NCBI RefSeq assembly: GCF_048128805.1
Contig: NC_136019.1
Coordinates: 17,567,381 to 17,631,380, forward strand
Direction of reading: 5' to 3'
From: Centroberyx gerrardi
Taxonomy: Eukaryota > Chordata > Actinopteri > Beryciformes > Berycidae
DNA: 64,000 bases
This document shows, one piece after another, positions 1 to 64,000 of this stretch. The notes under the pieces are model-generated. The model was given only the letters and a program-made list of their open reading frames with translations. It searched no databases and was not told where the DNA came from. The position numbers and the translations under genes are program-made. Position 1 is the first letter of the stretch; each line of letters begins with the position of its first letter.

Positions 1-2294
1 AATGCTCCCAGATTATTAAACAGCATTTCTCTTTTTGTTTTAGGGCCGACTAGTAGGATTTCAGTTTTGTCCTCGTTTAACTTTAAAAAAATTTTGCTCA
101 TCCATTTATTTATTGCCAAAAGACAGGTAGTAATGGAGTTTATAGCTGCAGCATCATTTGGTTCAGCAGAGATGTACAGTTGCGTGTCATCCGCATAACT
201 ATGGAAACATACATTGTGCTCTCTAATGATGTTACCAAGTGGCAGCATGTATAGTGAGAATAATAATGGACCAAGGCAGCTCCCTTGTGCAACCCCAAAA
301 CAGAAGTCATGTTTCTCAGACACATGATCTCCAAGACTGATGTAAAACTTTCTCCCTTTGATGTATGTTTTGAACCAGTTTAACACACAGTCAGTAAGAC
401 CAACCAACTTTTCAAGACGATTGATTAAGATATCATGGTCAATCGTATCAAACGCTGCACTTAGGTCCAAGAGGACAAGAATTGAGACCTTATTTTCATC
501 AGAGTTTAGTCTGAGGTCGCTGATTATTTTAGTAAGAGCAGTTTCAGTGCTGTGGTATGTTCTAAAGCCTGATTGAAATTCCTCCAGGATATTATTTTCT
601 TTAAGAAAGGAGTTTATTTGCACTGAAACTACCTTTTCAAGTATCTTACTAATGAATGGAAGGTTGGATATCGGCCTATAGCTTGTCAATGCATTACCAT
701 CTAGGTTGGGTTTCTTTAGTAAGGGTTTTACAACAGCTGTTTTGAATGCATCTGGGAAGATGCCTGTTTGAAGGGATGTATTTATAATCTTCAGGACATG
801 ACTTGAAACACTATCGAACACCCGCTTAAAAAATGCTGTAGGTACAGGGTCAATACATGAGGTGGAGGAGTTACACTCGGTGACAGTCTTGCAAAGCTCA
901 GTTAATGTAATAAAAGTGAATTTTCCCATGGTTACATCTTCTTTACAGGGTTTGCTGAGGTCATCTGTGTTTACATCAGCAGCAATGCTGGTTCTAATTG
1001 AAGTTATTTTGTTATTGAAGAACAATGCAAGTTCTTCACAATTTGATGCAGAGGACTGCGGACGGGTGGGGGCAGTGTTGAGTAGCTGGTCAATAGTGGA
1101 GAATAATATTCTAGAGTTTCCAGCATTCTCTGTAATAATCTTAGAAAAGTAATCCTTTCTTGCTAGACGTATTGCTTTGTTATAGACAGTCATGGCTTCT
1201 TTGTATATATTACAGTGAACTGTGAGCCTGGTTTTCCTCCATTTTCTTTCAGCTGCTCGACAGATTCTCTTAATCTCATTAACACTGTTATTGTTTAACC
1301 ATGGGGAGATTCTGTCAGTCGACCTCTTTTTAACCTTTAGTGGACCAACAGTATTTAAAGCAGATGACAAGGTATTGTTGAAATTTTCAACCATGTCATT
1401 TAAAGAGCAGTCAATGCTGTATGACTCAAATGATTTCATAACATTAGAGAACTTTGCTTCAGCCTTGCTATCTAGGAATCTCTTTTGAACCAAAAAATCC
1501 CTTTTAGTCTTTGTTAAGATTAGGCTGGCATCAAAAAACACACAGTGATGGTCAGAAATAGGTCATTCTAATACTGAAACATTGTCAATGTTTAACCCTG
1601 TTGTTATTACCAAGTCTAGAATGTTACCATGCTGATGAGTGGCTTCATTTACATGTTGGGTAAGTTCAAAGCTGTCCAGTAAATTCACAAGCTCCATAGT
1701 TTTGGAGTCATTCTTTTTGTTGATATGAATATTCAGGTCTCCATTCAGGATTAATCTATCATATCTAGTGATACCAAGTGAGATCAGCTCTGAGAATTCC
1801 TGCAGAAACAGTGTTGAATATCTTGGTGGCCGATACAATGTAATGATGAGCACTGATAATTCTGCTTTGAGCTCAAGAGCAAGATATTCAAATGATGTAA
1901 ATTCACCCAGGTCAATGTCATTACACACAAACTGTGTAGAAAAAATGGCTGCAATCCCTCCTCCTTTCCTGTTCTGTCTGACTGACTGATAAAAATTATA
2001 GTTTGGAGGACAAGCCTCTATCAGTGTTGCTACACCAGTAGTGCTGTTTAGCCAGGTCTCAACTAAAAACATTAAATGCAAATTCTTTTCAATTATCAGA
2101 TCATTAACCAAAAAGGATTTGTTAGCCAATGATCTGACATTAAAAAGAGCTAATTTCAGCTGTGGGGATTCTGTGACAGGAAAGGAAACTGGTTGTGGCT
2201 GAACATTGACAAATTTAAGATTACCGAGACAGGTACCAGATGGTCTGTGATTGCTACGATGTGTTTGACCATGCCACCGGCTGTTTAAGATCAC
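1..2294 (-). pseudogene. LINE ORF2: endonuclease plus reverse transcriptase, one in-frame stop
   Basis: The first part (2294-1563) is an AP-type endonuclease with the motifs VETWL, GDLNIH and, just past the stop, SDHH. A TGA at 1565-1563 interrupts the frame between the endonuclease and the linker. The same frame then stays open from 1562 to the window edge and encodes reverse transcriptase: a fingers/palm block ending in LLDLSAAFDT, then VAQGSCLGPLLF, and the catalytic YADD at about 209-198. The protein would normally cut target DNA and prime cDNA synthesis there. The RT end and 3' UTR are outside the window. The start is uncertain: there is no ATG near 2294, and the first in-frame codon used here is GTG. 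Confidence 0.85.
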
Positions 2295-2327
2295 CGGTAT
2301 GTTTAAGGAAGCGGCATGGGGTCTGTC

Positions 2328-3941
2328 TCATCTCTGATAGACACCTGATTGATGATGTCTGTGGTTATTGCTGTTTAATAGTTCATCAATTTGACTGAGC
2401 TTCAGCGTGGCAGCTTTAACTAACTCCTTGATTGGTGAGTGTGGTGGAGGAGGGGAGGGGGGGCGTTGGATCCCTGATTGGGACAGAGACATCCTCTGAA
2501 TGCCTTGGGTGATGTGGAGCAGAGGGTCAGGTGAGGGGCGAGAGATACAGGCTGTCCGCCTGTGTGTGCTGTCCTTGTCCTTCGCGCTTATCTGTGCATT
2601 CTTGTTTTGGTATGGCATCCCAAGAGCATGACGTAGGTTGGCACCGAGTAGTCTGGAACCAGTGATGCTTGGATGAATCCCATCAGGCTTAAAGCGATCT
2701 TTACAGTTCCAAAAGATATTGAAATTGTCAATAAACTTTATCCCATGGGTGAGGCACGTCGATGTTAGCCATGTATTCAGGGCAAGGAGTCTGCTAAAAG
2801 ATTTGATTCCTTTCCCCAAGGTTGGAATGGGGCCTGAAATGAATACATGTTGCGACTGACAGTCACTCAGCTTCTCCAGTAGCAGGCAAAAGTCTTTTTT
2901 CAGGATCTCAGAGCCAGTTTTCCCTTGCAGAATGTCAAAAGACCCAGCGTGAATAATAATCCTCATGTTACCTGGATGTGTAGAGAGGATAACTGGCAAC
3001 AGCCCTGTTAGCTCCCTGACAGATGTGTCATCCATAGTTAGATTTTCAGTCTTTGCCATTCTTACATGCTTGGTTATAGAGTCCCCAATCAGAATAGTGT
3101 CTGGCTTATCAGGTGTGGAATTAGCAATATTTATTCTGGCCCTTGGCTTATCAAGTGTGGAATTTGCAATATTTCTTCTGGCCCTCGGCCTAGTATGTTG
3201 ATTAGCAGGCCGCATTTTCCGCCTGGAGGTAGTCGGCGGTGAGTGCCTGGAGGTAGCATTAGCATTAGCACCGGGACCAGTGCTGGCATTAGCATTAGCA
3301 TTAGCATTAGCTCTGCGGCTAGTACTGGGCTGCATCATGGAAGTGCTGTCATTAGCATTAGCAGTCACTGGATCCGGCTCACTGAGTATTTTGTACCTGT
3401 TCTCCAGTTGTAGTCCTGGCCGGGGAGTGTATTGGGGAGAGTATTGGGGTTTCCTCCTGTTATTGTTGTTGTTTCCTCCGCTGCCCCTACGGCGGACAAC
3501 GTCCGACCACAGCTCACCAGGAGTAGAGACTTTTGGTCTAGCACCCTTGCTGTGCCAATAGCCCATATCTGTGGCGAGTAGCGGTGGGGATGCCTCCGGG
3601 GCCAGTCCACCTTGCGGCTCGGAGATGGTGTCGGTTGGGTCTGTAGCGAGTGGCGGAGGGTGTCGAGTGGCTGGTCCATTTGCGGTTGGGTCAAGCCAGG
3701 GGAGAGTGTCAGCTAGGTCCGTAGTATGGGTCGTAGTGTTGGAGTCTGTACTTTTACCAGACGTTTCTACATGAGGAATGCGGGCAGAAGACTCAAACAG
3801 CGTGTCAATGAGCTGCTCATCCTGGCTGATTTGGTAAAGTGTAAGAATCCTTCCTTCCAGTTCAGTAATTTGCTGTGATAACCGAAGGCAGCCAGCACAG
3901 TCAGAGCAGGAGGAAGAGTCACTGACTTTAACCATCGGCAT
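2328..3941 (-). CDS. LINE ORF1 protein with SGNH-esterase-like domain
   Basis: An intact reading frame starting at the ATG at 3941 (an upstream extension to 3995 has no ATG). Near the N-terminus is a short cysteine pair region and a heptad-like stretch suggesting a coiled coil. The middle is low-complexity, Pro/Ser/Thr-rich, and contains Asn-Ala repeats encoded by a GCATTA microsatellite (about 3260-3360). The C-terminal half has SGNH hydrolase blocks: GDSI (block I) and DGIHP (block V). Block III, usually GxND, reads GSFD here, so the oxyanion-hole Asn is missing. ORF1 proteins of L2/CR1 elements bind nucleic acid or lipid and assist retrotransposition; this is family knowledge, not shown here. 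Confidence 0.85.
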   Translation of the reverse strand: MPMVKVSDSSSCSDCAGCLRLSQQITELEGRILTLYQISQDEQLIDTLFESSARIPHVETSGKSTDSNTTTHTTDLADTLPWLDPTANGPATRHPPPLATDPTDTISEPQGGLAPEASPPLLATDMGYWHSKGARPKVSTPGELWSDVVRRRGSGGNNNNNRRKPQYSPQYTPRPGLQLENRYKILSEPDPVTANANDSTSMMQPSTSRRANANANANASTGPGANANATSRHSPPTTSRRKMRPANQHTRPRARRNIANSTLDKPRARINIANSTPDKPDTILIGDSITKHVRMAKTENLTMDDTSVRELTGLLPVILSTHPGNMRIIIHAGSFDILQGKTGSEILKKDFCLLLEKLSDCQSQHVFISGPIPTLGKGIKSFSRLLALNTWLTSTCLTHGIKFIDNFNIFWNCKDRFKPDGIHPSITGSRLLGANLRHALGMPYQNKNAQISAKDKDSTHRRTACISRPSPDPLLHITQGIQRMSLSQSGIQRPPSPPPPHSPIKELVKAATLKLSQIDELLNSNNHRHHQSGVYQR

Positions 3942-4103
3942 TTTCCCACAGTAACAATACAAATTAAGTAAATAAAAGATAAAAAAGAACAGCAACAGAA
4001 AAAATACTTAAAAATAGTTGGTCAGTGGGGAAAAACAGGGAAAAACAGGAAAATATTGCTGAAAATAGATAAGCCGGCAGGGAGCAAAGCAGAGAGCGTC
4101 TGG

Positions 4104-6260
4104 TTAGGGAGAAAGCCGGAAGTCCATCATCACAATGTCTCCTTCCTGAAGGTTGGGCTTCTCTTCCTGCCACTTCCTACGGCTCTGCAAGGTCGGAAGA
4201 TACTCTCTCTTCCAGCGGTGCCAGAAGGTGTTTGCAAGGCTTTGGTCTTGTCTCCACTGCCGTCTGAAGAGGTCTTTATCGTTGAATTCACCTTGGGGAG
4301 GAGGAACTACAGCAACCTTTTGGGTGAGGAGTGTCGCTGGCGTCAAGATGAGGGGGAAGTCTGGGTCCGTAGACACAGGAACCAATGGACAAGCATTCAC
4401 AATGGCTGAGACTTCTGCCATGAATGTAGTCAGGACTTTGTGAGTAAGGTTGGATTGACTCACCTTCAGCAGCATGGAATCCAGGATCCGCCTCGTGATG
4501 CCAATCATTCTCTCCCAGCTGCCTCCCATATGAGACGGGTGCGGTGGGTTGAAGTCCCAAGTGCACCCTTTGTCGCTCAGGTACCTTTGGACCTCTGTGT
4601 CACTCTGAACGACCTCCATCTTCAGCTCTCTGCAGGCTCCGATAAAGTCTGTTCCACAGTCAGACCTGATTCGTTTAGCTGGTCCCCTGATGGAGAAGAA
4701 CCGTCGCAGGGCATTTATGAAGCTTGAGGAATCCATTGACTCAATGACTTCGATGTCTATGGCCCTGGTGCTCATACACGTGAAGAGCACAGCCCAGCGC
4801 TTACTGCTTGCTAGTCCACCTCTGGTGCGACGTGCTGTAACCATCCATGGTCCAAATACATCCAACCCCACGAAAGAGAAGGGAGGGTCAGTGCTGAGGC
4901 GGTCCACAGGTAAGTCCGACATCTTCTGAGTTTCTATCCTCCCACGTAGTCTTCGGCAGATGACACATTGATGGAGTATGCTGCTGACACGCTGTTTTCC
5001 ACCAATGATCCACAGACCAGCTACTCTCAAGAGACCTTCAGTGAAGTGGCGTCCTTGATGGTGGACCTGCTCATGGTGGTGACGGATGAGTAGAGTCGCA
5101 ATATGGCTCTGTCCAAGGAGGATGAGAAGGTTGATTTCATCTTTGCCTAGGCTTGCTTGGGACAGCCGCCCTCCAATCCTTAGTAGGCCTGAATCATCGA
5201 TGTAGGGGGACAGACTGAAGAGTGGGCTCTGTTTAGGAATGGCTTTACCTTCTTTGATGCATTCCAATTCCTCTTGAAAGGCTTTGTGTTGCACGCTGCA
5301 GATTATGATGTTCTTGCCTTGATCCAGGTCTTCGGCGGAGCAGGGTTTGTTGCAGATGTGCCATCCCTTGCAGCTGCTGCCTGCCTTGAAGGAGTGAGCT
5401 ACATGCACAAGTCTTGCTGTTGCGTGTGTCAGTGCTTTCCAACTCGAGAACCTCTCAAACCTCTTACGGTCTAACTTGCTGCTTAAGACGTTTGTGGTGT
5501 GGCAAGCAACTTCGGGGCGGATCTCGTAGTCAGTTCCGGGATAGACCAAGTCGAAAGGTGCATGAAGGGTTTCTGGTTCTGCTGACCTGAACAAGAAAGC
5601 TGGTCCTGTCAACCATGTGCTATGAGTCAGGCTGCCTGCTGGGACTGATCTTGAGGCATGATCGGCAGGGTTCTGGTTAGTAGGGACATGCTTCCACTGC
5701 TCTGGGCTGGTAGATCTCCTGATACGTTGTACCCTGTTGTTCACATACATGTAGAAACGTCTGGAGTTGTTGTGAATGTAACCTAGAACTACTTTACTAT
5801 CCGAGTAGAATGTGACGTCAAGTTGGATGTCAATCTCATCGACGATTGCCTCTGCTATTTCCACAGCTAGAACGGCGGCGCACAGCTCGAGTCTTGGGAC
5901 GGTGATCTCAGGACGTGGCGCGAGCTTAGCCTTACCGAAGATGAAGCCAACATCTATGTTCCCACTGGCGTCGGTTGTCTTCAGGTAAGCTATGACTGCT
6001 ATGGCATTTAAGGATGCGTCGCAGAAGACACACATCTCTTTCTTATGTGCTCGGCTGAGAGAAGTGGAGGTGTACGTGCGAGAGATCTTGACTTGCTCAA
6101 GCTCCTTCAGTGAGTCTCTCCACAGCTTCCATTCTTGGAACTTCTCTTCTGGGAGAGGGGCATCCCAGTCGCGATCCTCCATGGCGAGCTCTCTGAGTAG
6201 AGACCTTCCTTGAATGCTTACTGGGGCGGCAAATCCAAGAGGGTCAGGGGAACAGGCTAT
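4104..6260 (-). pseudogene. BEL/Pao RNase H and integrase, C-terminus lost
   Basis: Beginning with DPLGFAAPV at about 6245, this frame contains RNase H (CDASLNAIAV, PRLELCAAVLA, SDSKVVLGYI) and integrase. The integrase N-terminal zinc site is visible as paired His (HHHEQVHHQGRH) and CVICRR. The catalytic triad residues appear in GLDVFGPW, RSDCGTDFIGA and HMGGSWERMIG. The coding sequence reaches EGDIVMMD at about 4122 and then runs into LINE sequence, ending at a chance stop at 4104; the usual C-terminal tail is missing. It would have inserted the element's cDNA into the genome. Confidence 0.85.
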
Positions 6261-7812
6261 TGATCGTCGACAAGACTCCACGTCTAGTGTAAGGTTTCTC
6301 TGCTGAAGACACCTGAAATGTGAAGACATCCTCTGCGACGTCCCAGCTCACCCCTAGACTTCTTTGCATGGGAGGGAAGTCGACACTCAGATCCAGGTCT
6401 TTCAGCCCTTTAGCCAGGTCATCTGGAGGAAATGCTCTCATTACCTCTGCCTTGTTAGAAGCGATCTTGTGCAGGCGTAAGTTGGAGAGGGCCAACATCT
6501 TCTGAGTGTTGTGGAGAAGAGTGATGGCTTCTTTCTCTGTGGGGAGGGATATGAGACCGTCATCGTAAAAGTTCCTCTTGACGAAATGCCTTGCATCTGC
6601 TCCATAATCCCCTTCGCCCCCTAAGGCGGCTCTTCTGAGGCCATACATGGCCACTGCTGGGGACGGGCTATTACCAAAAACGTGGACCCGCATTCTGTAC
6701 TCCAAAACTTCATCGTCCAGGTCGTTGTTGCGGTACCACAGGAACCTCAGGTAGTTCCGATGGTCTTCACGAACCACGAAACAATGGAACATCTGCTGCA
6801 CATCTGCTGTCACAGCCACTGGTTCCTTTCTGAACCGCAGCAGTACTCCAAGCAGGCTATTGTTCATGTTGGGACCAGTAAGCAGGATGTCATTTAGAGA
6901 TACCCCATGGTGCTGGGCGCTGGAGTCGAACACTACTCTTATTTGTCCGGGTTTTTGTGGATGGTACACCCCGAAGATCGGAAGATACCAGCACTCTTCT
7001 TCTGCTTGGAGAGGTGGAGCGATTTCAGCGTGCCCGTTCTCGAAGATTTTGCACATGAACTCAATAAAGTGGTCTTTCATCTCTGGACGTTTCTTGAGCA
7101 TGCGTGTGAGTGAGGCGAGGCGATTGCTGGCCTGTCCGCGGTTGTTAGGAAGACGTTGCCGTGGGCTACGGAAAGGGAGCGGAGCAACCCAGCTGTTTGA
7201 TGCATCCTGATGGAACTCTTTTTCCATCGTCTTCAGGAAGGTGAGATCGTCCATTGAGGGAGCTGGTTTGTTGTCGTCCTTAGTGTAGCGGAAGACAGAT
7301 TCGCCCATGAGGCTTGTCGCATCGGCCGGTGTATATCTCCGCTTCAGGGACAGGGTGCAGGAACTTTGAGGCTGACAGGTGTGGCTGAAGTTCTCCTTCA
7401 CATGGAAGCTGCTGAGACAAGGACTCATGAAGCTGGGGCGTCCGTTCTCTAGAATATTTGTCTTGAAGGCGTTAACTGGTGAAGGCTTGTGTGCCCCTCC
7501 GAGACAGACATCTCCCACTATCACCCAGCCGAGGGCTAGACGTTGTGCGAAAGGAGCGTGTGGGGGTCCGTTGCGCTGCTCTAACGCCTTGTGCACCTGG
7601 ATGATGTCTCTTCCTAGTAGTAGAAGGATCTCAGCCTGGGGGTTCAGGGGAGGTATTTTGTTGACTAAGAACTTGAGGTGAGGGTGGTACCTTGTAACAT
7701 CTGGTGTAGGGATTTCGCCCCTATTGTCTGGGAGCTCATTGCACTCGATCAGCGTGGGCATAGGTAAACAGGTCTTTCCGTCAGCTGATTCCACAATGAA
7801 GCCTCTTGCTCG
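6244..7812 (-). pseudogene. BEL/Pao protease end and reverse transcriptase
   Basis: It continues directly after the TGA, with the protease C-terminal half (FIVES, LIECNELPDNR) and then reverse transcriptase. RT landmarks include FDSSAQ, LTGPNMNNSLLGVLLRFR, QMFHCF and the catalytic region. The catalytic box reads NFYDDG. The family pattern is NFYVDDG, so one residue (three bases) is missing in front of the two aspartates, near 6570. The frame ends in a wrong-frame stop at 6244 because of an extra C in a run of four C near 6257; the proper continuation (DPLGFAAPV) is in the next frame. Confidence 0.82.
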
Positions 7813-8520
7813 TCAGCCTACAGTCTTTGAGACACCTGAGCACATCTTGAGGGTGTAAGGTGAGGCGTCGTTGTCCACAGTGAACATCTCGAAGAAGGCT
7901 GACCTAGCCAAAGACTTGTTACTTTGGTCATCCAGAATGGCGTATGTTCTTCTCTTCTTCTCGGGATGCCCTTCTGGGTAAACGTTAATGAGACAGATCT
8001 TGGAGCAAGACTTCCCTGGGGGCCTGTCTCCACAGACCTCAGTACAGGTGGATGTGGCAACTGAAGAGGAGGAAGACTCGTCTTCCTCCCCGCCATGCTG
8101 TGTGGAGGAGCTGACAGCATTTCTGTGAGACCAAGGGGCAGGACCGGCATGGAGAGCTGCAATGTGCTTGTGGCTTTCGCACTCTGAGCACTGGATGGCC
8201 GCTTGACAGTTTTTTGCCTGGTGTGCTGTTGAGGAGACGCATCTGAAACATATAGAGTTCTCTCTGAGGAAGGTTTTTCTCTCTTCTAGGGGTTTCTCCC
8301 TAAAGCTTCTACACTTTCGCAAGGGGTGCGGTTTTTTGTGGATAGGGCATTGGTTGTTAGGGTCATCTTTCTGGGTGGCATTGTCCACTTCTGTCTTGTG
8401 CACTGCGATAGGAGCTCTTGTCGTTCTCACTGAGAATGTCTCTCCTTTAGGTGGTGCTGCACTGGAAGTGGGAGTGATGAAGCTTGGGTCATTCTTCATT
8501 TTTGCCTCCGCACGGATTAA
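7813..8520 (-). pseudogene. BEL/Pao zinc-knuckle and start of aspartic protease
   Basis: This frame picks up the polyprotein after the indel near 8520 (RAEAKMKNDPSF). It contains a Cys/His-rich segment with CPIH, CFRC and CSEC plus following His residues, arranged like the nucleic-acid-binding zinc knuckles of BEL/Pao Gag. Further on is ILDDQSN, the usual active-site neighbourhood of the BEL/Pao protease. The frame ends at a TGA (7815-7813); the next codons in the same frame continue the same polyprotein, so this is a point nonsense change, most simply CGA to TGA. The open frame extends upstream to 8715, but that part is out of register and not meaningful. Confidence 0.8.
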
Positions 8521-9721
8521 ACTGGAAGAACGAGAAGGGTGGGAAGCTGACACCATGATCCTGTTTGTACCTGGTCCCCTTTGACATCCACTTTTCCTGC
8601 ATGCTGAAAGGGAGCTTCTCCAGAATAGGGTTGATGCCCCTTGCAGTGTCCAGGTAGGACAGACCGGGTAAGTAACCTTCAGCTTTGGCTGCCTCCAACT
8701 CGAGGAGAAGGTCACCTAGCTCTCTCAAACGTTGGGGGTCTTTATTGGAGATCTTTGGGAAGCGTTCAAGCTTGTTGAAGAGGGCTGTCTCCATAGCTTC
8801 AGCAGACTCATAGCATTCCTCTAGCCGCTGCCAGACCACGCTGAGGGCCGCAGCAGGATTATTGACATGGACAGACCTCATTCTTCTCACATGCTCGGCT
8901 GATTCTGGCCCAAGCCACTTGATTAGTAAGTCAAGTTCCTCACTGGGCTTTAGGTCGAGGCCTTCAATGGCGTTGGAGAATGTTGACTTCCAAGCCCAGT
9001 AGTTCTCTGGCTTGTCGTTAAACTTGGTGAGTCCAGCTGTGAGGAGGTCACGGCGTGCTAGGAACTTCGCTAGCCCTGCAACATCAGCATGATCAGACTG
9101 GGTCCTACTAGATTCATGACGTTCTACAACTGGTGTCTGACGGTCAGTATGAGTGGGGTTGTGAGAGAGAGGGCGTAGTCGTGGTTGTGAGCTCTGGACC
9201 AGCTTGTTGTAAGAGGGAGAGGAGTCGTGTGGCTGGAGATGATCAGCTGGGGAAAGCGATTCGACCTTGGTGTCTGACTGTGAGACTCCCATGTTGGCTG
9301 ATGGCTGATGGTAGCCTGCATAGGTTTGCTGATCTTGCACATACTTCTCAGTCCTCTCGAGAGAATGGCAGGATGAGTCTCGTTTGTTGTTGTTTACCCC
9401 ACACAGCTGTGTCATATCGGCTACATCCACCGCTGACTCAAAGACATTGGCCTCAGCTAATGCGGCCTCTGCCTCCTTCTCCTGCTGAAGTGCCTCTAAT
9501 GTGGCTTCCAGGCGAGTCTCCTCCACTTTAAGCTGAGCCTTCTTCACTTTCACATCTATTTCTCTCTTGGCATATGATGCTCTTGCTAGTGCCGCTTCAG
9601 CCTTGGCACGAGCTTCTAATGCAGCCAAGCTTGCTGCCGATTTGCTGGAACGTCTTGATGACTTAGATGAACGTGAGCACTCCGACCTAGTTGCAATGCT
9701 GTTATGTTCTGACGCTGACAT
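8489..9721 (-). pseudogene. BEL/Pao gag region
   Basis: Start chosen at the ATG at 9721; the frame is open further upstream to 9751 but without an ATG. Residues about 15-85 are very rich in Ala, Glu, Lys and Arg and look like a long coiled coil. A middle low-complexity part is followed by a capsid-like helical domain of the type found in BEL/Pao polyproteins (ending around the FPPFSFF segment). A one-base indel near 8520 then throws the frame into a short unrelated tail ending at 8489; the true continuation is in another frame, in the next block. In an intact element this would be the particle-forming part of one polyprotein. Confidence 0.8.
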
Positions 9722-11100
9722 TTTGCCTATTTTGTTCCCCGGAGATTGCAATCACTGTTGAGAGTGTCTTTTTACTGTTCTGTCCTTGCAAAAGAGTCCC
9801 CTTCTTAAGCTTAACAGATAGGTAAACTCCTTCCAGCAGCTGTAGTGTTGACAGTTGATTTATTAGCACCAGTTCGTCTATACAGTACTAGAAACAGAGT
9901 GAAACTGAAACAAAGAAACAAACAAGCTATAAGTATAAATATGCTGAACACAAAGCTTAATTCTCACTAGCTGAACAACATGTATTTACATGAGGTATAA
10001 TATTGTTACAAACCCTGAAATATGCTACCATATACAAATCATATCCCTCATAGCAAGATCGGTTACACAGAACCGATAAACATACAGTAGTCATGACAAC
10101 ACGTAAATACCCCGTAAACGATCGTCCATATAAATATCATCTAAATCAAAGGGTAAGTAGGTTATGAATTATTTTACTTACAGACAATGCTTCTACAAAC
10201 TAACTGCAAGAGGGAAGAAGTCCGCCACTCTACAGAATAACTGTCACCGTTTCCATGCCAACAAGATACTTCTTTCATTTGTAGGATATTTCAACTGAAA
10301 CCACATTCTGGATGTTTAGCGATCTCGAGGTGCCTTCAAGTACCGTCAGAAATATGATAATTACAACTTAAACACCCATAAACAAACTCAGCCTAACTAC
10401 AGGGGCCAGAATAATAGGAGTAGGCTAATCAGGGATCATGGCTGATACCAATTTCGCCAGTCAGCCTGCCTCTGTTCGATACTGGTGAAAATAAAACGAC
10501 AACGTGATTATGTAGGTATATACAGCAATAATTAATCAAAAACTTGCTGGGTGAGACTCTCTTAACAACAGTGTTAGGTAGTGAGCTAGCTAGATAGCTA
10601 GCCGCTAGCTAGTAGACAGATACCCTCGTAGTCGCAACTGTATGAAGAAGCGTACAGCTTAAACCCTTCATCCAGTTTGGTCGTGGGAGTCTTGGAGGTC
10701 AACCTGCATATACAATGTACAATCGGAAATGCTCATATTTGGCAGCTCCTGAAGACACGGTGAATAAAACAACGGCATATCCACACGTAGCTGGTACAAC
10801 AATGAGCTTTCGGTAAAGCGAAACTGAACTGGAAACTGGTTTTAACAGAATGCGTTAGTAAGTTGGGCATAACCCCTATTAATTGGATACTAGTCCATAC
10901 CCGGGGATGCGCGCGCCACAACTACGTGCAGACTTCCGGGGATGCGCGTGCCACAACTCCACGCAGACTTGCCAAAAATGCGCATAAACAGCGTAAATTT
11001 GGGAAAATGGAAAAGTCAGCTTTGTCAGTCCCTGCCTATGCCAATGCTCAATGCCCATGTGCAGTTTCAGATTGATTGGCCAACCCATTGAGGAGCAAAA
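9722..11100 (-). other. Noncoding: probable BEL leader and 5' LTR, plus a short tandem repeat
   Basis: No convincing coding sequence. On the minus strand this lies just 5' of gag, so the primer-binding leader and 5' LTR are expected here, up to roughly 10.9 kb. I cannot define TG...CA ends without the other LTR. A palindromic stretch rich in GCTAGC/TAGCTA lies at about 10580-10612. Two imperfect tandem copies of a unit of about 33 bases (CCGGGGATGCGCG then CCACAACT) occupy about 10901-10972. Confidence 0.4.
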
Positions 11101-11149
11101 TGGATGCAGACAGACAGACAGAAGGACAGAGTTTTCCTCATTTTATAGT

Positions 11150-12432
11150 AGGATATTCCTATCAACTCACAGAGGCCAAATGGTTTGTATGGGGGACAGT
11201 CAGTCTGGCTTTCTTTATAATTATGCTGGAGTTCCCCAATCAATACTAGGTTCTCTCTTGTTCACTGTCTACATTAATGAGTTGCCATTTATCTGTCCAC
11301 AAGTGGATACAGATGACACAGTTTTTTTATATTTATGGGAAAAGTAAATTAGAAGTTGCCCAGAAACTAACAAAAGCTATGAACAGTGTTTCTGAATGTG
11401 TTTCTGAAAAGTCTGTATGTATTTCTCTAAAAGGTCCGTAATACTCACCCTGATGTGACTGTAAATGGGGGAAAAATAACAATTGTGGATAATTATAAGT
11501 ACCTTGGTATACTGTAATCTGGATTCTCATTTAACATTCAATAAACAAGTAAATAAAGATGCAAAAACCATTACATTTGGACTATTTAATTTCAGGCTAA
11601 TTAGACCTTATCTTTCAATGCAGGCAGCCAAATTATACATGTATGGGATGATATTGTCTCATCTGAGTTAGTGCCTGACCTGTTGGTCCCAAACAGCAGG
11701 AGCTACCACTTAAGACCACTTGAATCTGGTCAAACAAACACTGAAAGTCTTGGACAGAAAGCATAACAGACCATCATTGTCAGATCATTTCCAAGTATAA
11801 TTTATTTAGTATGGACAGCTTTTAACAGTACACAGATGCATGTCTTATATATTCTTAATGGACCAGCTCCTCCAGTTCTAAGTGTTTATATTACACAGAA
11901 GAATAAAAACTCCAGGCTAATGAGGGCAGTGACCAGGGTAGACTGTGTCGTCCCATACAACAGAGTAAACATGGAAAGTCTGCTTCTAACATCTGGAATA
12001 AACTCCCAGTAGGGAGCAGAAACTGCACATATTACCACACTTTTAAACTTAAATTGAATTAATAAAAATCGAAATAAATGTGTACACATACATAATGTTG
12101 CCAGGTGGTTTTACTTTGATTGGTAAAAACTCTTGACAATTTGGTATGATTGTGTGTTAATGATGCAGTTGCATCTTTCTGATGTAAGGATACTATTTGT
12201 ACAATCTTTTTTAATTGTAATTTATTGTATTGAGCTATTTGTTTGATGTATTTGCTATAATATGCTTTGTATGAATACTTTTAATGTACCTTTTAATGTC
12301 CTCCTGTTCAGGGTGCAAATGAGCTCCTACAGCTAACCCTGGCACATTTACATTGATATTACCTTGTGATATTGATGTTTATTGATGTCCATTGTCCCTG
12401 ATGACATAAATAAATAAATAAATAAATACATA
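11150..12432 (+). mobile_element. LINE reverse-transcriptase fragment (L2/CR1/Rex1-like) with A-rich 3' tail
   Basis: Translating the plus strand with several stops and frame changes gives the second half of a LINE reverse transcriptase: GVPQSILGSLLFTVYIN (about 11230-11277), a degraded TDDTVFLY catalytic box, then YLGI-like and LDSHLTFNKQV motifs (about 11500-11545) and the C-terminal block around LYMYGMILSHLS. It ends in TAAA-type repeats at 12407-12430, as LINE 3' ends do. The 5' half is missing. It lies exactly where the exons of a C-type NITR would be expected, upstream of a relic of such a gene's 3' flank. Confidence 0.75.
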
Positions 12433-12466
12433 AATACATACATACATACATACATACATACATACG
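12405..12466. repeat. AAAT and CATA microsatellite
   Basis: Tandem AAAT units followed by about eight CATA units, at the 3' end of the LINE fragment. It marks the border with the NITR-flank relic that starts at 12467. Confidence 0.9.
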
Positions 12467-13065
12467 GGTAATGTAGATTTTCCTGAAATAGAAATAGTTT
12501 TTCGAAGTGATTTCACCTAAATATGATGACTGTAAAGCCTTGCCGTACAATAATCCAAATATGCTTTCAGAGGACTGAGGGACATGACTTAACTGTTGAA
12601 CTTTTATAAATGTATATAAAAGACATTGTACTTAAATCTATCACTATGCCTGTTACAATGTGCAGAGAAGAACTACATGTTTGTGGTGCTGGTGGGGTTA
12701 GCAACTGTAGAGGGTTTGTTACTATTGGAAAATAAGTAGTGAAAATAAAATAAAAAATACCATGTACACTGGAAGACCTGCAAATTCCACTTTGGCTTTC
12801 AGAAAATCATGGCATGCATAAACGACAGAGCTGTATGGATTGGTAAGCAGAGACTGATTTGTCTGAACGTTTGAAGATTGGTCCTTTTTTGTGAAACTTT
12901 GGGTGTGAGTCCAAAATAATTACACAAACCACACCTTTATTGGCATTTTGATGCTACATGTTAGCTAATTTGAGTGCACACATTTTAGTTTAACCTTGCA
13001 ATATTGCTATTTACTTTGGCTTACAGTTAAAGGTTAAATGCTACATGTAGTAGCCTTTAAGTAGA
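12467..13065 (+). pseudogene. Relic of the 3' flank of a lost C-type NITR gene
   Basis: 12467-12590 is clearly similar to 32746-32880, and 12594-12790 to 33085-33355: shared phrases include ATGATGACTGTAAAGCCTTG and TGCAGAGAAGAACTACAT. Both matching segments lie just downstream of the stop codon of NITR gene C. 12905-13065 matches 36490-36650, which also follows gene C. No C-type exon remains upstream; a LINE fragment occupies that place. The simplest reading is a duplicated C-type gene whose coding part was lost. No promoter or ORF is visible here. Confidence 0.72.
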
Positions 13066-13608
13066 TGTAGAGTAGATGACGTGGCAGAGCTCTGCAGAGC
13101 ATCTAATCAAAAGTTTAATCTTTTAAATCTTTGGTGCACAGGATTTCGAAACCACTCAGGACTGATTTCTGTTGCGATCCATATAATCACCATAAAATGT
13201 AAAAAAAAAAAAAAAAGCTCCAGCATGTCAAATGGCGATCAACTCAGCCTTCAGAGAGAAAGCTGATATCGTCTCTATATAAGGACTTTATTGAAGTTTT
13301 CAAAACTGAGAACAGTACCAGCTATAAAATGAAATGGCAGCTAATAAGCAGGTCTGGACTGTGTGATTATAAAGCAGCCGTGAAGACAGAAATGGCTGCT
13401 CTTAGCAATACTGTAGGAGAAATGGAGAAGAGCATATCCTGAAAGACCCAAAACATAATAATTGACCATAATGTAATAACTGCCCATATTAAAATAAAAT
13501 CAGATCTAGTAAAGCCCATAACACAATAAAAATCCAATAACGTAATAAAATCTTAAACCTTTTTTGCCCATAATGTAATAACTTTTTATGTCATTACTAG
13601 TTTATTAC
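13066..13608. other. Unassigned AT-rich sequence
   Basis: A poly-A run at 13201-13216 and, at about 13230-13445, a translation ending in KTEMAALSNTVGEMEKS that resembles the coiled-coil part of a LINE ORF1 but is too short to assign. 13450-13600 holds repeated CATAATGTAATAAC-like phrases. No gene seen. Confidence 0.4.
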
Positions 13609-14454
13609 TGTATTTCCTCTAATAGTGGCCGGTAGTCAATTAAAAGCCGGGTCTCCGATAATGGCCGGGGCCGTGGTCGACATGAACAAATAAAGGCCGG
13701 CCTCAAATACAAGCCGGGGAAAAAAACAAAGGAAACAAGACTAGGTCAAAACCGTGTCCGTCTCCTCTCTCCGCCGCTGTCCTCTCCACCGCGTCCACGG
13801 CCCATACCTATCGGGGACACCCGGTGACGCATCGGCGTCGGGACCCCGCCGAAATCTCGGCCGGATCACCGGGAACAAATCGGCGCCCAGCTATCGGCAC
13901 TGGCCGGAACCGTGCCCCCGGGGTAACTCGAAGCGTCGGCAGTAAGCCCTCGGTGCGCCGAAACCTCCATGTCGCCGACAGAACAGAGGGCTGTCAGGTG
14001 GACTGAGCTCGTGCATCGAAACAAACGCTGATATGATATAATTGTATAGATTCTACTTTAGCTTCAGTTAGCTTCAGTTAGCTTCAGCTTACATGCAAAC
14101 AACAGTGGATACCGGTAAACTCCTGGCGCCTGTTATACATGTAACTGTAGTTTGTAGTAACGTACAAGTGCCACAAGATGGCTCGGCCGGCGGAAGTCTC
14201 TGGAGCATGCCGTCGTCGATTACCGTAATTATCATAATGCATTGCAGTAACAAAAAAACGGCTACCTAACGTACCCCAACAGAAGCAGATCAGAAAATCA
14301 AACTTCATACTAAAATATGAGCAAATATACTTATCAAACAGAGGGAATTAGAAATAAAGGCCTGTCTCTAATATAAGCCTGCTTCCAATAAAGGCCTGGT
14401 ACCCTCTGCAGTTGAGGTAAATAAAGGCCCGGGCCAACATTAGAGGAAATATGG
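13609..14454. mobile_element. CpG-rich terminal-inverted-repeat element
   Basis: The left end (TATTTCCTCTAATAGTGGCC at 13611) and the right end (ATTAGAGGAAATATG, about 14439-14453) are inverted copies. The motif ATAAAGGCC/AAGCCGG recurs inside both ends. The interior (about 13745-14010) is strikingly GC- and CpG-rich in an otherwise AT-rich region. No transposase is present, so it would be non-autonomous. I do not recognise the superfamily, and the target-site duplication is unclear. Three copies of a GTTAGCTTCA unit lie at about 14058-14088. Confidence 0.6.
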
Positions 14455-14499
14455 TACATTACAGGCCTTATAACAATATTTATAATAATAAATGCCTTT

Positions 14500-14561
14500 T
14501 AATTTACTGTGTTGTTCTTTTTGGAATAGACTATTTCTCTGGAGAGTATGTGTAACCCCCC

Positions 14562-14609
<48 letters not shown>

Positions 14610-15690
14610 TATACTTTTTTTGGTCTTTTTCTCTCTTCTTTGTACTTTATTCATGTTATTATAGAATGTTGATTATAGCTTGCCTAAGGCACTGTCTTTT
14701 GCATATCAGTCCGCACCAGAGTGTATCAGGCGCAAGGATACAAGGGGTTAAGTGGCTCGTGTAAATTCAGAGCAGAGAAACTAACTTGCTGTCATTAGCA
14801 TGTGTGATCAACCTGCAACATATTGCCTGAATATTGTATTTCTTCGATAGACTGTGCTCCAGATATAGACCGGTTTCGCATTGCCTTGCCATTCCCATTG
14901 GCGGGCTTCACTGCTTCCAATCCACTTCCGACTGCTGCGCCATGGCGACTAGGCGCAGATGCTGCTGTGAGCAGGGAGCCGGCTGGGAGTAACAGTGTCG
15001 CCCTCTAGTGGAGTGAATCAGTTATGATCCACAGTGGACCTCGGTGGATGAAAAGACAGTCACCTCGCCAACAGTACTGTTGCAAGTAAGACTGTTCTGG
15101 ATTACGGGCCCCATTGGATACAATTTGGACTGCATATTATTGTTTTTTTTCTATGTTCACTTAGATAGTGTTACATATACAAGCAGACTACTTTTTCCAT
15201 TTTACAAGCCTTATTGTATTTTAAGTGTCTGTAGTCGTTGCCCTTTAGTATTATTTTATATAAGTGAATGACAATTATATCACTATAACATTAACATAAA
15301 AATTGTAAGATAAACATTGAAACATGTAATGACATATCTTTCAGACACATGATGCTTTTCAGCCCATCTCAATCCAGAAAGCAAGGCTTAGAGACAATGT
15401 GACAGTTTTCAATACAAATTTAAACTCAGGCAACAGTGTCATTCTGTCAATACTGTTCATACTGTATATACACCATACTGAATATACTATATATATTACA
15501 TCTTGCATATTCATATATCTTGCATACTCATATCCACTATCAACCTACTGTTATGACCCACTCAACAACCAATCAGGTATTCTGCAGGATGAAAATGATG
15601 AACCAATCAGAAACTTGACAGATCTGGCATGATGTTAAGACTGCTGTTGCGTCAATAAGTCAGAATTGCTGTGGAGAAGAAGCAGAACGA
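14500..15690 (+). promoter_or_regulatory. Upstream region of NITR gene A
   Basis: Noncoding. From 14743 it is almost identical to 22172 onwards upstream of gene B; a GC-rich block at 14849-15110 (matching 22279-22540) has no counterpart upstream of D, E or G. Nearest the gene are two CCAAT boxes, each in CCAATCAG, at 15569-15573 and 15603-15607. Both boxes and their spacing recur upstream of B, D, E and G, which makes them the best promoter candidates (NF-Y-type sites by family knowledge). No convincing TATA box was seen. Confidence 0.55.
14563..14606. repeat. CA microsatellite
   Basis: A C-run followed by about 20 CA units. The paralogous upstream region of gene B has a much shorter run at 21232-21248. 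Confidence 0.95.
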
Positions 15691-17709
15691 ATGATGGAGC
15701 TAGGAGCAGAGAAGATGATGGTGTACATTCTCAATGTTTTCCTGCTCTGTAATCTGTGTAAGTAACAAATTTCCACTTGTGGGATCTTTTCATGAGAGTC
15801 TACACACACAGATTGATTATACGATTTACACTTCCCGCTTTTCTGTTTGTTTCAGGTGTGGCACAGTTCAATGACATCTCTCAGCCTGTTTCTTTCCAAA
15901 CTGCGGAGCTGGGAGACCCAGTTACTATTGAATGTCAGATAAACAGTGTTATAAGAAGTAGAGTATGGTACAAATTAACTACTGGAAGGAGACTAGAGTG
16001 TGTGGCATCAATACATACTTCCAATAGTCACCATTATTCAGTAAACTTTAATGGCATCAAAAATGACTTGAGCATATCTGCTACAACGTGGGAGGACATT
16101 GGAACATACTACTGTGGAGTGTTATATTTGAACTCCATTGAATTTGGAACAGGAACCTTTCTGATGCTAAAAGGTATTTTATATGTGCAATTTACCATTA
16201 AACTTGCATCCCAGGCTAAATGAACATGAATGTGAACTTCATGTCAGTGATCACAATTCATTTGGTTTCTTCCCCAAGGTCCAAAGATGAACAGTGACTC
16301 TGTTGTTCAGCAGCCAGTGTCTAAGTCAGTCCAGCCAGGAGACTCTGTAACTCTCAACTGTTCTGTTCACACTGGCAACTGTGCAGGGGAAGACACTAGT
16401 GTCTTTTGGCTGAAAAACTCACAAAATTCTGGTCCTGAAATGATTTACTACTCTGGAAATAAGAATGACAGCTGTGAGAAGACTGAGACTGGCTCTCAAC
16501 AAACTAGCTGTGTCTACAACCTTCCCAAGAAGAACCTCAGCTCTGCCGATGCTGGAACCTACTACTGCGTTGTGGCTTCATGCGGGGAGATCCTGTTTGG
16601 AAATGGGACCGAGCTCAATATTAAAAGTAAGACATCAAAGCTAAAGATGTGAAGGATTTCATTCCAAGATGCTATATATTGATTTTGAGGGGGGGGGGGG
16701 GGGGGGGATTCCTGAAATGCATAAGTTGATAATTAAAAGAATACAGGTGACCCCATCCTCTATAATATTTTAAATGATGCGTACACAGCAAATTTTCCAG
16801 TGTAGATCCAAATGTAGATGTTTTTTTCAGTGACAATTATTTGGAGGTGACAAGTGTTAACTGGAAAGATATAAAGCTGATATGGCTCTGGTCTAAAAGT
16901 GTTGAATTAACTTTGATTGTGTGGACTTATATTAAAACTAGCAGTGTTCATTTTTACACTCTCAACATTAAATTAACACTGACGATTTTGCTGTGCATCT
17001 CAATTTTTATATTAATGTCTGCAACCAATGTGAGAGACCAGAAACCATTCAGTGTGTTTTGTTTTGTTTTTTGAAATGGCAGTTATTGCACTTACAGCTT
17101 TTTTTATTATGCTTATTCTCTTTGGTGTTAAGGAAACTTAACGGCACTTGACCTGAGTCCAACTGTTGTTGCACTGGCTTTGTCAAACATCGTTCTTGGG
17201 ATGGCAACACTTCTACTTGTATGGGCACTTTGCAAGAGTCGGAGCAAAGGTCCCACAGGTATTGCAAATTCCACATTATAATCATTAGCTGTACATCTGT
17301 ATCAGAAGAGTGACATATTCTCTTAAATTCTGTAGCATTGACAGTAGTTATCTTTGACTCTCTCTTCAGAGGAAACTGATGGATCTTCTGAAAGCAATCA
17401 GGTAATGCAATTCTTTTTTTTTTTAATTACCAACCACTGATTTTACTCAAAGTTCAACATTGACATTGCCACATGTACATTTGCATGGCATATTTGTCTG
17501 TCTGTTTTCCATTATACCTTTCTGTCTCAAACTGTCAGAACAAGTCTCTAATACTTTATTTCCATTTCCATCTTCCTCAGACTAGTGATGCAGTTCACTA
17601 TGCAGCAGTGAGTTTGGCTCCCAGAAGCTCCTCCTCCAGGCCGGTCAAAGTGAAATACAGTAGAGACGCTGTATTGTATTCTGAGGTCAGGCACCGTCAA
17701 CAGGACTGA
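15691..17709 (+). CDS. NITR gene A: inhibitory-type receptor (V + I domains, TM, two ITIMs)
   Basis: Six exons: 15691-15757 (signal peptide), 15856-16173 (V), 16279-16626 (I), 17133-17258 (membrane), 17370-17401, 17581-17709. All borders have AG/GT and phases fit, giving 339 residues. The V domain has Cys49, Trp60, YYC at 107-109 and J-like FGTG at 119-122. The I domain has six cysteines and ends CGEILFGNG. The membrane helix is about 255-277. The tail carries two ITIMs, VHYAAV (Tyr304) and VLYSEV (Tyr330), which in this family recruit SH2 phosphatases to dampen leukocyte activation. A polyadenylation signal AATAAA lies at 17757-17762. It differs from gene B at only a few residues. Ligand unknown. 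NITR identity rests on the J-like motifs and six-cysteine I domain. Confidence 0.88.
16688..16707. repeat. Poly-G run in intron 3 of gene A
   Basis: About 20 consecutive G. The homologous place in gene B (24058-24070) has about 13. Confidence 0.9.
16783..16995. mobile_element. MITE in intron 3 of gene A
   Basis: The ends ACACAGCAAA...CCAGTGT and ACACTGACGATTTTGCTGTG are imperfect inverted copies. The same element sits at the same intron position in B (about 24146-24362), E (about 49082-49310) and G (about 57770-58005), and in truncated form in D (about 39093-39250). It therefore predates the duplication of these genes. Confidence 0.65.
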
Positions 17710-17762
17710 GAGGTTTAGTCCTGGACAGGTGGAGATATGAGGGAGAATTAATATCAAATAAA

Positions 17763-19363
17763 TATCTCTTGTTGACTCTCATACATAAAGAATATTCAAA
17801 TATGACCAAAGACCTCTCTGTCATGTTCTTTGTGAAATATGAACAAGCCAGCCACAGGAATAGCACTACTTACTTTTTCAATTATTACATTTTTTACATT
17901 TATATAAATCTGCAATAAGCAATATGACAGTTTACAACCAATCCTGAAACAAATGTTTGCTATGTGGAGATTCCATTGAGACATAATGATATAAACCAAT
18001 ATCCACACACCAACCGCCAGCTACTAGTGGTTAAATTATTATGATGGGCCATGAAACAGAAAGGGCAGAACCTACAACACAAACTAACAATTCACAAGAC
18101 CAAATGTGCAGTGCAAAATAATGCTTAATAAATGGTTCAATAAAACATTTGAGTGCAATGTGTTTGCAGTTGTCTATCAAAGCATGCTCATAAAATAAGA
18201 CAAGGGTTTATTAATACCTTCTAACCAGAAATGTCAGCGCAGGTTGCACTTTTCAAACTAGCCAAGTCTCAGCCTTTAACTTGTGTTGTCTCTCCTGCAG
18301 TAAAGGTAGTGTGTGAGTTTCCATTTCTGGAAAATTAAGTCCTTGCAGAGCTTTTACACAGGAAGACTGACCTATAGCCTCAAGCCCACAGCGTCTTGCA
18401 GTTCAACCAGCCAGGTCTCACAAAATTCTGTGAAATGAGCATGATGTCTTAAAATAGAAACATGTTCTGCACACAAAAAGTGAGAGAAACGCGTTTCCCC
18501 ACCAGAACGGATTATGTGGAGGAGACACGACTAGAAACAGGAAGTAGTTTGACATTGAAATAGTGAAAGTAAGGGTGTGGAGGTCGAGGTGGTGACTGGG
18601 CAGATACATTTACCTTCAACTTCAATGACCTGGGTTCAGTTCCCTACTCATGTAAAGAAGTACTCTAGTGTGAGTGAAGTTTTCATTTTCAGTTTTTATT
18701 AATTAATCTTGACCAAAGACTTACCCTAACCTTAATTCAATTGTTTTTGTTGCCTAACATTAAAGTTTCAGTTCCTTAAATTCTACTTTCCTAAACTTAA
18801 CCTTTAGTTAACCTTTTCATGTAACATGTAAAAAAAACATGTCCAATCGCTATTGTCATTCAATCCTCAGCAATCATCAGAGCTGTTTGTGAGCTGCAAT
18901 ATGAGATCAAGAAGCGGACCAAGTCACAGTGAACAGGACATAACATCCATCAATCAACATAAGATAGACTCAACACTTCTTCCAGTATTTAAAGTACCTA
19001 GTCTTATTACATAAGAAACTGTACATCCAACCAAGCAAAGAGCTATCCACTGAAATGAAATGAAGCAGTCATTACACTGAGGCCTATTGACCTTTGCCCA
19101 TATGCTCTGCACCTCTTTCAGTGCAGCAGCCTTTGTGGTTTTCAGCAGGATGTAGAGGTGTTTGTGCTCACACATACATGCTCCTCATGCCACTAAAGAC
19201 CATTATAGCATCCAAAACCAGCACATTTGTTACATATGGTATCTAATCAACCTAAAGGACCCACAATTAACTCATCAGGTCACTTGTAATTATAATAATG
19301 TAATGTAAAATAATAATAATAAATATAGCATAGCAGCAATGCACTGGATTTCACTATAAGAGC
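17763..19363. other. 3' flank of gene A, duplicated downstream of gene B
   Basis: Nearly identical to 25121-26702 with small indels (for example two extra bases at 25817). The homology stops at ...TTTCACTATAAGAG. Parts also resemble the flank of gene C (33380-34080), including the phrase GTGGTTTTCAGCAGGATG. No coding potential recognised; includes ACCCTAACCTTAA near 18721. Confidence 0.7.
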
Positions 19364-19591
19364 ATCACAATGATGAAATATGCTGTCAGAGCAACGGCAT
19401 GGCTCTTTGACGTGTTTTTAAATAGTTTTTTAATACAATGGAGTTCTATGGCTGCTGGGACATGGCTGCATTGGGCATCGGCTACATGGACGAGACTTGT
19501 TAGCAAAACAAAATCATTGCTGATTTAGTTATTTTCATAGGATTTGTTGACGGTAAGAAATGCATTAAAAACACCAGCCTAATCCTTTAAG
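19364..19591. mobile_element. Partial copy of the TTAA-flanked inverted-repeat element
   Basis: It matches the right part of the complete element at 40345-40962 (shared GCAACGGCATGGCTCTTTGA and GGACATGGCTGCATTGGGC) and ends CACCAGCCTAATCC next to TTAA (19588-19591). The left part is absent. It begins exactly where homology between the A and B flanks ends. Confidence 0.7.
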
Positions 19592-19844
19592 ACTGATTGC
19601 AAGAGGCTTACAATGGCTAGCAACGGCAACATCTTGCCCCCCCTCCCCCTACCCCTCCCTAGTGTTTGAGAGTAGAAGAAAAAGAGCTGCCCCATGAACA
19701 CCAAACATAACTGTTACCATTTGTTGCTATGAATGGTTTTATCTTGTGACTAGTGTTCCTGACTGAACTTGCAAAGTAAAACGGTTTCTATTTTGTGCCA
19801 TAAAGCAATAGAGCACATTTCCTGTGGCACCTAGTGTCAAATGC
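19592..19844. other. Spacer shared with the upstream blocks of D and E
   Basis: The last part (AAAGCAATAGAGCACATTTCC then GTGGCACCTAGTGTCAAATGC) matches 36910-36960 and 47005-47026. No gene seen. Confidence 0.5.
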
Positions 19845-20419
19845 TGTCACGATCCAGCCTCCGTGAACCTGTCTGCTGGTTGTGGGTGTGTTTTGGTTTT
19901 GTCTGTCTGGCTATTCGTTTCCCTTGCCCGCTCTCTCTCCACACCTGGTCTTCATCCACAATCAGTGCACCTGTCCCAGATCAAGCCATCGCCACTCCTC
20001 TTCACTCCAGTATAAAGATGCTGCAGAGAGAGCCAGTCACTGCTGGATCGTTGTGCCATACATGGTTTGTTGTTGTGCACACTTCCAGCTCTCTAGTTGT
20101 CTGTTTGCCTGCTTGTTTGCCAGTCTGCCTGTTGCCAGCAGCTTTACGCCTGTTCTCCCTGTCTCCAGGAACGCCTGTTTGCCTGCCCGCCTCGTCTGCT
20201 CGCCATGCCCCGCCAGCCAGCTCTCATCCTGGGAATCACCTCCACCTGGCTGCCTTCCCCACGGACTTCCCTCCCCAAGACCCCAGCTCAAACTGCCAGT
20301 CTTCTTCTCTTCGTCACCGTTGAGCAGAGAACAAAGACTTAATAATTAGACTTGACAAGTAATTTTGACCTTACCTGTTCGTCCTGGTCTGCATTTGGGT
20401 TCAGCCTAGATTCCTGACA
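19845..20419 (+). mobile_element. Solo LTR with 5-base target-site duplication
   Basis: Starts TGTCACGATCC and ends CCTGACA, so it has TG...CA ends and is 575 bases long. It is flanked by AATGC on both sides (19840-19844 and 20420-20424). The paralogous site at about 47020-47030 reads GTGTCAAATGCAGTG without any insert, confirming both borders. An LTR retrotransposon probably inserted here and then recombined down to one LTR. The open frames inside it (for example 19841-20349) are not meaningful. Strand is arbitrary. Confidence 0.85.
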
Positions 20420-20424
20420 AATGC

Positions 20425-21330
20425 AGTGTAAAGGACAGTCTTGCCAGTCTTCTTGGCCATGGAGTTTTGTCTTTTGTTTACGGTAATTACATTGTCTCAA
20501 AATGAATATGGTGATATGCTTTACCTAGCACCTTTTAAATTTTGTTGCATTTATTTCTGTACTTATTTACTTTTCTATTCTTTAAGTTACCAATGCTGCT
20601 GGGAATCATCTGGATGTGGACTGTCAAGACAAGTCTGCCGCAGCAGCAAGACTGAAATAAGTTTTGACTGGAAGACACCAACACTCAGCCTAATGCCAAC
20701 ACAACACAGCATGCCACACAACATGCACGTTATGTTGTGTATGGTTAATTTAAAGAATATTTCATTTTATGGTAGTTTGCTGTACTTTCAGTAAAGACTG
20801 ATACAATTGAATTTATAAACATGAGCAGAGTGTTAAATGTCTAAATTGTAATGCTTGGTCTATTCCCCATGCGTCTGTCTTGGTTTGACCAGCTTGTAAA
20901 TGTCCCCCTGTGTGTAAGTCTTGTGTGGTCAGTTTGTTTACTTCACTTGTATTTATCAACTCGTATTTTGAGTTCGGAGTGAGTTAGTTAGTTGACTTCA
21001 GTTTTAATGTGCCCAAGAACAGTTCTTTTTTTGTAACAATCTTATTTTCTGTCATTTTACCTTTTTCTGACTTTACTACCCATATTTTCTTTGTTACCAT
21101 CCTTGTGGATCAATAAATCCTTTAATTTTGAGCACTCTACCTAGTCTACTCCTCACATCTGTCTAATTCCTAGGAAAAGTCAACAAAATCATTGTCTTAC
21201 TATTTCTCTGTAGAGTATGTGTAACCCCCCCCACACACACACACACACTTAAACTTGTATACTTTTTTTTTTGTCTTTTTCTCTCTTCTTTGTACTTTAT
21301 TCATGTTATTATAGAATGTTGATTATAGCT
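20425..21330. other. Ancient upstream block shared with gene D
   Basis: Similar to 36960-37590 upstream of D, and in shorter form to 47040-47450 (E) and 55965-56200 (G): shared phrases include TTTAAGTTACCA, GTCAATAAATCC and ATTTCTCTGGAGAGTATG-like text. No ORF of interest. Confidence 0.6.
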
Positions 21331-21333
21331 CGC

Positions 21334-21720
21334 CGAAGGGGGGCAATCACACCGAGAAACGTCGCTACAGGCGCAGCCGCTTCAAAACCGCTCGGTGCGC
21401 CTGTGGAGCAGGGCTGCGTGTGCGACCGGGTTAAAGACCGCTAATATCAGCTTTTCATCTGTGTTTTCCTCTGTCCCACCACATCAAAGGGCATCAAAAC
21501 AGGAAGGAAAACCCGCCTTCTGCTTGATTTGATTGTCTGCCTAGCCCAAATGTGACATTGACGAGCGGAAAAGTTGAAAATATTTGAACTTTTATGCGCG
21601 CCAGAAAAACGCGACGCACGTTGCAAGAGAAGAGCGCATGCTAGGCGCTCCGTACCATAGGAAAACAATGGTTTTGGTCGCAACGTGCTTCTAGCGACGC
21701 TTCTCGGTGTGATCGCCCCC
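21334..21720. mobile_element. MITE with 28-base inverted ends, present only upstream of gene B
   Basis: The left end GGGGGCAATCACACCGAGAA and the right end, whose reverse complement is GGGGGCGATCACACCGAGAA, are near-perfect inverted copies that continue to CGTCGCT. The paralogous site upstream of A (GATTATAGCTTGCCTAAGGC, about 14672-14691) lacks it. The flanks GAA/TAA would fit a 3-base TWA-type duplication as in PIF/Harbinger elements, but this is weak. No transposase inside. Confidence 0.72.
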
Positions 21721-21778
21721 TAAGGCACTGTCTTTTGCATATCAGTCCGCACCAGAGTGTATCAGGCGCAAGGATACA

Positions 21779-22275
21779 AGGGGTTAAGTGGCTTGTGTAA
21801 ATTCAGAGCTGAGAAACTAACTTGCTGCCATTAGCATGTGTGATCAACCTGCAACATATTGCCTGAATATTGTATTTCTTCCAGGGGTAAGCATGTATAA
21901 ATAGGTTATAAGGCCCTTAAGCCATTGTGGAAAAGGTTAAATGAATCCCTGAGTGATTTTGTTGCTGTAGGGTTAGAATTCATAGAAATGTTCCTTACTA
22001 GCTAAAGTTAGGTCTACCACAAGCTGGAATGTCTGTTATGTTTTGTCTCAAAGCAGTATTGAAGGTTACGATTATTTTTTTCACAATTACTACATTGCTT
22101 CTTGCAATATATTTGATGGGGAATATTTTATTCATTATTTTATCTTCAATTGGAGGAGTTGGCTACACAGTAAGGGGTTAAGTGGCTCGTGTAAATTCAG
22201 AGCAGAGAAACTAACTTGCTGCCATTAGCATGTGTGATCAACCTGCAACATATTGCCTGAATATTGTATTTCTTC
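21779..22275. repeat. 104-base direct repeat bracketing a 290-base spacer
   Basis: 21778-21881 and 22172-22275 are nearly identical to each other and to 14743-14846. The second copy continues into the gene-B upstream region, the first does not. This looks like the scar of the unequal exchange that produced the A/B duplication. The spacer at 21882-22171 is unique in the window and not recognised. Confidence 0.7.
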
Positions 22276-23059
22276 GATAGACTGTGCTCCAGATATAGAC
22301 CGGTTTCGCATTGCCTTGCCATTCCCATTGGCGGGCTTCACTGCTTCCAATCCACTTCCGACTGCTGCGCCATGGCGACTAGGCGCAGATGCTGCTGTGA
22401 GCAGGGAGCCGGCTGGGAGTAACAGTGTCGCCCTCTAGTGGAGTGAATCAGTTATGATCCACAGTGGACCTCGGTGGATGAAAAGACAGTCACCTCGCCA
22501 ACAGTACTGTTGCAAGTAAGACTGTTCTGGATTACGGGCCCCATCGGATACAATTTGGACTGCATATTATTGTTTTTTTTCTATGTTCACTTAGATAGTG
22601 TTACATATACAAGCAGACTACTTTTTCCATTTTACAAGGCTTATTGTGTTTTAAGCGTCTGTAGTCGTTGCCCTTTAGTATTATTTTATATCAGTGAATG
22701 ACAATTATATCACTATAACATTAACATAAAAATTGTAAGATAAACATTGAAACATGTAATGACATATCTTTCAGACACGATGCTTTTCAGCCCATCTCAA
22801 TCCAGAAAGCAAGGCTTAGAGACAATGTGACAGTTTCCAATACAAATTTCAACTCAGGCAGCAGTTTAAATCATACAAAAATATAATGAAATGTTTTTTG
22901 CTCCATTGTTAACCTACTGATATGACCCACTCAACAACCAATCAGGTATTCTGCAGGATGAAAATGATGAACCAATCAGAAACTTGACAGATCTGGCATG
23001 ATGTTAAGACTGCTGTTGCGTCAATAAGTCAGAATTGCTGTGGAGAAGAAGCAGAACGA
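22172..23059 (+). promoter_or_regulatory. Upstream region of NITR gene B
   Basis: A near-identical copy of 14743-15690. CCAAT boxes at 22938-22942 and 22972-22976. It lacks the TATA/ATACTG-rich stretch found upstream of A at about 15430-15540, having instead a short AT-rich segment (22860-22915) like that of E and G. Confidence 0.55.
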
Positions 23060-25067
23060 ATGATGGAGCTAGGAGCAGAGAAGATGATGGTGTACATTCT
23101 CAATGTTTTCCTGCTCTGTAATCTGTGTAAGTAACAAATTTCTACTTGTGGGATTTTTTCATGAGAGTCTACATACACAGAGGTGATTATATGATTTACA
23201 CTTCCCGCTTTTCTGTTTGTTTCAGGTGTGGCACAGTTCAGTGACATCTATCAACCTGTTTCTTTCCAAACTGCGGAGCTGGGAGACCCAGTTACTATTG
23301 AATGTCAGATAAACAGTCTCATAAAAAATAGAGTATGGTACAAATTAACTACTGGAAGGAGACTAGAGTGTGTGGCATCAATACATACTTCCAATAGTCA
23401 CCATTATTCAGTAAACTTTAATGGCATTAAAAATGACTTGAGCATATCTGCTACAACGTGGGAGGACATTGGCACATACTACTGTGGAGTGTTATATTTG
23501 AACTCCATTGAATTTGGAACAGGAACCTTTCTGATGCTAAAAGGTATTTTATATGTGCAATTTACCATTAAACTTGCATCCCAGACTAAATTAACATGAA
23601 TGTGAACTTCATGTCAGTGATAACATTAATTTGGTTTCTTCCCCAAGGTCCAAAGATGAACAGTGACTCTGTTGTTCAGCAGCCAGTGTCTAAGTCAGTC
23701 CAGCCAGGAGACTCTGTAACTCTCAACTGTTCTGTTCACACTGGCAACTGTGCAGGGGAATACACTAGTGTCTTTTGGCTGAAAAACTCACACAATTCTG
23801 GTCCTGAAATGATTTACTACTCTGGAAATAAGAATGACAGCTGTGAGAAGACTGAGACTGGCTCTCAACAAACTAGCTGTGTCTACAACCTTCCCAAGAA
23901 GAACCTCAGCTCTGCCGATGCTGGAACCTACTACTGCGTTGTGGCTTCATGTGGGGAGATCCTGTTTGGAAATGGGACCGAGCTCAATATTAAAAGTAAG
24001 ACATCAAAGCTAAAGATGTGAAGGATTTCATTCCAAGATGCTATATATTGATTTTGAGGGGGGGGGGGGGAATTCCTGAAATGCATAAGTTGATAATTAA
24101 AAGAATACAGGTGACCCCATCCTCTATAATATTTTAAATGATGCGTACACAGCAAATTTTCCAGTGTAGATCCAAGTGTAGATGTTTTTTTCAGTGACAA
24201 TTATTTGGAGGTGACAAGTGTTAACTGGAAAGATATAAAGCTGATATGGCTCTGGTCTAAAAGTGTTGAATTAACTTTGATGGTGTGGACTTATATTAAA
24301 ACTAGCACAGTGTTCATTTTTACACTCTCAACATTAAATTAACACTGACGATTTTGCTGTGCATCTCAAATTTTATATTAATGTCTGCAACCAATGTGAG
24401 AGACCAGAAACCATTCAGTGCGTTTTGTTTTGTTTTTTGAAATGGCAGTTATTGCACTTACAGCTTTTTTTATTATGCTTATTCTCTTTGGTGTTAAGGA
24501 AACTTAACGGCACTTGACCTGAGTCCAACTGTTGTTGCACTGGTTTTGTCAAACATCGTTCTTGGGATGGCAACACTTCTACTTGTATGGGCACTTTGCA
24601 AGAGTCGGAGCAAAGGTCCCACAGGTATTGCAAATTCCACATTATAATCGTTAGCTGTACATCTGTATCAGAAGAGTGACATATTCTCTTAAATTCTGTA
24701 GCATTGACAGTAGTTATCTTTGACTCTCTCTTCAGAGGAAACTGATGGATCTTCTGAAAGCAATCAGGTAATGCAATTCATTTTCTTTTATTACCAACAA
24801 TTGATTTATACTCAAAATTCAACACCGACGTTCCAACATGTAAACTTTGTATAGCCTGTCTGTTTTCCACTAGACCTTTCTGTCTCAAACTGTCCGAACA
24901 AGTCTCTAATACTTTATTTCCATTTCCATCTTCCTCAGACTAGTGATGCAGTTCACTATGCAGCAGTGAGTTTGGCTCCCAGAAGCTCCTCCTCCAGGCC
25001 GGTCAAAGTGAAATACAGTAGAGACGCTGTATTGTATTCTGAGGTCAGGCACCGTCAACAGGACTGA
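23060..25067 (+). CDS. NITR gene B: inhibitory-type receptor, near-twin of gene A
   Basis: Six exons: 23060-23126 (signal), 23226-23543 (V), 23648-23995 (I), 24499-24624 (membrane), 24736-24767, 24939-25067, giving 339 residues. Phases and splice sites match gene A. V differs from A mainly near the start (QFSDIYQ versus QFNDISQ) and before the conserved Trp (SLIKNRVW versus SVIRSRVW). The J-like motif is FGTG. The I domain has six cysteines and ends CGEILFGNG. The membrane segment has one Ala-to-Val change (VALVLSN). ITIMs VHYAAV and VLYSEV are intact. AATAAA lies at 25115-25120. Role as for A: predicted inhibitory surface receptor of immune cells, ligand unknown. The high similarity to A suggests recent duplication or gene conversion. 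Confidence 0.88.
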
Positions 25068-25120
25068 GAGGTTTAGTCCTGGACAGGTGGAGATATGAGG
25101 GAGAATTAATATCAAATAAA

Positions 25121-26703
25121 TATCTCTTGTTGACTCTCATACATAAAGAATATTCAAATATGACCAAAGACCTCTCTGTCATGTTCCTTGTGAAATATGA
25201 ACAAGCCAGCCACAGGAATAGCACTACTTACTTTTTCAATTATTACATTTTTTACATTTATATAAATCTGCAATAAGCAATATGACAGTTTACAACCAAT
25301 CCTGAAACAAATGTTTGCTATGTGGAGATTCCATTGAGACATAATGATATAAACCAATATCCACACACCAACCGCCAGCTACTAGTGGTTAAATTATTAT
25401 GATGGGCCATGAAACAGAAAGGGCAGAACCTACAACACAAACTAACAATTCACAAGACCAAATGTGCAGTGCAAAATAATGCTTAATAAATGGTTCAATA
25501 AAACATTTGAGTGCAATGTGTTTGCAATTGTCTATCAAAGCATGCTCATAAAATAAGACAAGGGTTTATTAATACCTTCTAACCAGAAATGTCAGCGCAG
25601 GTTGCACTTTTCAAACTAGCCAAGTCTCAGCCTTTAACTTGTGTTGTCTCTCCTGCAGTAAAGGTAGTGTGTGAGTTTCCATTGCTGGAAACTTAAGTCC
25701 TTGCAGAGCTTTTACACAGGAAGACTGACCTATAGCCTCAAGCCCACAGCGTCTTGCAGTTCAACCAGCCTGGTCTCATAAAATTCTGTGAAATGAGCAT
25801 GATGTCTTAAAATAGAAACAACATGTTCTGCACACAAAAAGTGAGAGAAACGCGTTTCCCCACCAGAACGGATTATGTGGAGGAGACACGACTAGAAACA
25901 GGAAGTAGTTTGACATTGAAATAGTGAAAGTAAGGGTGTGGAGGTCGAGGTGGTGACTGGGCAGATACATTTACCTTCAACTTCAATGACCTGGGTTCAG
26001 TTCCCTACTCATGTAAAGAAATACTCTAGTGTGAGTGAAGTTTTCATTTTCAGTTTTTATTAATTAATCTTGACCAAAGACTTACCCTAACCTTAATTCA
26101 ATTGTTTTTGTTGCCTAACATTAAAGTTTCAGTTCCTTAAATTCTACTTTCCTAAACTTAACCTTTAGTTAACCTTTTCATGTAACATGTAAAAAAAACA
26201 TGTCCAATCGCTATTGTCATTCAATCCTCAGCAATCATCAGAGCTGTTTGTGAGCTGCAATATGAGATCAAGAAGCGGACCAAGTCACAGTGAACAGGAC
26301 ATAACATCCATCAATCAACATAAGATAGACTCAACACTTCTTCCAGTATTTAAAGTACCTAGTCTTATTACATAAGAAACTGTACATCCAACCAAGCAAA
26401 GAGCTATCCACTGAAATGAAATGAAGCAGTCATTACACTGAGGCCTATTGACCTTTGCCCATATGCTCTGCACCTCTTTCAGTGCAGCAGCCTTTGTGGT
26501 TTTCAGCAGGATGTAGAGGTGTTTGTGCTCACACATACATGCTCCTCATGCCACTAAAGACCATTATAGCATCCAAAACCAGCACATTTGTTACATATGG
26601 TATCTAATCAACCTAAAGGACCCACAATTAACTCATCAGGTCACTTGTAATATATAGTATATATATAGCATAGCAGCAATACACTGGATTTCACTATAAG
26701 AGG
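25121..26703. other. 3' flank of gene B, copy of the gene A flank
   Basis: Matches 17763-19363. Homology ends at 26703, eight bases before the orphan leader exon. No gene seen. Confidence 0.7.
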
Positions 26704-26710
26704 ACAAGAG

Positions 26711-26771
26711 ATGGGAATGACCTGGTTGCTACTGGTACTAGTGCTACTTACAGTTATGCAGTTGTGCATAG
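26711..26771 (+). pseudogene. Orphan signal-peptide exon of a lost receptor gene
   Basis: An ATG opens 20 codons starting MGMTWLLLVLVLLTV, a typical hydrophobic signal peptide, followed by G|GTGAAG, a splice donor in phase 1. That is the same exon type, length class and phase as the NITR leader exons. The sequence differs from all of them. No Ig-domain exon could be found on the plus strand between here and the LINE remnant at 27.7 kb, so it is probably a leftover. It could instead be a chance ORF. Confidence 0.4.
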
Positions 26772-27735
26772 GTGAAGTGAAGTGTGAATGTTGACAAACT
26801 CTGGAAGAAAATTTTTCTCCAAATTTCAGACTTAATCATCCAACTTTGGAGGGCATTCATGTGAAATTTCCAAGTATGAAATTCATTTTTCAGATAGATC
26901 CGACAGCACATGAATAAGCCAGTAGTCTCTCCCTTTTGCCACACCTTTATGGGAATTGCAATAAGCTATTTTTGATGTGACCATTAAGATTTGTAGACAC
27001 AACTAACACAATGTCTAGGGCCAGGTAAAAATATTGATTTTCCGATTAATTTCCATTTTCATTTGGACAATCCAATATTGATTCTTAAAATCCAGGTCGA
27101 TATTTTAATCTATGCCTTTTGTGTGGATGTGTGTAGATTTTTGCTAAATGTTTTTTGTAGCTGGCCTCCCCTCCTGCAGATGTCTCTAGTTTGCGACAAC
27201 TGATGCAAGTGGAGGGCAACAGCACCTGTACAACTTTGACAATAATTGGAAATAATATTTTCATATTTTAATAACATGATATTCCCAGATTTTAACGTCA
27301 GCTCCCTACTGTGGACTGCATGCATGATATGACTGTTTATAGTTGATACCATGGCAGTGACAAATGTATGGCACTGCCATAAACCAGACTTGTTTTGAAT
27401 GTCGTAATCTCACTATTTCATCAAACAGTGCATAGCGCATGCGTACAAGCATCGGTAAGTGGCAAAAAAGACGTCAACAGTGTCCTTTGGAACACATTTT
27501 AACACTCTGTGTTGTATACAATTCCTTGTTCCTAAATATGAAATGCAAATGATAATACCCATGTCAGAACTTTAGACATTGACAAATCCCCTTTCAACAA
27601 GATAGGAGTCTTGTCTTGTTACAAAGATGGTGCGCAAGTGAACCGACCTCTCTTAAAGGGACTTTGGCCTAGCAGCACAGTTGAACTAGCTACTAACAGC
27701 AGGCTTCCACCCTGACTAGCTAACACAAGGCAGGA
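26772..27735. other. Unassigned intergenic sequence
   Basis: AT-rich. No Ig-like domain, RNA gene or clear repeat seen. Confidence 0.4.
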
Positions 27736-29025
27736 CAATATTGATCATAAAAGACCCTAAAAAGGGAATAGCTCCATCCAACTACTGACCAATAACCTGC
27801 CTGTCCACAACATGGAAATTCCTGTCAGGGATCATAGCCACGAAGCTGAATGGAAATATGTGTCAATACATGAGCAGCACTCAGAAGGGGACTGGAAACA
27901 ACATCAGCGGCTCAAAGCACCAGCTACTGGTAGATAGAGCAGTCACCCAAGAATCTAAGACCAGACAGAGCAATCTGAGCACAGCCTGAATTAACTACAT
28001 GAAAGCTTACAAATCAATGCTGCACACATAGATCCTTGAATGCCCGGCATTTTACCAAGTCAACAAGACACTAAAAACATTCATCAAGAACTCAGTGGGG
28101 TTGGGGAGAATAACACTAAAAGCCAAGATAATCACATGCCCTCAGATACCCAGTTGGTACACTAAGCTGGTCAAGAGAGGACATGGAAGCTACTGATATA
28201 AAGACTGGGAAACTCCTCACAATGCACAGAGGATTCCACTTGTCCTGCACCCAGACATTGTACACCAGCCGGAAAGAGGGGGGCCAGGGCTTAGTGAGCA
28301 TAAAAGCCACTGTTCTGAATGAAACACTAAGCATCCATGAGTACATCAGTAAAATGGCTGCAAGGATGAACTGCTAAGAGAATATCTCAGACAGCAGCAG
28401 ATAGGGAGTGCGGATGAAGAGCAAGTAGAGGAGGTGCCATGGCAAGCCAAGACCCTACACGGGATGTACCGCTGGCAGATAGAAGAGGTGGCTGACATCG
28501 GGAAATCCTACCAGTGGCTGGAAAAGGCTGGACTGAAGGACAGCACCAAGGCTCTAAATCATAGCAGCATAAGAGCAGGCACTTAGCACCAGGTCAGTAG
28601 AAGCAGTAGAATGCAGGCGGGAACAGCATACACTAGCGGCGCAACCAAGTTTCAGGGGATCGTGTACAGGAACATATGCGGTGAGTATGGGCTAGAGCCT
28701 CCCTAATCTAGATGGGAGACACCATAAAGGGTGGATGAGAATGACAGAGCTAAAATCCAGACAGATAAACAAGTATTGGCCAACTCACTAGACCAGACAG
28801 AAGCTGAAAGGGACTACCAGGGGCTGAAAGACGAACTAGAGAGGTGGAAAGTGAAGGCAAAAGTGGTCCCAGTGGTGGCAGAAGCACTCAGGGCTGTGAT
28901 CCCAAAGTTGGGAGAGTGGCTCCAACAGATTCCAGGAACAACATCCGAGATCTCGGTCCAGAAGAGTGCAGTCCTAGCAACAGCTAAGATACTGCGCAGA
29001 ACCCTCAAACTCTCAGGCCTCTGGT
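27736..29025 (+). mobile_element. Remnant of a LINE with restriction-like endonuclease
   Basis: Plus-strand translation, with stops and gaps, gives RT finger motifs (KDPKKGIAPSNY, PITCLSTTWKFLSGII, 27748-27840), then IKNSVGLG. The catalytic core is deleted, and later blocks follow (EATDIKTGKLLTMHRGFH at about 28187, YTSRKEGGQGLVS, LHGMYRWQIEEVADIGKSYQ). The C-terminal part, 28731-29025, ends VPKLGEWLQQIPGTTSE-like text and RRTLKLSGLW. This C-terminal arrangement is the one I know from non-LTR elements with a C-terminal restriction-like nuclease (R2/R4/NeSL-type). The PD...D catalytic stretch itself is deleted. Not functional. Confidence 0.7.
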
Positions 29026-29580
29026 AGAGGACCCAAGATTGAGGAAGACACACATAACACCCATATGGGTGAGAAGGGAATTATATATATATATAGTATA
29101 TACACTTATACATACATATACATACAAATAACTAAACATACACATCCACAAATACACATGTATATACATTCAAACTCGCAAATACAAAGCAGCACACATA
29201 TAGTAGTAATAATGAATATGTAATGAAAAATATAGAAATAAATTATTGTGTACCACTGTTTAAAATATATCCGTTTACAAAGTGCTTTAACAAATCAAAT
29301 AAAAGCAAATGTCATGCTCTTAAAATAAATTCAAACAAGAAAAAACAACATAAAAAAAGATAAGAATAGAGGCTAAAAACTATTATAGTAAAATGTATTT
29401 ATATAAATAAAAGACATTCTATTGAATCAAGTCTATAGAAATAGAATTAAAGAAGTGATTTGAAGGATGATAGTGGCTCGACTAGCCGAAGGCCAGGTAA
29501 TTTCCAAGTCAAAAGTGCAGTCATCTTTAGTCTTAAAACTAGACACAAGAATCTGAGGTTGGCTACTGGTTCAGAGGGGG
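29026..29580. other. AT-rich spacer with TA/ACATAC microsatellites
   Basis: TA and CATA repeats at about 29084-29180. No coding sequence. Confidence 0.5.
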
Positions 29581-29584
29581 TTAA

Positions 29585-30190
29585 AGTGATGTTGAACTTT
29601 GGTAGGACCTTGGGTTGTGTAGCTTCCTGGCCATGATATAATGGCAAAATGGTAAATTCTCTGTTATCTGTTGCTCTGGTGCTCTGATAGAGGCGATTGG
29701 AGAATTGCGTTTTTTCTCTCTCCATTCACTGCCATTGTATGGCGACACAGGTCTCAAAATCAAACTTCTAGCACATAGGGTTAGGGTTAGAGTCAGTGAC
29801 CGGACACAAACAAAGCAGATTCTGACAATATATAAAAAAAACTAGTCATGCTGCTGAATTGTATATCAGTGAATCGCTTTATGTTTATTAAACCTTTCAG
29901 TTTGAACAAGTGTAACACTGAAATCCGGTCGGAGGAAACTTATGCCATTGGAACGAAAAAAAGAATATGTTTACCAATAATTGTAATTAGGCAAAGAAAA
30001 GTGAGATACTAGTTTTTTATATATTGGCAGAATCTGCTTCTCAAAGTCCTGTCTCCCACCTTTTTTCACCTATTCACAATTATTCTCCAATCATCTCTAC
30101 CGGAGCAACAGATAACAGAGTATCACCGATTTTTGGGTTATATCGTGGCCAGGAAGCACAACCCAAGGTACTACCAAAGTTCAACATCAC
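29585..30190. mobile_element. TTAA-flanked element with inverted repeats over 100 bases
   Basis: The left end (AGTGATGTTGAACTTTGG) and the right end (CCAAAGTTCAACATCAC, inverted) match, and the match continues with small gaps for more than 100 bases, including CTGTTATCTGTTGCT on both sides. TTAA lies directly outside both ends (29581-29584 and 30191-30194). TTAA duplication is the hallmark of piggyBac elements, but no transposase is present and the end bases are not diagnostic. Confidence 0.7.
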
Positions 30191-31083
30191 TTAAAAAAGG
30201 TTTGGTCTGTGAACTAAATTGAAGCACGACCTAACAGAGTTTTAAAAGTGGTCAGTAAAATCTTAAAATCAAAAGAGTTACAGCGAAGAGATGCCAGAGG
30301 TGGAAAGATGTGATTTCATCTCTGCATACCAGTCAAAATCCTAGATGCTGCATTCTGAACAGGATGGAGAGATGAAAGAGACTTTCAGTAGATGAAAGAA
30401 AAGACTTTTGAAGGATGTTTTTTTTTTTTAAGTAGAAAAACACAATAAGCAGCTTTGAAACAATCTGCCATATAGATCAGAAGTCAGGATTCAATTCTGT
30501 GAGCCTTTCATTCACTGTCAAAATGTGCCTTGGTGTCTTGGTTCTCTGGACTCTAACTTTAGAGAGTCATTCATGTACTCAAGTATGGATTGAACTTACT
30601 AAAATCGTATGAACAGCATGTGAATTTGGTGTGTATTTTCTGATTAAATGCAGACTACATGCTATCTTCTTTTCAAGTCAGAGAATATTATGCCTGCATG
30701 CCGGTTATCTGGTCTGCATAACTGTGAAAGCAAAAATTAAAAATTAATTAATTAAATTAAAGTATTAATTAAAAAAAAAGTAAAAATTGGAGCATAACTG
30801 GACTCCACTGTATCTTAAACCAATGTTTATGTATGAAGACAATTTCTGTTTCACTTATTTTAAAGCTGATGTAAGGATGTGGAGTCATTTTGTGGTTCAG
30901 ATAGCCCACCTCTTCCCACATGTCTCTTTTCAAGGACCAGCATTGGCACTGTAGGGGGCTGTGACCAAGTGTTCAATGTTGCCTAAATAGGACATTCAGT
31001 CAGTTCAATCAAACACAGTCTTGTCTCTGAAGAGTAGAGTACGTACGGAGATTCTCTCCATTCAACACAGAAATTTTGACACA
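30191..31083. other. Upstream region of NITR gene C
   Basis: Noncoding and AT-rich. No double CCAAT arrangement like that of A, B, D, E and G was found, in line with C being a separate lineage. Confidence 0.45.
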
Positions 31084-32664
31084 ATGACACCTCCGAAGTT
31101 TGCTTTTTATCTGACATGTCTATTCTTGGGGAGGATGGGTAAGTTTTACCTTTTTAGACTGCAGTTTGAATCCTTTAAACTGTAAGGTCAATCTTCATAT
31201 GATTGCTTCTAACATTTTTTAATGTATTCTGCAATACAGTATGTACATTACGATTTACTCTCTGTCATGACATAAAATTAATTGTGCTTTTGCTATTTTT
31301 ACTTCAGATCATATGACAACTCTAAAACTGTCCTCATCTGTACGTCAAGAGAGTGGTCTTGCATCAGTTAATGTTGGCGACAACGTGATTTTGCAATGCT
31401 TCTGTGAAGGTGACGTTGCAGCAAAGTTTTACTGGTATAAGCTAACACTGGGACAGAAACCAAAGCTCATGTCTACCTTCTACAAGTACGATAAAAATGG
31501 CAGTTTTCATGATGAATTCAAGGACAATCCACGCTTCATACTGGACACTGGAAATGGTAAGAATCACTTGAAGATCTTAGATTTGCGCCTTTCAGACTCA
31601 GCGACTTATTTCTGTGCAAGCAGCTATTCCTTTGACTTTGCATTTGCGGAGGGAGCTATTCTCAGTGTAAAGGGTTCGGGTTCCAACATCCAAGCTTTCA
31701 TCCATCAGCCAGCGTCTGAGACCATCCAGCCAGGAGGCTCTGTGACTCTGAACTGTACAGTACACACTGGGACCTGTGACGGAGAACACAGTGTTTACTG
31801 GTTCAGAAGCTCAGGAGAATCTCGTCCAGCAATCATTTACACCCATGGAGTCAGGAATGATCAGTGTGAGAGGAAACCCAAGACCCAAACACAGACCTGT
31901 GTCTACAACTTCCCAATGAAGAGCCTGAATGTTTCTGATGCTGGGACCTACTACTGTGCTGTGGTCTCATGTGGGGAGATACTGTTTGGAAATGGGACCG
32001 AGATGGACATTGAACGTAAGTCACATTTTAGCAGAGGCTGTCTCATTTCACAAATAGTTGTGATTACTCCCTCACCAAACTTCAGATTAACATTAACAGA
32101 AAAAAGCAGAACATTTTGCAATGTGTCCTAATGTCTGGATCTGTGCAGATGGGGATTCTGTTGTCTTAGTGTATTTCTTGATTGCGGCATTGGCATTCAC
32201 CACCATCCTGGTTTTTGTCCTGGCTTTCTCTGTGTACAAGATGAACAAGAGCCAATGCACAGGTAATTCATATTCTTTGTATTTGATAGCATATATTCAC
32301 TGTACATGGCATTTCAGTAAGAGGGCTTTTCATAATATTTTCTCAAAAACAGATTCTCAACCAAGGTCAGCTGCCTCTATTTCAAATGTAGAGGTGAGTC
32401 TTTTCTATTTACATCAACTGTTGTATTACTGTACCAAGATATTTTTATAGCACAACAATGGCATGTTTCTGTGGGCTTCTGTTATATTGCTGTCATGTGG
32501 AATATGTTACATTATGGTTATTTACCAATTATACTTTTTGTTACCAGGGCCAAGATGCAGACAACCTCCATTACGCTGCTTTAAGTGAAAACAAATCCAA
32601 CAGATCAAGAAGAAAGAGGGACAACACCAAGAGTGAATGTGTGTACTCCAGCATAAGGCAGTAG
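31084..32664 (+). CDS. NITR gene C: inhibitory-type receptor with V and I domains in one exon
   Basis: Five exons: 31084-31138 (signal), 31308-32015 (V plus I), 32149-32262 (membrane), 32353-32393, 32548-32664, giving 344 residues. V has Cys49, Trp61 and YFC, but its J-like motif is degenerate (FAEG instead of FGxG). I follows without an intron, has six cysteines and ends CGEILFGNG. The membrane helix is about 259-281. The tail has a canonical ITIM LHYAAL (Tyr315) and a near-ITIM CVYSSI (Tyr339). Its V domain is closer to that of minus-strand gene H than to A, B, D, E or G. Predicted inhibitory immune-cell receptor; ligand unknown. A basic run RSRRKR lies between the two tyrosine motifs. Confidence 0.85.
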
Positions 32665-34885
32665 AGCTGGGCATGTTTCATCTGTACTTTGATTGATCAG
32701 GCTTTGTAACACGGCATAATTTTATCAGTGTCTCTTTATAAGGGTAATGTAGACTTTTCTGAAATAGGAATAGTTTTGTCAAGGTGATTTCATCTAAATA
32801 TGATGACTGTAAAGCCTTGCCTTGCAATAATAATAATCCAATAATCCAAATATGCTTTTAGAGGACTCAGGGACATGACTCACTTGTATGTTCCAGCTAT
32901 TTTCATCATTCACAAACAAAGAGTATTTCAGTTATATAGTTTGTAATATTTTTTATCAGAGGAGCTGATACACATCAATTGAGGAAACCATTACAAGTGG
33001 TCAATGATGCTGAATAGTCCACTGTTTTATAAAGCAGGTTTCCTTTACCATTAGAGGATTAACCTTCCACTGTTTAACAGTATTGAACTTTTATAAAGTC
33101 ATATAAAAGACTGAAAAAAATAATAATTTGTATTGCCATTTTCAGCTTTCCCCAAAGTATCTATGTATGTTAATGTGTCGCTATACCTGTAGATTACAAT
33201 GTGCAGAGAAGAACTACATTCACACCTCTGTAGTGCTGGTGGGGTTAACTACCGTAGAGAGTTTCTGCTATAGAGTTTCTGCTATTGGAAAAATAAGTAG
33301 TAAAAATAAAATAAGCATGTACCATGTACACTTGATGACCTGAAAATTCCCCTGCATCTGTCTTCTACACTGACCAAAAGCATGAAATGTGCCACTTTTC
33401 CACAAAGCCAAACCTTCATCATTGACAGTGCACTATGTACATGTGTAAGGCAAAGGTCCAGTTTCATAGTCACTCATAGAAACAAACCATACTCATCAGT
33501 CTCTCTTAGTTTAATGACACAAGGAATAGTTACATGCAATGCAGTGTATTGGTAAATACCTGTTAGTCTTCGGTTGTTTGCTGTAGACACACTGATTGCA
33601 TGACACAAAACCAGAAATGTAAGACTCTTTTTATAGCTTCCTTGCGGTCGGCAGTCTAAACATGCTTTGGTATGGTTTGGTCATATAGCCTAAATATCTA
33701 GGACCCTGTGCTCTCTTTGTTTTTGTGGTTTCAAGCAGGATGTGTGGAGTCACAGTGTTGCCTCATTTTCTTGCACAGCACCCATATACTGTAACCCTAT
33801 GTATAACTGCTCTACAAAGAGTAACTCATGAGACACTTTGACCTTGACATAAAGTGTGTGTGTGTGTGTGTGTGCGTGCGTGCATGTGTGTGTTTGTAAG
33901 GATAAACCAGATTTTATCTAATGAACCTGAAAGTATGTATTATTTTCTTCATGATGCAATATGAAACCATTCTAATCAGTTGATAGGGTGATAAGAAAAA
34001 TGGTGCAAATTGGTTAATTGTATGAGTTGCTCTCTGTGTGTTTAATCTATTTGTCCCTGGGTGCAAATGTGTAGGATTGACTAACGGCACAAAGATAGAG
34101 CTTCAACCAAAACAATTTCTCTACTTGTTCCTATGGAAACAAATACACAGACATGTACAGATGCTGTCCAGTCCCATGGCACCTAAATGTGCAACATCAA
34201 CCGTTGCTGTAGTGTAAGTTTCTACATATTCTTGGAATAGTCTGGAAAACCACATCATTCACCAATTAAATGTATTGTAAAAAAGAATAGATCCACACTA
34301 CTACTATACTGTTACGCTCTGGTAGGTTAGCTGTCTTTCAGTATCATAGCCTGTTAGCTAAAATGTTTAGTTAGCATTGCCCAAACTTAAATTCCACATC
34401 TGTAAGGCAAACTGCTATGCTAGCACAGTCTAGTAACTCAAATATTCACCAACGAAAAGATTTTTTGTCACGCATAGATAAACCTCTACAGTTGCACACA
34501 CACATTGTGATATGAACACTAGGCAAGTGAGCATCACTCAATATGAGGTGAGAGAGTGCCGTTTCGTTGGCATTGGGCAATTCGCTGGCAAAAGTATATA
34601 TTTTTTTGTTACATACAGATTAGCCACCACAGTTGCAAAGTTATACCTAACCATCATTCAATATGAGGCAAGAGAGCACAGTCTGATTTATCAACTGACT
34701 GACTTGAATTTGGCTCCTGGTGAACACGTCTTGTGCCATGGGAAAAATAACTCAAGGGGTCGCCAAAGTCATGAAGTTCCAAATTCTGCGGGTAGCAGCT
34801 TAAACAACACCACACGTTGTATGAAATGAGTAAATAATTTACAAATAATATTCTCTCCATTTGAACTGCTCTATGGTCATTAGGT
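32665..34885. other. 3' flank of gene C
   Basis: 32746-33355 is shared with the relic at 12467-12790. 33380-34080 is loosely similar to the A/B flank (for example GATGTG following GGTTTCAAGCAG). A GT/GC microsatellite occupies about 33856-33897. About 34690-34760 resembles 46730-46790 (GCCATGGGAAAAA). No gene seen. Confidence 0.5.
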
Positions 34886-35522
34886 AAAGGCGGTCACACA
34901 CAGGATGAGAAGCATCGCATCGCGCCGCTTCTCATTAATATACGTTAATATGTGTTAATATCCTTGAAGAATCTTCGATTGGTGGCATAGCCTATAATTC
35001 CGGATATTTACCTAATTCATTGATTAACCGTTCATCATCCATCTTTCGTTTTTTTTGAGGGGGGGGGGTTTAGGGAGTTTCCTGTCGGCGCGACTTGACG
35101 TCAAAACGTACAGCTGGCGTGATCCCCTTCGGGCCATTCATAAAGTGAATGAATGGATATACTGGATAGCCTACATTTATTTGATTTAATAGGCGATGTT
35201 TTTTAGATGGAAAAAAATGGCAGCTGACAAAATAAAAATGAGTTATTGTTTTTAAAATATTAGATAGCATGCTACTTCTGTTCACAATGATACATTTCAA
35301 GCCACATATCTAATAGATTTTAGGGTCTTGTTCTGGGTTTAATAGCAATAGTGGAAAACATGAGTGGCGCTCCAAGACTCTGAGCAGCGCTGGAAGTTGT
35401 GGCTGGGCGCCGGCAGACACTGCCAGTCAGCGGCAGTGTGTGCCCCTTCATTGTAAACACGGGTTTCGAATTTTTTGACATTGTATGACGTCCAACTGAC
35501 ACGTCCGGTGTGCGACCCCTTT
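34886..35522. mobile_element. Possible inverted-repeat DNA element
   Basis: Left AAAGGCGGTCACACACAGGA and the right end, read inverted, AAAGGGGTCGCACACCGGA, match over about 20 bases. The interior has no ORF of note. No clear target duplication, so the call is tentative. A G-run lies at 35060-35068. Confidence 0.45.
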
Positions 35523-35579
35523 AAGGGAGGGAGACCTCAGGGAGGTCTGGGAGGGAGGAACCGAATAATGTAATTATTG

Positions 35580-36310
35580 TGCAAATAAGAAACAAGCTGG
35601 AGAAGATTAGTGCTCTGGCTCAGAAAGAAATGGCAGAGGCTAAAAGGCTGGGAACAATTCATCCTGAGAAAGGAGCTTCGAATCTGAGCTTTGGATCCCA
35701 AGACCTATTAAGAAAGCTGGTGTGGTATTGATCAGATGTGTAAGGGATGAAGAGGAAGTTGATGAGAAGTACTTGTTGTACTTGGTTGCTCCAGCCTCCT
35801 CCCTCCTTGACTTGGACCATCTATCAAAGGACCCGCAATCCTGTTCTCACAGATATGATCAGACCAACAGGTCCCACCCAGCTCCTGTGAACAAAGGAGG
35901 CAGAATTCACTTTCAGGGAAGGGCAACAGGCTCTGAGTAGGAACCCAGTACTTGACAGTCCAGATTTTGAGGCACTTTACGACCTGATGCTTCAGTGTGT
36001 AGTCTGTTCTCCTCCATGGGCTGCCTGACAGCTGCCATCCTGTGGCTTTCCACAGGTCCGCTATTCCACAGTGGAAAAGGAGTGCCTGGTGGTGAAGTTT
36101 GGCTCTTGACTCCCTGAAGTATCTCAGGGAGTTAATCTTAGACACAAACCACAAAGCACTTAAGTGACTAGAGAGGATGGGGGACACCAGCGAGAGGATA
36201 ACACACTGGTACCTGGCCATGTAGCCACTGAAGGTCACTGTCCATCACATCCCAGGCAAGGACAATGCAACTGCTGAATTCCTACCCCACTGTCCTAGCG
36301 AGATTCCAGG
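35580..36310 (+). mobile_element. Ty3/gypsy pol fragments, order suggests a Gmr1-like element
   Basis: Broken plus-strand frames give, in order: RNKLEKISALAQKEMAEA (35583-35638), like an integrase C-terminus; VRDEEEVDEKYL and LDLDHLS (35738-35826), like the linker into RT; NPVLDSPDF (35943-35969); then RNase H with RYSTVEKECLVVK (about 36057-36095), NHKALK, LERMGDTSERITHWYL and VHHIPGKDNATAEF (to about 36280). Integrase upstream of RNase H is unusual for gypsy elements and is the arrangement known from fish Gmr1-like elements. Many stops; most of RT is missing. Confidence 0.6.
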
Positions 36311-37948
36311 AAATGGGTGTGTGTGATGTTCATACCACCTGCTGCACATCAGTGCTCAGCTGTCATGTAATACACACACACACACACACACAGTCACCAA
36401 CACCTCCTCTATTCCCTTAACTCCCCGTTTTTTTATTTTATTTTATGGCATTATACACATTTGCATCCATAATGCACACACAAACCACAGCACAATGACA
36501 ACACATAGCTTTTGTTTGAGCAATATTCACACCTTTACTGGCATTTGGACACATGTTAGCTAATATGAGTGCACACATTTTAGTCTAACCTTGTAATGTT
36601 CAATATTGCTATTTACTTTGCTGTTCAATTAAAGGTTAAAGGCTACATGCGTTTCTCAAAATTAAGACCACATTTAGCATAAACCCATTGATTCCTGATG
36701 CAAAGAGGATGTTGGTACTTGCCCCCATCTCCTCCCTGGCATTTGTTTTGAAGAGCTAGAAGACAACTAAGAGCTGATAGCAGCCCTTGATAACAGTGAA
36801 TATGCACTCTGACCAGGTAAGCTAATATGAAGTTGAAACTATATAAGTAGAATAGTGCAACTGGAATAAAGTTTTGTATAACTTGCAAAGTAAAATGGTT
36901 TATATTTGTGCCATAAAGCAATTAGCAGATTTCTTGTGGCACCCTATTTCAAATTCAGTGTAGAGGCCTGTAGAGGCTCCATTTCCATTCTTTAAGTTAC
37001 CACTGCAGCTGTGAACCACCTGGTCATCTTGGGATGTGTTGGCTGGAAGATACCAATGCCCAGCCAACACCAACGCCACATCATGGAGAGTAATGTCATG
37101 TTGGTATGGTTAGTTGAAAGCAATGTGCTTTCATTTTATGGTAGTTTGATGTTGTTTCAGGAAAGGCAGATACAATTGAACTTGTAAAGATAGTACGGTA
37201 GTAAGTGTTAAATGTAAATGTCAAAATTATGTTTGTCTATTCCCCATTGTGTCTGTCTTGGCTTGGCCACCTTGTATAAATGACCCCGTGTGTCTGTCTT
37301 GTGCTGTCATTTTGTTTAGTATTTACTTTGTTCACGTATTTTGAGTTTGTTTTAGTTGACATCAGTTTTATTGTGGCTAAGAGCAATTTTTTTTAGCAAC
37401 CTTATTTCCTCTTCCTGTTGTTTAACCATTTAATCTGTTTCCTGATTTTGTTACCCCTATTTTCGTTGTTACCACCCTTGTGAGTCAATAAATCCCTTAA
37501 TTTTGACCACTCTACCTGTGACTCCTCAAATTTGTGTAATTCCTGTGAAAAGTCAACAAATTCTTTATCTTCCTATTTCTCTGGAGAGTTTGCAAGTAGA
37601 CTACTTTTTTCATTTTACCAGCCTCTTATTGTGGTTTAAGTGTCAGCAGTCGATGCCATTTAGTAAGTTTTAATATTTTTGAGAGAATTATGATATTGAC
37701 TAAGATAACAAATATAAGATAAACATTGAAAAAAAATACTAATATAACATTGAATTATGACATTCTTTCTTAAGATGCCAACTACTCTGATCCACTCAGC
37801 AGCCAATCAGGTATTCTGTAAGATGAATATGATGAACCAATCAGACGCTTGCCTGATCTGATATGTAAAAGATGTTGCTCTTGGTGAATCTGTTAAGTCT
37901 GCTGCCGCTTCAATAAGTCAGAGTTCCTGTGGAGAGGAAGCAGAATCA
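36311..37948 (+). promoter_or_regulatory. Upstream region of NITR gene D
   Basis: Noncoding. CA repeat at 36365-36393. 36490-36650 matches 12905-13065; 36640-36830 matches 46800-46960; 36900-37590 matches blocks upstream of A/B, E and G. CCAAT boxes lie at 37803-37807 and 37837-37841, spaced as upstream of the other D-type genes. Confidence 0.55.
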
Positions 37949-39964
37949 ATGATGGAGCTAGGAGCAGGGAAGATGATGGTCTATCTTCTAAATGTTTTCC
38001 TGATCTGTAATGTTTGTAAGTAACAAATTTCTACTTGTGGGATTTTTTCATGAGAGTCTACACACACAGAGGTGATTATATGATTTACACTTCCCGTTTT
38101 TCTGTTTGTTTCAGGTGTGGCACAGTTCAGTGACGTCTCTCAGCCTGTGTCGTTCCAAACTGCGGAGCTGGGAGACCCAGTTACTATTGAATGTCGCTTA
38201 AACAGTGCTACTAGAAAAAGAGTATGGTACAAATTAACTACTGGAAGAAGACTACAGTATGTGGCAACGGCAGAGAGTTTCTATAATCGGAGGATATTTG
38301 GTGATCAATTTAATCATGGTTATTCAGTAACATTTGACGGCATCAAAAATGACTTGAGCATATCTGCTACAACGTGGGAGGACATTGGCACATACTACTG
38401 TGGAGTGTTAGATTTAAACGATATTAAATTTGGACCAGGAACCTATTTGATGATAAAAGGTATTTTATCTGTTCAGTTTACCATTAAAACATTCGCCTCC
38501 CAAAGTAAGTTAACATGAATGTGAACATGTCAGTGATAACATTCATTTGGTTTCTTCCCCAAGGTCCAAAGATGAACAGTGACTCTGTTGTTCAGCAGCC
38601 AGTGTCTAAGTCAGTCCAGCCAGGAGACTCTGTAACTCTCAACTGTTCTGTTCACACTGGCAACTGTGCAGGGGAATACACTAGTGTCTTTTGGCTGAAA
38701 AACTCACAAAATTCTGGTCCAGAAATGATTTACTACTCTGGAAATAAGAATGACAGCTGTGAGAAGACTGAGACTGGCTCTCAACAAACTAGCTGTGTCT
38801 ACAACCTTCCCAAGAAGAACCTCAGCTCTGCCGATGCTGGAACCTACTACTGCGTTGTGGCTTCATGTGGGGAGATCCTGTTTGGAAATGGGACCGAGCT
38901 CTATATTAAAAGTAAGACATCAAAGCTAAAGATGTGAAGGGTTTCATTCCAAGATGCTATATATTGATTTTGACAAGATAAAATGACCTGCAATGCATCA
39001 TTTCATAATTAAAAATACAGATGACCCCATCCTCAATAATGTCAGCATTTTCTGAGCAAAGGTCTTAAGATAGCTAATAACTTAAATGATACGTACATAG
39101 GAAATTTTCCAGTGTTAGTAAGTCTAGATATTTCACTGACAGTTATTTGGAGTGTTTACTGGAGACACGTTGGTCTACTCATAGAGCTGATATGGTCTAA
39201 AAGTGTTAAATTAACTTTGATGGTGTGGACTAATATATACACTAGCACTGATTTTGTTTTTCAAATAGTAGATTTTTTTTTTTTTTTTTTTTTAAATAAA
39301 ATACTGTTTGTTCTTTCTCTTTGCTGTGAAGGAAACTCACCACTTGACCTGAGTCCAACTGTTGTTGCACTGGCTTTATCAAACATCGTTCTTGGGATAG
39401 CAACACTTCTACTTGTATGGGCACTTTGCAAGAGTCGGAGCAAAGGTCCCACAGGTATTACAAGTTATGCATTATCAGAAGCGGAGTAATTTACTGTCTT
39501 ATATTCTGTAGCAAATGGCACTGACAGTAGTTATCTTTGACTCTCTGCAGAGGAAACTGATGGATCTTGTGAAGGCAATCAGGTAATGCAATTTATTTCC
39601 TTTTATTACCAAAGATTATTAATATAAGCCAAGAGTTCACTTATGTACCGTAACATACGTTTTGTCTCATACAAAAGATACTGATACTGTCAGCTTGTGA
39701 CTGTGGTCACAAGCTCAACACCCACATTGCCACATGTAAATTTTGCATGGCCTATTTGTCTGTTTTCCACTACACCTTGTCTCAAACTGTCAGAACAAGT
39801 CTGTAATACTTTATTTCCATTTCCGTCTTCCTCAGACTAGTGATGCAGTTCACTATGCAGCAGTGAATTTGGCTCCCAGAAGCTCCTCCTCCAGGCCAGC
39901 CACAGTGAAATACAGTAGAGACGCTGTATTGTATTCTGAGGTCAGGTACCGTCAACAGGACTGA
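37949..39964 (+). CDS. NITR gene D: inhibitory-type receptor
   Basis: Six exons: 37949-38015 (signal), 38115-38459 (V), 38564-38911 (I), 39332-39454 (membrane), 39551-39582, 39836-39964, giving 347 residues. The V domain is nine residues longer than in A and B in the C''-D region (around FYNRRIFGDQFNHGYS), has no extra cysteine at the RRLxC position (Tyr instead), and has J-like FGPG. The I domain is almost identical to those of A and B (six cysteines, CGEILFGNG). The membrane segment follows LDLSP. ITIMs VHYAAV and VLYSEV are intact. A long T-run (39269-39292) precedes the membrane exon. Predicted inhibitory receptor; ligand unknown. Confidence 0.88.
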
Positions 39965-40344
39965 GAGCTTTAGTCCTGCACAGGCGGAGATATGAGGGAG
40001 AATGAATATCAAATTAATGAATATCAAATGTATCTCTTGTTGACTCTGTTACATAAAGAAGGTTCTCTCTGTCATGTTCTTTGTGAAATATGAACAAGCC
40101 AGCCACTTCTTCACTGTAATTAAAGCTGCACTAGGCAACTTCGCACCTTTGCAGCTCCAGTTGTCAGGGAAAGGTAACTGTCTGAATTTAAAGGACATCA
40201 GTACTCACAAATTATATAACATGATGTCAGTAAACTGCCCACATGTCTCATGTCGACCAAAACAGCCAGTCTGTGATCGCTTAGGAAGATCTAATGTTGG
40301 TGAGTCCAGCTTTGAAACTGAGACAATTTGTATTTTGGTCTTAA
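39965..40344. other. 3' flank of gene D
   Basis: Similar to 50101-50480 and 58789-59180 downstream of E and G (for example AAGCCAGCCACTT and GTAATTAAAGCTG). The homology is interrupted by the next element and resumes at about 41000. Confidence 0.6.
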
Positions 40345-40962
40345 AGGATAAGGCTGGTGTTTTTTAATGCATTTCTTACTGTCAACAAATCCTATGAAAA
40401 TAACAAAATCAACAATGCGTTTGCTCTACTCCCGTTACTTTCTGACTTCCCACGTACCGTTTTTAGCCTTCAACCCGGAAGTCATTGGCTCCAACTGTAA
40501 GCTAAAAACCTTTAAATACAGCTCACAAAGATATAGTTTCAATTTTAAAAATCGCTAACTGTTACCACAAAAAGTCAGGCTATTGTAGTTATTACCAAAT
40601 CAAATTCAAATGGGAACAAATTCTTCATTACGCCAGGGACTATTTTCGGTGCTACGGAACTAATTTCCTGAGATCGCAAACGTGTTTACAGCCAGCTTAT
40701 TAAGTTGTTTGAGGAAAAAGTTGGCTGGCCCGGTGCATCATGATGATAAAATATGCTGCCCAGAGCAACGGCATGGCTCTTTGACGTGTTTTTAATCGTT
40801 TTTTTAATACAATGGAGTTCTATGGCTGCTGGGACATGGCTGCATTGGGCATCGGCTACATGGACGAGACTTGTTGGCAAAACAAAATCATTGATGATTT
40901 TGTTATTTTCATAGGATTTGTTGACGGTAAGAAATGCATTAAAAAACACCAGCGTTATCCGT
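40345..40962. mobile_element. Complete TTAA-flanked inverted-repeat element
   Basis: The left end AGGATAAGGCTGGTGTTTTT and the right end (inverted ACGGATAACGCTGGTGTTTT) match for about 75 bases, through TCCTATGAAAATAACAAAATC. TTAA lies outside both ends (40341-40344 and 40963-40966). It interrupts flank sequence that is continuous downstream of E and G. The element is 618 bases with no transposase. A partial copy is at 19364-19591. Flanking TTAA suggests a piggyBac-type mover, not proven. Confidence 0.78.
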
Positions 40963-40966
40963 TTAA

Positions 40967-41471
40967 ATTCATTACTTCCTGTCAACGTAGAAGTGATCAT
41001 AACTAGCTCACTTTTCTACATTGTGGTATTCTTAAATCCTTATGTCAATGAAGATGCTCAAACTGCTAAATTCAACTTAGTTGTATGTTTTAACTATATC
41101 AGAGCAAAATGTTTGTATTTTTTCCACAACTAAGTATATTTAGTAATATTTATTGAATAATGTCAGTGTATATGACCACAAATATTACAAAGTCATTGTC
41201 AAAGTCAATCATTTTTATGATTCAAAGTCACAACCAAAGTAAAGTGCAAAGTGATACAACCAAACATAATTATATAAGTCTGTTATAACATTGTAATTAA
41301 CTTAGCTCTTCTATGTAATTGCATTTTATGTTTTATTTCAGCTGTAATAAAAAAAGAGGGTGGAAGGGTTGAGATTTCAAACCCCCTTTGGGCTGTTGGA
41401 GGGGAAACACATCACCTCTATTTTTATGAAACGCGTCATCAAACAGTTTAAGACTGTAAGAAGAAAGTTTA
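40967..41471. other. Remainder of the gene D 3' flank
   Basis: 41000-41355 matches 50525-50870 and 59215-59570, ending in TTTTATTTCAGCTGTAATAAAAAA. In those places the F and H genes follow at once; here homology stops and no minus-strand partner of D remains. Confidence 0.6.
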
Positions 41472-41664
41472 AGTTCATCACGGGGCGACCTGGTGGCTCA
41501 ACCGGTTGAGCGTGTACCATTTAGGATAAGTCCTAATCGCAGCGGTACGGGTTTCAATCCAGATCCTTTGTTGCATTTCATCCCCTCTCTCTGCCCTGTC
41601 TTTCCTGTCTCTCTTCACTGTGACTATACAAGAAAGCAAAAAAACATAATAGATAGTTCATCAC
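41472..41664 (+). mobile_element. tRNA-derived SINE with 10-base target duplication
   Basis: Body 41482-41654. The tRNA-like head contains an A-box-like TGGCTCAACCGGTTGAG and a B-box GGTTTCAATCC (41550-41560). A TC-rich body and an A-rich end follow. It is flanked by AGTTCATCAC at 41472-41481 and 41655-41664, direct proof of insertion. This kind of SINE is common in fish; transcription would be by RNA polymerase III. Confidence 0.85.
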
Positions 41665-42118
41665 CTTAACTGGTTAGGCTAAGGCTAAATTGTTGCAAAG
41701 CAAACCTGACCAAGACCACATTAGTACATTATGTTCTGGGCCTAAGGCTAAATTGTCACAAATTAAACCTGACCAAGACCTGACATGTGGCAGGCCACTG
41801 CCACATTAGTGCATATGTTCTTGGCCTGTCCCTAACTCCAACAATTGGCAGGTGATATATGAAACACTCACCAACAAACCACTTTCTCCCTGCCTTATTT
41901 GGTATAATTACACAAGACGTTATTTTGAATAACTCTGGCCGTGAAACTATTGTTTACTACCTTAATTGCTCAATGTGCCATACTTATGAAGTGGGGCATG
42001 TTGTCCTCCCAACACCCATACAATGGTTTAGAGATATGATGCGGTTTATGAAGCTGGAAAAAACATTAGATATGCCATGGCAACCATTTAGATCCTGCAT
42101 TGAGTAAATGCAGTCTGA
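41665..42118. other. Unassigned sequence
   Basis: An 82-codon open frame at 41859-42107 has no recognisable domain. Short direct repeats (AGGCTAAATTGTNNCAAA) lie at about 41685-41765. No gene called. Confidence 0.35.
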
Positions 42119-42830
42119 ATGCGTGGCCCCGCCACCCACCCCCACCCCCACCGCCACCGGAATACAGATACGAATCAGACTAATTTCTCTGTACACATTA
42201 CTATTATCAATGAAAGCCTTGCGGCTTCTCTCCCATTGCAGACGTTGCTCAAGCCCGCGGTGGATAGCAGCATGGTCAGCGTGAGCGATTCCGGTGTCAC
42301 AGTAAATCCTGCCCCCGGACCAATTGACCTTTACCCCAAACTATCCGTTTACAGTGGTGACTGTTTAGATGAAAAGCCACAATTTCTGCTTGTGGGCGAT
42401 TCCATCATTAGATTCCTGGAATTGCCTGGTGGTTTAAACTACTGTCTTTCTGGTGCCAAAATATTAGATCTGGTTGAACTTATTCCTGCTGTCACAGATC
42501 TCCACTCAACCGCTCACACCATAATCGTGCATGTTGGCATTAATGACAGTCAAGCTGAAACAGGATTTTGAGATTTTAGTGGAAACCATTGAGAGTCTTG
42601 GTAAACTCGGAAAAAAAAATTAAAAATTCAGCCGCATTTTCGGGCTGCACAATTGGCTCCTTAACTATTGTGTTGCAACAGGCCATGACTATGTTAACCA
42701 TTTTAATAGTTTCTGGACCAGAAAGGATTTATACAAAAAAGATAAGCTCCACCCAAACCACTTCGGCACCATGATTTTATCCACGAATTTTACTTCAAAA
42801 ATGCAACTTGACTGAGATGTTGGGAGGATA
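42119..42830 (+). pseudogene. LINE ORF1 remnant (SGNH-esterase-like)
   Basis: Frame open from 42119 to 42571, with GDSIIRFLELPG (block I) and IIVHVGINDS (block III, Asn retained). A frameshift near 42570-42600 separates it from the block V region KLHPNHFGT (about 42745-42775). Only the esterase half remains. Confidence 0.7.
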
Positions 42831-43019
42831 GGAGACAATAGCTACCCACCCCCTATTGATGCTGACCCTGTACCCCTATCCTATCCTGCTCATATCCCAG
42901 TGCTCACTAGCAGGCCTAGACACCAGCTCTTTGTTAAGGCCAGGTTTCAGGTCTGGAAATCCAGCCACTCTAATCAGTATTCTCCTCCAAAACATAACTC
43001 CAGTTGCATCAGAAACTGT

Positions 43020-44812
43020 TGTTATCAAGTTAATGTTACAGAATGTTAGATCCCTGAACAATAAATCTTTTATCTGCAATGATTTAATCACTTCATCCTG
43101 ATGCCGACTGAAATCTGGCTTAAACCAAAAGACTACTGTGGTGCCCTTAATGAAGCTCTCCCCCCCACCCCCACCCCCGCCAATTTCTCCTACCTCCACA
43201 ATCCTAGACCCTCTGGCCAGGGAGGGGGAGTGGCTGTTATTCACAGTAACAAGCTAGCATGTAACCCTGTGCCCTGTGTACTAGTCTACCGCCTTGCTGA
43301 ACTGCTTTCCATAATAATGCCTAATCATGACAGAATCCTTATTCTTGGTGATTTTAATATTCACATTTGTTGCCCTGACAATACCTTTGACCGGGACTTC
43401 TTAACATTACTTGAATCTTTTAACTTGTCAGTTCATGTCTCTGGGCCAACACATGATCAGGGACATATTCTAGATCTTATTATATCTCATGGTCTGAGTC
43501 TCGAGAATCTAGAGGTTTTAGATAGAGGAATCTCTAACCACTCCAGTATTAGTTTTGAATTGTTGTGTCATGTCCCCTCTAGGATCAAATCTGCTCCCAT
43601 TCGTTTCCGCCCCATTGGCCCCTCACACCTGTTGAATTCTCCCATGTATTCCTCTCCTCTCTTACCTACTCCTCCCCCTCTCATCAGACAGCTGACTTGT
43701 TGAATAATTTTAATGACGTTTGCCAGACCACCATAGACACTTTGGTACCCTTCAAAATTAAGCAAAAACATTTTTTCCTCCTGGTTGACTGATCCAGTGG
43801 TCTGTTTCCTAAAGAGGGAGCGGAGGAAGGTGGAGAGAAAATGGAAATCCTGCAAACTCAATGTTTTCTATATTCACTTGAAAGATCTCATGAAAGAATA
43901 TAATGTAAAGGTTAGGGAAACCTGTGCTCTATCCTTCTCCAGGCTCATCTCAGAAAATTCTCATAACCCAAAGATTTTCTTCCACACTATCAACACAGTT
44001 GTCAATGCTCCTTCTAGTACTGCTCTTAACCATTCTCCTGAGGTCTGTGAACATTTCTGTTCATTTTTTTTACCAAGAGAAGATATACGGAATCAAATAT
44101 TCACTCCTGCATGTGCTCTCCTTGATACCGGCATCTTCAACCAAGAGGTCAGTTTTGACTCATTTGATCCTATATCTGTAGAAAACCTCAAGAACATCAT
44201 AATGCATATGAAATCTTCTTGCCCCCTAGATATTGTTCCTACAAGGCTGCTCAAAGAGGTCATCGACTCTGTGTGCCCTAGTATTTTAGCTATTATTAAT
44301 AGTTCCCTCATTTCAGGCTCAGTGCCTCCTTATTTTAAGCATGATCTTACCCAACCGCTTCTTAAAAAAAACCTACACTTGACTCCTCTGTTCTTAGTAA
44401 TTTTAGAGCTATCTCCAAACTTTTATCCAAAGTTTTAGAGAAAGTTGTGTACAACCAGCTGTGTGAGCATTTGACTACAAATAACCTTTTTGAAAAATTT
44501 CAATCTGGCTTTTGCCCATGCCACAGCACAGAAACGGCTCTTCTTCGGGTTACCAATGACCTTCTTTTAGCAGCTGACTCAGGACAATGCTCCATTCTAA
44601 TCCTCCTTGACCTTAGTGCTGACCATTCGATTCTCATTGACCGCCTTCATCATTTAATAGGCATTTCTGGCTCTGCTCTTAACTGGTTCTCCTCTTATTT
44701 CTCAAACAGACAGTTTTCAGTTAGTTTAGGTGACACAGTTTCATCTTCTCATCTCTTAAGGAATGCCTCTGAGATTTACAATGCTGGATGGCTCAAAACT
44801 TCTTACAGTTAA
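43020..44812 (+). pseudogene. LINE ORF2 remnant (endonuclease and reverse transcriptase)
   Basis: Several frames must be joined. 43020-43100 carries NVRSLNNKSF. 43101-43703 carries ETEIWL-like text at its start, then QGGGVAVIHS and LGDFNIHI, with an internal deletion after VLVYR. 43785-44438 carries the RT N-terminus (PLDIVPTRLLKEV). 44447-44812 carries fingers/palm motifs, but the LSAAFDT aspartate block is damaged (LSADHSILI). Catalytic residues are lost in both enzymes. Confidence 0.75.
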
Positions 44813-45702
44813 ATGACAATAAATCTGAAATCACCTTGTTTGGTCCACCTTCCATCACAACCACAATTCAACAACATCTTGGTTTTTTAGCTGCTAACGT
44901 TAAGTCCTCAGCCCGGAACCTGGGAGTTTTCTTTGATAATGATAATGATAATGACTAGCTTCAACACACAGGTGAAAAACGTTGTCCAGTCCTGCTTTTA
45001 CCGGTTTTACCAGTTTTGCTTTTACCTTAGAAATATTTCTAAAATTAAATCATTTTAAAATTATGCTGATTTAGAAAAAGTTACCCACGCTTTTATTTTC
45101 TCTCGCCTAGATTACTGCAATTCTTTATACTCCACCCTCAATAAGAAAAACTTTTCATGTCTACAATTAGTCCAAAATGCAGCAGCCAGACTTTTAACTC
45201 GTACAAGAAGATTTGAACAAATCACCCCAATCTTAGCCTCCCTTCATTGGCTACCCATTAGTTTTAGAATTGATTTTAAGATTTTATTGATTACTTTTAA
45301 AGCACGGCTCGGTCTAGCTCCCTCTTACATCACAGACCTTTTAACCCCATACGATGCAGAGCACAGCCTGAGATCCTCTGGCAAGGCCCTTCTGACAGTT
45401 CCTCGGTCAAGGCTAAAGACTAGGTGATCGTGTGTTTGCTATTAGGGCACCTTCCCTTTGGAACAGCCTGACAGATATCAGGCGGGCAAACTCAGTAGCC
45501 TCCTTCAAATCCCTTCTCAAAACTCACTTTTTTAGACTTGCTTTTAATACTTGATTCATTGCTCTTATGTTCTTTTGTTTTAAATTTGCATGTCTCATGT
45601 TGTTTTACTTTCCTTTTTACTTTGGGTTGTTTTTATTGGTTGTTAATCTGCTTTTGTAAAGCACTTTGTAACTTTGTTTTTAATAAGTGCTATATAAGTA
45701 AA

Positions 45703-45703
<1 letters not shown>

Positions 45704-45746
<43 letters not shown>
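45704..45746. repeat. ATT microsatellite, LINE 3' tail
   Basis: About 14 ATT units following the LINE 3' end. Confidence 0.95.
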
Positions 45747-47959
45747 TACTTATACCGTTAACTGCTTTCAAATAACCTGCATGCCAGCAGGGTGACGTGG
45801 CAATCTTTTAAAGCACCTTGACCAAATGCTCTGCTGATGACTCCCCCTAGTGAAAACTGAATTGTCGTACTTATGATCAACTAAGCGACTGGCCCGTGTA
45901 CTTCGTTTCGTACCTTTTTATTTTTCTCTCTCTCCCTTTTCCTTTATTTTTCATGGTCCACCAGATACGTTTTTGATCTGGTATTTAGATATGCGTGTTG
46001 GAGCAAACACAGAGCCTTTGCATTCAGTGCTGTACATTCCAATAAATTCGGATGTGCCTGTGGACATTGGCCTTTATCCGTTTCCTTCTTGGAGGTGGGG
46101 TTGGGTTGAGCTAGAACGGACAGAAGGGAGGATGGGCTGGGATTGGGATGCGTGGGTAGGAAGTTCTGGCTATGTATGCTGAAAATGACTGAATGTCAAC
46201 CAACCAATTATTTAATATATTGGATGTACTGGCTAAATTTGAAAACTAAATAAAAAATACTGATTTTAAAAAGCCAGTGCATATCCTGTACAGGCCCAAA
46301 ACATGTATTTAATTCAGTTCAATGCACTGAAGCACTGCAACACGGTTATCAGTTAAATCACCTAAATCCACTAACGATACCACAAGGTAATAATGTTACC
46401 TACCTTTAAAATTTGGTATGGTAGCAGAAGACGTGTTATCAAATTACTGTTTACAACTACCGTTACTAAAAATTGTGGAATATTTAGTTTCAGTAACAGG
46501 AGACTGTCAGATGGAGTACAATGCTGCTGGTCTACTGGTCTGCGGGTCGCCAAATGACAAACGTGACGTTTTGTGCACATCAAGCGGATTAGAGATAGAT
46601 TTAGATCAATTTGACCAACTTTTTATTTTGTGGCGGTGTACACATATGAGCCTATGTATGGGAAACACTGTATCTCGCAGGAAAAGAAACCCTCTAGAGG
46701 CCATTTCACAAAGCGCTGACAACTGACTGACTGACAGACCTGAATTTGCCTCCCGATGCCCGCAGGTACGCCATGGGAAAAAGCTGTGGAAAAACACAGA
46801 CCTTTTGTGTTTCTCAAAATGAAGACCACATTTCCCATAAACCCCACTGCATCCTGTTGCAAAGAGGATGTTGCTACTTGACCCCCCACCCCCTTCACCT
46901 CCCCAGCATTTGTTTTGAAGATCACGAAGAAAAATAAGACCCAATGCATTCTGACCAGGTAAGCTAAAAGCTGACAGTTTAAACTATGCAGTTAGAATAG
47001 AATAGTGGCACCCAGTGTCAAATGCAGTGTAGAGGCCTGTAGAGGCTGCCAGCCTTCGTGGAGATGGAGGGCAACTAAACCCCAAACTCAAATCTGGGTA
47101 AAGCCTGACATCTAATGGTAAATAGCAGGATACTGAAATTGCAATTTTCTATTGGCTGATCTTTGGTGCCAGGTGATGCCACCTTCTATCAAGTACAACA
47201 GGTGGTGACATCACCTGGCATCAGTTTTAGTTGGCCCAAGAACAGTTGTTTTTGTAAAAAACCTTTTCTGTTTATTTCACCTTTTCCTGAATTTGTTACC
47301 CGTATTCTAGGTTATTTGTTACCATCCTTGTGGGTCAATAAACCCCTTAATTTTGAGCATTCTACCTCATACCTCATATCTAGACTCATATCTATCTAAT
47401 TCCTGTGAAAAGCTAAACCTTTGACTTCCTGTTTCTCTGGAGAGTATGCAAGTAAACAACTTTTTCAATTCGACCAGGCTCTTATTGTGGTTTAAGTGTC
47501 TATAGTCAATGCCATTTAGTAATACTATACTATATCATTATATGTTATCATTTTTATTAACATAACAATGATAGGATAAACATTGAATGTAAAATGTAAT
47601 AATATAACATTGAATTATGACACTCTTTCTTGCCTCTCTCAGATGGTTTTCAGCCCATCTCAATCCAGAAAGCAAAGCTTAGAGACAATGTGACAATAGC
47701 GCTCCATTTCCGATACAAAGTTGAACTCTGCCAGGACTGTTAATCATAGAAAACCAAAATGAAATGTTTTTTACTTCATTGTTAACCAACAGATTTTATC
47801 CACTCGGCAGCCAATCAGGTATTCTGCAAGATGAATATGAGGAACCAATCAGAAACCTGACAGATCTGGCATGATGTAGGCAATGTTGCTCTTGATGAAT
47901 CTATTAAGACTGCTGTCGCTTCAATAAGTCAGAACTGCTGTGGAGAAGAAGCAGAACAA
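45747..47959 (+). promoter_or_regulatory. Upstream region of NITR gene E
   Basis: Noncoding. 45780-46190 is unassigned. 46190-46870 matches 53743-55165 upstream of G apart from one inserted element there. 46800-47030 matches 36640-36960 upstream of D and includes the empty site of the solo LTR at 47020-47030. 47330-47630 is shared with G and D. CCAAT boxes lie at 47811-47815 and 47845-47849, ahead of the leader exon. Confidence 0.55.
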
Positions 47960-50100
47960 ATGATGGAGCAAGGAGCAGGGAAGAAGATGGTCTATCTTCT
48001 AAATGTTTTTCTGATCTGTCATCTGTGTAAGTAACAAATTTCCACTTGTGGGATCTTTCATGAGAGTCTACATACAAATGTGATTATATGATTTCCTGCT
48101 TTTCTGTTTGTTTCAGGTGTGGCACAGTTCAATGACATCTCTCAGCCTGTTTCTTTCCAAACTGTGGAGCTGGGAGACCCAGTTACGATTGAATGTCAGA
48201 TAAACAGTGTTATAAAAAGTAGAGTATGGTACAAATTAACTACTGGGAGGAGAATACAGTGTGTGGCAACAATAGACACACAAAGAAATCAGATTAAATT
48301 TGGCAATCAGTTTAATCAATTTAATCACCGTTATTCAGTGAAACTTGACGGCATCAAAAATGACTTGAGAATATCTACTACAACATGGGGCGACAGTGGC
48401 ACATACTACTGTGGAGTGGTATATCAAAACTTCATCGAATTTGGACCAGGAACCTATTTGATGCTAGAAGGTATTTCATCTGTTCAGTTTACCATTAAAA
48501 CACTCACATCCCAAAAGTAAATTAACATGAATATGAACATGTCAGTGATAACATTCATTTGGTTTCTTTCCCAAGGTCCAAAGATGAACAGTGACTCTGT
48601 TGTTCAGCAGCCAGTGTCTAAGTCAGTCCAGCCAGGAGACTCTGTAACTCTCAACTGTTCTGTTCACACAGGCAACTGTGCAGAGGAATACACTAGTGTC
48701 TTTTGGCTGAAAAACTCACAAAATTCTGGCCGAGTAATGATTTACTACTCTGGAAATAAGAGCGACAACTGTGAGAAGACTGAGACTGGCTCTCAACAAA
48801 CTAGCTGTGTCTACAACCTTCCCAAGAAGAACCTCAGCTCTGCAGATGCTGGAACCTACTACTGCGTTGTGGCTTCATGTGGGGAGATCCTGTTTGGAAA
48901 TGGGACCGAGCTCAATATTAAAAGTGAAGGTAGGCAAAGGTAGATAAGACAAGGGTTTAATTTCAAGATGCTATATCTGGAATTTTGATGTGATAAAATT
49001 CCCTGATTGCAAAAATACAGATGACCCCATCCTCAATTTTTGAGCCAATGTCTTAAGATAGCTAATAACTCATATGATACATACACAGCAAACTTTCCAG
49101 TGTTCATAATGTTGATTTTTCAGTGACAGTTATTTGGAGTGTTGACTGGAGAGATATTTGTTCACTCATACAGCTGATATGGCTCTGGGGTGGGTGTCAA
49201 AACCACCGTCAAAATCTGTTAAATTATGGTGTGGATTTATATAAACACAGGCATAGTGTTGATTTTTACATTCAGTTTTATTAGCACCAACGATTGTTCT
49301 GTGTATCACACAAGTATTTTTATATTAATGTTTGCAATCATTCTGGGAGAGTGTACATCAGGCTTTTCTTTTTGCTAGGTATTGCACTTGCAGTTTTTTT
49401 TTTTTATTCTAAAGTTAAATACAGTAAGGTTTGTTTATTCTCTTTGCTGTGAAGGAAACTCCACCTTGACCACACCACTTGACTGGAATCCAATTGTTGT
49501 TGCACTGGCTTTATCAAACATCGTTCTTGGGATGGCAACGCTTCTACTTGTATGGGCACTTTGCAAGAGTCGGAGCAAAGATCCCACAGGTATTACAAAC
49601 AATGCATTATAAGTACATTATCAGCTCTACATTAGCTGTACATCTGTATCAGATGCAGAGTGACATTCTCTTATATTCTGTAAGAAATGGCATTAACAGT
49701 AGTTATCTTTGACTCTCTCTTCAGAGGAAACTGATGGATCTTCTGAAGGCAATCAGGTAATGCAATTTTTGCTTTTCTTTTTGCCTAAAATTGTTCATTT
49801 ATGCCTAAAGTTCTCTTATGTACTGTAATATAGTGTGTCTCGGTAACAAGCTCAACACCCACATTGCCACATGTAAACTTTGTATGGCCTGTCTTTTTTC
49901 TGCTACATGTTTCTGTCTCAAACTGTCAGAACAAGTCAGTAATACTTAATTTACATTTCCGTCTTCCTCAGACTAGTGATGCAGTTCACTATGCAGCAGT
50001 GAATTTGGCTCCCAGAAGCTCCTCCTCCAGGCCAGCCAAAGTGAAATACAGTAGAGACGATGTATTGTATTCTGAGGTCAGGCACCGTCAACAGGACTGA
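47960..50100 (+). CDS. NITR gene E: inhibitory-type receptor
   Basis: Six exons: 47960-48026 (signal), 48117-48470 (V), 48576-48929 (I), 49455-49589 (membrane), 49725-49756, 49972-50100, giving 356 residues. V is the longest of the group (extra residues around KFGNQFNQFNHRYS), with J-like FGPG and the RRIQC extra cysteine. The I domain has six cysteines but carries its own changes (AEEYTS, SGRVM, KSDNC). The donor after I differs from its paralogs: GTGAAG at the usual place is poor, and GTAGGC six bases later is better and in phase, adding two residues. ITIMs VHYAAV and VLYSEV are intact. It lies tail-to-tail with F. Confidence 0.87.
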
Positions 50101-50833
50101 GAGGTTTAGTCCTGGACAGGTGGAGATATGAGTGAGAATGAATATCAAATGTATATCTCTTGTTGACTCTCATACATAAAGAAGGTTAAAATATGACCAA
50201 AGACCTCGCTATTAAGTACTTTGTGAAACATGAACAAGCCAGCCACTTAGCACTTCTTCAGTGTAATTAAAGCTGTGCTAGGCAACTTCCACCTTTGCGT
50301 CTCCAAATGGCAGCGAGAGGTAACTGTTTGAATTTTTAGGACTTCAAAACCCAGAAATGATATAATGCAATGTCAGTAAACTGCCCACGGCACGCTCATG
50401 TTTACCAACCCAGCCGGTCTGTGATCATTTGGGAAGTTCTAATGTTGTTAAGACTGGAGTATTTTTACATTATCATCTTGCCTAGTGCAGCTTTACTGTA
50501 AGCTTCATAACAATGATAATGCAAGCAACTAGCTGACTTTTCTATATTGTGGTATTCTTAAATCCTTAAGCTAATGAAGATGCTTAAAATGCTACATTCA
50601 CATGCAACTTCATTGCATGTGTTAACCATGTTAAAAGAAACTGCATTTTTTCTCAAAATATATTTATTGAATGTCAGTTTATATAGACACAAATATTGAC
50701 AATGTCTTCATCAAAAATAAATTTTATGAGTCAGTCACAATGAAAGAAGAGTGCAATGTAATAAACACAATTTTATAAGTCTGTATTATAACATTGTAAT
50801 TAGCCTACTCTTCTGTGTAATTGCTGTTCATGT
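50101..50833. other. Intergenic region between convergent genes E and F
   Basis: Matches 58789-59533 between G and H. No separate gene. A minus-strand AATAAA (reads TTTATT at 50834-50839) could serve F. Confidence 0.6.
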
Positions 50834-50947
50834 TTTATTTCAGCTGTAATAAAAAATGTTTAAATGTGCAAGTCTGCACCTACAACTGAACCTGTTGAAC
50901 TTATTCACCTTAACCTGGACATTGCATACTCCAAACCAGACTCTGCA

Positions 50948-51808
50948 TCACTGAGTTTTCCAATTCTTAGTGAAGTAGGCCAAGAAACAAATGGTTAGAG
51001 AGAGCAAGAGAATCCCACTCCTAGTGATGGACAGACAGACTAAGATTCTCATGTGTGCTGTTAGATCTTCAACACCATTTTTAATATGCAGCTTGCTTCT
51101 GCTGCCAAACAGTATTTCCCCACACGAGGCCACGGCACAGTAGTAGGTCCCAGCATCAGAGGAGCTCAGGTTTGTCTTTTGCAAATGGTAGACACAGCTC
51201 TGTGAAGCAGACCCTGGTTTAGAGATCTCCTTACACCGATCCCCATGGATGTGAAGGACTCCTGGGCGAGATCCATGTCTGAACCAGTAGACACTGTGTT
51301 CTCCATCACAGGTCCCAGTTTGTACTGTACAGTTCAGAGTCACAGAGGCTCCTGGCTGGACGGACTCAGACACCGGCTGCTGGACAATCTCTATGAGGTT
51401 TGTTCCTGAAACCACAGGAAATAAATTAGCAGAGAAGCTGTTTAACGTAAATGAAAGCAGTGACTGTAATATTCCTAATAGAACTCTGTTTGGCCTTTCT
51501 AAGATTTTTATCAGATTCTATCATATTGGGCAAATAAATATGATCTAATTTTAGCTATTCTTCTATTCTTCTAGTATTCTTTTACCTTGAGTACGAGCTA
51601 ATGTGGATCAGAATAAACAAATAAATGAATCTGTATTGAAATGTGACTGTCTTTTATGTGCTGACTAGATCAGAAAGATGTAATGCTATAACAATATGCT
51701 CATATTCAAGGTTTAGCCTTAAAATTAGCATAATGGGCTCAATGTGCCCTGTCTACTGCTAAAGGTTCAACTTACACATTCCGCATAAGTATCATACAGG
51801 TCCATCAT
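50948..51808 (-). pseudogene. NITR gene F: V-less, leader-frameshifted copy of gene H
   Basis: Minus strand. Exons left: leader 51808-51776 and I-plus-membrane exon 51405-50948. Compared with H, the V exon is gone: 755 bases corresponding to H 60365-61119 are missing. The leader exon is 33 bases instead of 40, so it is out of frame and no longer hydrophobic (MMDLYDTYAEC). The I exon is intact, with six cysteines, but its J-like motif reads FGSRS instead of FGSGS. The membrane segment with central Arg and the seven-residue tail are as in H. Without a working leader it is unlikely to be surface-expressed. It could still be transcribed. Confidence 0.8.
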
Positions 51809-52431
51809 CTCAAAGGTGATAATCTTCTCAGGAACCGCTATGTTTTCGATGAAAGAAAAAAATAGCACCTCAAAAATGGGGTTATGTGTGATTGGTTGGT
51901 AAGAGGGCCGAGCATTGCTGACACTTCATTTTGAACATCCGTCTTGGCCTGAGTGGGAAATGAATAAATAAATATGGCACATGTGAAATGTAAGTTATTC
52001 CAAGTTTTTTGTGCTACAGATTGTCATATAGACAATTACACTATTTTGTAACAAAAATGTAGCTGCAAAGACATTGTTGTCACTTTTTGGGGGAGGGGGT
52101 TGAGAACAAAAGGCATGTCAAAATAGCCCTGTGGTGAGTTGAGCTAACCCAGATTTTGAGCACAGAAGGACTGACACATCCTACAGGTCTGAGACTCACA
52201 TCTTAACCTATTTAAACAATTTGTTTCTGAATGTTTTCAGAATCAGTTGGTGATGTTAGTTATACTGCAAATCTAATACAAAAGTAGCATTTTTACTTTT
52301 ACTTTATTTTTGTATAAGCCACAGGATACACATAAAAGCTACCTATATCATGGACTGAGTGGGTTGAATGTGCAGTTTCAATGGGGGTCTTAAGTCAACT
52401 TACAAGTAGAAGCAGGTTCTACATATGAGTC

Positions 52432-52481
<50 letters not shown>

Positions 52482-53740
52482 TCCTATGTGTTATGTTTTG
52501 CTATGACATTGACCACACAGGGTGGGGTGGGGGGGTGTAAACATATCACTTCCTGTGGCATGATTAACAGGAAGAACCACCTCAGTGTTGCATGAGAGCT
52601 GCTGAGATGAACATGAGTTGGTCTCACATTTGTAGCATCCAGTCTGAACGTCGACTCTAGCACTTTGAGCACTTGGAAACACACCTTAAACTGATCTTTG
52701 CTTTTTACAGGGAGCGTTTGCGTGCTGACGAAAGCTGGCACAACGACATCACCTGGCAGCACTGATCAACTAATAGTAAAATCTGTCTGCACAAAATTGA
52801 ACTGAATTGAATATGCATATGCAGTAATTTCTTCAGATTATGCTTACGTGGTGTTTACGCATTGTTCCCAACATTAATCATAAATAAATGTCAACACACC
52901 CCTGTTTGACCTGGTTTGGACATAAACGCCAATCATCATCATGGGTCAGGCAAGTTCTCTAACAGCGCCAAAGCAGCCGTTGCATCATTATGCACAGCTA
53001 TATATTGTGAGCCATAATAGTGTATTGATATTTAACATGAATAGGTTTAATTTATGATCCAATGTGCGTTGTTTCTTTTTCCCACATCACTGTACAATTT
53101 GGGTGACAATGTGTAAACCTATTTACTTGTGCTATAAAACATAGGATGTTAATGCACACATCTATAAATGTTATGATATGCAACTCTATTGAGACCTAAC
53201 AGGCTACTATGGTGCGCTGAAAAGAGTCACCCAAATTCTTTCTCTTTGCCACCTTGCTATATCACACCCAGCTTAGCAGACTCATAAAAGTCTGTGTACG
53301 CATGGTGTACAGCATCCATGGAGGTACACTCATTCTCATGGCACCTATAAATAACAATTTGTGTGGAAAGCAGCATATGCATTCTTTTTGTGTGTGGGCA
53401 TCATTTATACATCTGGCCCCTGGTCGTTGCCGCTGAACGGAGTTCAATTCCCAGCATTTACACCCGTAAGTCACATTTTCATTCTTATTTAACCATGACC
53501 AAGCCCTTTCCCTAACCTTAACCAAGTTGTTTTAGTTGCCTAAACTTAACCGTAACCTTAACCCTAACCTTAACCAAAGTTATTTTACTTGCCTAAACTT
53601 AACCGTTAGCCAACGTTTGGAACGTAATTCAGTTTGTGGTGGAGAAATGTTATTTTCCCATAATACGTGTCCACAGCATGTAAATCGGCATTTCAGAGTT
53701 CGTGTTCATTTCACGGATTTGTGTGAGATCATGTTGGCTG
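51809..53740. other. Upstream region of gene F and spacer
   Basis: 51809-52880 matches 61271-62086 plus 63474-63640 and 63880-63960 beside gene H. A GT microsatellite occupies 52434-52479. 53500-53600 has CCTTAACC/TAACCCTAACC-type repeats of the kind seen at 18715 and 26085. No gene recognised. Confidence 0.5.
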
Positions 53741-53923
53741 AAAATGACTTAATGTACCAATTATTGAATGTATTGGATGTCCTGGGTAACTTGAAAAACG
53801 AAATGAAAAATATTGTGTTTAAAAAACAAGCACAGATCCTGTACAGGTCCACAGCACGTGTGTTCAGTTCAATTCAATTCAATGCATTGAAGCATTGCCA
53901 CACGGTTATCGGTTAAATCATCT

Positions 53924-54654
53924 AATAGAGAGCCTAAGTCCCTCCCCTTCCGGTGGACCACCATGGGACCTTATTTCGGAAAAAATATGTACGGTAGTCA
54001 ACGGCGAGAGACAAATAATTGTTTGATCCCGTTTGAATTGTGCCATGAATTACACATATGATGTTTTGTCAATTTAAACGATAATTTTGCAAGTCAAGAA
54101 AGTCGCAGTTTGTGGTAAAACTGTTGAACTATAAGACTGTAAAAATACGTAATTAGAAAGACTACACACCCAAAAGTCGCGCAAGTGACGTAACTTCCTC
54201 TCTCCACAAGCTACCCAGAGCCGCTGAAGCTAAGTCCCTCTCAGATAGCAGGAGTATTATACACAACCTGGAAGGTAGACAGTAAGAATGGATTTAAACT
54301 GGTTTAGGATAGTTTTAGTACAGTGGGCGCTAACGTTAACTCGATGCCTGTGTGTTTCCTATGTTTCGTTCCATGTTGGTGTTGGTGACGTATATTGTGC
54401 GAGACGAGAGATGTAGTTCACTGAGCGGTTTCACACAAAACTAAACGTTACTTTACTGTTTTACAACAAACTGCGACTTTCTTGACTTGCAAAATTATCT
54501 TTTAAATTGACAAAACATCATATGTGTAAGTCATGGCACAATTCAAACGGGATCAAACAATTATTTGTCTCTCGCCGTTGACTACCATACATATTTTTTC
54601 CGAAATAAGGTCCCATGGGGGACAGCGGAAGGGGAGGGACTTAGGCTCTCTATT
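53924..54654. mobile_element. DNA element with inverted repeats of about 195 bases
   Basis: The left (TAGAGAGCCTAAGTCCCTCC from 53926) and right ends are inverted copies for about 195 bases with few mismatches, including TATTTCGGAAAAAATATGTA. The paralogous site upstream of E (ATCACCTAAATCCACTAACG, about 46355-46375) has no insert. No transposase inside, so non-autonomous. Superfamily not recognised. Confidence 0.8.
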
Positions 54655-55184
54655 CCACTAACGATACTTAAATACCACAAGGCAATAATGTTACCTACCA
54701 TGAAGGTTTGGAGGGCAGCAGAAGACGTGTTATCAAATTACTGTTTACAAATACTGTTACAAACCACAAATTATGGAATGTTAAGTTTCACTTTCACAAC
54801 AGGAGACTGTCAGATTGAGTATAATGCTGCTGGTCTACTAGTCTGTGCAGCGCCAAATGACAAACATGACGTGTTGTGCACATCAGACGGATTAGAGATC
54901 GATTTATTTCTATACATTGACCAACTTTTTATTTTGTGGCGGTGTGCACAGGTGAGCCAATGTATGGAAAACACTGCATCTCGCAGCGAACGACGCCCTC
55001 TAGAGGTCATCTCATGAAGCATTGATGACTGACGGACTGACATGACATTTCCCTTGTGAGGTCCTCGGCTGCGCCATGGGAAAAAGCCATGTAAAAACGC
55101 AGAACTTTTGTGTTTTTCAAAATTAAGACCACATTTCCCAAAAACCCCACTGCATCCTGTTGCAAAAATTATGTTATATGATGA

Positions 55185-55223
<39 letters not shown>

Positions 55224-56711
55224 TGTGATTTGATTATGTATATACAACTGACTATGTACTGTACTCCATTTGTTAAAAAAAAACACATTCCCTGTAAAAA
55301 ACCAAACAAAAAACTAAATAATAATAACTTAATAAAAGCTGCCTGAGCTTGAAAAAACAAACTAAAGACCTGTATGTCTACAGGCCCACGGCGCGTGTTC
55401 ACTTCAAATTCAATTCAATTCAATTCAATAATTCCACTAACGTTACTTAAATACCACAATGTAATAACGTTACCTAGCGCTAAGTTTGTAGGACAGCAGA
55501 AGACGATTATCAGGTTACTGTTTACAAATCCTGTTAGGCGTTAGGAGTTTGGAGCTAACTGTGGAATGTTAAGTTTCACTTTAGTTTTGACAACAGGAGG
55601 CTCTGTCTCCCGTTGCTCATCTCTAAGCCACAGCTGCCCTCTAGAGGCCATCTCAGGAAGCGTTACTAACTGCTGACTGCCTGCCTGCCTAACCTGAATA
55701 TGCCCCTCGATGCCCTCGGCTGAGCCGTGGGAAAACTATCAATACAGTCAGTGCAACGTTATAATCATTAGGCTACATATTTATAATGAAACAAAATATA
55801 TGAATCACGTATTTTTCCCATTGGAATAATATAGTGTTGTGTTTATACACAAGTTTTTATCTATTCTAGATTATCTCATATTTCTGACCCTCCTCTGGCG
55901 AGCCAAATCAAACGTCTTTGCGGGCCGAAACAGTTTGGGCACCCCTGTTCTATTGAGTACAACAATTGGTGACATCATCAGGCATCAGTTTTAGTTGGCC
56001 CAAGAACAGTTCTTTTCTGTCATTTTACCTTTTCCTGAATTTGTTACCCATATTCTAAGCTATTTGTTACCATCATTGTGGGTCAATAAACCCCTTAATT
56101 TTGAAAAGTCTACCTCATACCTCATATCTAGACTCATATCTATCTAATTCCTGTGAAAAGCTAAATCATTGTCTTCCTGTTTCTCTGGAGAGTATGCAAC
56201 TAACTACTTTTTCCATTCGACCGGCTCTTATTGTGGTTTAAGTGTCTATAGTCAATGCCATTTAGTAATACTATACTATATCATTATATGTTATCACTAT
56301 GTTATTAACATGACAATTATAGGATAAACATTGAATGCAAAATGTAATAATATAACACTGAATTATGACACTCCTTCTTTAGATGCCTCTCAGACACATG
56401 ATGCTTTTCAGCCCATCTCAATCCAGAAAGCAAGGCTTAGAGACAACGTGACAACAGCGCTCCATTTCCAATACAAAGTTGAACTCTGCCAGGACTGTTA
56501 ATCATAGAAAACAAAATGTTTTTTACTTCATTGTTAACCAACTGATTTTATCCACTCGGCAGCCAATCAGGTATTCTGCAAGATGAATATGATGAACCAA
56601 TCAGAAACCTGACAGATCTGGCATGATGTAGGCAATGTTGCTCTTGATGAATCTATTCAGACTGCTGTCGCTTCAATAAGTCAGAACTGCTGTGGAGAAG
56701 AAGCAGAACAA
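54655..56711 (+). promoter_or_regulatory. Upstream region of NITR gene G
   Basis: Noncoding. A segment of about 400 bases (54655-55080, beginning CACTAACGATACTT) has a second, shorter copy at 55435-55745 and a third upstream of E at 46370-46750. A TA microsatellite lies at 55184-55217. 55965-56700 matches the E and D upstream blocks. CCAAT boxes lie at 56563-56567 and 56597-56601. Confidence 0.55.
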
Positions 56712-58788
56712 ATGATGGAGCAAGGAGCAGGGAAGAAGATGGTCTATCTTCTAAATGTTTTCCTGATCTGTCATCTGCGTAAGTAACAAATTTCCACTTG
56801 AGGGATCTTTCATGAGAGTCTACATACAAATGTGATTATATGATTTAGGCTTCCTCCTTTTCTGTTTGTTTCAGGTGTGGCACAGTTCAGTGACATCTCT
56901 CAGCCTGTTTCTTTCCAAACTGTGGAGCTGGGAGACCCAGTTACGATTGAATGTCAGATAAACAATGTTAGAAGAAGTATAGTATGGTACAAATTAACTA
57001 CTGGGAGGAGAATACAGCGTGTGGCAACAATAGACACACATGGCAACAAAAATGACTTGAGCATATCTACTACAACATGGGGCGACATCGGCACATACTA
57101 CTGTGGAGTGGTATATCAAAACTTCATCGAATTTGGACCAGGAACCTATTTGATGCTAGAAGGTATTGTATCTGTTCAATTTACCATTAAAACACTCACA
57201 TCCCAAAAGTAAATTAACATGAATGTGAACATAACAGTGATCACAGTTCATTTGGTTTCTTTCCCAAGGTCCAAAGATGAACAGTGACTCTGTTGTTCAG
57301 CAGCCAGTGTCTAAGTCAGTCCAGCCAGGAGACTCTGTAACTCTCAACTGTTCTGTTCACACTGGCAACTGTGCAGGGGAATACACTAGTGTCTTTTGGC
57401 TGAAAAACTCACACAATTCTGGTCCAGAAATGATTTACTACTCTGGAAATAAGAATGACAGATGTGAGAAGACTGAGACTGGCTCTCAACAAACTAGCTG
57501 TGTCTACAACCTTCCCAAGAAGAACCTCAGCTCTGCCGATGCTGGAACCTACTACTGCGTTGTGGCTTCATGCGGGGAGATCCTGTTTGGAAATGGGACC
57601 GAGCTCTATATTAAAAGTAAGGCAAAGGTAGATAAGTTAAGGGTTTCATTTCAAGATGCTATATATGGGATTTTGATGGGATGAAATTACCTGGAATGCA
57701 AAAATACAGATGACCCCATCCTCATTTTTTGAGCCAATGTCTTAAGATAGCTAATAACTCAAATGATACGTACACAGCAAACTTTCCAGTGTTCATAATG
57801 TTGATTTTTCAGTGACAGTTATTTGGAGCGTTAACTGGAGATATATTTCTTCACTCATAGAGCTGATATGGCTCTGGGGTGGGTGTCAAAACGGTCTGAA
57901 AAGTGTTAAATTAAATCTGATGGTGTGGATTTATATAAACACAGGCAGAGTGTTGATTTTTACACTCACTTTAATTAACACCAACGATTTTTCTGTGTAT
58001 CGCACAAGTTTTTTTATATTAATGTTCGCAATCATGCTGGGAGAGTGTACATCAGGCTTTTCTTTTTGCTATTGCACTTGCAGGTTTTTTTTTATTCAAA
58101 AGTTAAAAACAGTAAGGTTTGTTTATTCTCTTTGCTGTGAAGGAAACTCCACCTTGACCACACCACTTGACTTGAGTCCAACTGTTGTTGCACTGGCTTT
58201 ATCAAACATCGTTCTTGGGATAGCAACACTTCTACTTATATGGGCACTTTGCAAGAGTCGGAGCAAAGATCCCACAGGTATTACAAACAATGCATTATAA
58301 GTACATTATCAGCTCTACATTAGCTGTACATCTGTATCAGATGCAGAGTGACATTCTCTTATATTCTGTAAGAAATGGCATTAACAGTAGTTATCTTTGA
58401 CTCTCTCTTCAGAGGAAACTGATGGATCTTCTGAAGGCAATCAGGTAATGCAATTTTTGTTTTTCTTTTTGCCTAAAATTGTTCATTTATGCCAAAAGTT
58501 CTCTTATGTACTGTAATATAGTGTGTCTCGGTAACAAGCTCAACACCCACATTGCCACATGTAAACTTTGTATGGCCTGTCTTTTTTCTGCTACATGTTT
58601 CTGTCTCAAACTGTCAGAACAAGTCTGTAATACTTAATTTACATTTCCGTCTTCCTCAGACTAGTGATGCAGTTCACTATGCAGCAGTGAATTTGGCTCC
58701 CAGAAGCTCCTCCTCCAGGCCAGCCAAAGTGAAATACAGTAGAGACGCTGTATTGTATTCTGAGGTCAGGCACCGTCAACAGGACTGA
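56712..58788 (+). CDS. NITR gene G: inhibitory-type receptor with shortened V domain
   Basis: Six exons: 56712-56778 (signal), 56875-57162 (V), 57269-57616 (I), 58143-58277 (membrane), 58413-58444, 58660-58788, giving 332 residues. V keeps the first Cys, Trp and YYC and FGPG, but lacks 22 residues present in E (66 bases, in frame) between IDTH and NKNDLS, that is most of the C''-D edge of the domain. The extra cysteine is Arg here (RRIQR), and the codon across intron 1 is CGT (Arg) instead of TGT. The I domain is close to those of A, B and D. ITIMs VHYAAV and VLYSEV are intact. AATAAA at 58863-58868. It lies tail-to-tail with H. Confidence 0.85.
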
Positions 58789-59533
58789 GAGGTTTAGTCC
58801 TGGACAGGTGGAGATATGAGGGAGAATGAATATCAAATGTATATCTCTTGTTGACTCTCTTAAATAAAGAAGGTTAAAATATGACCAAAGACCTCGCTAT
58901 TAAGTACTTTGTGAAACATGAGCAAGCCAGCCACTTAGCACTTCTTCAGTGTAATTAAAGCTGTGCTAGGCAACTTCGCACCTTTGCGTCTCCAAATGGC
59001 AGCGAGAGGTAACTGTTTGAATTTTTAGGACTTCAAAACCCAGAAATGATATAATGCAATGTCAGTAAACTGCCCACGGCACGCTCATGTTTACCAACCC
59101 AGCCGGTCTGTGATCATTTGGGAAGTTCTAATGTTGTTAAGACTGGAGTATTTTTACATTATCATCTTGCCTAGTGCAGCTTTACTGTAAGCTTCATAAT
59201 AATGATAATGCAAGCAACTAGCTGACTTTTCTATATTGTGGTATTCTTAAATTATTAAGTCAATGAAGATGCTTAAAATGCTACATTCACATGCAACTTC
59301 ATTGCATGTGTTAACCATGTTAAAAGAAACTCTTTGCATTTTTTCCTCAAAGTTTCATATTTATTGAATAATGTCAGTTTATATAGACACAAATATTGAC
59401 AATGTCTTCATCAAAAATCAATTTTATGAGTCAGTCACAATGAAAGAAGAGTGCAATGTAATAAACACAATTTTATAAGTCTGTATTATAACATTGTAAT
59501 TAGCCTACTCTTCTGTGTAATTGCTGTTCATGT
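58789..59533. other. Intergenic region between convergent genes G and H
   Basis: Copy of 50101-50833. A minus-strand AATAAA (reads TTTATT at 59534-59539) lies about 110 bases past the H stop. Confidence 0.6.
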
Positions 59534-59647
59534 TTTATTTCAGCTGTAATAAAAAATGTTTAAATGTGCAAGTCTGCACCTACAACTGAACCTGTTGAAC
59601 TTATTCACCTTAACCTGGACATTGCATACTCCAAACCAGACTCTGCA

Positions 59648-61270
59648 TCACTGAGTTTTCCAATTCTTAGTGAAGTAGGCCAAGAAACAAATGGTTAGAG
59701 AGAGCAAGAGAATCCCACTCCTAGTGATGGACAGACAGACTAAGATTCTCATCTGTGCTGTTAAGCCTTCAACACCATTTTTAATATGCAGCTTGCTTCC
59801 GCTGCCAAACAGTATTTCCCCACACGAGGCCACGGCACAGTAGTAGGTCCCAGCATCAGAGGAGCTCAGGTTTGTCTTTTGCAAACGGTAGACACAGCTC
59901 TGTGAAGGAGACCCTGGTTTAGAGATCTCCTTACACCGATCCCCATGGATGTGAAGGACTCCTGGGCGAGATCCATGTCTGAACCAGTAGACACTGTGTT
60001 CTCCATCACAGGTCCCAGTTTGTACTGTACAGTTCAGAGTCACAGAGGCTCCTGGCTGGACGGACTCAGACACCGGCTGCTGGACAATCTCTATGAGGTT
60101 TGTTCCTGAAACCACAGGAAATAAATTAGCAGAGAAGCTGTTTAACGTAAATGAAAGCAATGACTGTAATATTCCTAATAGAACTCTGTTTGGCCTTTCT
60201 AAGATTTTTTATCATATTTTATCTTATTGGGCAAATAAATATATCTTATTTTAGATATTCTTCTATTCTTCTAGCATTCTTTTACCTTGAGTAATAGCTA
60301 ATGTGGATCTGAATAAACAAATAAATGTATCTGTATTGAAACGTGACTGTCTTTTATGTGCTGAATCAGTTACATGGCACTGATGCCTATGAAGTCAATT
60401 CAAAATTAATGGTCATCAAACTGAAAATGACATTCTTTAAAATATAAATCCCTGTAGGCTGTGTTTATGGAGACACTAGGTTTTAATCTGACAGCAGCAC
60501 ATCAATGCAATCATCATATGGCTCCGGGGCTGGTGTTGACAACTATCTTAAGTGTTTGATTAATTCTGATGGGTGTGGACACTAGAATACTGTCAATTTT
60601 TACACTTTCAGTTAAATTAACACTGGAGAGTTTGCTGCGAGTGACTTCTATGATCATAAGATCATATGGAATGCAAACTTCTCCAAAAAGTAAAAGCAGA
60701 AACATCTGGAGTCAAACATTTCATCCAAAGTCTAACATACAATAACAGTGCAGTACCTTTCACGTTGAGAAAGACCCCCTCTCCAAACTCCACCACGTTG
60801 GAGTGTGAACTACCGCAGAAATAGGTAGCTGCATCGGAGCACTGGACGTCAGAGATGTGCAAATGATTGATCCCTTCATCCCTTTCCACAGCGAAGCGAG
60901 GTTTCTTTTTCAACGGGTGGAACGTGTCCTTCCGATCGTACTTATACACGGTAGACAGGAGCTGAGGTGTACTTCCAAAGGTCTGCCAGTACCAGGAGAA
61001 GTGCATCGCCACGTCGCTTTGATAGAAGCAATGTAAAGTCACATTGTCCCCAACACTGACTGATATAACCCCGCTGTCCTGTTTCACTGCTGAGGACTGG
61101 GCCACCGCTGACACATGAACTAGATCAAAAAGATGTAATGATATAAGAATACGCTCATATTCAAGGTTTAGCGTTAAAATTAGCATAATGGGCTCAATGT
61201 GTCCTGTCTAGTGCTAAAGGTTCAACTTACACATTCCGCAGAGAATAAGTATCATATACAGGTCCATCAT
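59648..61270 (-). CDS. NITR gene H: candidate activating-type receptor
   Basis: Minus strand, three exons: 61270-61231 (leader), 61119-60757 (V), 60105-59648 (I, membrane segment and tail in one exon). Phases fit, giving 286 residues. V has conserved Cys, Trp and YFC and J-like FGEG, and resembles the V of gene C. The I domain has six cysteines and ends CGEILFGSG. The membrane segment (about 255-279) holds Arg263, and the tail is only TKNWKTQ, with no ITIM. In NITRs and similar receptors, a basic residue in the membrane plus a short tail marks pairing with an ITAM adaptor such as DAP12; the pairing is inferred. The Arg is somewhat N-terminal of the segment's middle. Confidence 0.82.
60512..60650. 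mobile_element. Fragment of the NITR intron MITE inside intron 2 of gene H
   Basis: Text such as GGTGTGGACACTAGAATACTGTCAATTTTTACACTTTCAGTTAAATTAACACTG-like phrases (in shorter matching pieces) and the end GTTTGCTGCG match the right half of the MITE in intron 3 of A, B, E and G, here in the plus orientation against a minus-strand gene. Confidence 0.5.
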
Positions 61271-61918
61271 CTCAAAGGTGTTAACCTTCTCAGGAACCGC
61301 TATGTTTTGAATGAAAGAAACAAACAGCACCTCAAAAATGGGGTTATGTGTGATTGGTTGGTAAGAGGGCCGAGCATTGCTGACACTTCATTTTGAACAT
61401 CCGTCTTGGCTTTGATAGGAAATTAATAAATAAATATGGCACATGTGAAATGTAAGTTATTCTAAGTTTTTTGTGCTACAGATTGTCATATAGACAATTA
61501 CACTATTTTGTAACAAAAATGTAGCTGCAAAGACATTTGTCACTCTTTTGGTTTTCGAGAACAAAAGGCATGTCAAAATAGCCCTGTGGCGAGTTGAGCT
61601 AACCCAGATTTTGAGAGCAGGACTGACACATCCTACAGGTCTGAGACTCACATCTTAACCTATTTAAACAATTTGTTCCTGAATGTTTTCAGAATCAGTT
61701 GAAGTTAGTTATACTGCAAAACTAATGTAAAAGTTGCATTTTTCTTTTTACTTTATTTTTGTAAAAGTGGTTTCATTTTGATTTGCACCATACATTTATA
61801 AGCCACAGGATACACATAAAAGCTACATATATCATGGACTGAGTGGGTTGAATGTGCAGTTTAAATGGGGGTCTTAAGTCAAGTTACAAGTAGAAGCAGG
61901 TTCTACATATGAGTGTGT

Positions 61919-61967
<49 letters not shown>

Positions 61968-62086
61968 TGTCTGTCTCTCTCCTATGTGTCATGTTTTGCT
62001 ATGACAGTGACCACACAGGGTGGGGTGGGGGGGTGTAAACATCACTTCCTGTGGCATGATTAACAGGAAGAACCACCTCAGTGTTG
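61271..62086. other. Upstream region of gene H
   Basis: Matches 51809-52600 beside F. A long GT microsatellite occupies 61912-61966. No gene seen. Confidence 0.5.
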
Positions 62087-62094
62087 CATGAGAG

Positions 62095-62392
62095 CAAGGG
62101 CGGATATTTCATTTCACTGTTGGGGGGGACAATAAACAGAAAAATTTCTCAAGAGCAATTCCTGAAGGGGACACCAAAGGTGCCGCCAAAAGTACTGTTG
62201 TATTAAATGTATATAGAGGTCCATTATGAAACATTTCCATAAGCACTTCATTCCTTTCTTATGAAGATTTTATCAAATTGCCTTTGATATTACTGGGGTC
62301 TTTCTACTTGGCGTTTCGGTGCACTGAAAAGTGATCGGATGTCTGTTTTTCTTTTCTCTGCCATTTTAACTGACCTGGCTGGCTGACAAATA

Positions 62393-62425
<33 letters not shown>

Positions 62426-63465
62426 CATGCAGGTTATTTACAGTAGTAGGTGAGATGCAACACCCATTAACTGAACTAACGCTAATATATGCCTAATTAG
62501 ATTTTGTTTTCCCGAAAAAGCAGATCTCTAATGTTTTGCTGTCAATGTGTAAAAGTCCAGAACGCTATGAAGCCTGTCAGAAACTTACTTATATTGAACA
62601 TAATGTTTGTTGTAATTATGTCTTTTTTATTAATTAAGTCTTCATTTATTTCCAAAATTATGAACAAAATAACATAGTGGCAGCCATTTTACATGCAGTA
62701 AGAAAAAAATAATATACTTAGAACCTAATTACATAGGGTAAGTTAATCTTAAATATTATATTATAGAAATATTACTGTTACCATCTACAAAAGATAAAGT
62801 ATTTTGGTATGAAATCCCGCATTTTAATTTAACCAAGTATCCTGTATCATAAATACATGTCTGGCATTTGTAACAAACCAAACCGCTTGAAAATCGGTCG
62901 AAAATTCAGCGAGTTATGAGGATTTTAATTGTGGATAGACCTCCTGCCTCCACACACACACATGCATTAGGAGACGCGGCTCCGTACCAACACGCTGACG
63001 CACAAGATTCAACCGCGAGGTAACGGAACAAAATGTAGTCTGGTTACAATTGTGAATGTGTTTTATTCTATTGAGTGGTAGAAGTAAAGAAAAATGTCTG
63101 ACACATCCTTTGTTTTAAGTTAACCTCAGCTACTTACTGGAGGTCTGCCACCACTGACACACTTCCAGAGATCCTCCACACACACTCGTACCGAGGGCTA
63201 ATGTGTGTGTGTGGGGGTTCGGGGAGGCAGGTAGGCAGTGGACCAAACCACTGTGAGGCGTATGAGAGAGGGACTCAATCTTTCGAAACTTAAAAACGCA
63301 TTGTTTTGCGTCTATAATTAGCACAAGTGCTTTCAATGCATATTATTATATTATTTAAAATTATATAGTTATGTTTACAATGATATATTGAGGGGGACAA
63401 CTCTCTGTTAGTCCCAGGAAGGGGGGGTCCGGACCCCCCTGTCCCCCCCGTGATTTCCGCCCCTG
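62095..63465. mobile_element. Non-autonomous hAT-type element with 8-base target duplication
   Basis: The ends CAAGGGCGGA and TCCGCCCCTG are inverted copies with one mismatch. CATGAGAG flanks both sides (62087-62094 and 63466-63473). The paralogous site near 52590 reads GCATGAGAGCTGC without insert. Eight-base duplication and CA(R)GGGC-type ends are the mark of hAT transposons. The 1371-base interior has a CA microsatellite (62394-62421), G-runs near both ends and no transposase that I can recognise. Confidence 0.85.
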
Positions 63466-63473
63466 CATGAGAG

Positions 63474-64000
63474 CTGCTGAGATGAACATGAGTTGGTCTC
63501 ACATTTGTAGCATCCAGTCTGAACGTCGACTCTAGCACTTTGAGCACTTGGAAACACACCTTAAACTGATCTTTGCTTTTACAGGGGGCGTTTGCGTGCT
63601 GATGAAAGCTGGCACAACGACATCACCTGACAGCACCGATCAGCCAATAACAAAATTAAATTGCAATAGCCAGATTTCAACCAGTAGAATGCATATTTAT
63701 AACACAATCGAATCTAACAACTTTGCACTAAAATGTCAAGATTTGGACCTGAATCCATCGATAACACTACTAAATACCCAAATATATCGGTTGTCAGCTG
63801 AAAAATGTTTTGGGGTTTAGTTACTCTTAAATCAAAATAAAATAAAACACCTGTTTCAGGCCTGGGTCCAGACACATAAAACAAAAACTGAATTGGATAT
63901 GCATATGCAGTAGTTTCTTCAGATTATGCTTACGTGGTGTTAACGCATTGTTCCCACCATTAGTTATGAATAAATGTCAACACAGCACTGTTTTACCTGG
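63474..64000. other. Right edge, continuation of the F/H upstream block
   Basis: 63474-63640 matches 52610-52770, and about 63880-64000 matches 52795-52910. Between them is an insertion of about 240 bases without features I recognise. No gene called. Confidence 0.5.

Follow-up and report, generated by a model that had tools for sequence, protein, structure and literature searches.

The window analysed here is a stretch of 64,000 nucleotides from Centroberyx gerrardi (NC_136019.1, positions 17,567,381 to 17,631,380 of the forward strand), which contains eight loci of the NITR type, a fish family of germline-encoded immune receptors (Table 1). The interval 15691–61270, in which the first-pass annotation had placed a dense cluster of eight such loci, has the leader ATGs of locus A and of the minus-strand locus H as its exact limits. 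Our gene models were predicted from sequence, using GT-AG splice sites with matching phases, and they agree with that annotation in that seven loci (A–E, G and H) are intact, 7/7 predicted proteins (282–354 aa) being open with consistent phases, while the eighth, F, is broken. Three gene plans can be distinguished, as had been proposed: six exons in A, B, D, E and G, five in C, where V and I occupy one exon, and three in H, where the I domain shares an exon with the transmembrane (TM) segment. In locus E the I exon ends at a weaker donor, GTGAAG, and a second donor in the same phase, GTAGGC, follows 6 nt further on; in locus H an alternative acceptor moves the start of the V exon to 61119.

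Table 1. NITR-type loci, exons, motifs and duplicated units, in window coordinates
Feature	Position	Strand	Remarks
Locus A, inhibitory NITR	15691..17709	+	339 aa; gene model, Pfam V-set, ITIM and TM
Locus A exons	L 15691-15757, V 15856-16173, I 16279-16626, TM 17133-17258, C1 17370-17401, C2 17581-17709	+	
Locus A ITIMs			VHYAAV and VLYSEV
Locus B, near-duplicate of A	23060..25067	+	339 aa; gene model, duplicate block, ITIM and TM
Locus B exons	L 23060-23126, V 23226-23543, I 23648-23995, TM 24499-24624, C1 24736-24767, C2 24939-25067	+	
Locus C, fused V-I	31084..32664	+	344 aa; Pfam, gene model, ITIM and TM
Locus C exons	L 31084-31138, V+I 31308-32015, TM 32149-32262, C1 32353-32393, C2 32548-32664	+	
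Locus C motifs			ITIM LHYAAL; ITIM-like CVYSSI; V J motif FAEGAILSV, degenerate
Locus D, inhibitory	37949..39964	+	347 aa; gene model, ITIM and TM
Locus D exons	L 37949-38015, V 38115-38459, I 38564-38911, TM 39332-39454, C1 39551-39582, C2 39836-39964	+	
Duplicated unit E+F	47184..52599		vs G+H: 92-96% in two main blocks, 88% at outer F/H end
Locus E, inhibitory	47960..50100	+	354 aa; gene model, ITIM and TM
Locus E exons	L 47960-48026, V 48117-48470, I 48576-48923, TM 49455-49589, C1 49725-49756, C2 49972-50100	+	
Locus F, pseudogene of H type	50948..51808	-	leader 51808-51776; I+TM exon 51405-50948, open
Duplicated unit G+H	55948..62095		V exon of H absent from E+F copy
Locus G, inhibitory	56712..58788	+	332 aa; gene model, ITIM and TM
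Locus G exons	L 56712-56778, V 56875-57162, I 57269-57616, TM 58143-58277, C1 58413-58444, C2 58660-58788	+	
Locus H, activating-type, NITR9-like	59648..61270	-	282 aa; gene model, TM
Locus H exons	leader 61270-61231, V 61107-60757, I+TM+tail in one exon 60105-59648	-	
Locus H TM			Arg-containing, ILVCLSITRSGILLLSLTI; no ITIM

Pfam V-set matches were obtained for 10/10 exon frames tested (V and I frames from seven loci, all but B), with E-values of 4.3e-25 to 1.4e-06, far from chance. Six-cysteine I domains are present at 8/8 loci, as previously annotated, and an I domain with six conserved cysteines is the criterion for NITRs given by Desai et al. 2008 (PMC2442602; all comparisons with this study refer to excerpts of it). 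J-like motifs, reported earlier for every locus, are indeed found in 8/8 I domains and 7/7 V domains, but they are degenerate in the I domain of F (FGSRS) and in the V domain of C. The V and J-like sequences are contiguous in a single exon in 7/7 V exons, as expected from the earlier description of V domains that need no rearrangement. Identity with TCR or Ig V genes was also considered and rejected, the separate V and J segments of such genes not being found here. Two V lineages can be recognized, again in accordance with the first reading: C and H are 50–53% identical to each other and 22–32% identical to A, B, D, E and G. ITIMs occur in A, B, C, D, E and G, two in each except C, which has one and an ITIM-like site. 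Locus H resembles NITR9 in its TM arginine, lack of an ITIM, and separate V and I exons.

The PDB contains structures of catfish NITRs, and the best 60 matches to each of our four queries did not include any of them. These best 60 (of 2368 to 8794 matched) were generic antibody chains, as expected for a V-set domain. The matches listed by sequence and by fold, generic antibody and TCR V domains, would be compatible with another teleost family of V-domain Ig proteins (CD300/pIgR-like, NILT or DICP), a reading we regard as negligible in view of the six-cysteine I domains, the J-like motifs of both V and I, the tails with ITIMs or TM arginine, the presence of both exon plans known from NITRs and the linkage to two marker genes of NITR clusters. 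The same set of features, including linkage to menin and CSTF2, matches the medaka NITRs (PMC2442602). On our analysis the genes in the window are NITRs, each defining feature examined in sequence, gene structure and linkage having been found, and the original family assignment is supported.

If expressed, the receptors would be germline-encoded type I membrane proteins with V and J pre-joined in one exon, in which the V domain is the likely ligand-binding part and the six-cysteine I domain may serve as a stalk or platform. The six loci that carry ITIMs (A–E and G) should inhibit lymphocytes through them, and H, with a TM arginine and no ITIM, should activate them through a Dap12-type adaptor. 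Association of H with Dap12 is suggested by analogy to zebrafish Nitr9L, which associates with Dap12 (excerpts of PMC3463160, as for all zebrafish Nitr9 comparisons here).

Eight is the correct number of loci for the window but too low for the cluster as a whole, which was missed by the first-pass annotation: the same contig carries at least 31 I-domain sites over ~285 kb, and the window is the end of this array. At least four further I-domain sites form a second cluster on another contig. A domain search gave 8 matches to Menin domain exons, all of them sharing a contig with the main cluster at a distance of 3.3 Mb, and two to the CSTF2 hinge domain, both 2.4 Mb from the second cluster on the same contig as that cluster (in the control for the latter search, E. 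coli matches stayed below the cut-off); linkage in both cases means the same contig and not adjacency. The menin-linked cluster includes 13 A-type two-exon inhibitory genes, three sites of a further two-exon type (one of the three read), and 9 plus 3 fused V-I genes, which are intermixed with the two-exon inhibitory genes.

NITR clusters are already known, and a cluster in European sea bass was reportedly described by Ferraresso et al. in 2009. In medaka they lie on chromosomes 18 and 10, and tabulated medaka and zebrafish clusters are linked either to men1/map4k2/rtn3 or to CSTF2/FGFRL1 (PMC2442602). Common to medaka and C. gerrardi are a large men1-linked and a small CSTF2-linked cluster, the V plus six-cysteine I architecture, J-like motifs, a majority of genes with ITIMs, a NITR9 with a TM arginine, and tandem families (PMC2442602). 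The arrangement of exon plans differs: medaka has two-exon V/I genes on chromosome 10 and fused genes on chromosomes 18 and 21, NITR9 excepted, whereas here two-exon inhibitory genes are mixed with fused ones in the menin-linked cluster. Fusion of V and I into one exon, the plan of locus C, is also that of the Southern pufferfish genes described and of 11 Tetraodon genes (PMC2442602), whereas both plans coexist here.

Comparison of the loci with each other revealed duplications that had escaped the first reading: A and B are a 97–98% identical duplicate, and E+F and G+H derive from a single convergent pair composed of an inhibitory and an H-type gene. It is very unlikely that either duplicate represents separated haplotypes set in tandem by the assembler; the high similarity of A and B in a single assembly would permit it, but the copies follow one another along the same contig, separated by other sequence, and E+F and G+H differ by 4–12% depending on the block, each with its own V-exon deletion. 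One such deletion, also previously overlooked, makes the V domain of G 22 residues shorter than that of E, between CDR2 and strand D. An AlphaFold model of the shortened domain (7 alignment rows) reached a mean pLDDT of 84.6 and its predicted fold is like those of antibody VL and TCR V domains, so the gap by itself is probably no sign of a dead V domain. For the V-I exon of locus C, single-sequence modelling gave a poor result (pLDDT 44.7), which was not used.

The other deletion removed the V exon of F (junction near 51664). The leader of F is also 7 nt shorter than that of H, and its J motif is damaged; judging from these lesions, F is a dead pseudogene. It is scarcely credible that F lives on as a V-less activating receptor gene comparable to zebrafish Nitr9SS, although its I+TM exon is open and retains both the acceptor and the TM arginine, and although Nitr9SS, without a V exon, was detected on transfected cells (PMC3463160). 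We reject this possibility on the leader frame: besides the damage to the J motif, the shortened leader has lost its hydrophobicity and joins out of frame, running into a stop within a few codons. Locus H resembles zebrafish Nitr9 in having V and I exons, a TM arginine and no ITIM; its V exon can be skipped in frame, and the Nitr9SS isoform implies the same in zebrafish (PMC3463160). In H one exon encodes I, TM and tail together; F is a V-less copy in the genome, but a broken one. Tandem duplication enlarges the repertoire, and deletion reduces it.

The V and I domains of these genes differ strikingly in divergence. In the 13 A-type genes pS is 0.166 for V and 0.035 for I (4.7x lower; difference reached in 0/20000 codon-label permutations), and in the 9 C-type genes, where a single exon encodes both domains, it is 0.121 and 0.033 (3.7x lower; 7/20000). 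Among the five A-type genes of the window, 3/52 fourfold sites are polymorphic in I, 6/27 in V (p 0.056 for this comparison alone) and 2/40 in the exons for TM and tail, compared to 201/770 intron sites. The V and I distances of gene pairs show no correlation (r 0.00 for 78 A-type pairs, −0.03 for 36 C-type pairs), and the A-type I exon is strongly mosaic, failing the four-gamete test at 31/55 site pairs. Protein trees of the I domains of A, B, D, E and G are poorly supported (30–62). The A-type introns differ by 0.093 between V and I and by 0.257 in the 350 nt that follow I. Low divergence extends beyond I: the first of these values lies below that of V, C-type genes differ by only 0.059 in the intron downstream of I, and the leader-V intron is 88.5–98% alike between lineages. 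The C-type V fails the four-gamete test at 240/630 pairs, which indicates that conversion is not confined to I either.

Recurrent gene conversion of I, with V left to diverge, is the likely explanation of this split. After duplication the V domains would diverge, mostly in CDR-like loops, and the I domains of the copies would be made alike by conversion, as would, in the five A-type genes of the window, the exons for TM and tail. Nucleotide-level selection or a lower mutation rate within a NITR cluster is an unlikely substitute for conversion. It could account for TM and tail exons as uniform as I with diverged introns between them, a pattern that tracks the coding sequence closely, but I-domain fourfold differences between subfamilies (10/30 for A-C, 19/36 for A-H) indicate that such sites can change, V divergence is intron-like in the window (Fisher p 0.82), and constraint alone would yield neither the four-gamete failures in I nor the uncorrelated distances. 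The higher GC at fourfold sites in I than in V (0.45 vs 0.29; 0.35 vs 0.285) fits biased conversion and, equally, other causes. A permutation test of the longest shared runs (five window genes, 10 pairs; lowest p 0.0055, uncorrected) did not single out the I exon, which holds only 1/10 of these runs (B-G, p 0.58) and has few variable sites for such a test; synonymous divergence, permutation and four-gamete tests were then applied to the 13 and 9 genes. An excess of dN over dS was not found in the CDR-like loops of V (pN/pS 0.70, with pS also high there). Taken together, the region is very probably the end of a teleost menin-linked NITR cluster in which V diverges and I is homogenised by gene conversion.

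The study of the European sea bass cluster may already describe homogenised I domains. A full-text search with the I-domain motif returned no paper, and the matches listed for NITRs with gene conversion included none that, judged by its title, concerns NITRs. Those listed for NITRs with concerted evolution included a single NITR paper, the medaka study, whose authors considered concerted evolution less likely to be primary (PMC2442602), whereas here the I domain shows it. In the portions of the NITR literature covered, including the medaka and zebrafish work, a clear split between V and I divergence was not found.

NITRs have been proposed as the counterparts in fish of mammalian NK receptors, and to our knowledge their ligands are mostly unknown. 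The C. gerrardi cluster offers a clean single-species set of inhibitory genes with one activating-type gene, in which exon plans kept largely on separate chromosomes in medaka are mixed. It also shows, in receptors that do not rearrange, a division into constant and variable parts that is testable in any related fish genome. We consider it somewhat better than an even chance that NITR genes consist of two decoupled modules, with conversion, its effect falling off within the single exon of fused genes, keeping I near-uniform in each subfamily and leaving V free in the binding loops. If so, I domains would be required to fit a partner common to them, and fish would possess a germline repertoire with constant and variable parts, made without rearrangement.

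The gene models were built from the sequence of the window (G000:C23:17567381-17631380; assembly of 778.9 Mb, 278 contigs), and every exon join in them is a prediction. In these models loci A, B, D, E and G consist of a leader, V, I, transmembrane (TM) and two tail exons with phases 1-1-1-1-0, locus C has a leader, a single exon for both V and I, a TM and two tail exons, and locus H, on the opposite strand, has a leader, a phase-symmetric V exon and one exon that combines I, TM and a short tail. This agrees with the three coexisting gene plans of the first-pass annotation, and the seven loci it called apparently intact yield predicted proteins of 282-354 aa without internal stops, with GT-AG at the modelled introns. 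Pfam V-set was matched by all ten exon frames submitted, which represent seven of the eight loci (all except B). PDB sequence matches (best 60 listed per query) were antibody-derived, as expected of a V domain. According to PMC2442602, the defining features of NITRs are a six-cysteine I domain, J-like ends, an ITIM or a TM arginine, and a one- or two-exon V-I arrangement; each of these was found here, which bears out the earlier proposal of NITR-type V and six-cysteine I domains with J-like ends. The tails of A, B, D, E and G carry VHYAAV and VLYSEV, that of C carries LHYAAL and CVYSSI, and H possesses a TM arginine and no ITIM. According to PMC3463160, zebrafish Nitr9L uses Dap12 for signalling, and one isoform, Nitr9SS, has no V exon; in H this exon is phase-symmetric.

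A search with the I domain of C (E<=1e-5) identified 35 sites, 31 on C23, the contig of the window, and 4 on C16; these are lower bounds, since scoring covered 150 of the 331 first-look candidates. On C23 the sites (at least 31) were sorted according to what their V, I and tail segments matched best: 13 A-type genes (two-exon, inhibitory), 9 C-type fused genes, 3 of another fused type (one locus read; the other two assigned from open frames of 322 aa and contiguous V+I matches), a further two-exon type with 3 sites (one of the three loci, L018, was read and has an inhibitory-type tail), H, F and, 12 kb past the window, an I-domain fragment. H is the only intact-looking activating-type gene among loci whose tails were seen (all except L019, L020 and the four C16 genes). 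All eight Menin domain matches fall on C23 and both CSTF2 hinge matches on C16, the control search for the latter giving a sub-cut-off signal in E. coli. This fits the synteny described in PMC2442602, where men1 accompanies the medaka/zebrafish chromosome 18/7 cluster and CSTF2 the 10/14 cluster. The same paper places medaka fused genes on chromosomes 18 and 21 and two-exon genes, NITR9 excepted, on 10, whereas the menin-linked cluster of C. gerrardi mixes both plans. Towards the upstream end of the cluster, the spacing of similar sites suggests that a unit of ~50 kb is present about three times. Other frames adjoining the clusters and mobile elements are listed in the table; PMC2442602 also reports ITGA6 linked to the corresponding medaka cluster.

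Coordinates of features in and around the two NITR clusters
Feature	Location	Strand	Observation
LINE-like element	window 1563-4007	-	OSK/GDSL-type esterase frame and endonuclease frame
BEL/Pao-like retrotransposon pieces	window 4104-9751	-	Peptidase_A17 and DUF5641; rve and DUF1759 below cut-off
Segment after D	window 41001-41354		78% like G-H spacer; stops near expected end of an H-like gene, then LINE
LINE-like element	window 42119-45427	+	endonuclease and RT matches, below Pfam cut-off
Unit E+F	window 47184-52599
Unit G+H	window 55948-62095
I-domain sites on C23	17359115-17643778		~285 kb
Upstream part of cluster	G000:C23 17357615-17480840		L013, L015, L017-L020, L024, L026, L030, L036-L038
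V-set exon	L045 653-1108		NITR-distant Ig family adjoining cluster, CC motif in FR2; Pfam V-set match (the one of two frames tested)
Similar V frame	C23:17662034-17662453		same family
Menin domain	C23, 20.93 Mb
CSTF2 hinge	C16, 18.63 Mb
Four I domains	C16, 21.07-21.09 Mb		each adjoining a separate V frame
RNase A-like frame	L052 5981-6562		beside C16 cluster; RnaseA Pfam match for the one of the two tested
RNase A-like frame	C16:21094115-21094642	-	beside C16 cluster
FG-GAP (integrin alpha-like) frame	L048 5869-6255	-	adjoining C16 cluster; weak, below Pfam cut-off

In alignment, units E+F and G+H are 92-96% alike, falling to 88% at the far end, and F pairs with E as H pairs with G. The single locus reported earlier as broken is indeed F: ~755 bp of H, including the V exon, are missing (junction near 51664), its leader is 7 nt shorter, has lost hydrophobicity and joins the I exon in the wrong frame, and its J motif reads FGSRS. 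F and H differ at 0/52 four-fold sites of the I domain, so the copies are recent or were recently made alike. The spacer-like segment after D, followed by a LINE, indicates that D may have lost a former H-like convergent partner.

Between gene copies V diverges and I does not. pS for V and I was 0.166 and 0.035 in the 13 A-type genes (0/20000 permutations), 0.167 and 0.031 after removal of three near copies (0/20000), and 0.121 and 0.033 in the nine C-type genes, where both domains share one exon (7/20000). Scanned in 30-codon blocks (the last of 25), the C-type exon gave 0.147, 0.165, 0.023 and 0.143 in V, the third block thus being low as well, and 0.074, 0.021, 0.013 and 0.013 in I; the C-type intron after I diverges by only 0.059. 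Distances in V did not correlate with those in I (r 0.00 for 78 pairs and -0.03 for 36 pairs). In the I exon of A-type genes, 31/55 informative pairs of sites failed the four-gamete test; in C-type genes 8/28 failed in I and 240/630 in V. G is closest to E in V (0.954) and to D in I (0.991).

Among the three A-type lineages of the window (A/B, D and E/G), dS was 0.013-0.084 for the I exon versus 0.198-0.315 for V, and identity in the intron after I is 75.8-79.8%, compared with 88.5-98% in the leader-V intron. Polymorphic four-fold sites numbered 3/52 in I, 2/40 in TM-tail and 6/27 in V, compared with 201/770 intron sites (Fisher p 0.0004, 0.001 and 0.82, respectively); for these five genes I versus V gave p 0.056, and a longest-run test did not point to the I exon in particular. 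Four-fold sites of the I domain are not frozen, as A and C differ at 10/30 and A and H at 19/36.

In the five window A-type V domains, with loop limits set by us from landmark residues, 18/24 ungapped loop positions vary versus 16/70 in the framework (p 1e-5), and pN/pS is 0.70 and 0.46; pS is also raised in loops (0.34 versus 0.13), so these ratios do not prove selection for change. A stretch of 22 residues, from CDR2 into strand D, is missing from the V domain of G, which is still predicted, with confidence, to form a V-like sandwich.

NITR clusters, NITR exon plans and NITR9 are already known, and the medaka authors regarded a primary role for concerted evolution as less likely (PMC2442602). 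In the literature searched, which did not extend to the papers on sea bass, catfish and Nitr9-Dap12, we came across no description of gene conversion limited to the I domain of NITRs, and it may already be in print. Most likely, I would be a shared stalk that gene conversion keeps similar between copies; by analogy with the NITR literature, V would be the ligand-binding part, the ITIM genes would restrain lymphocytes and H would trigger them.
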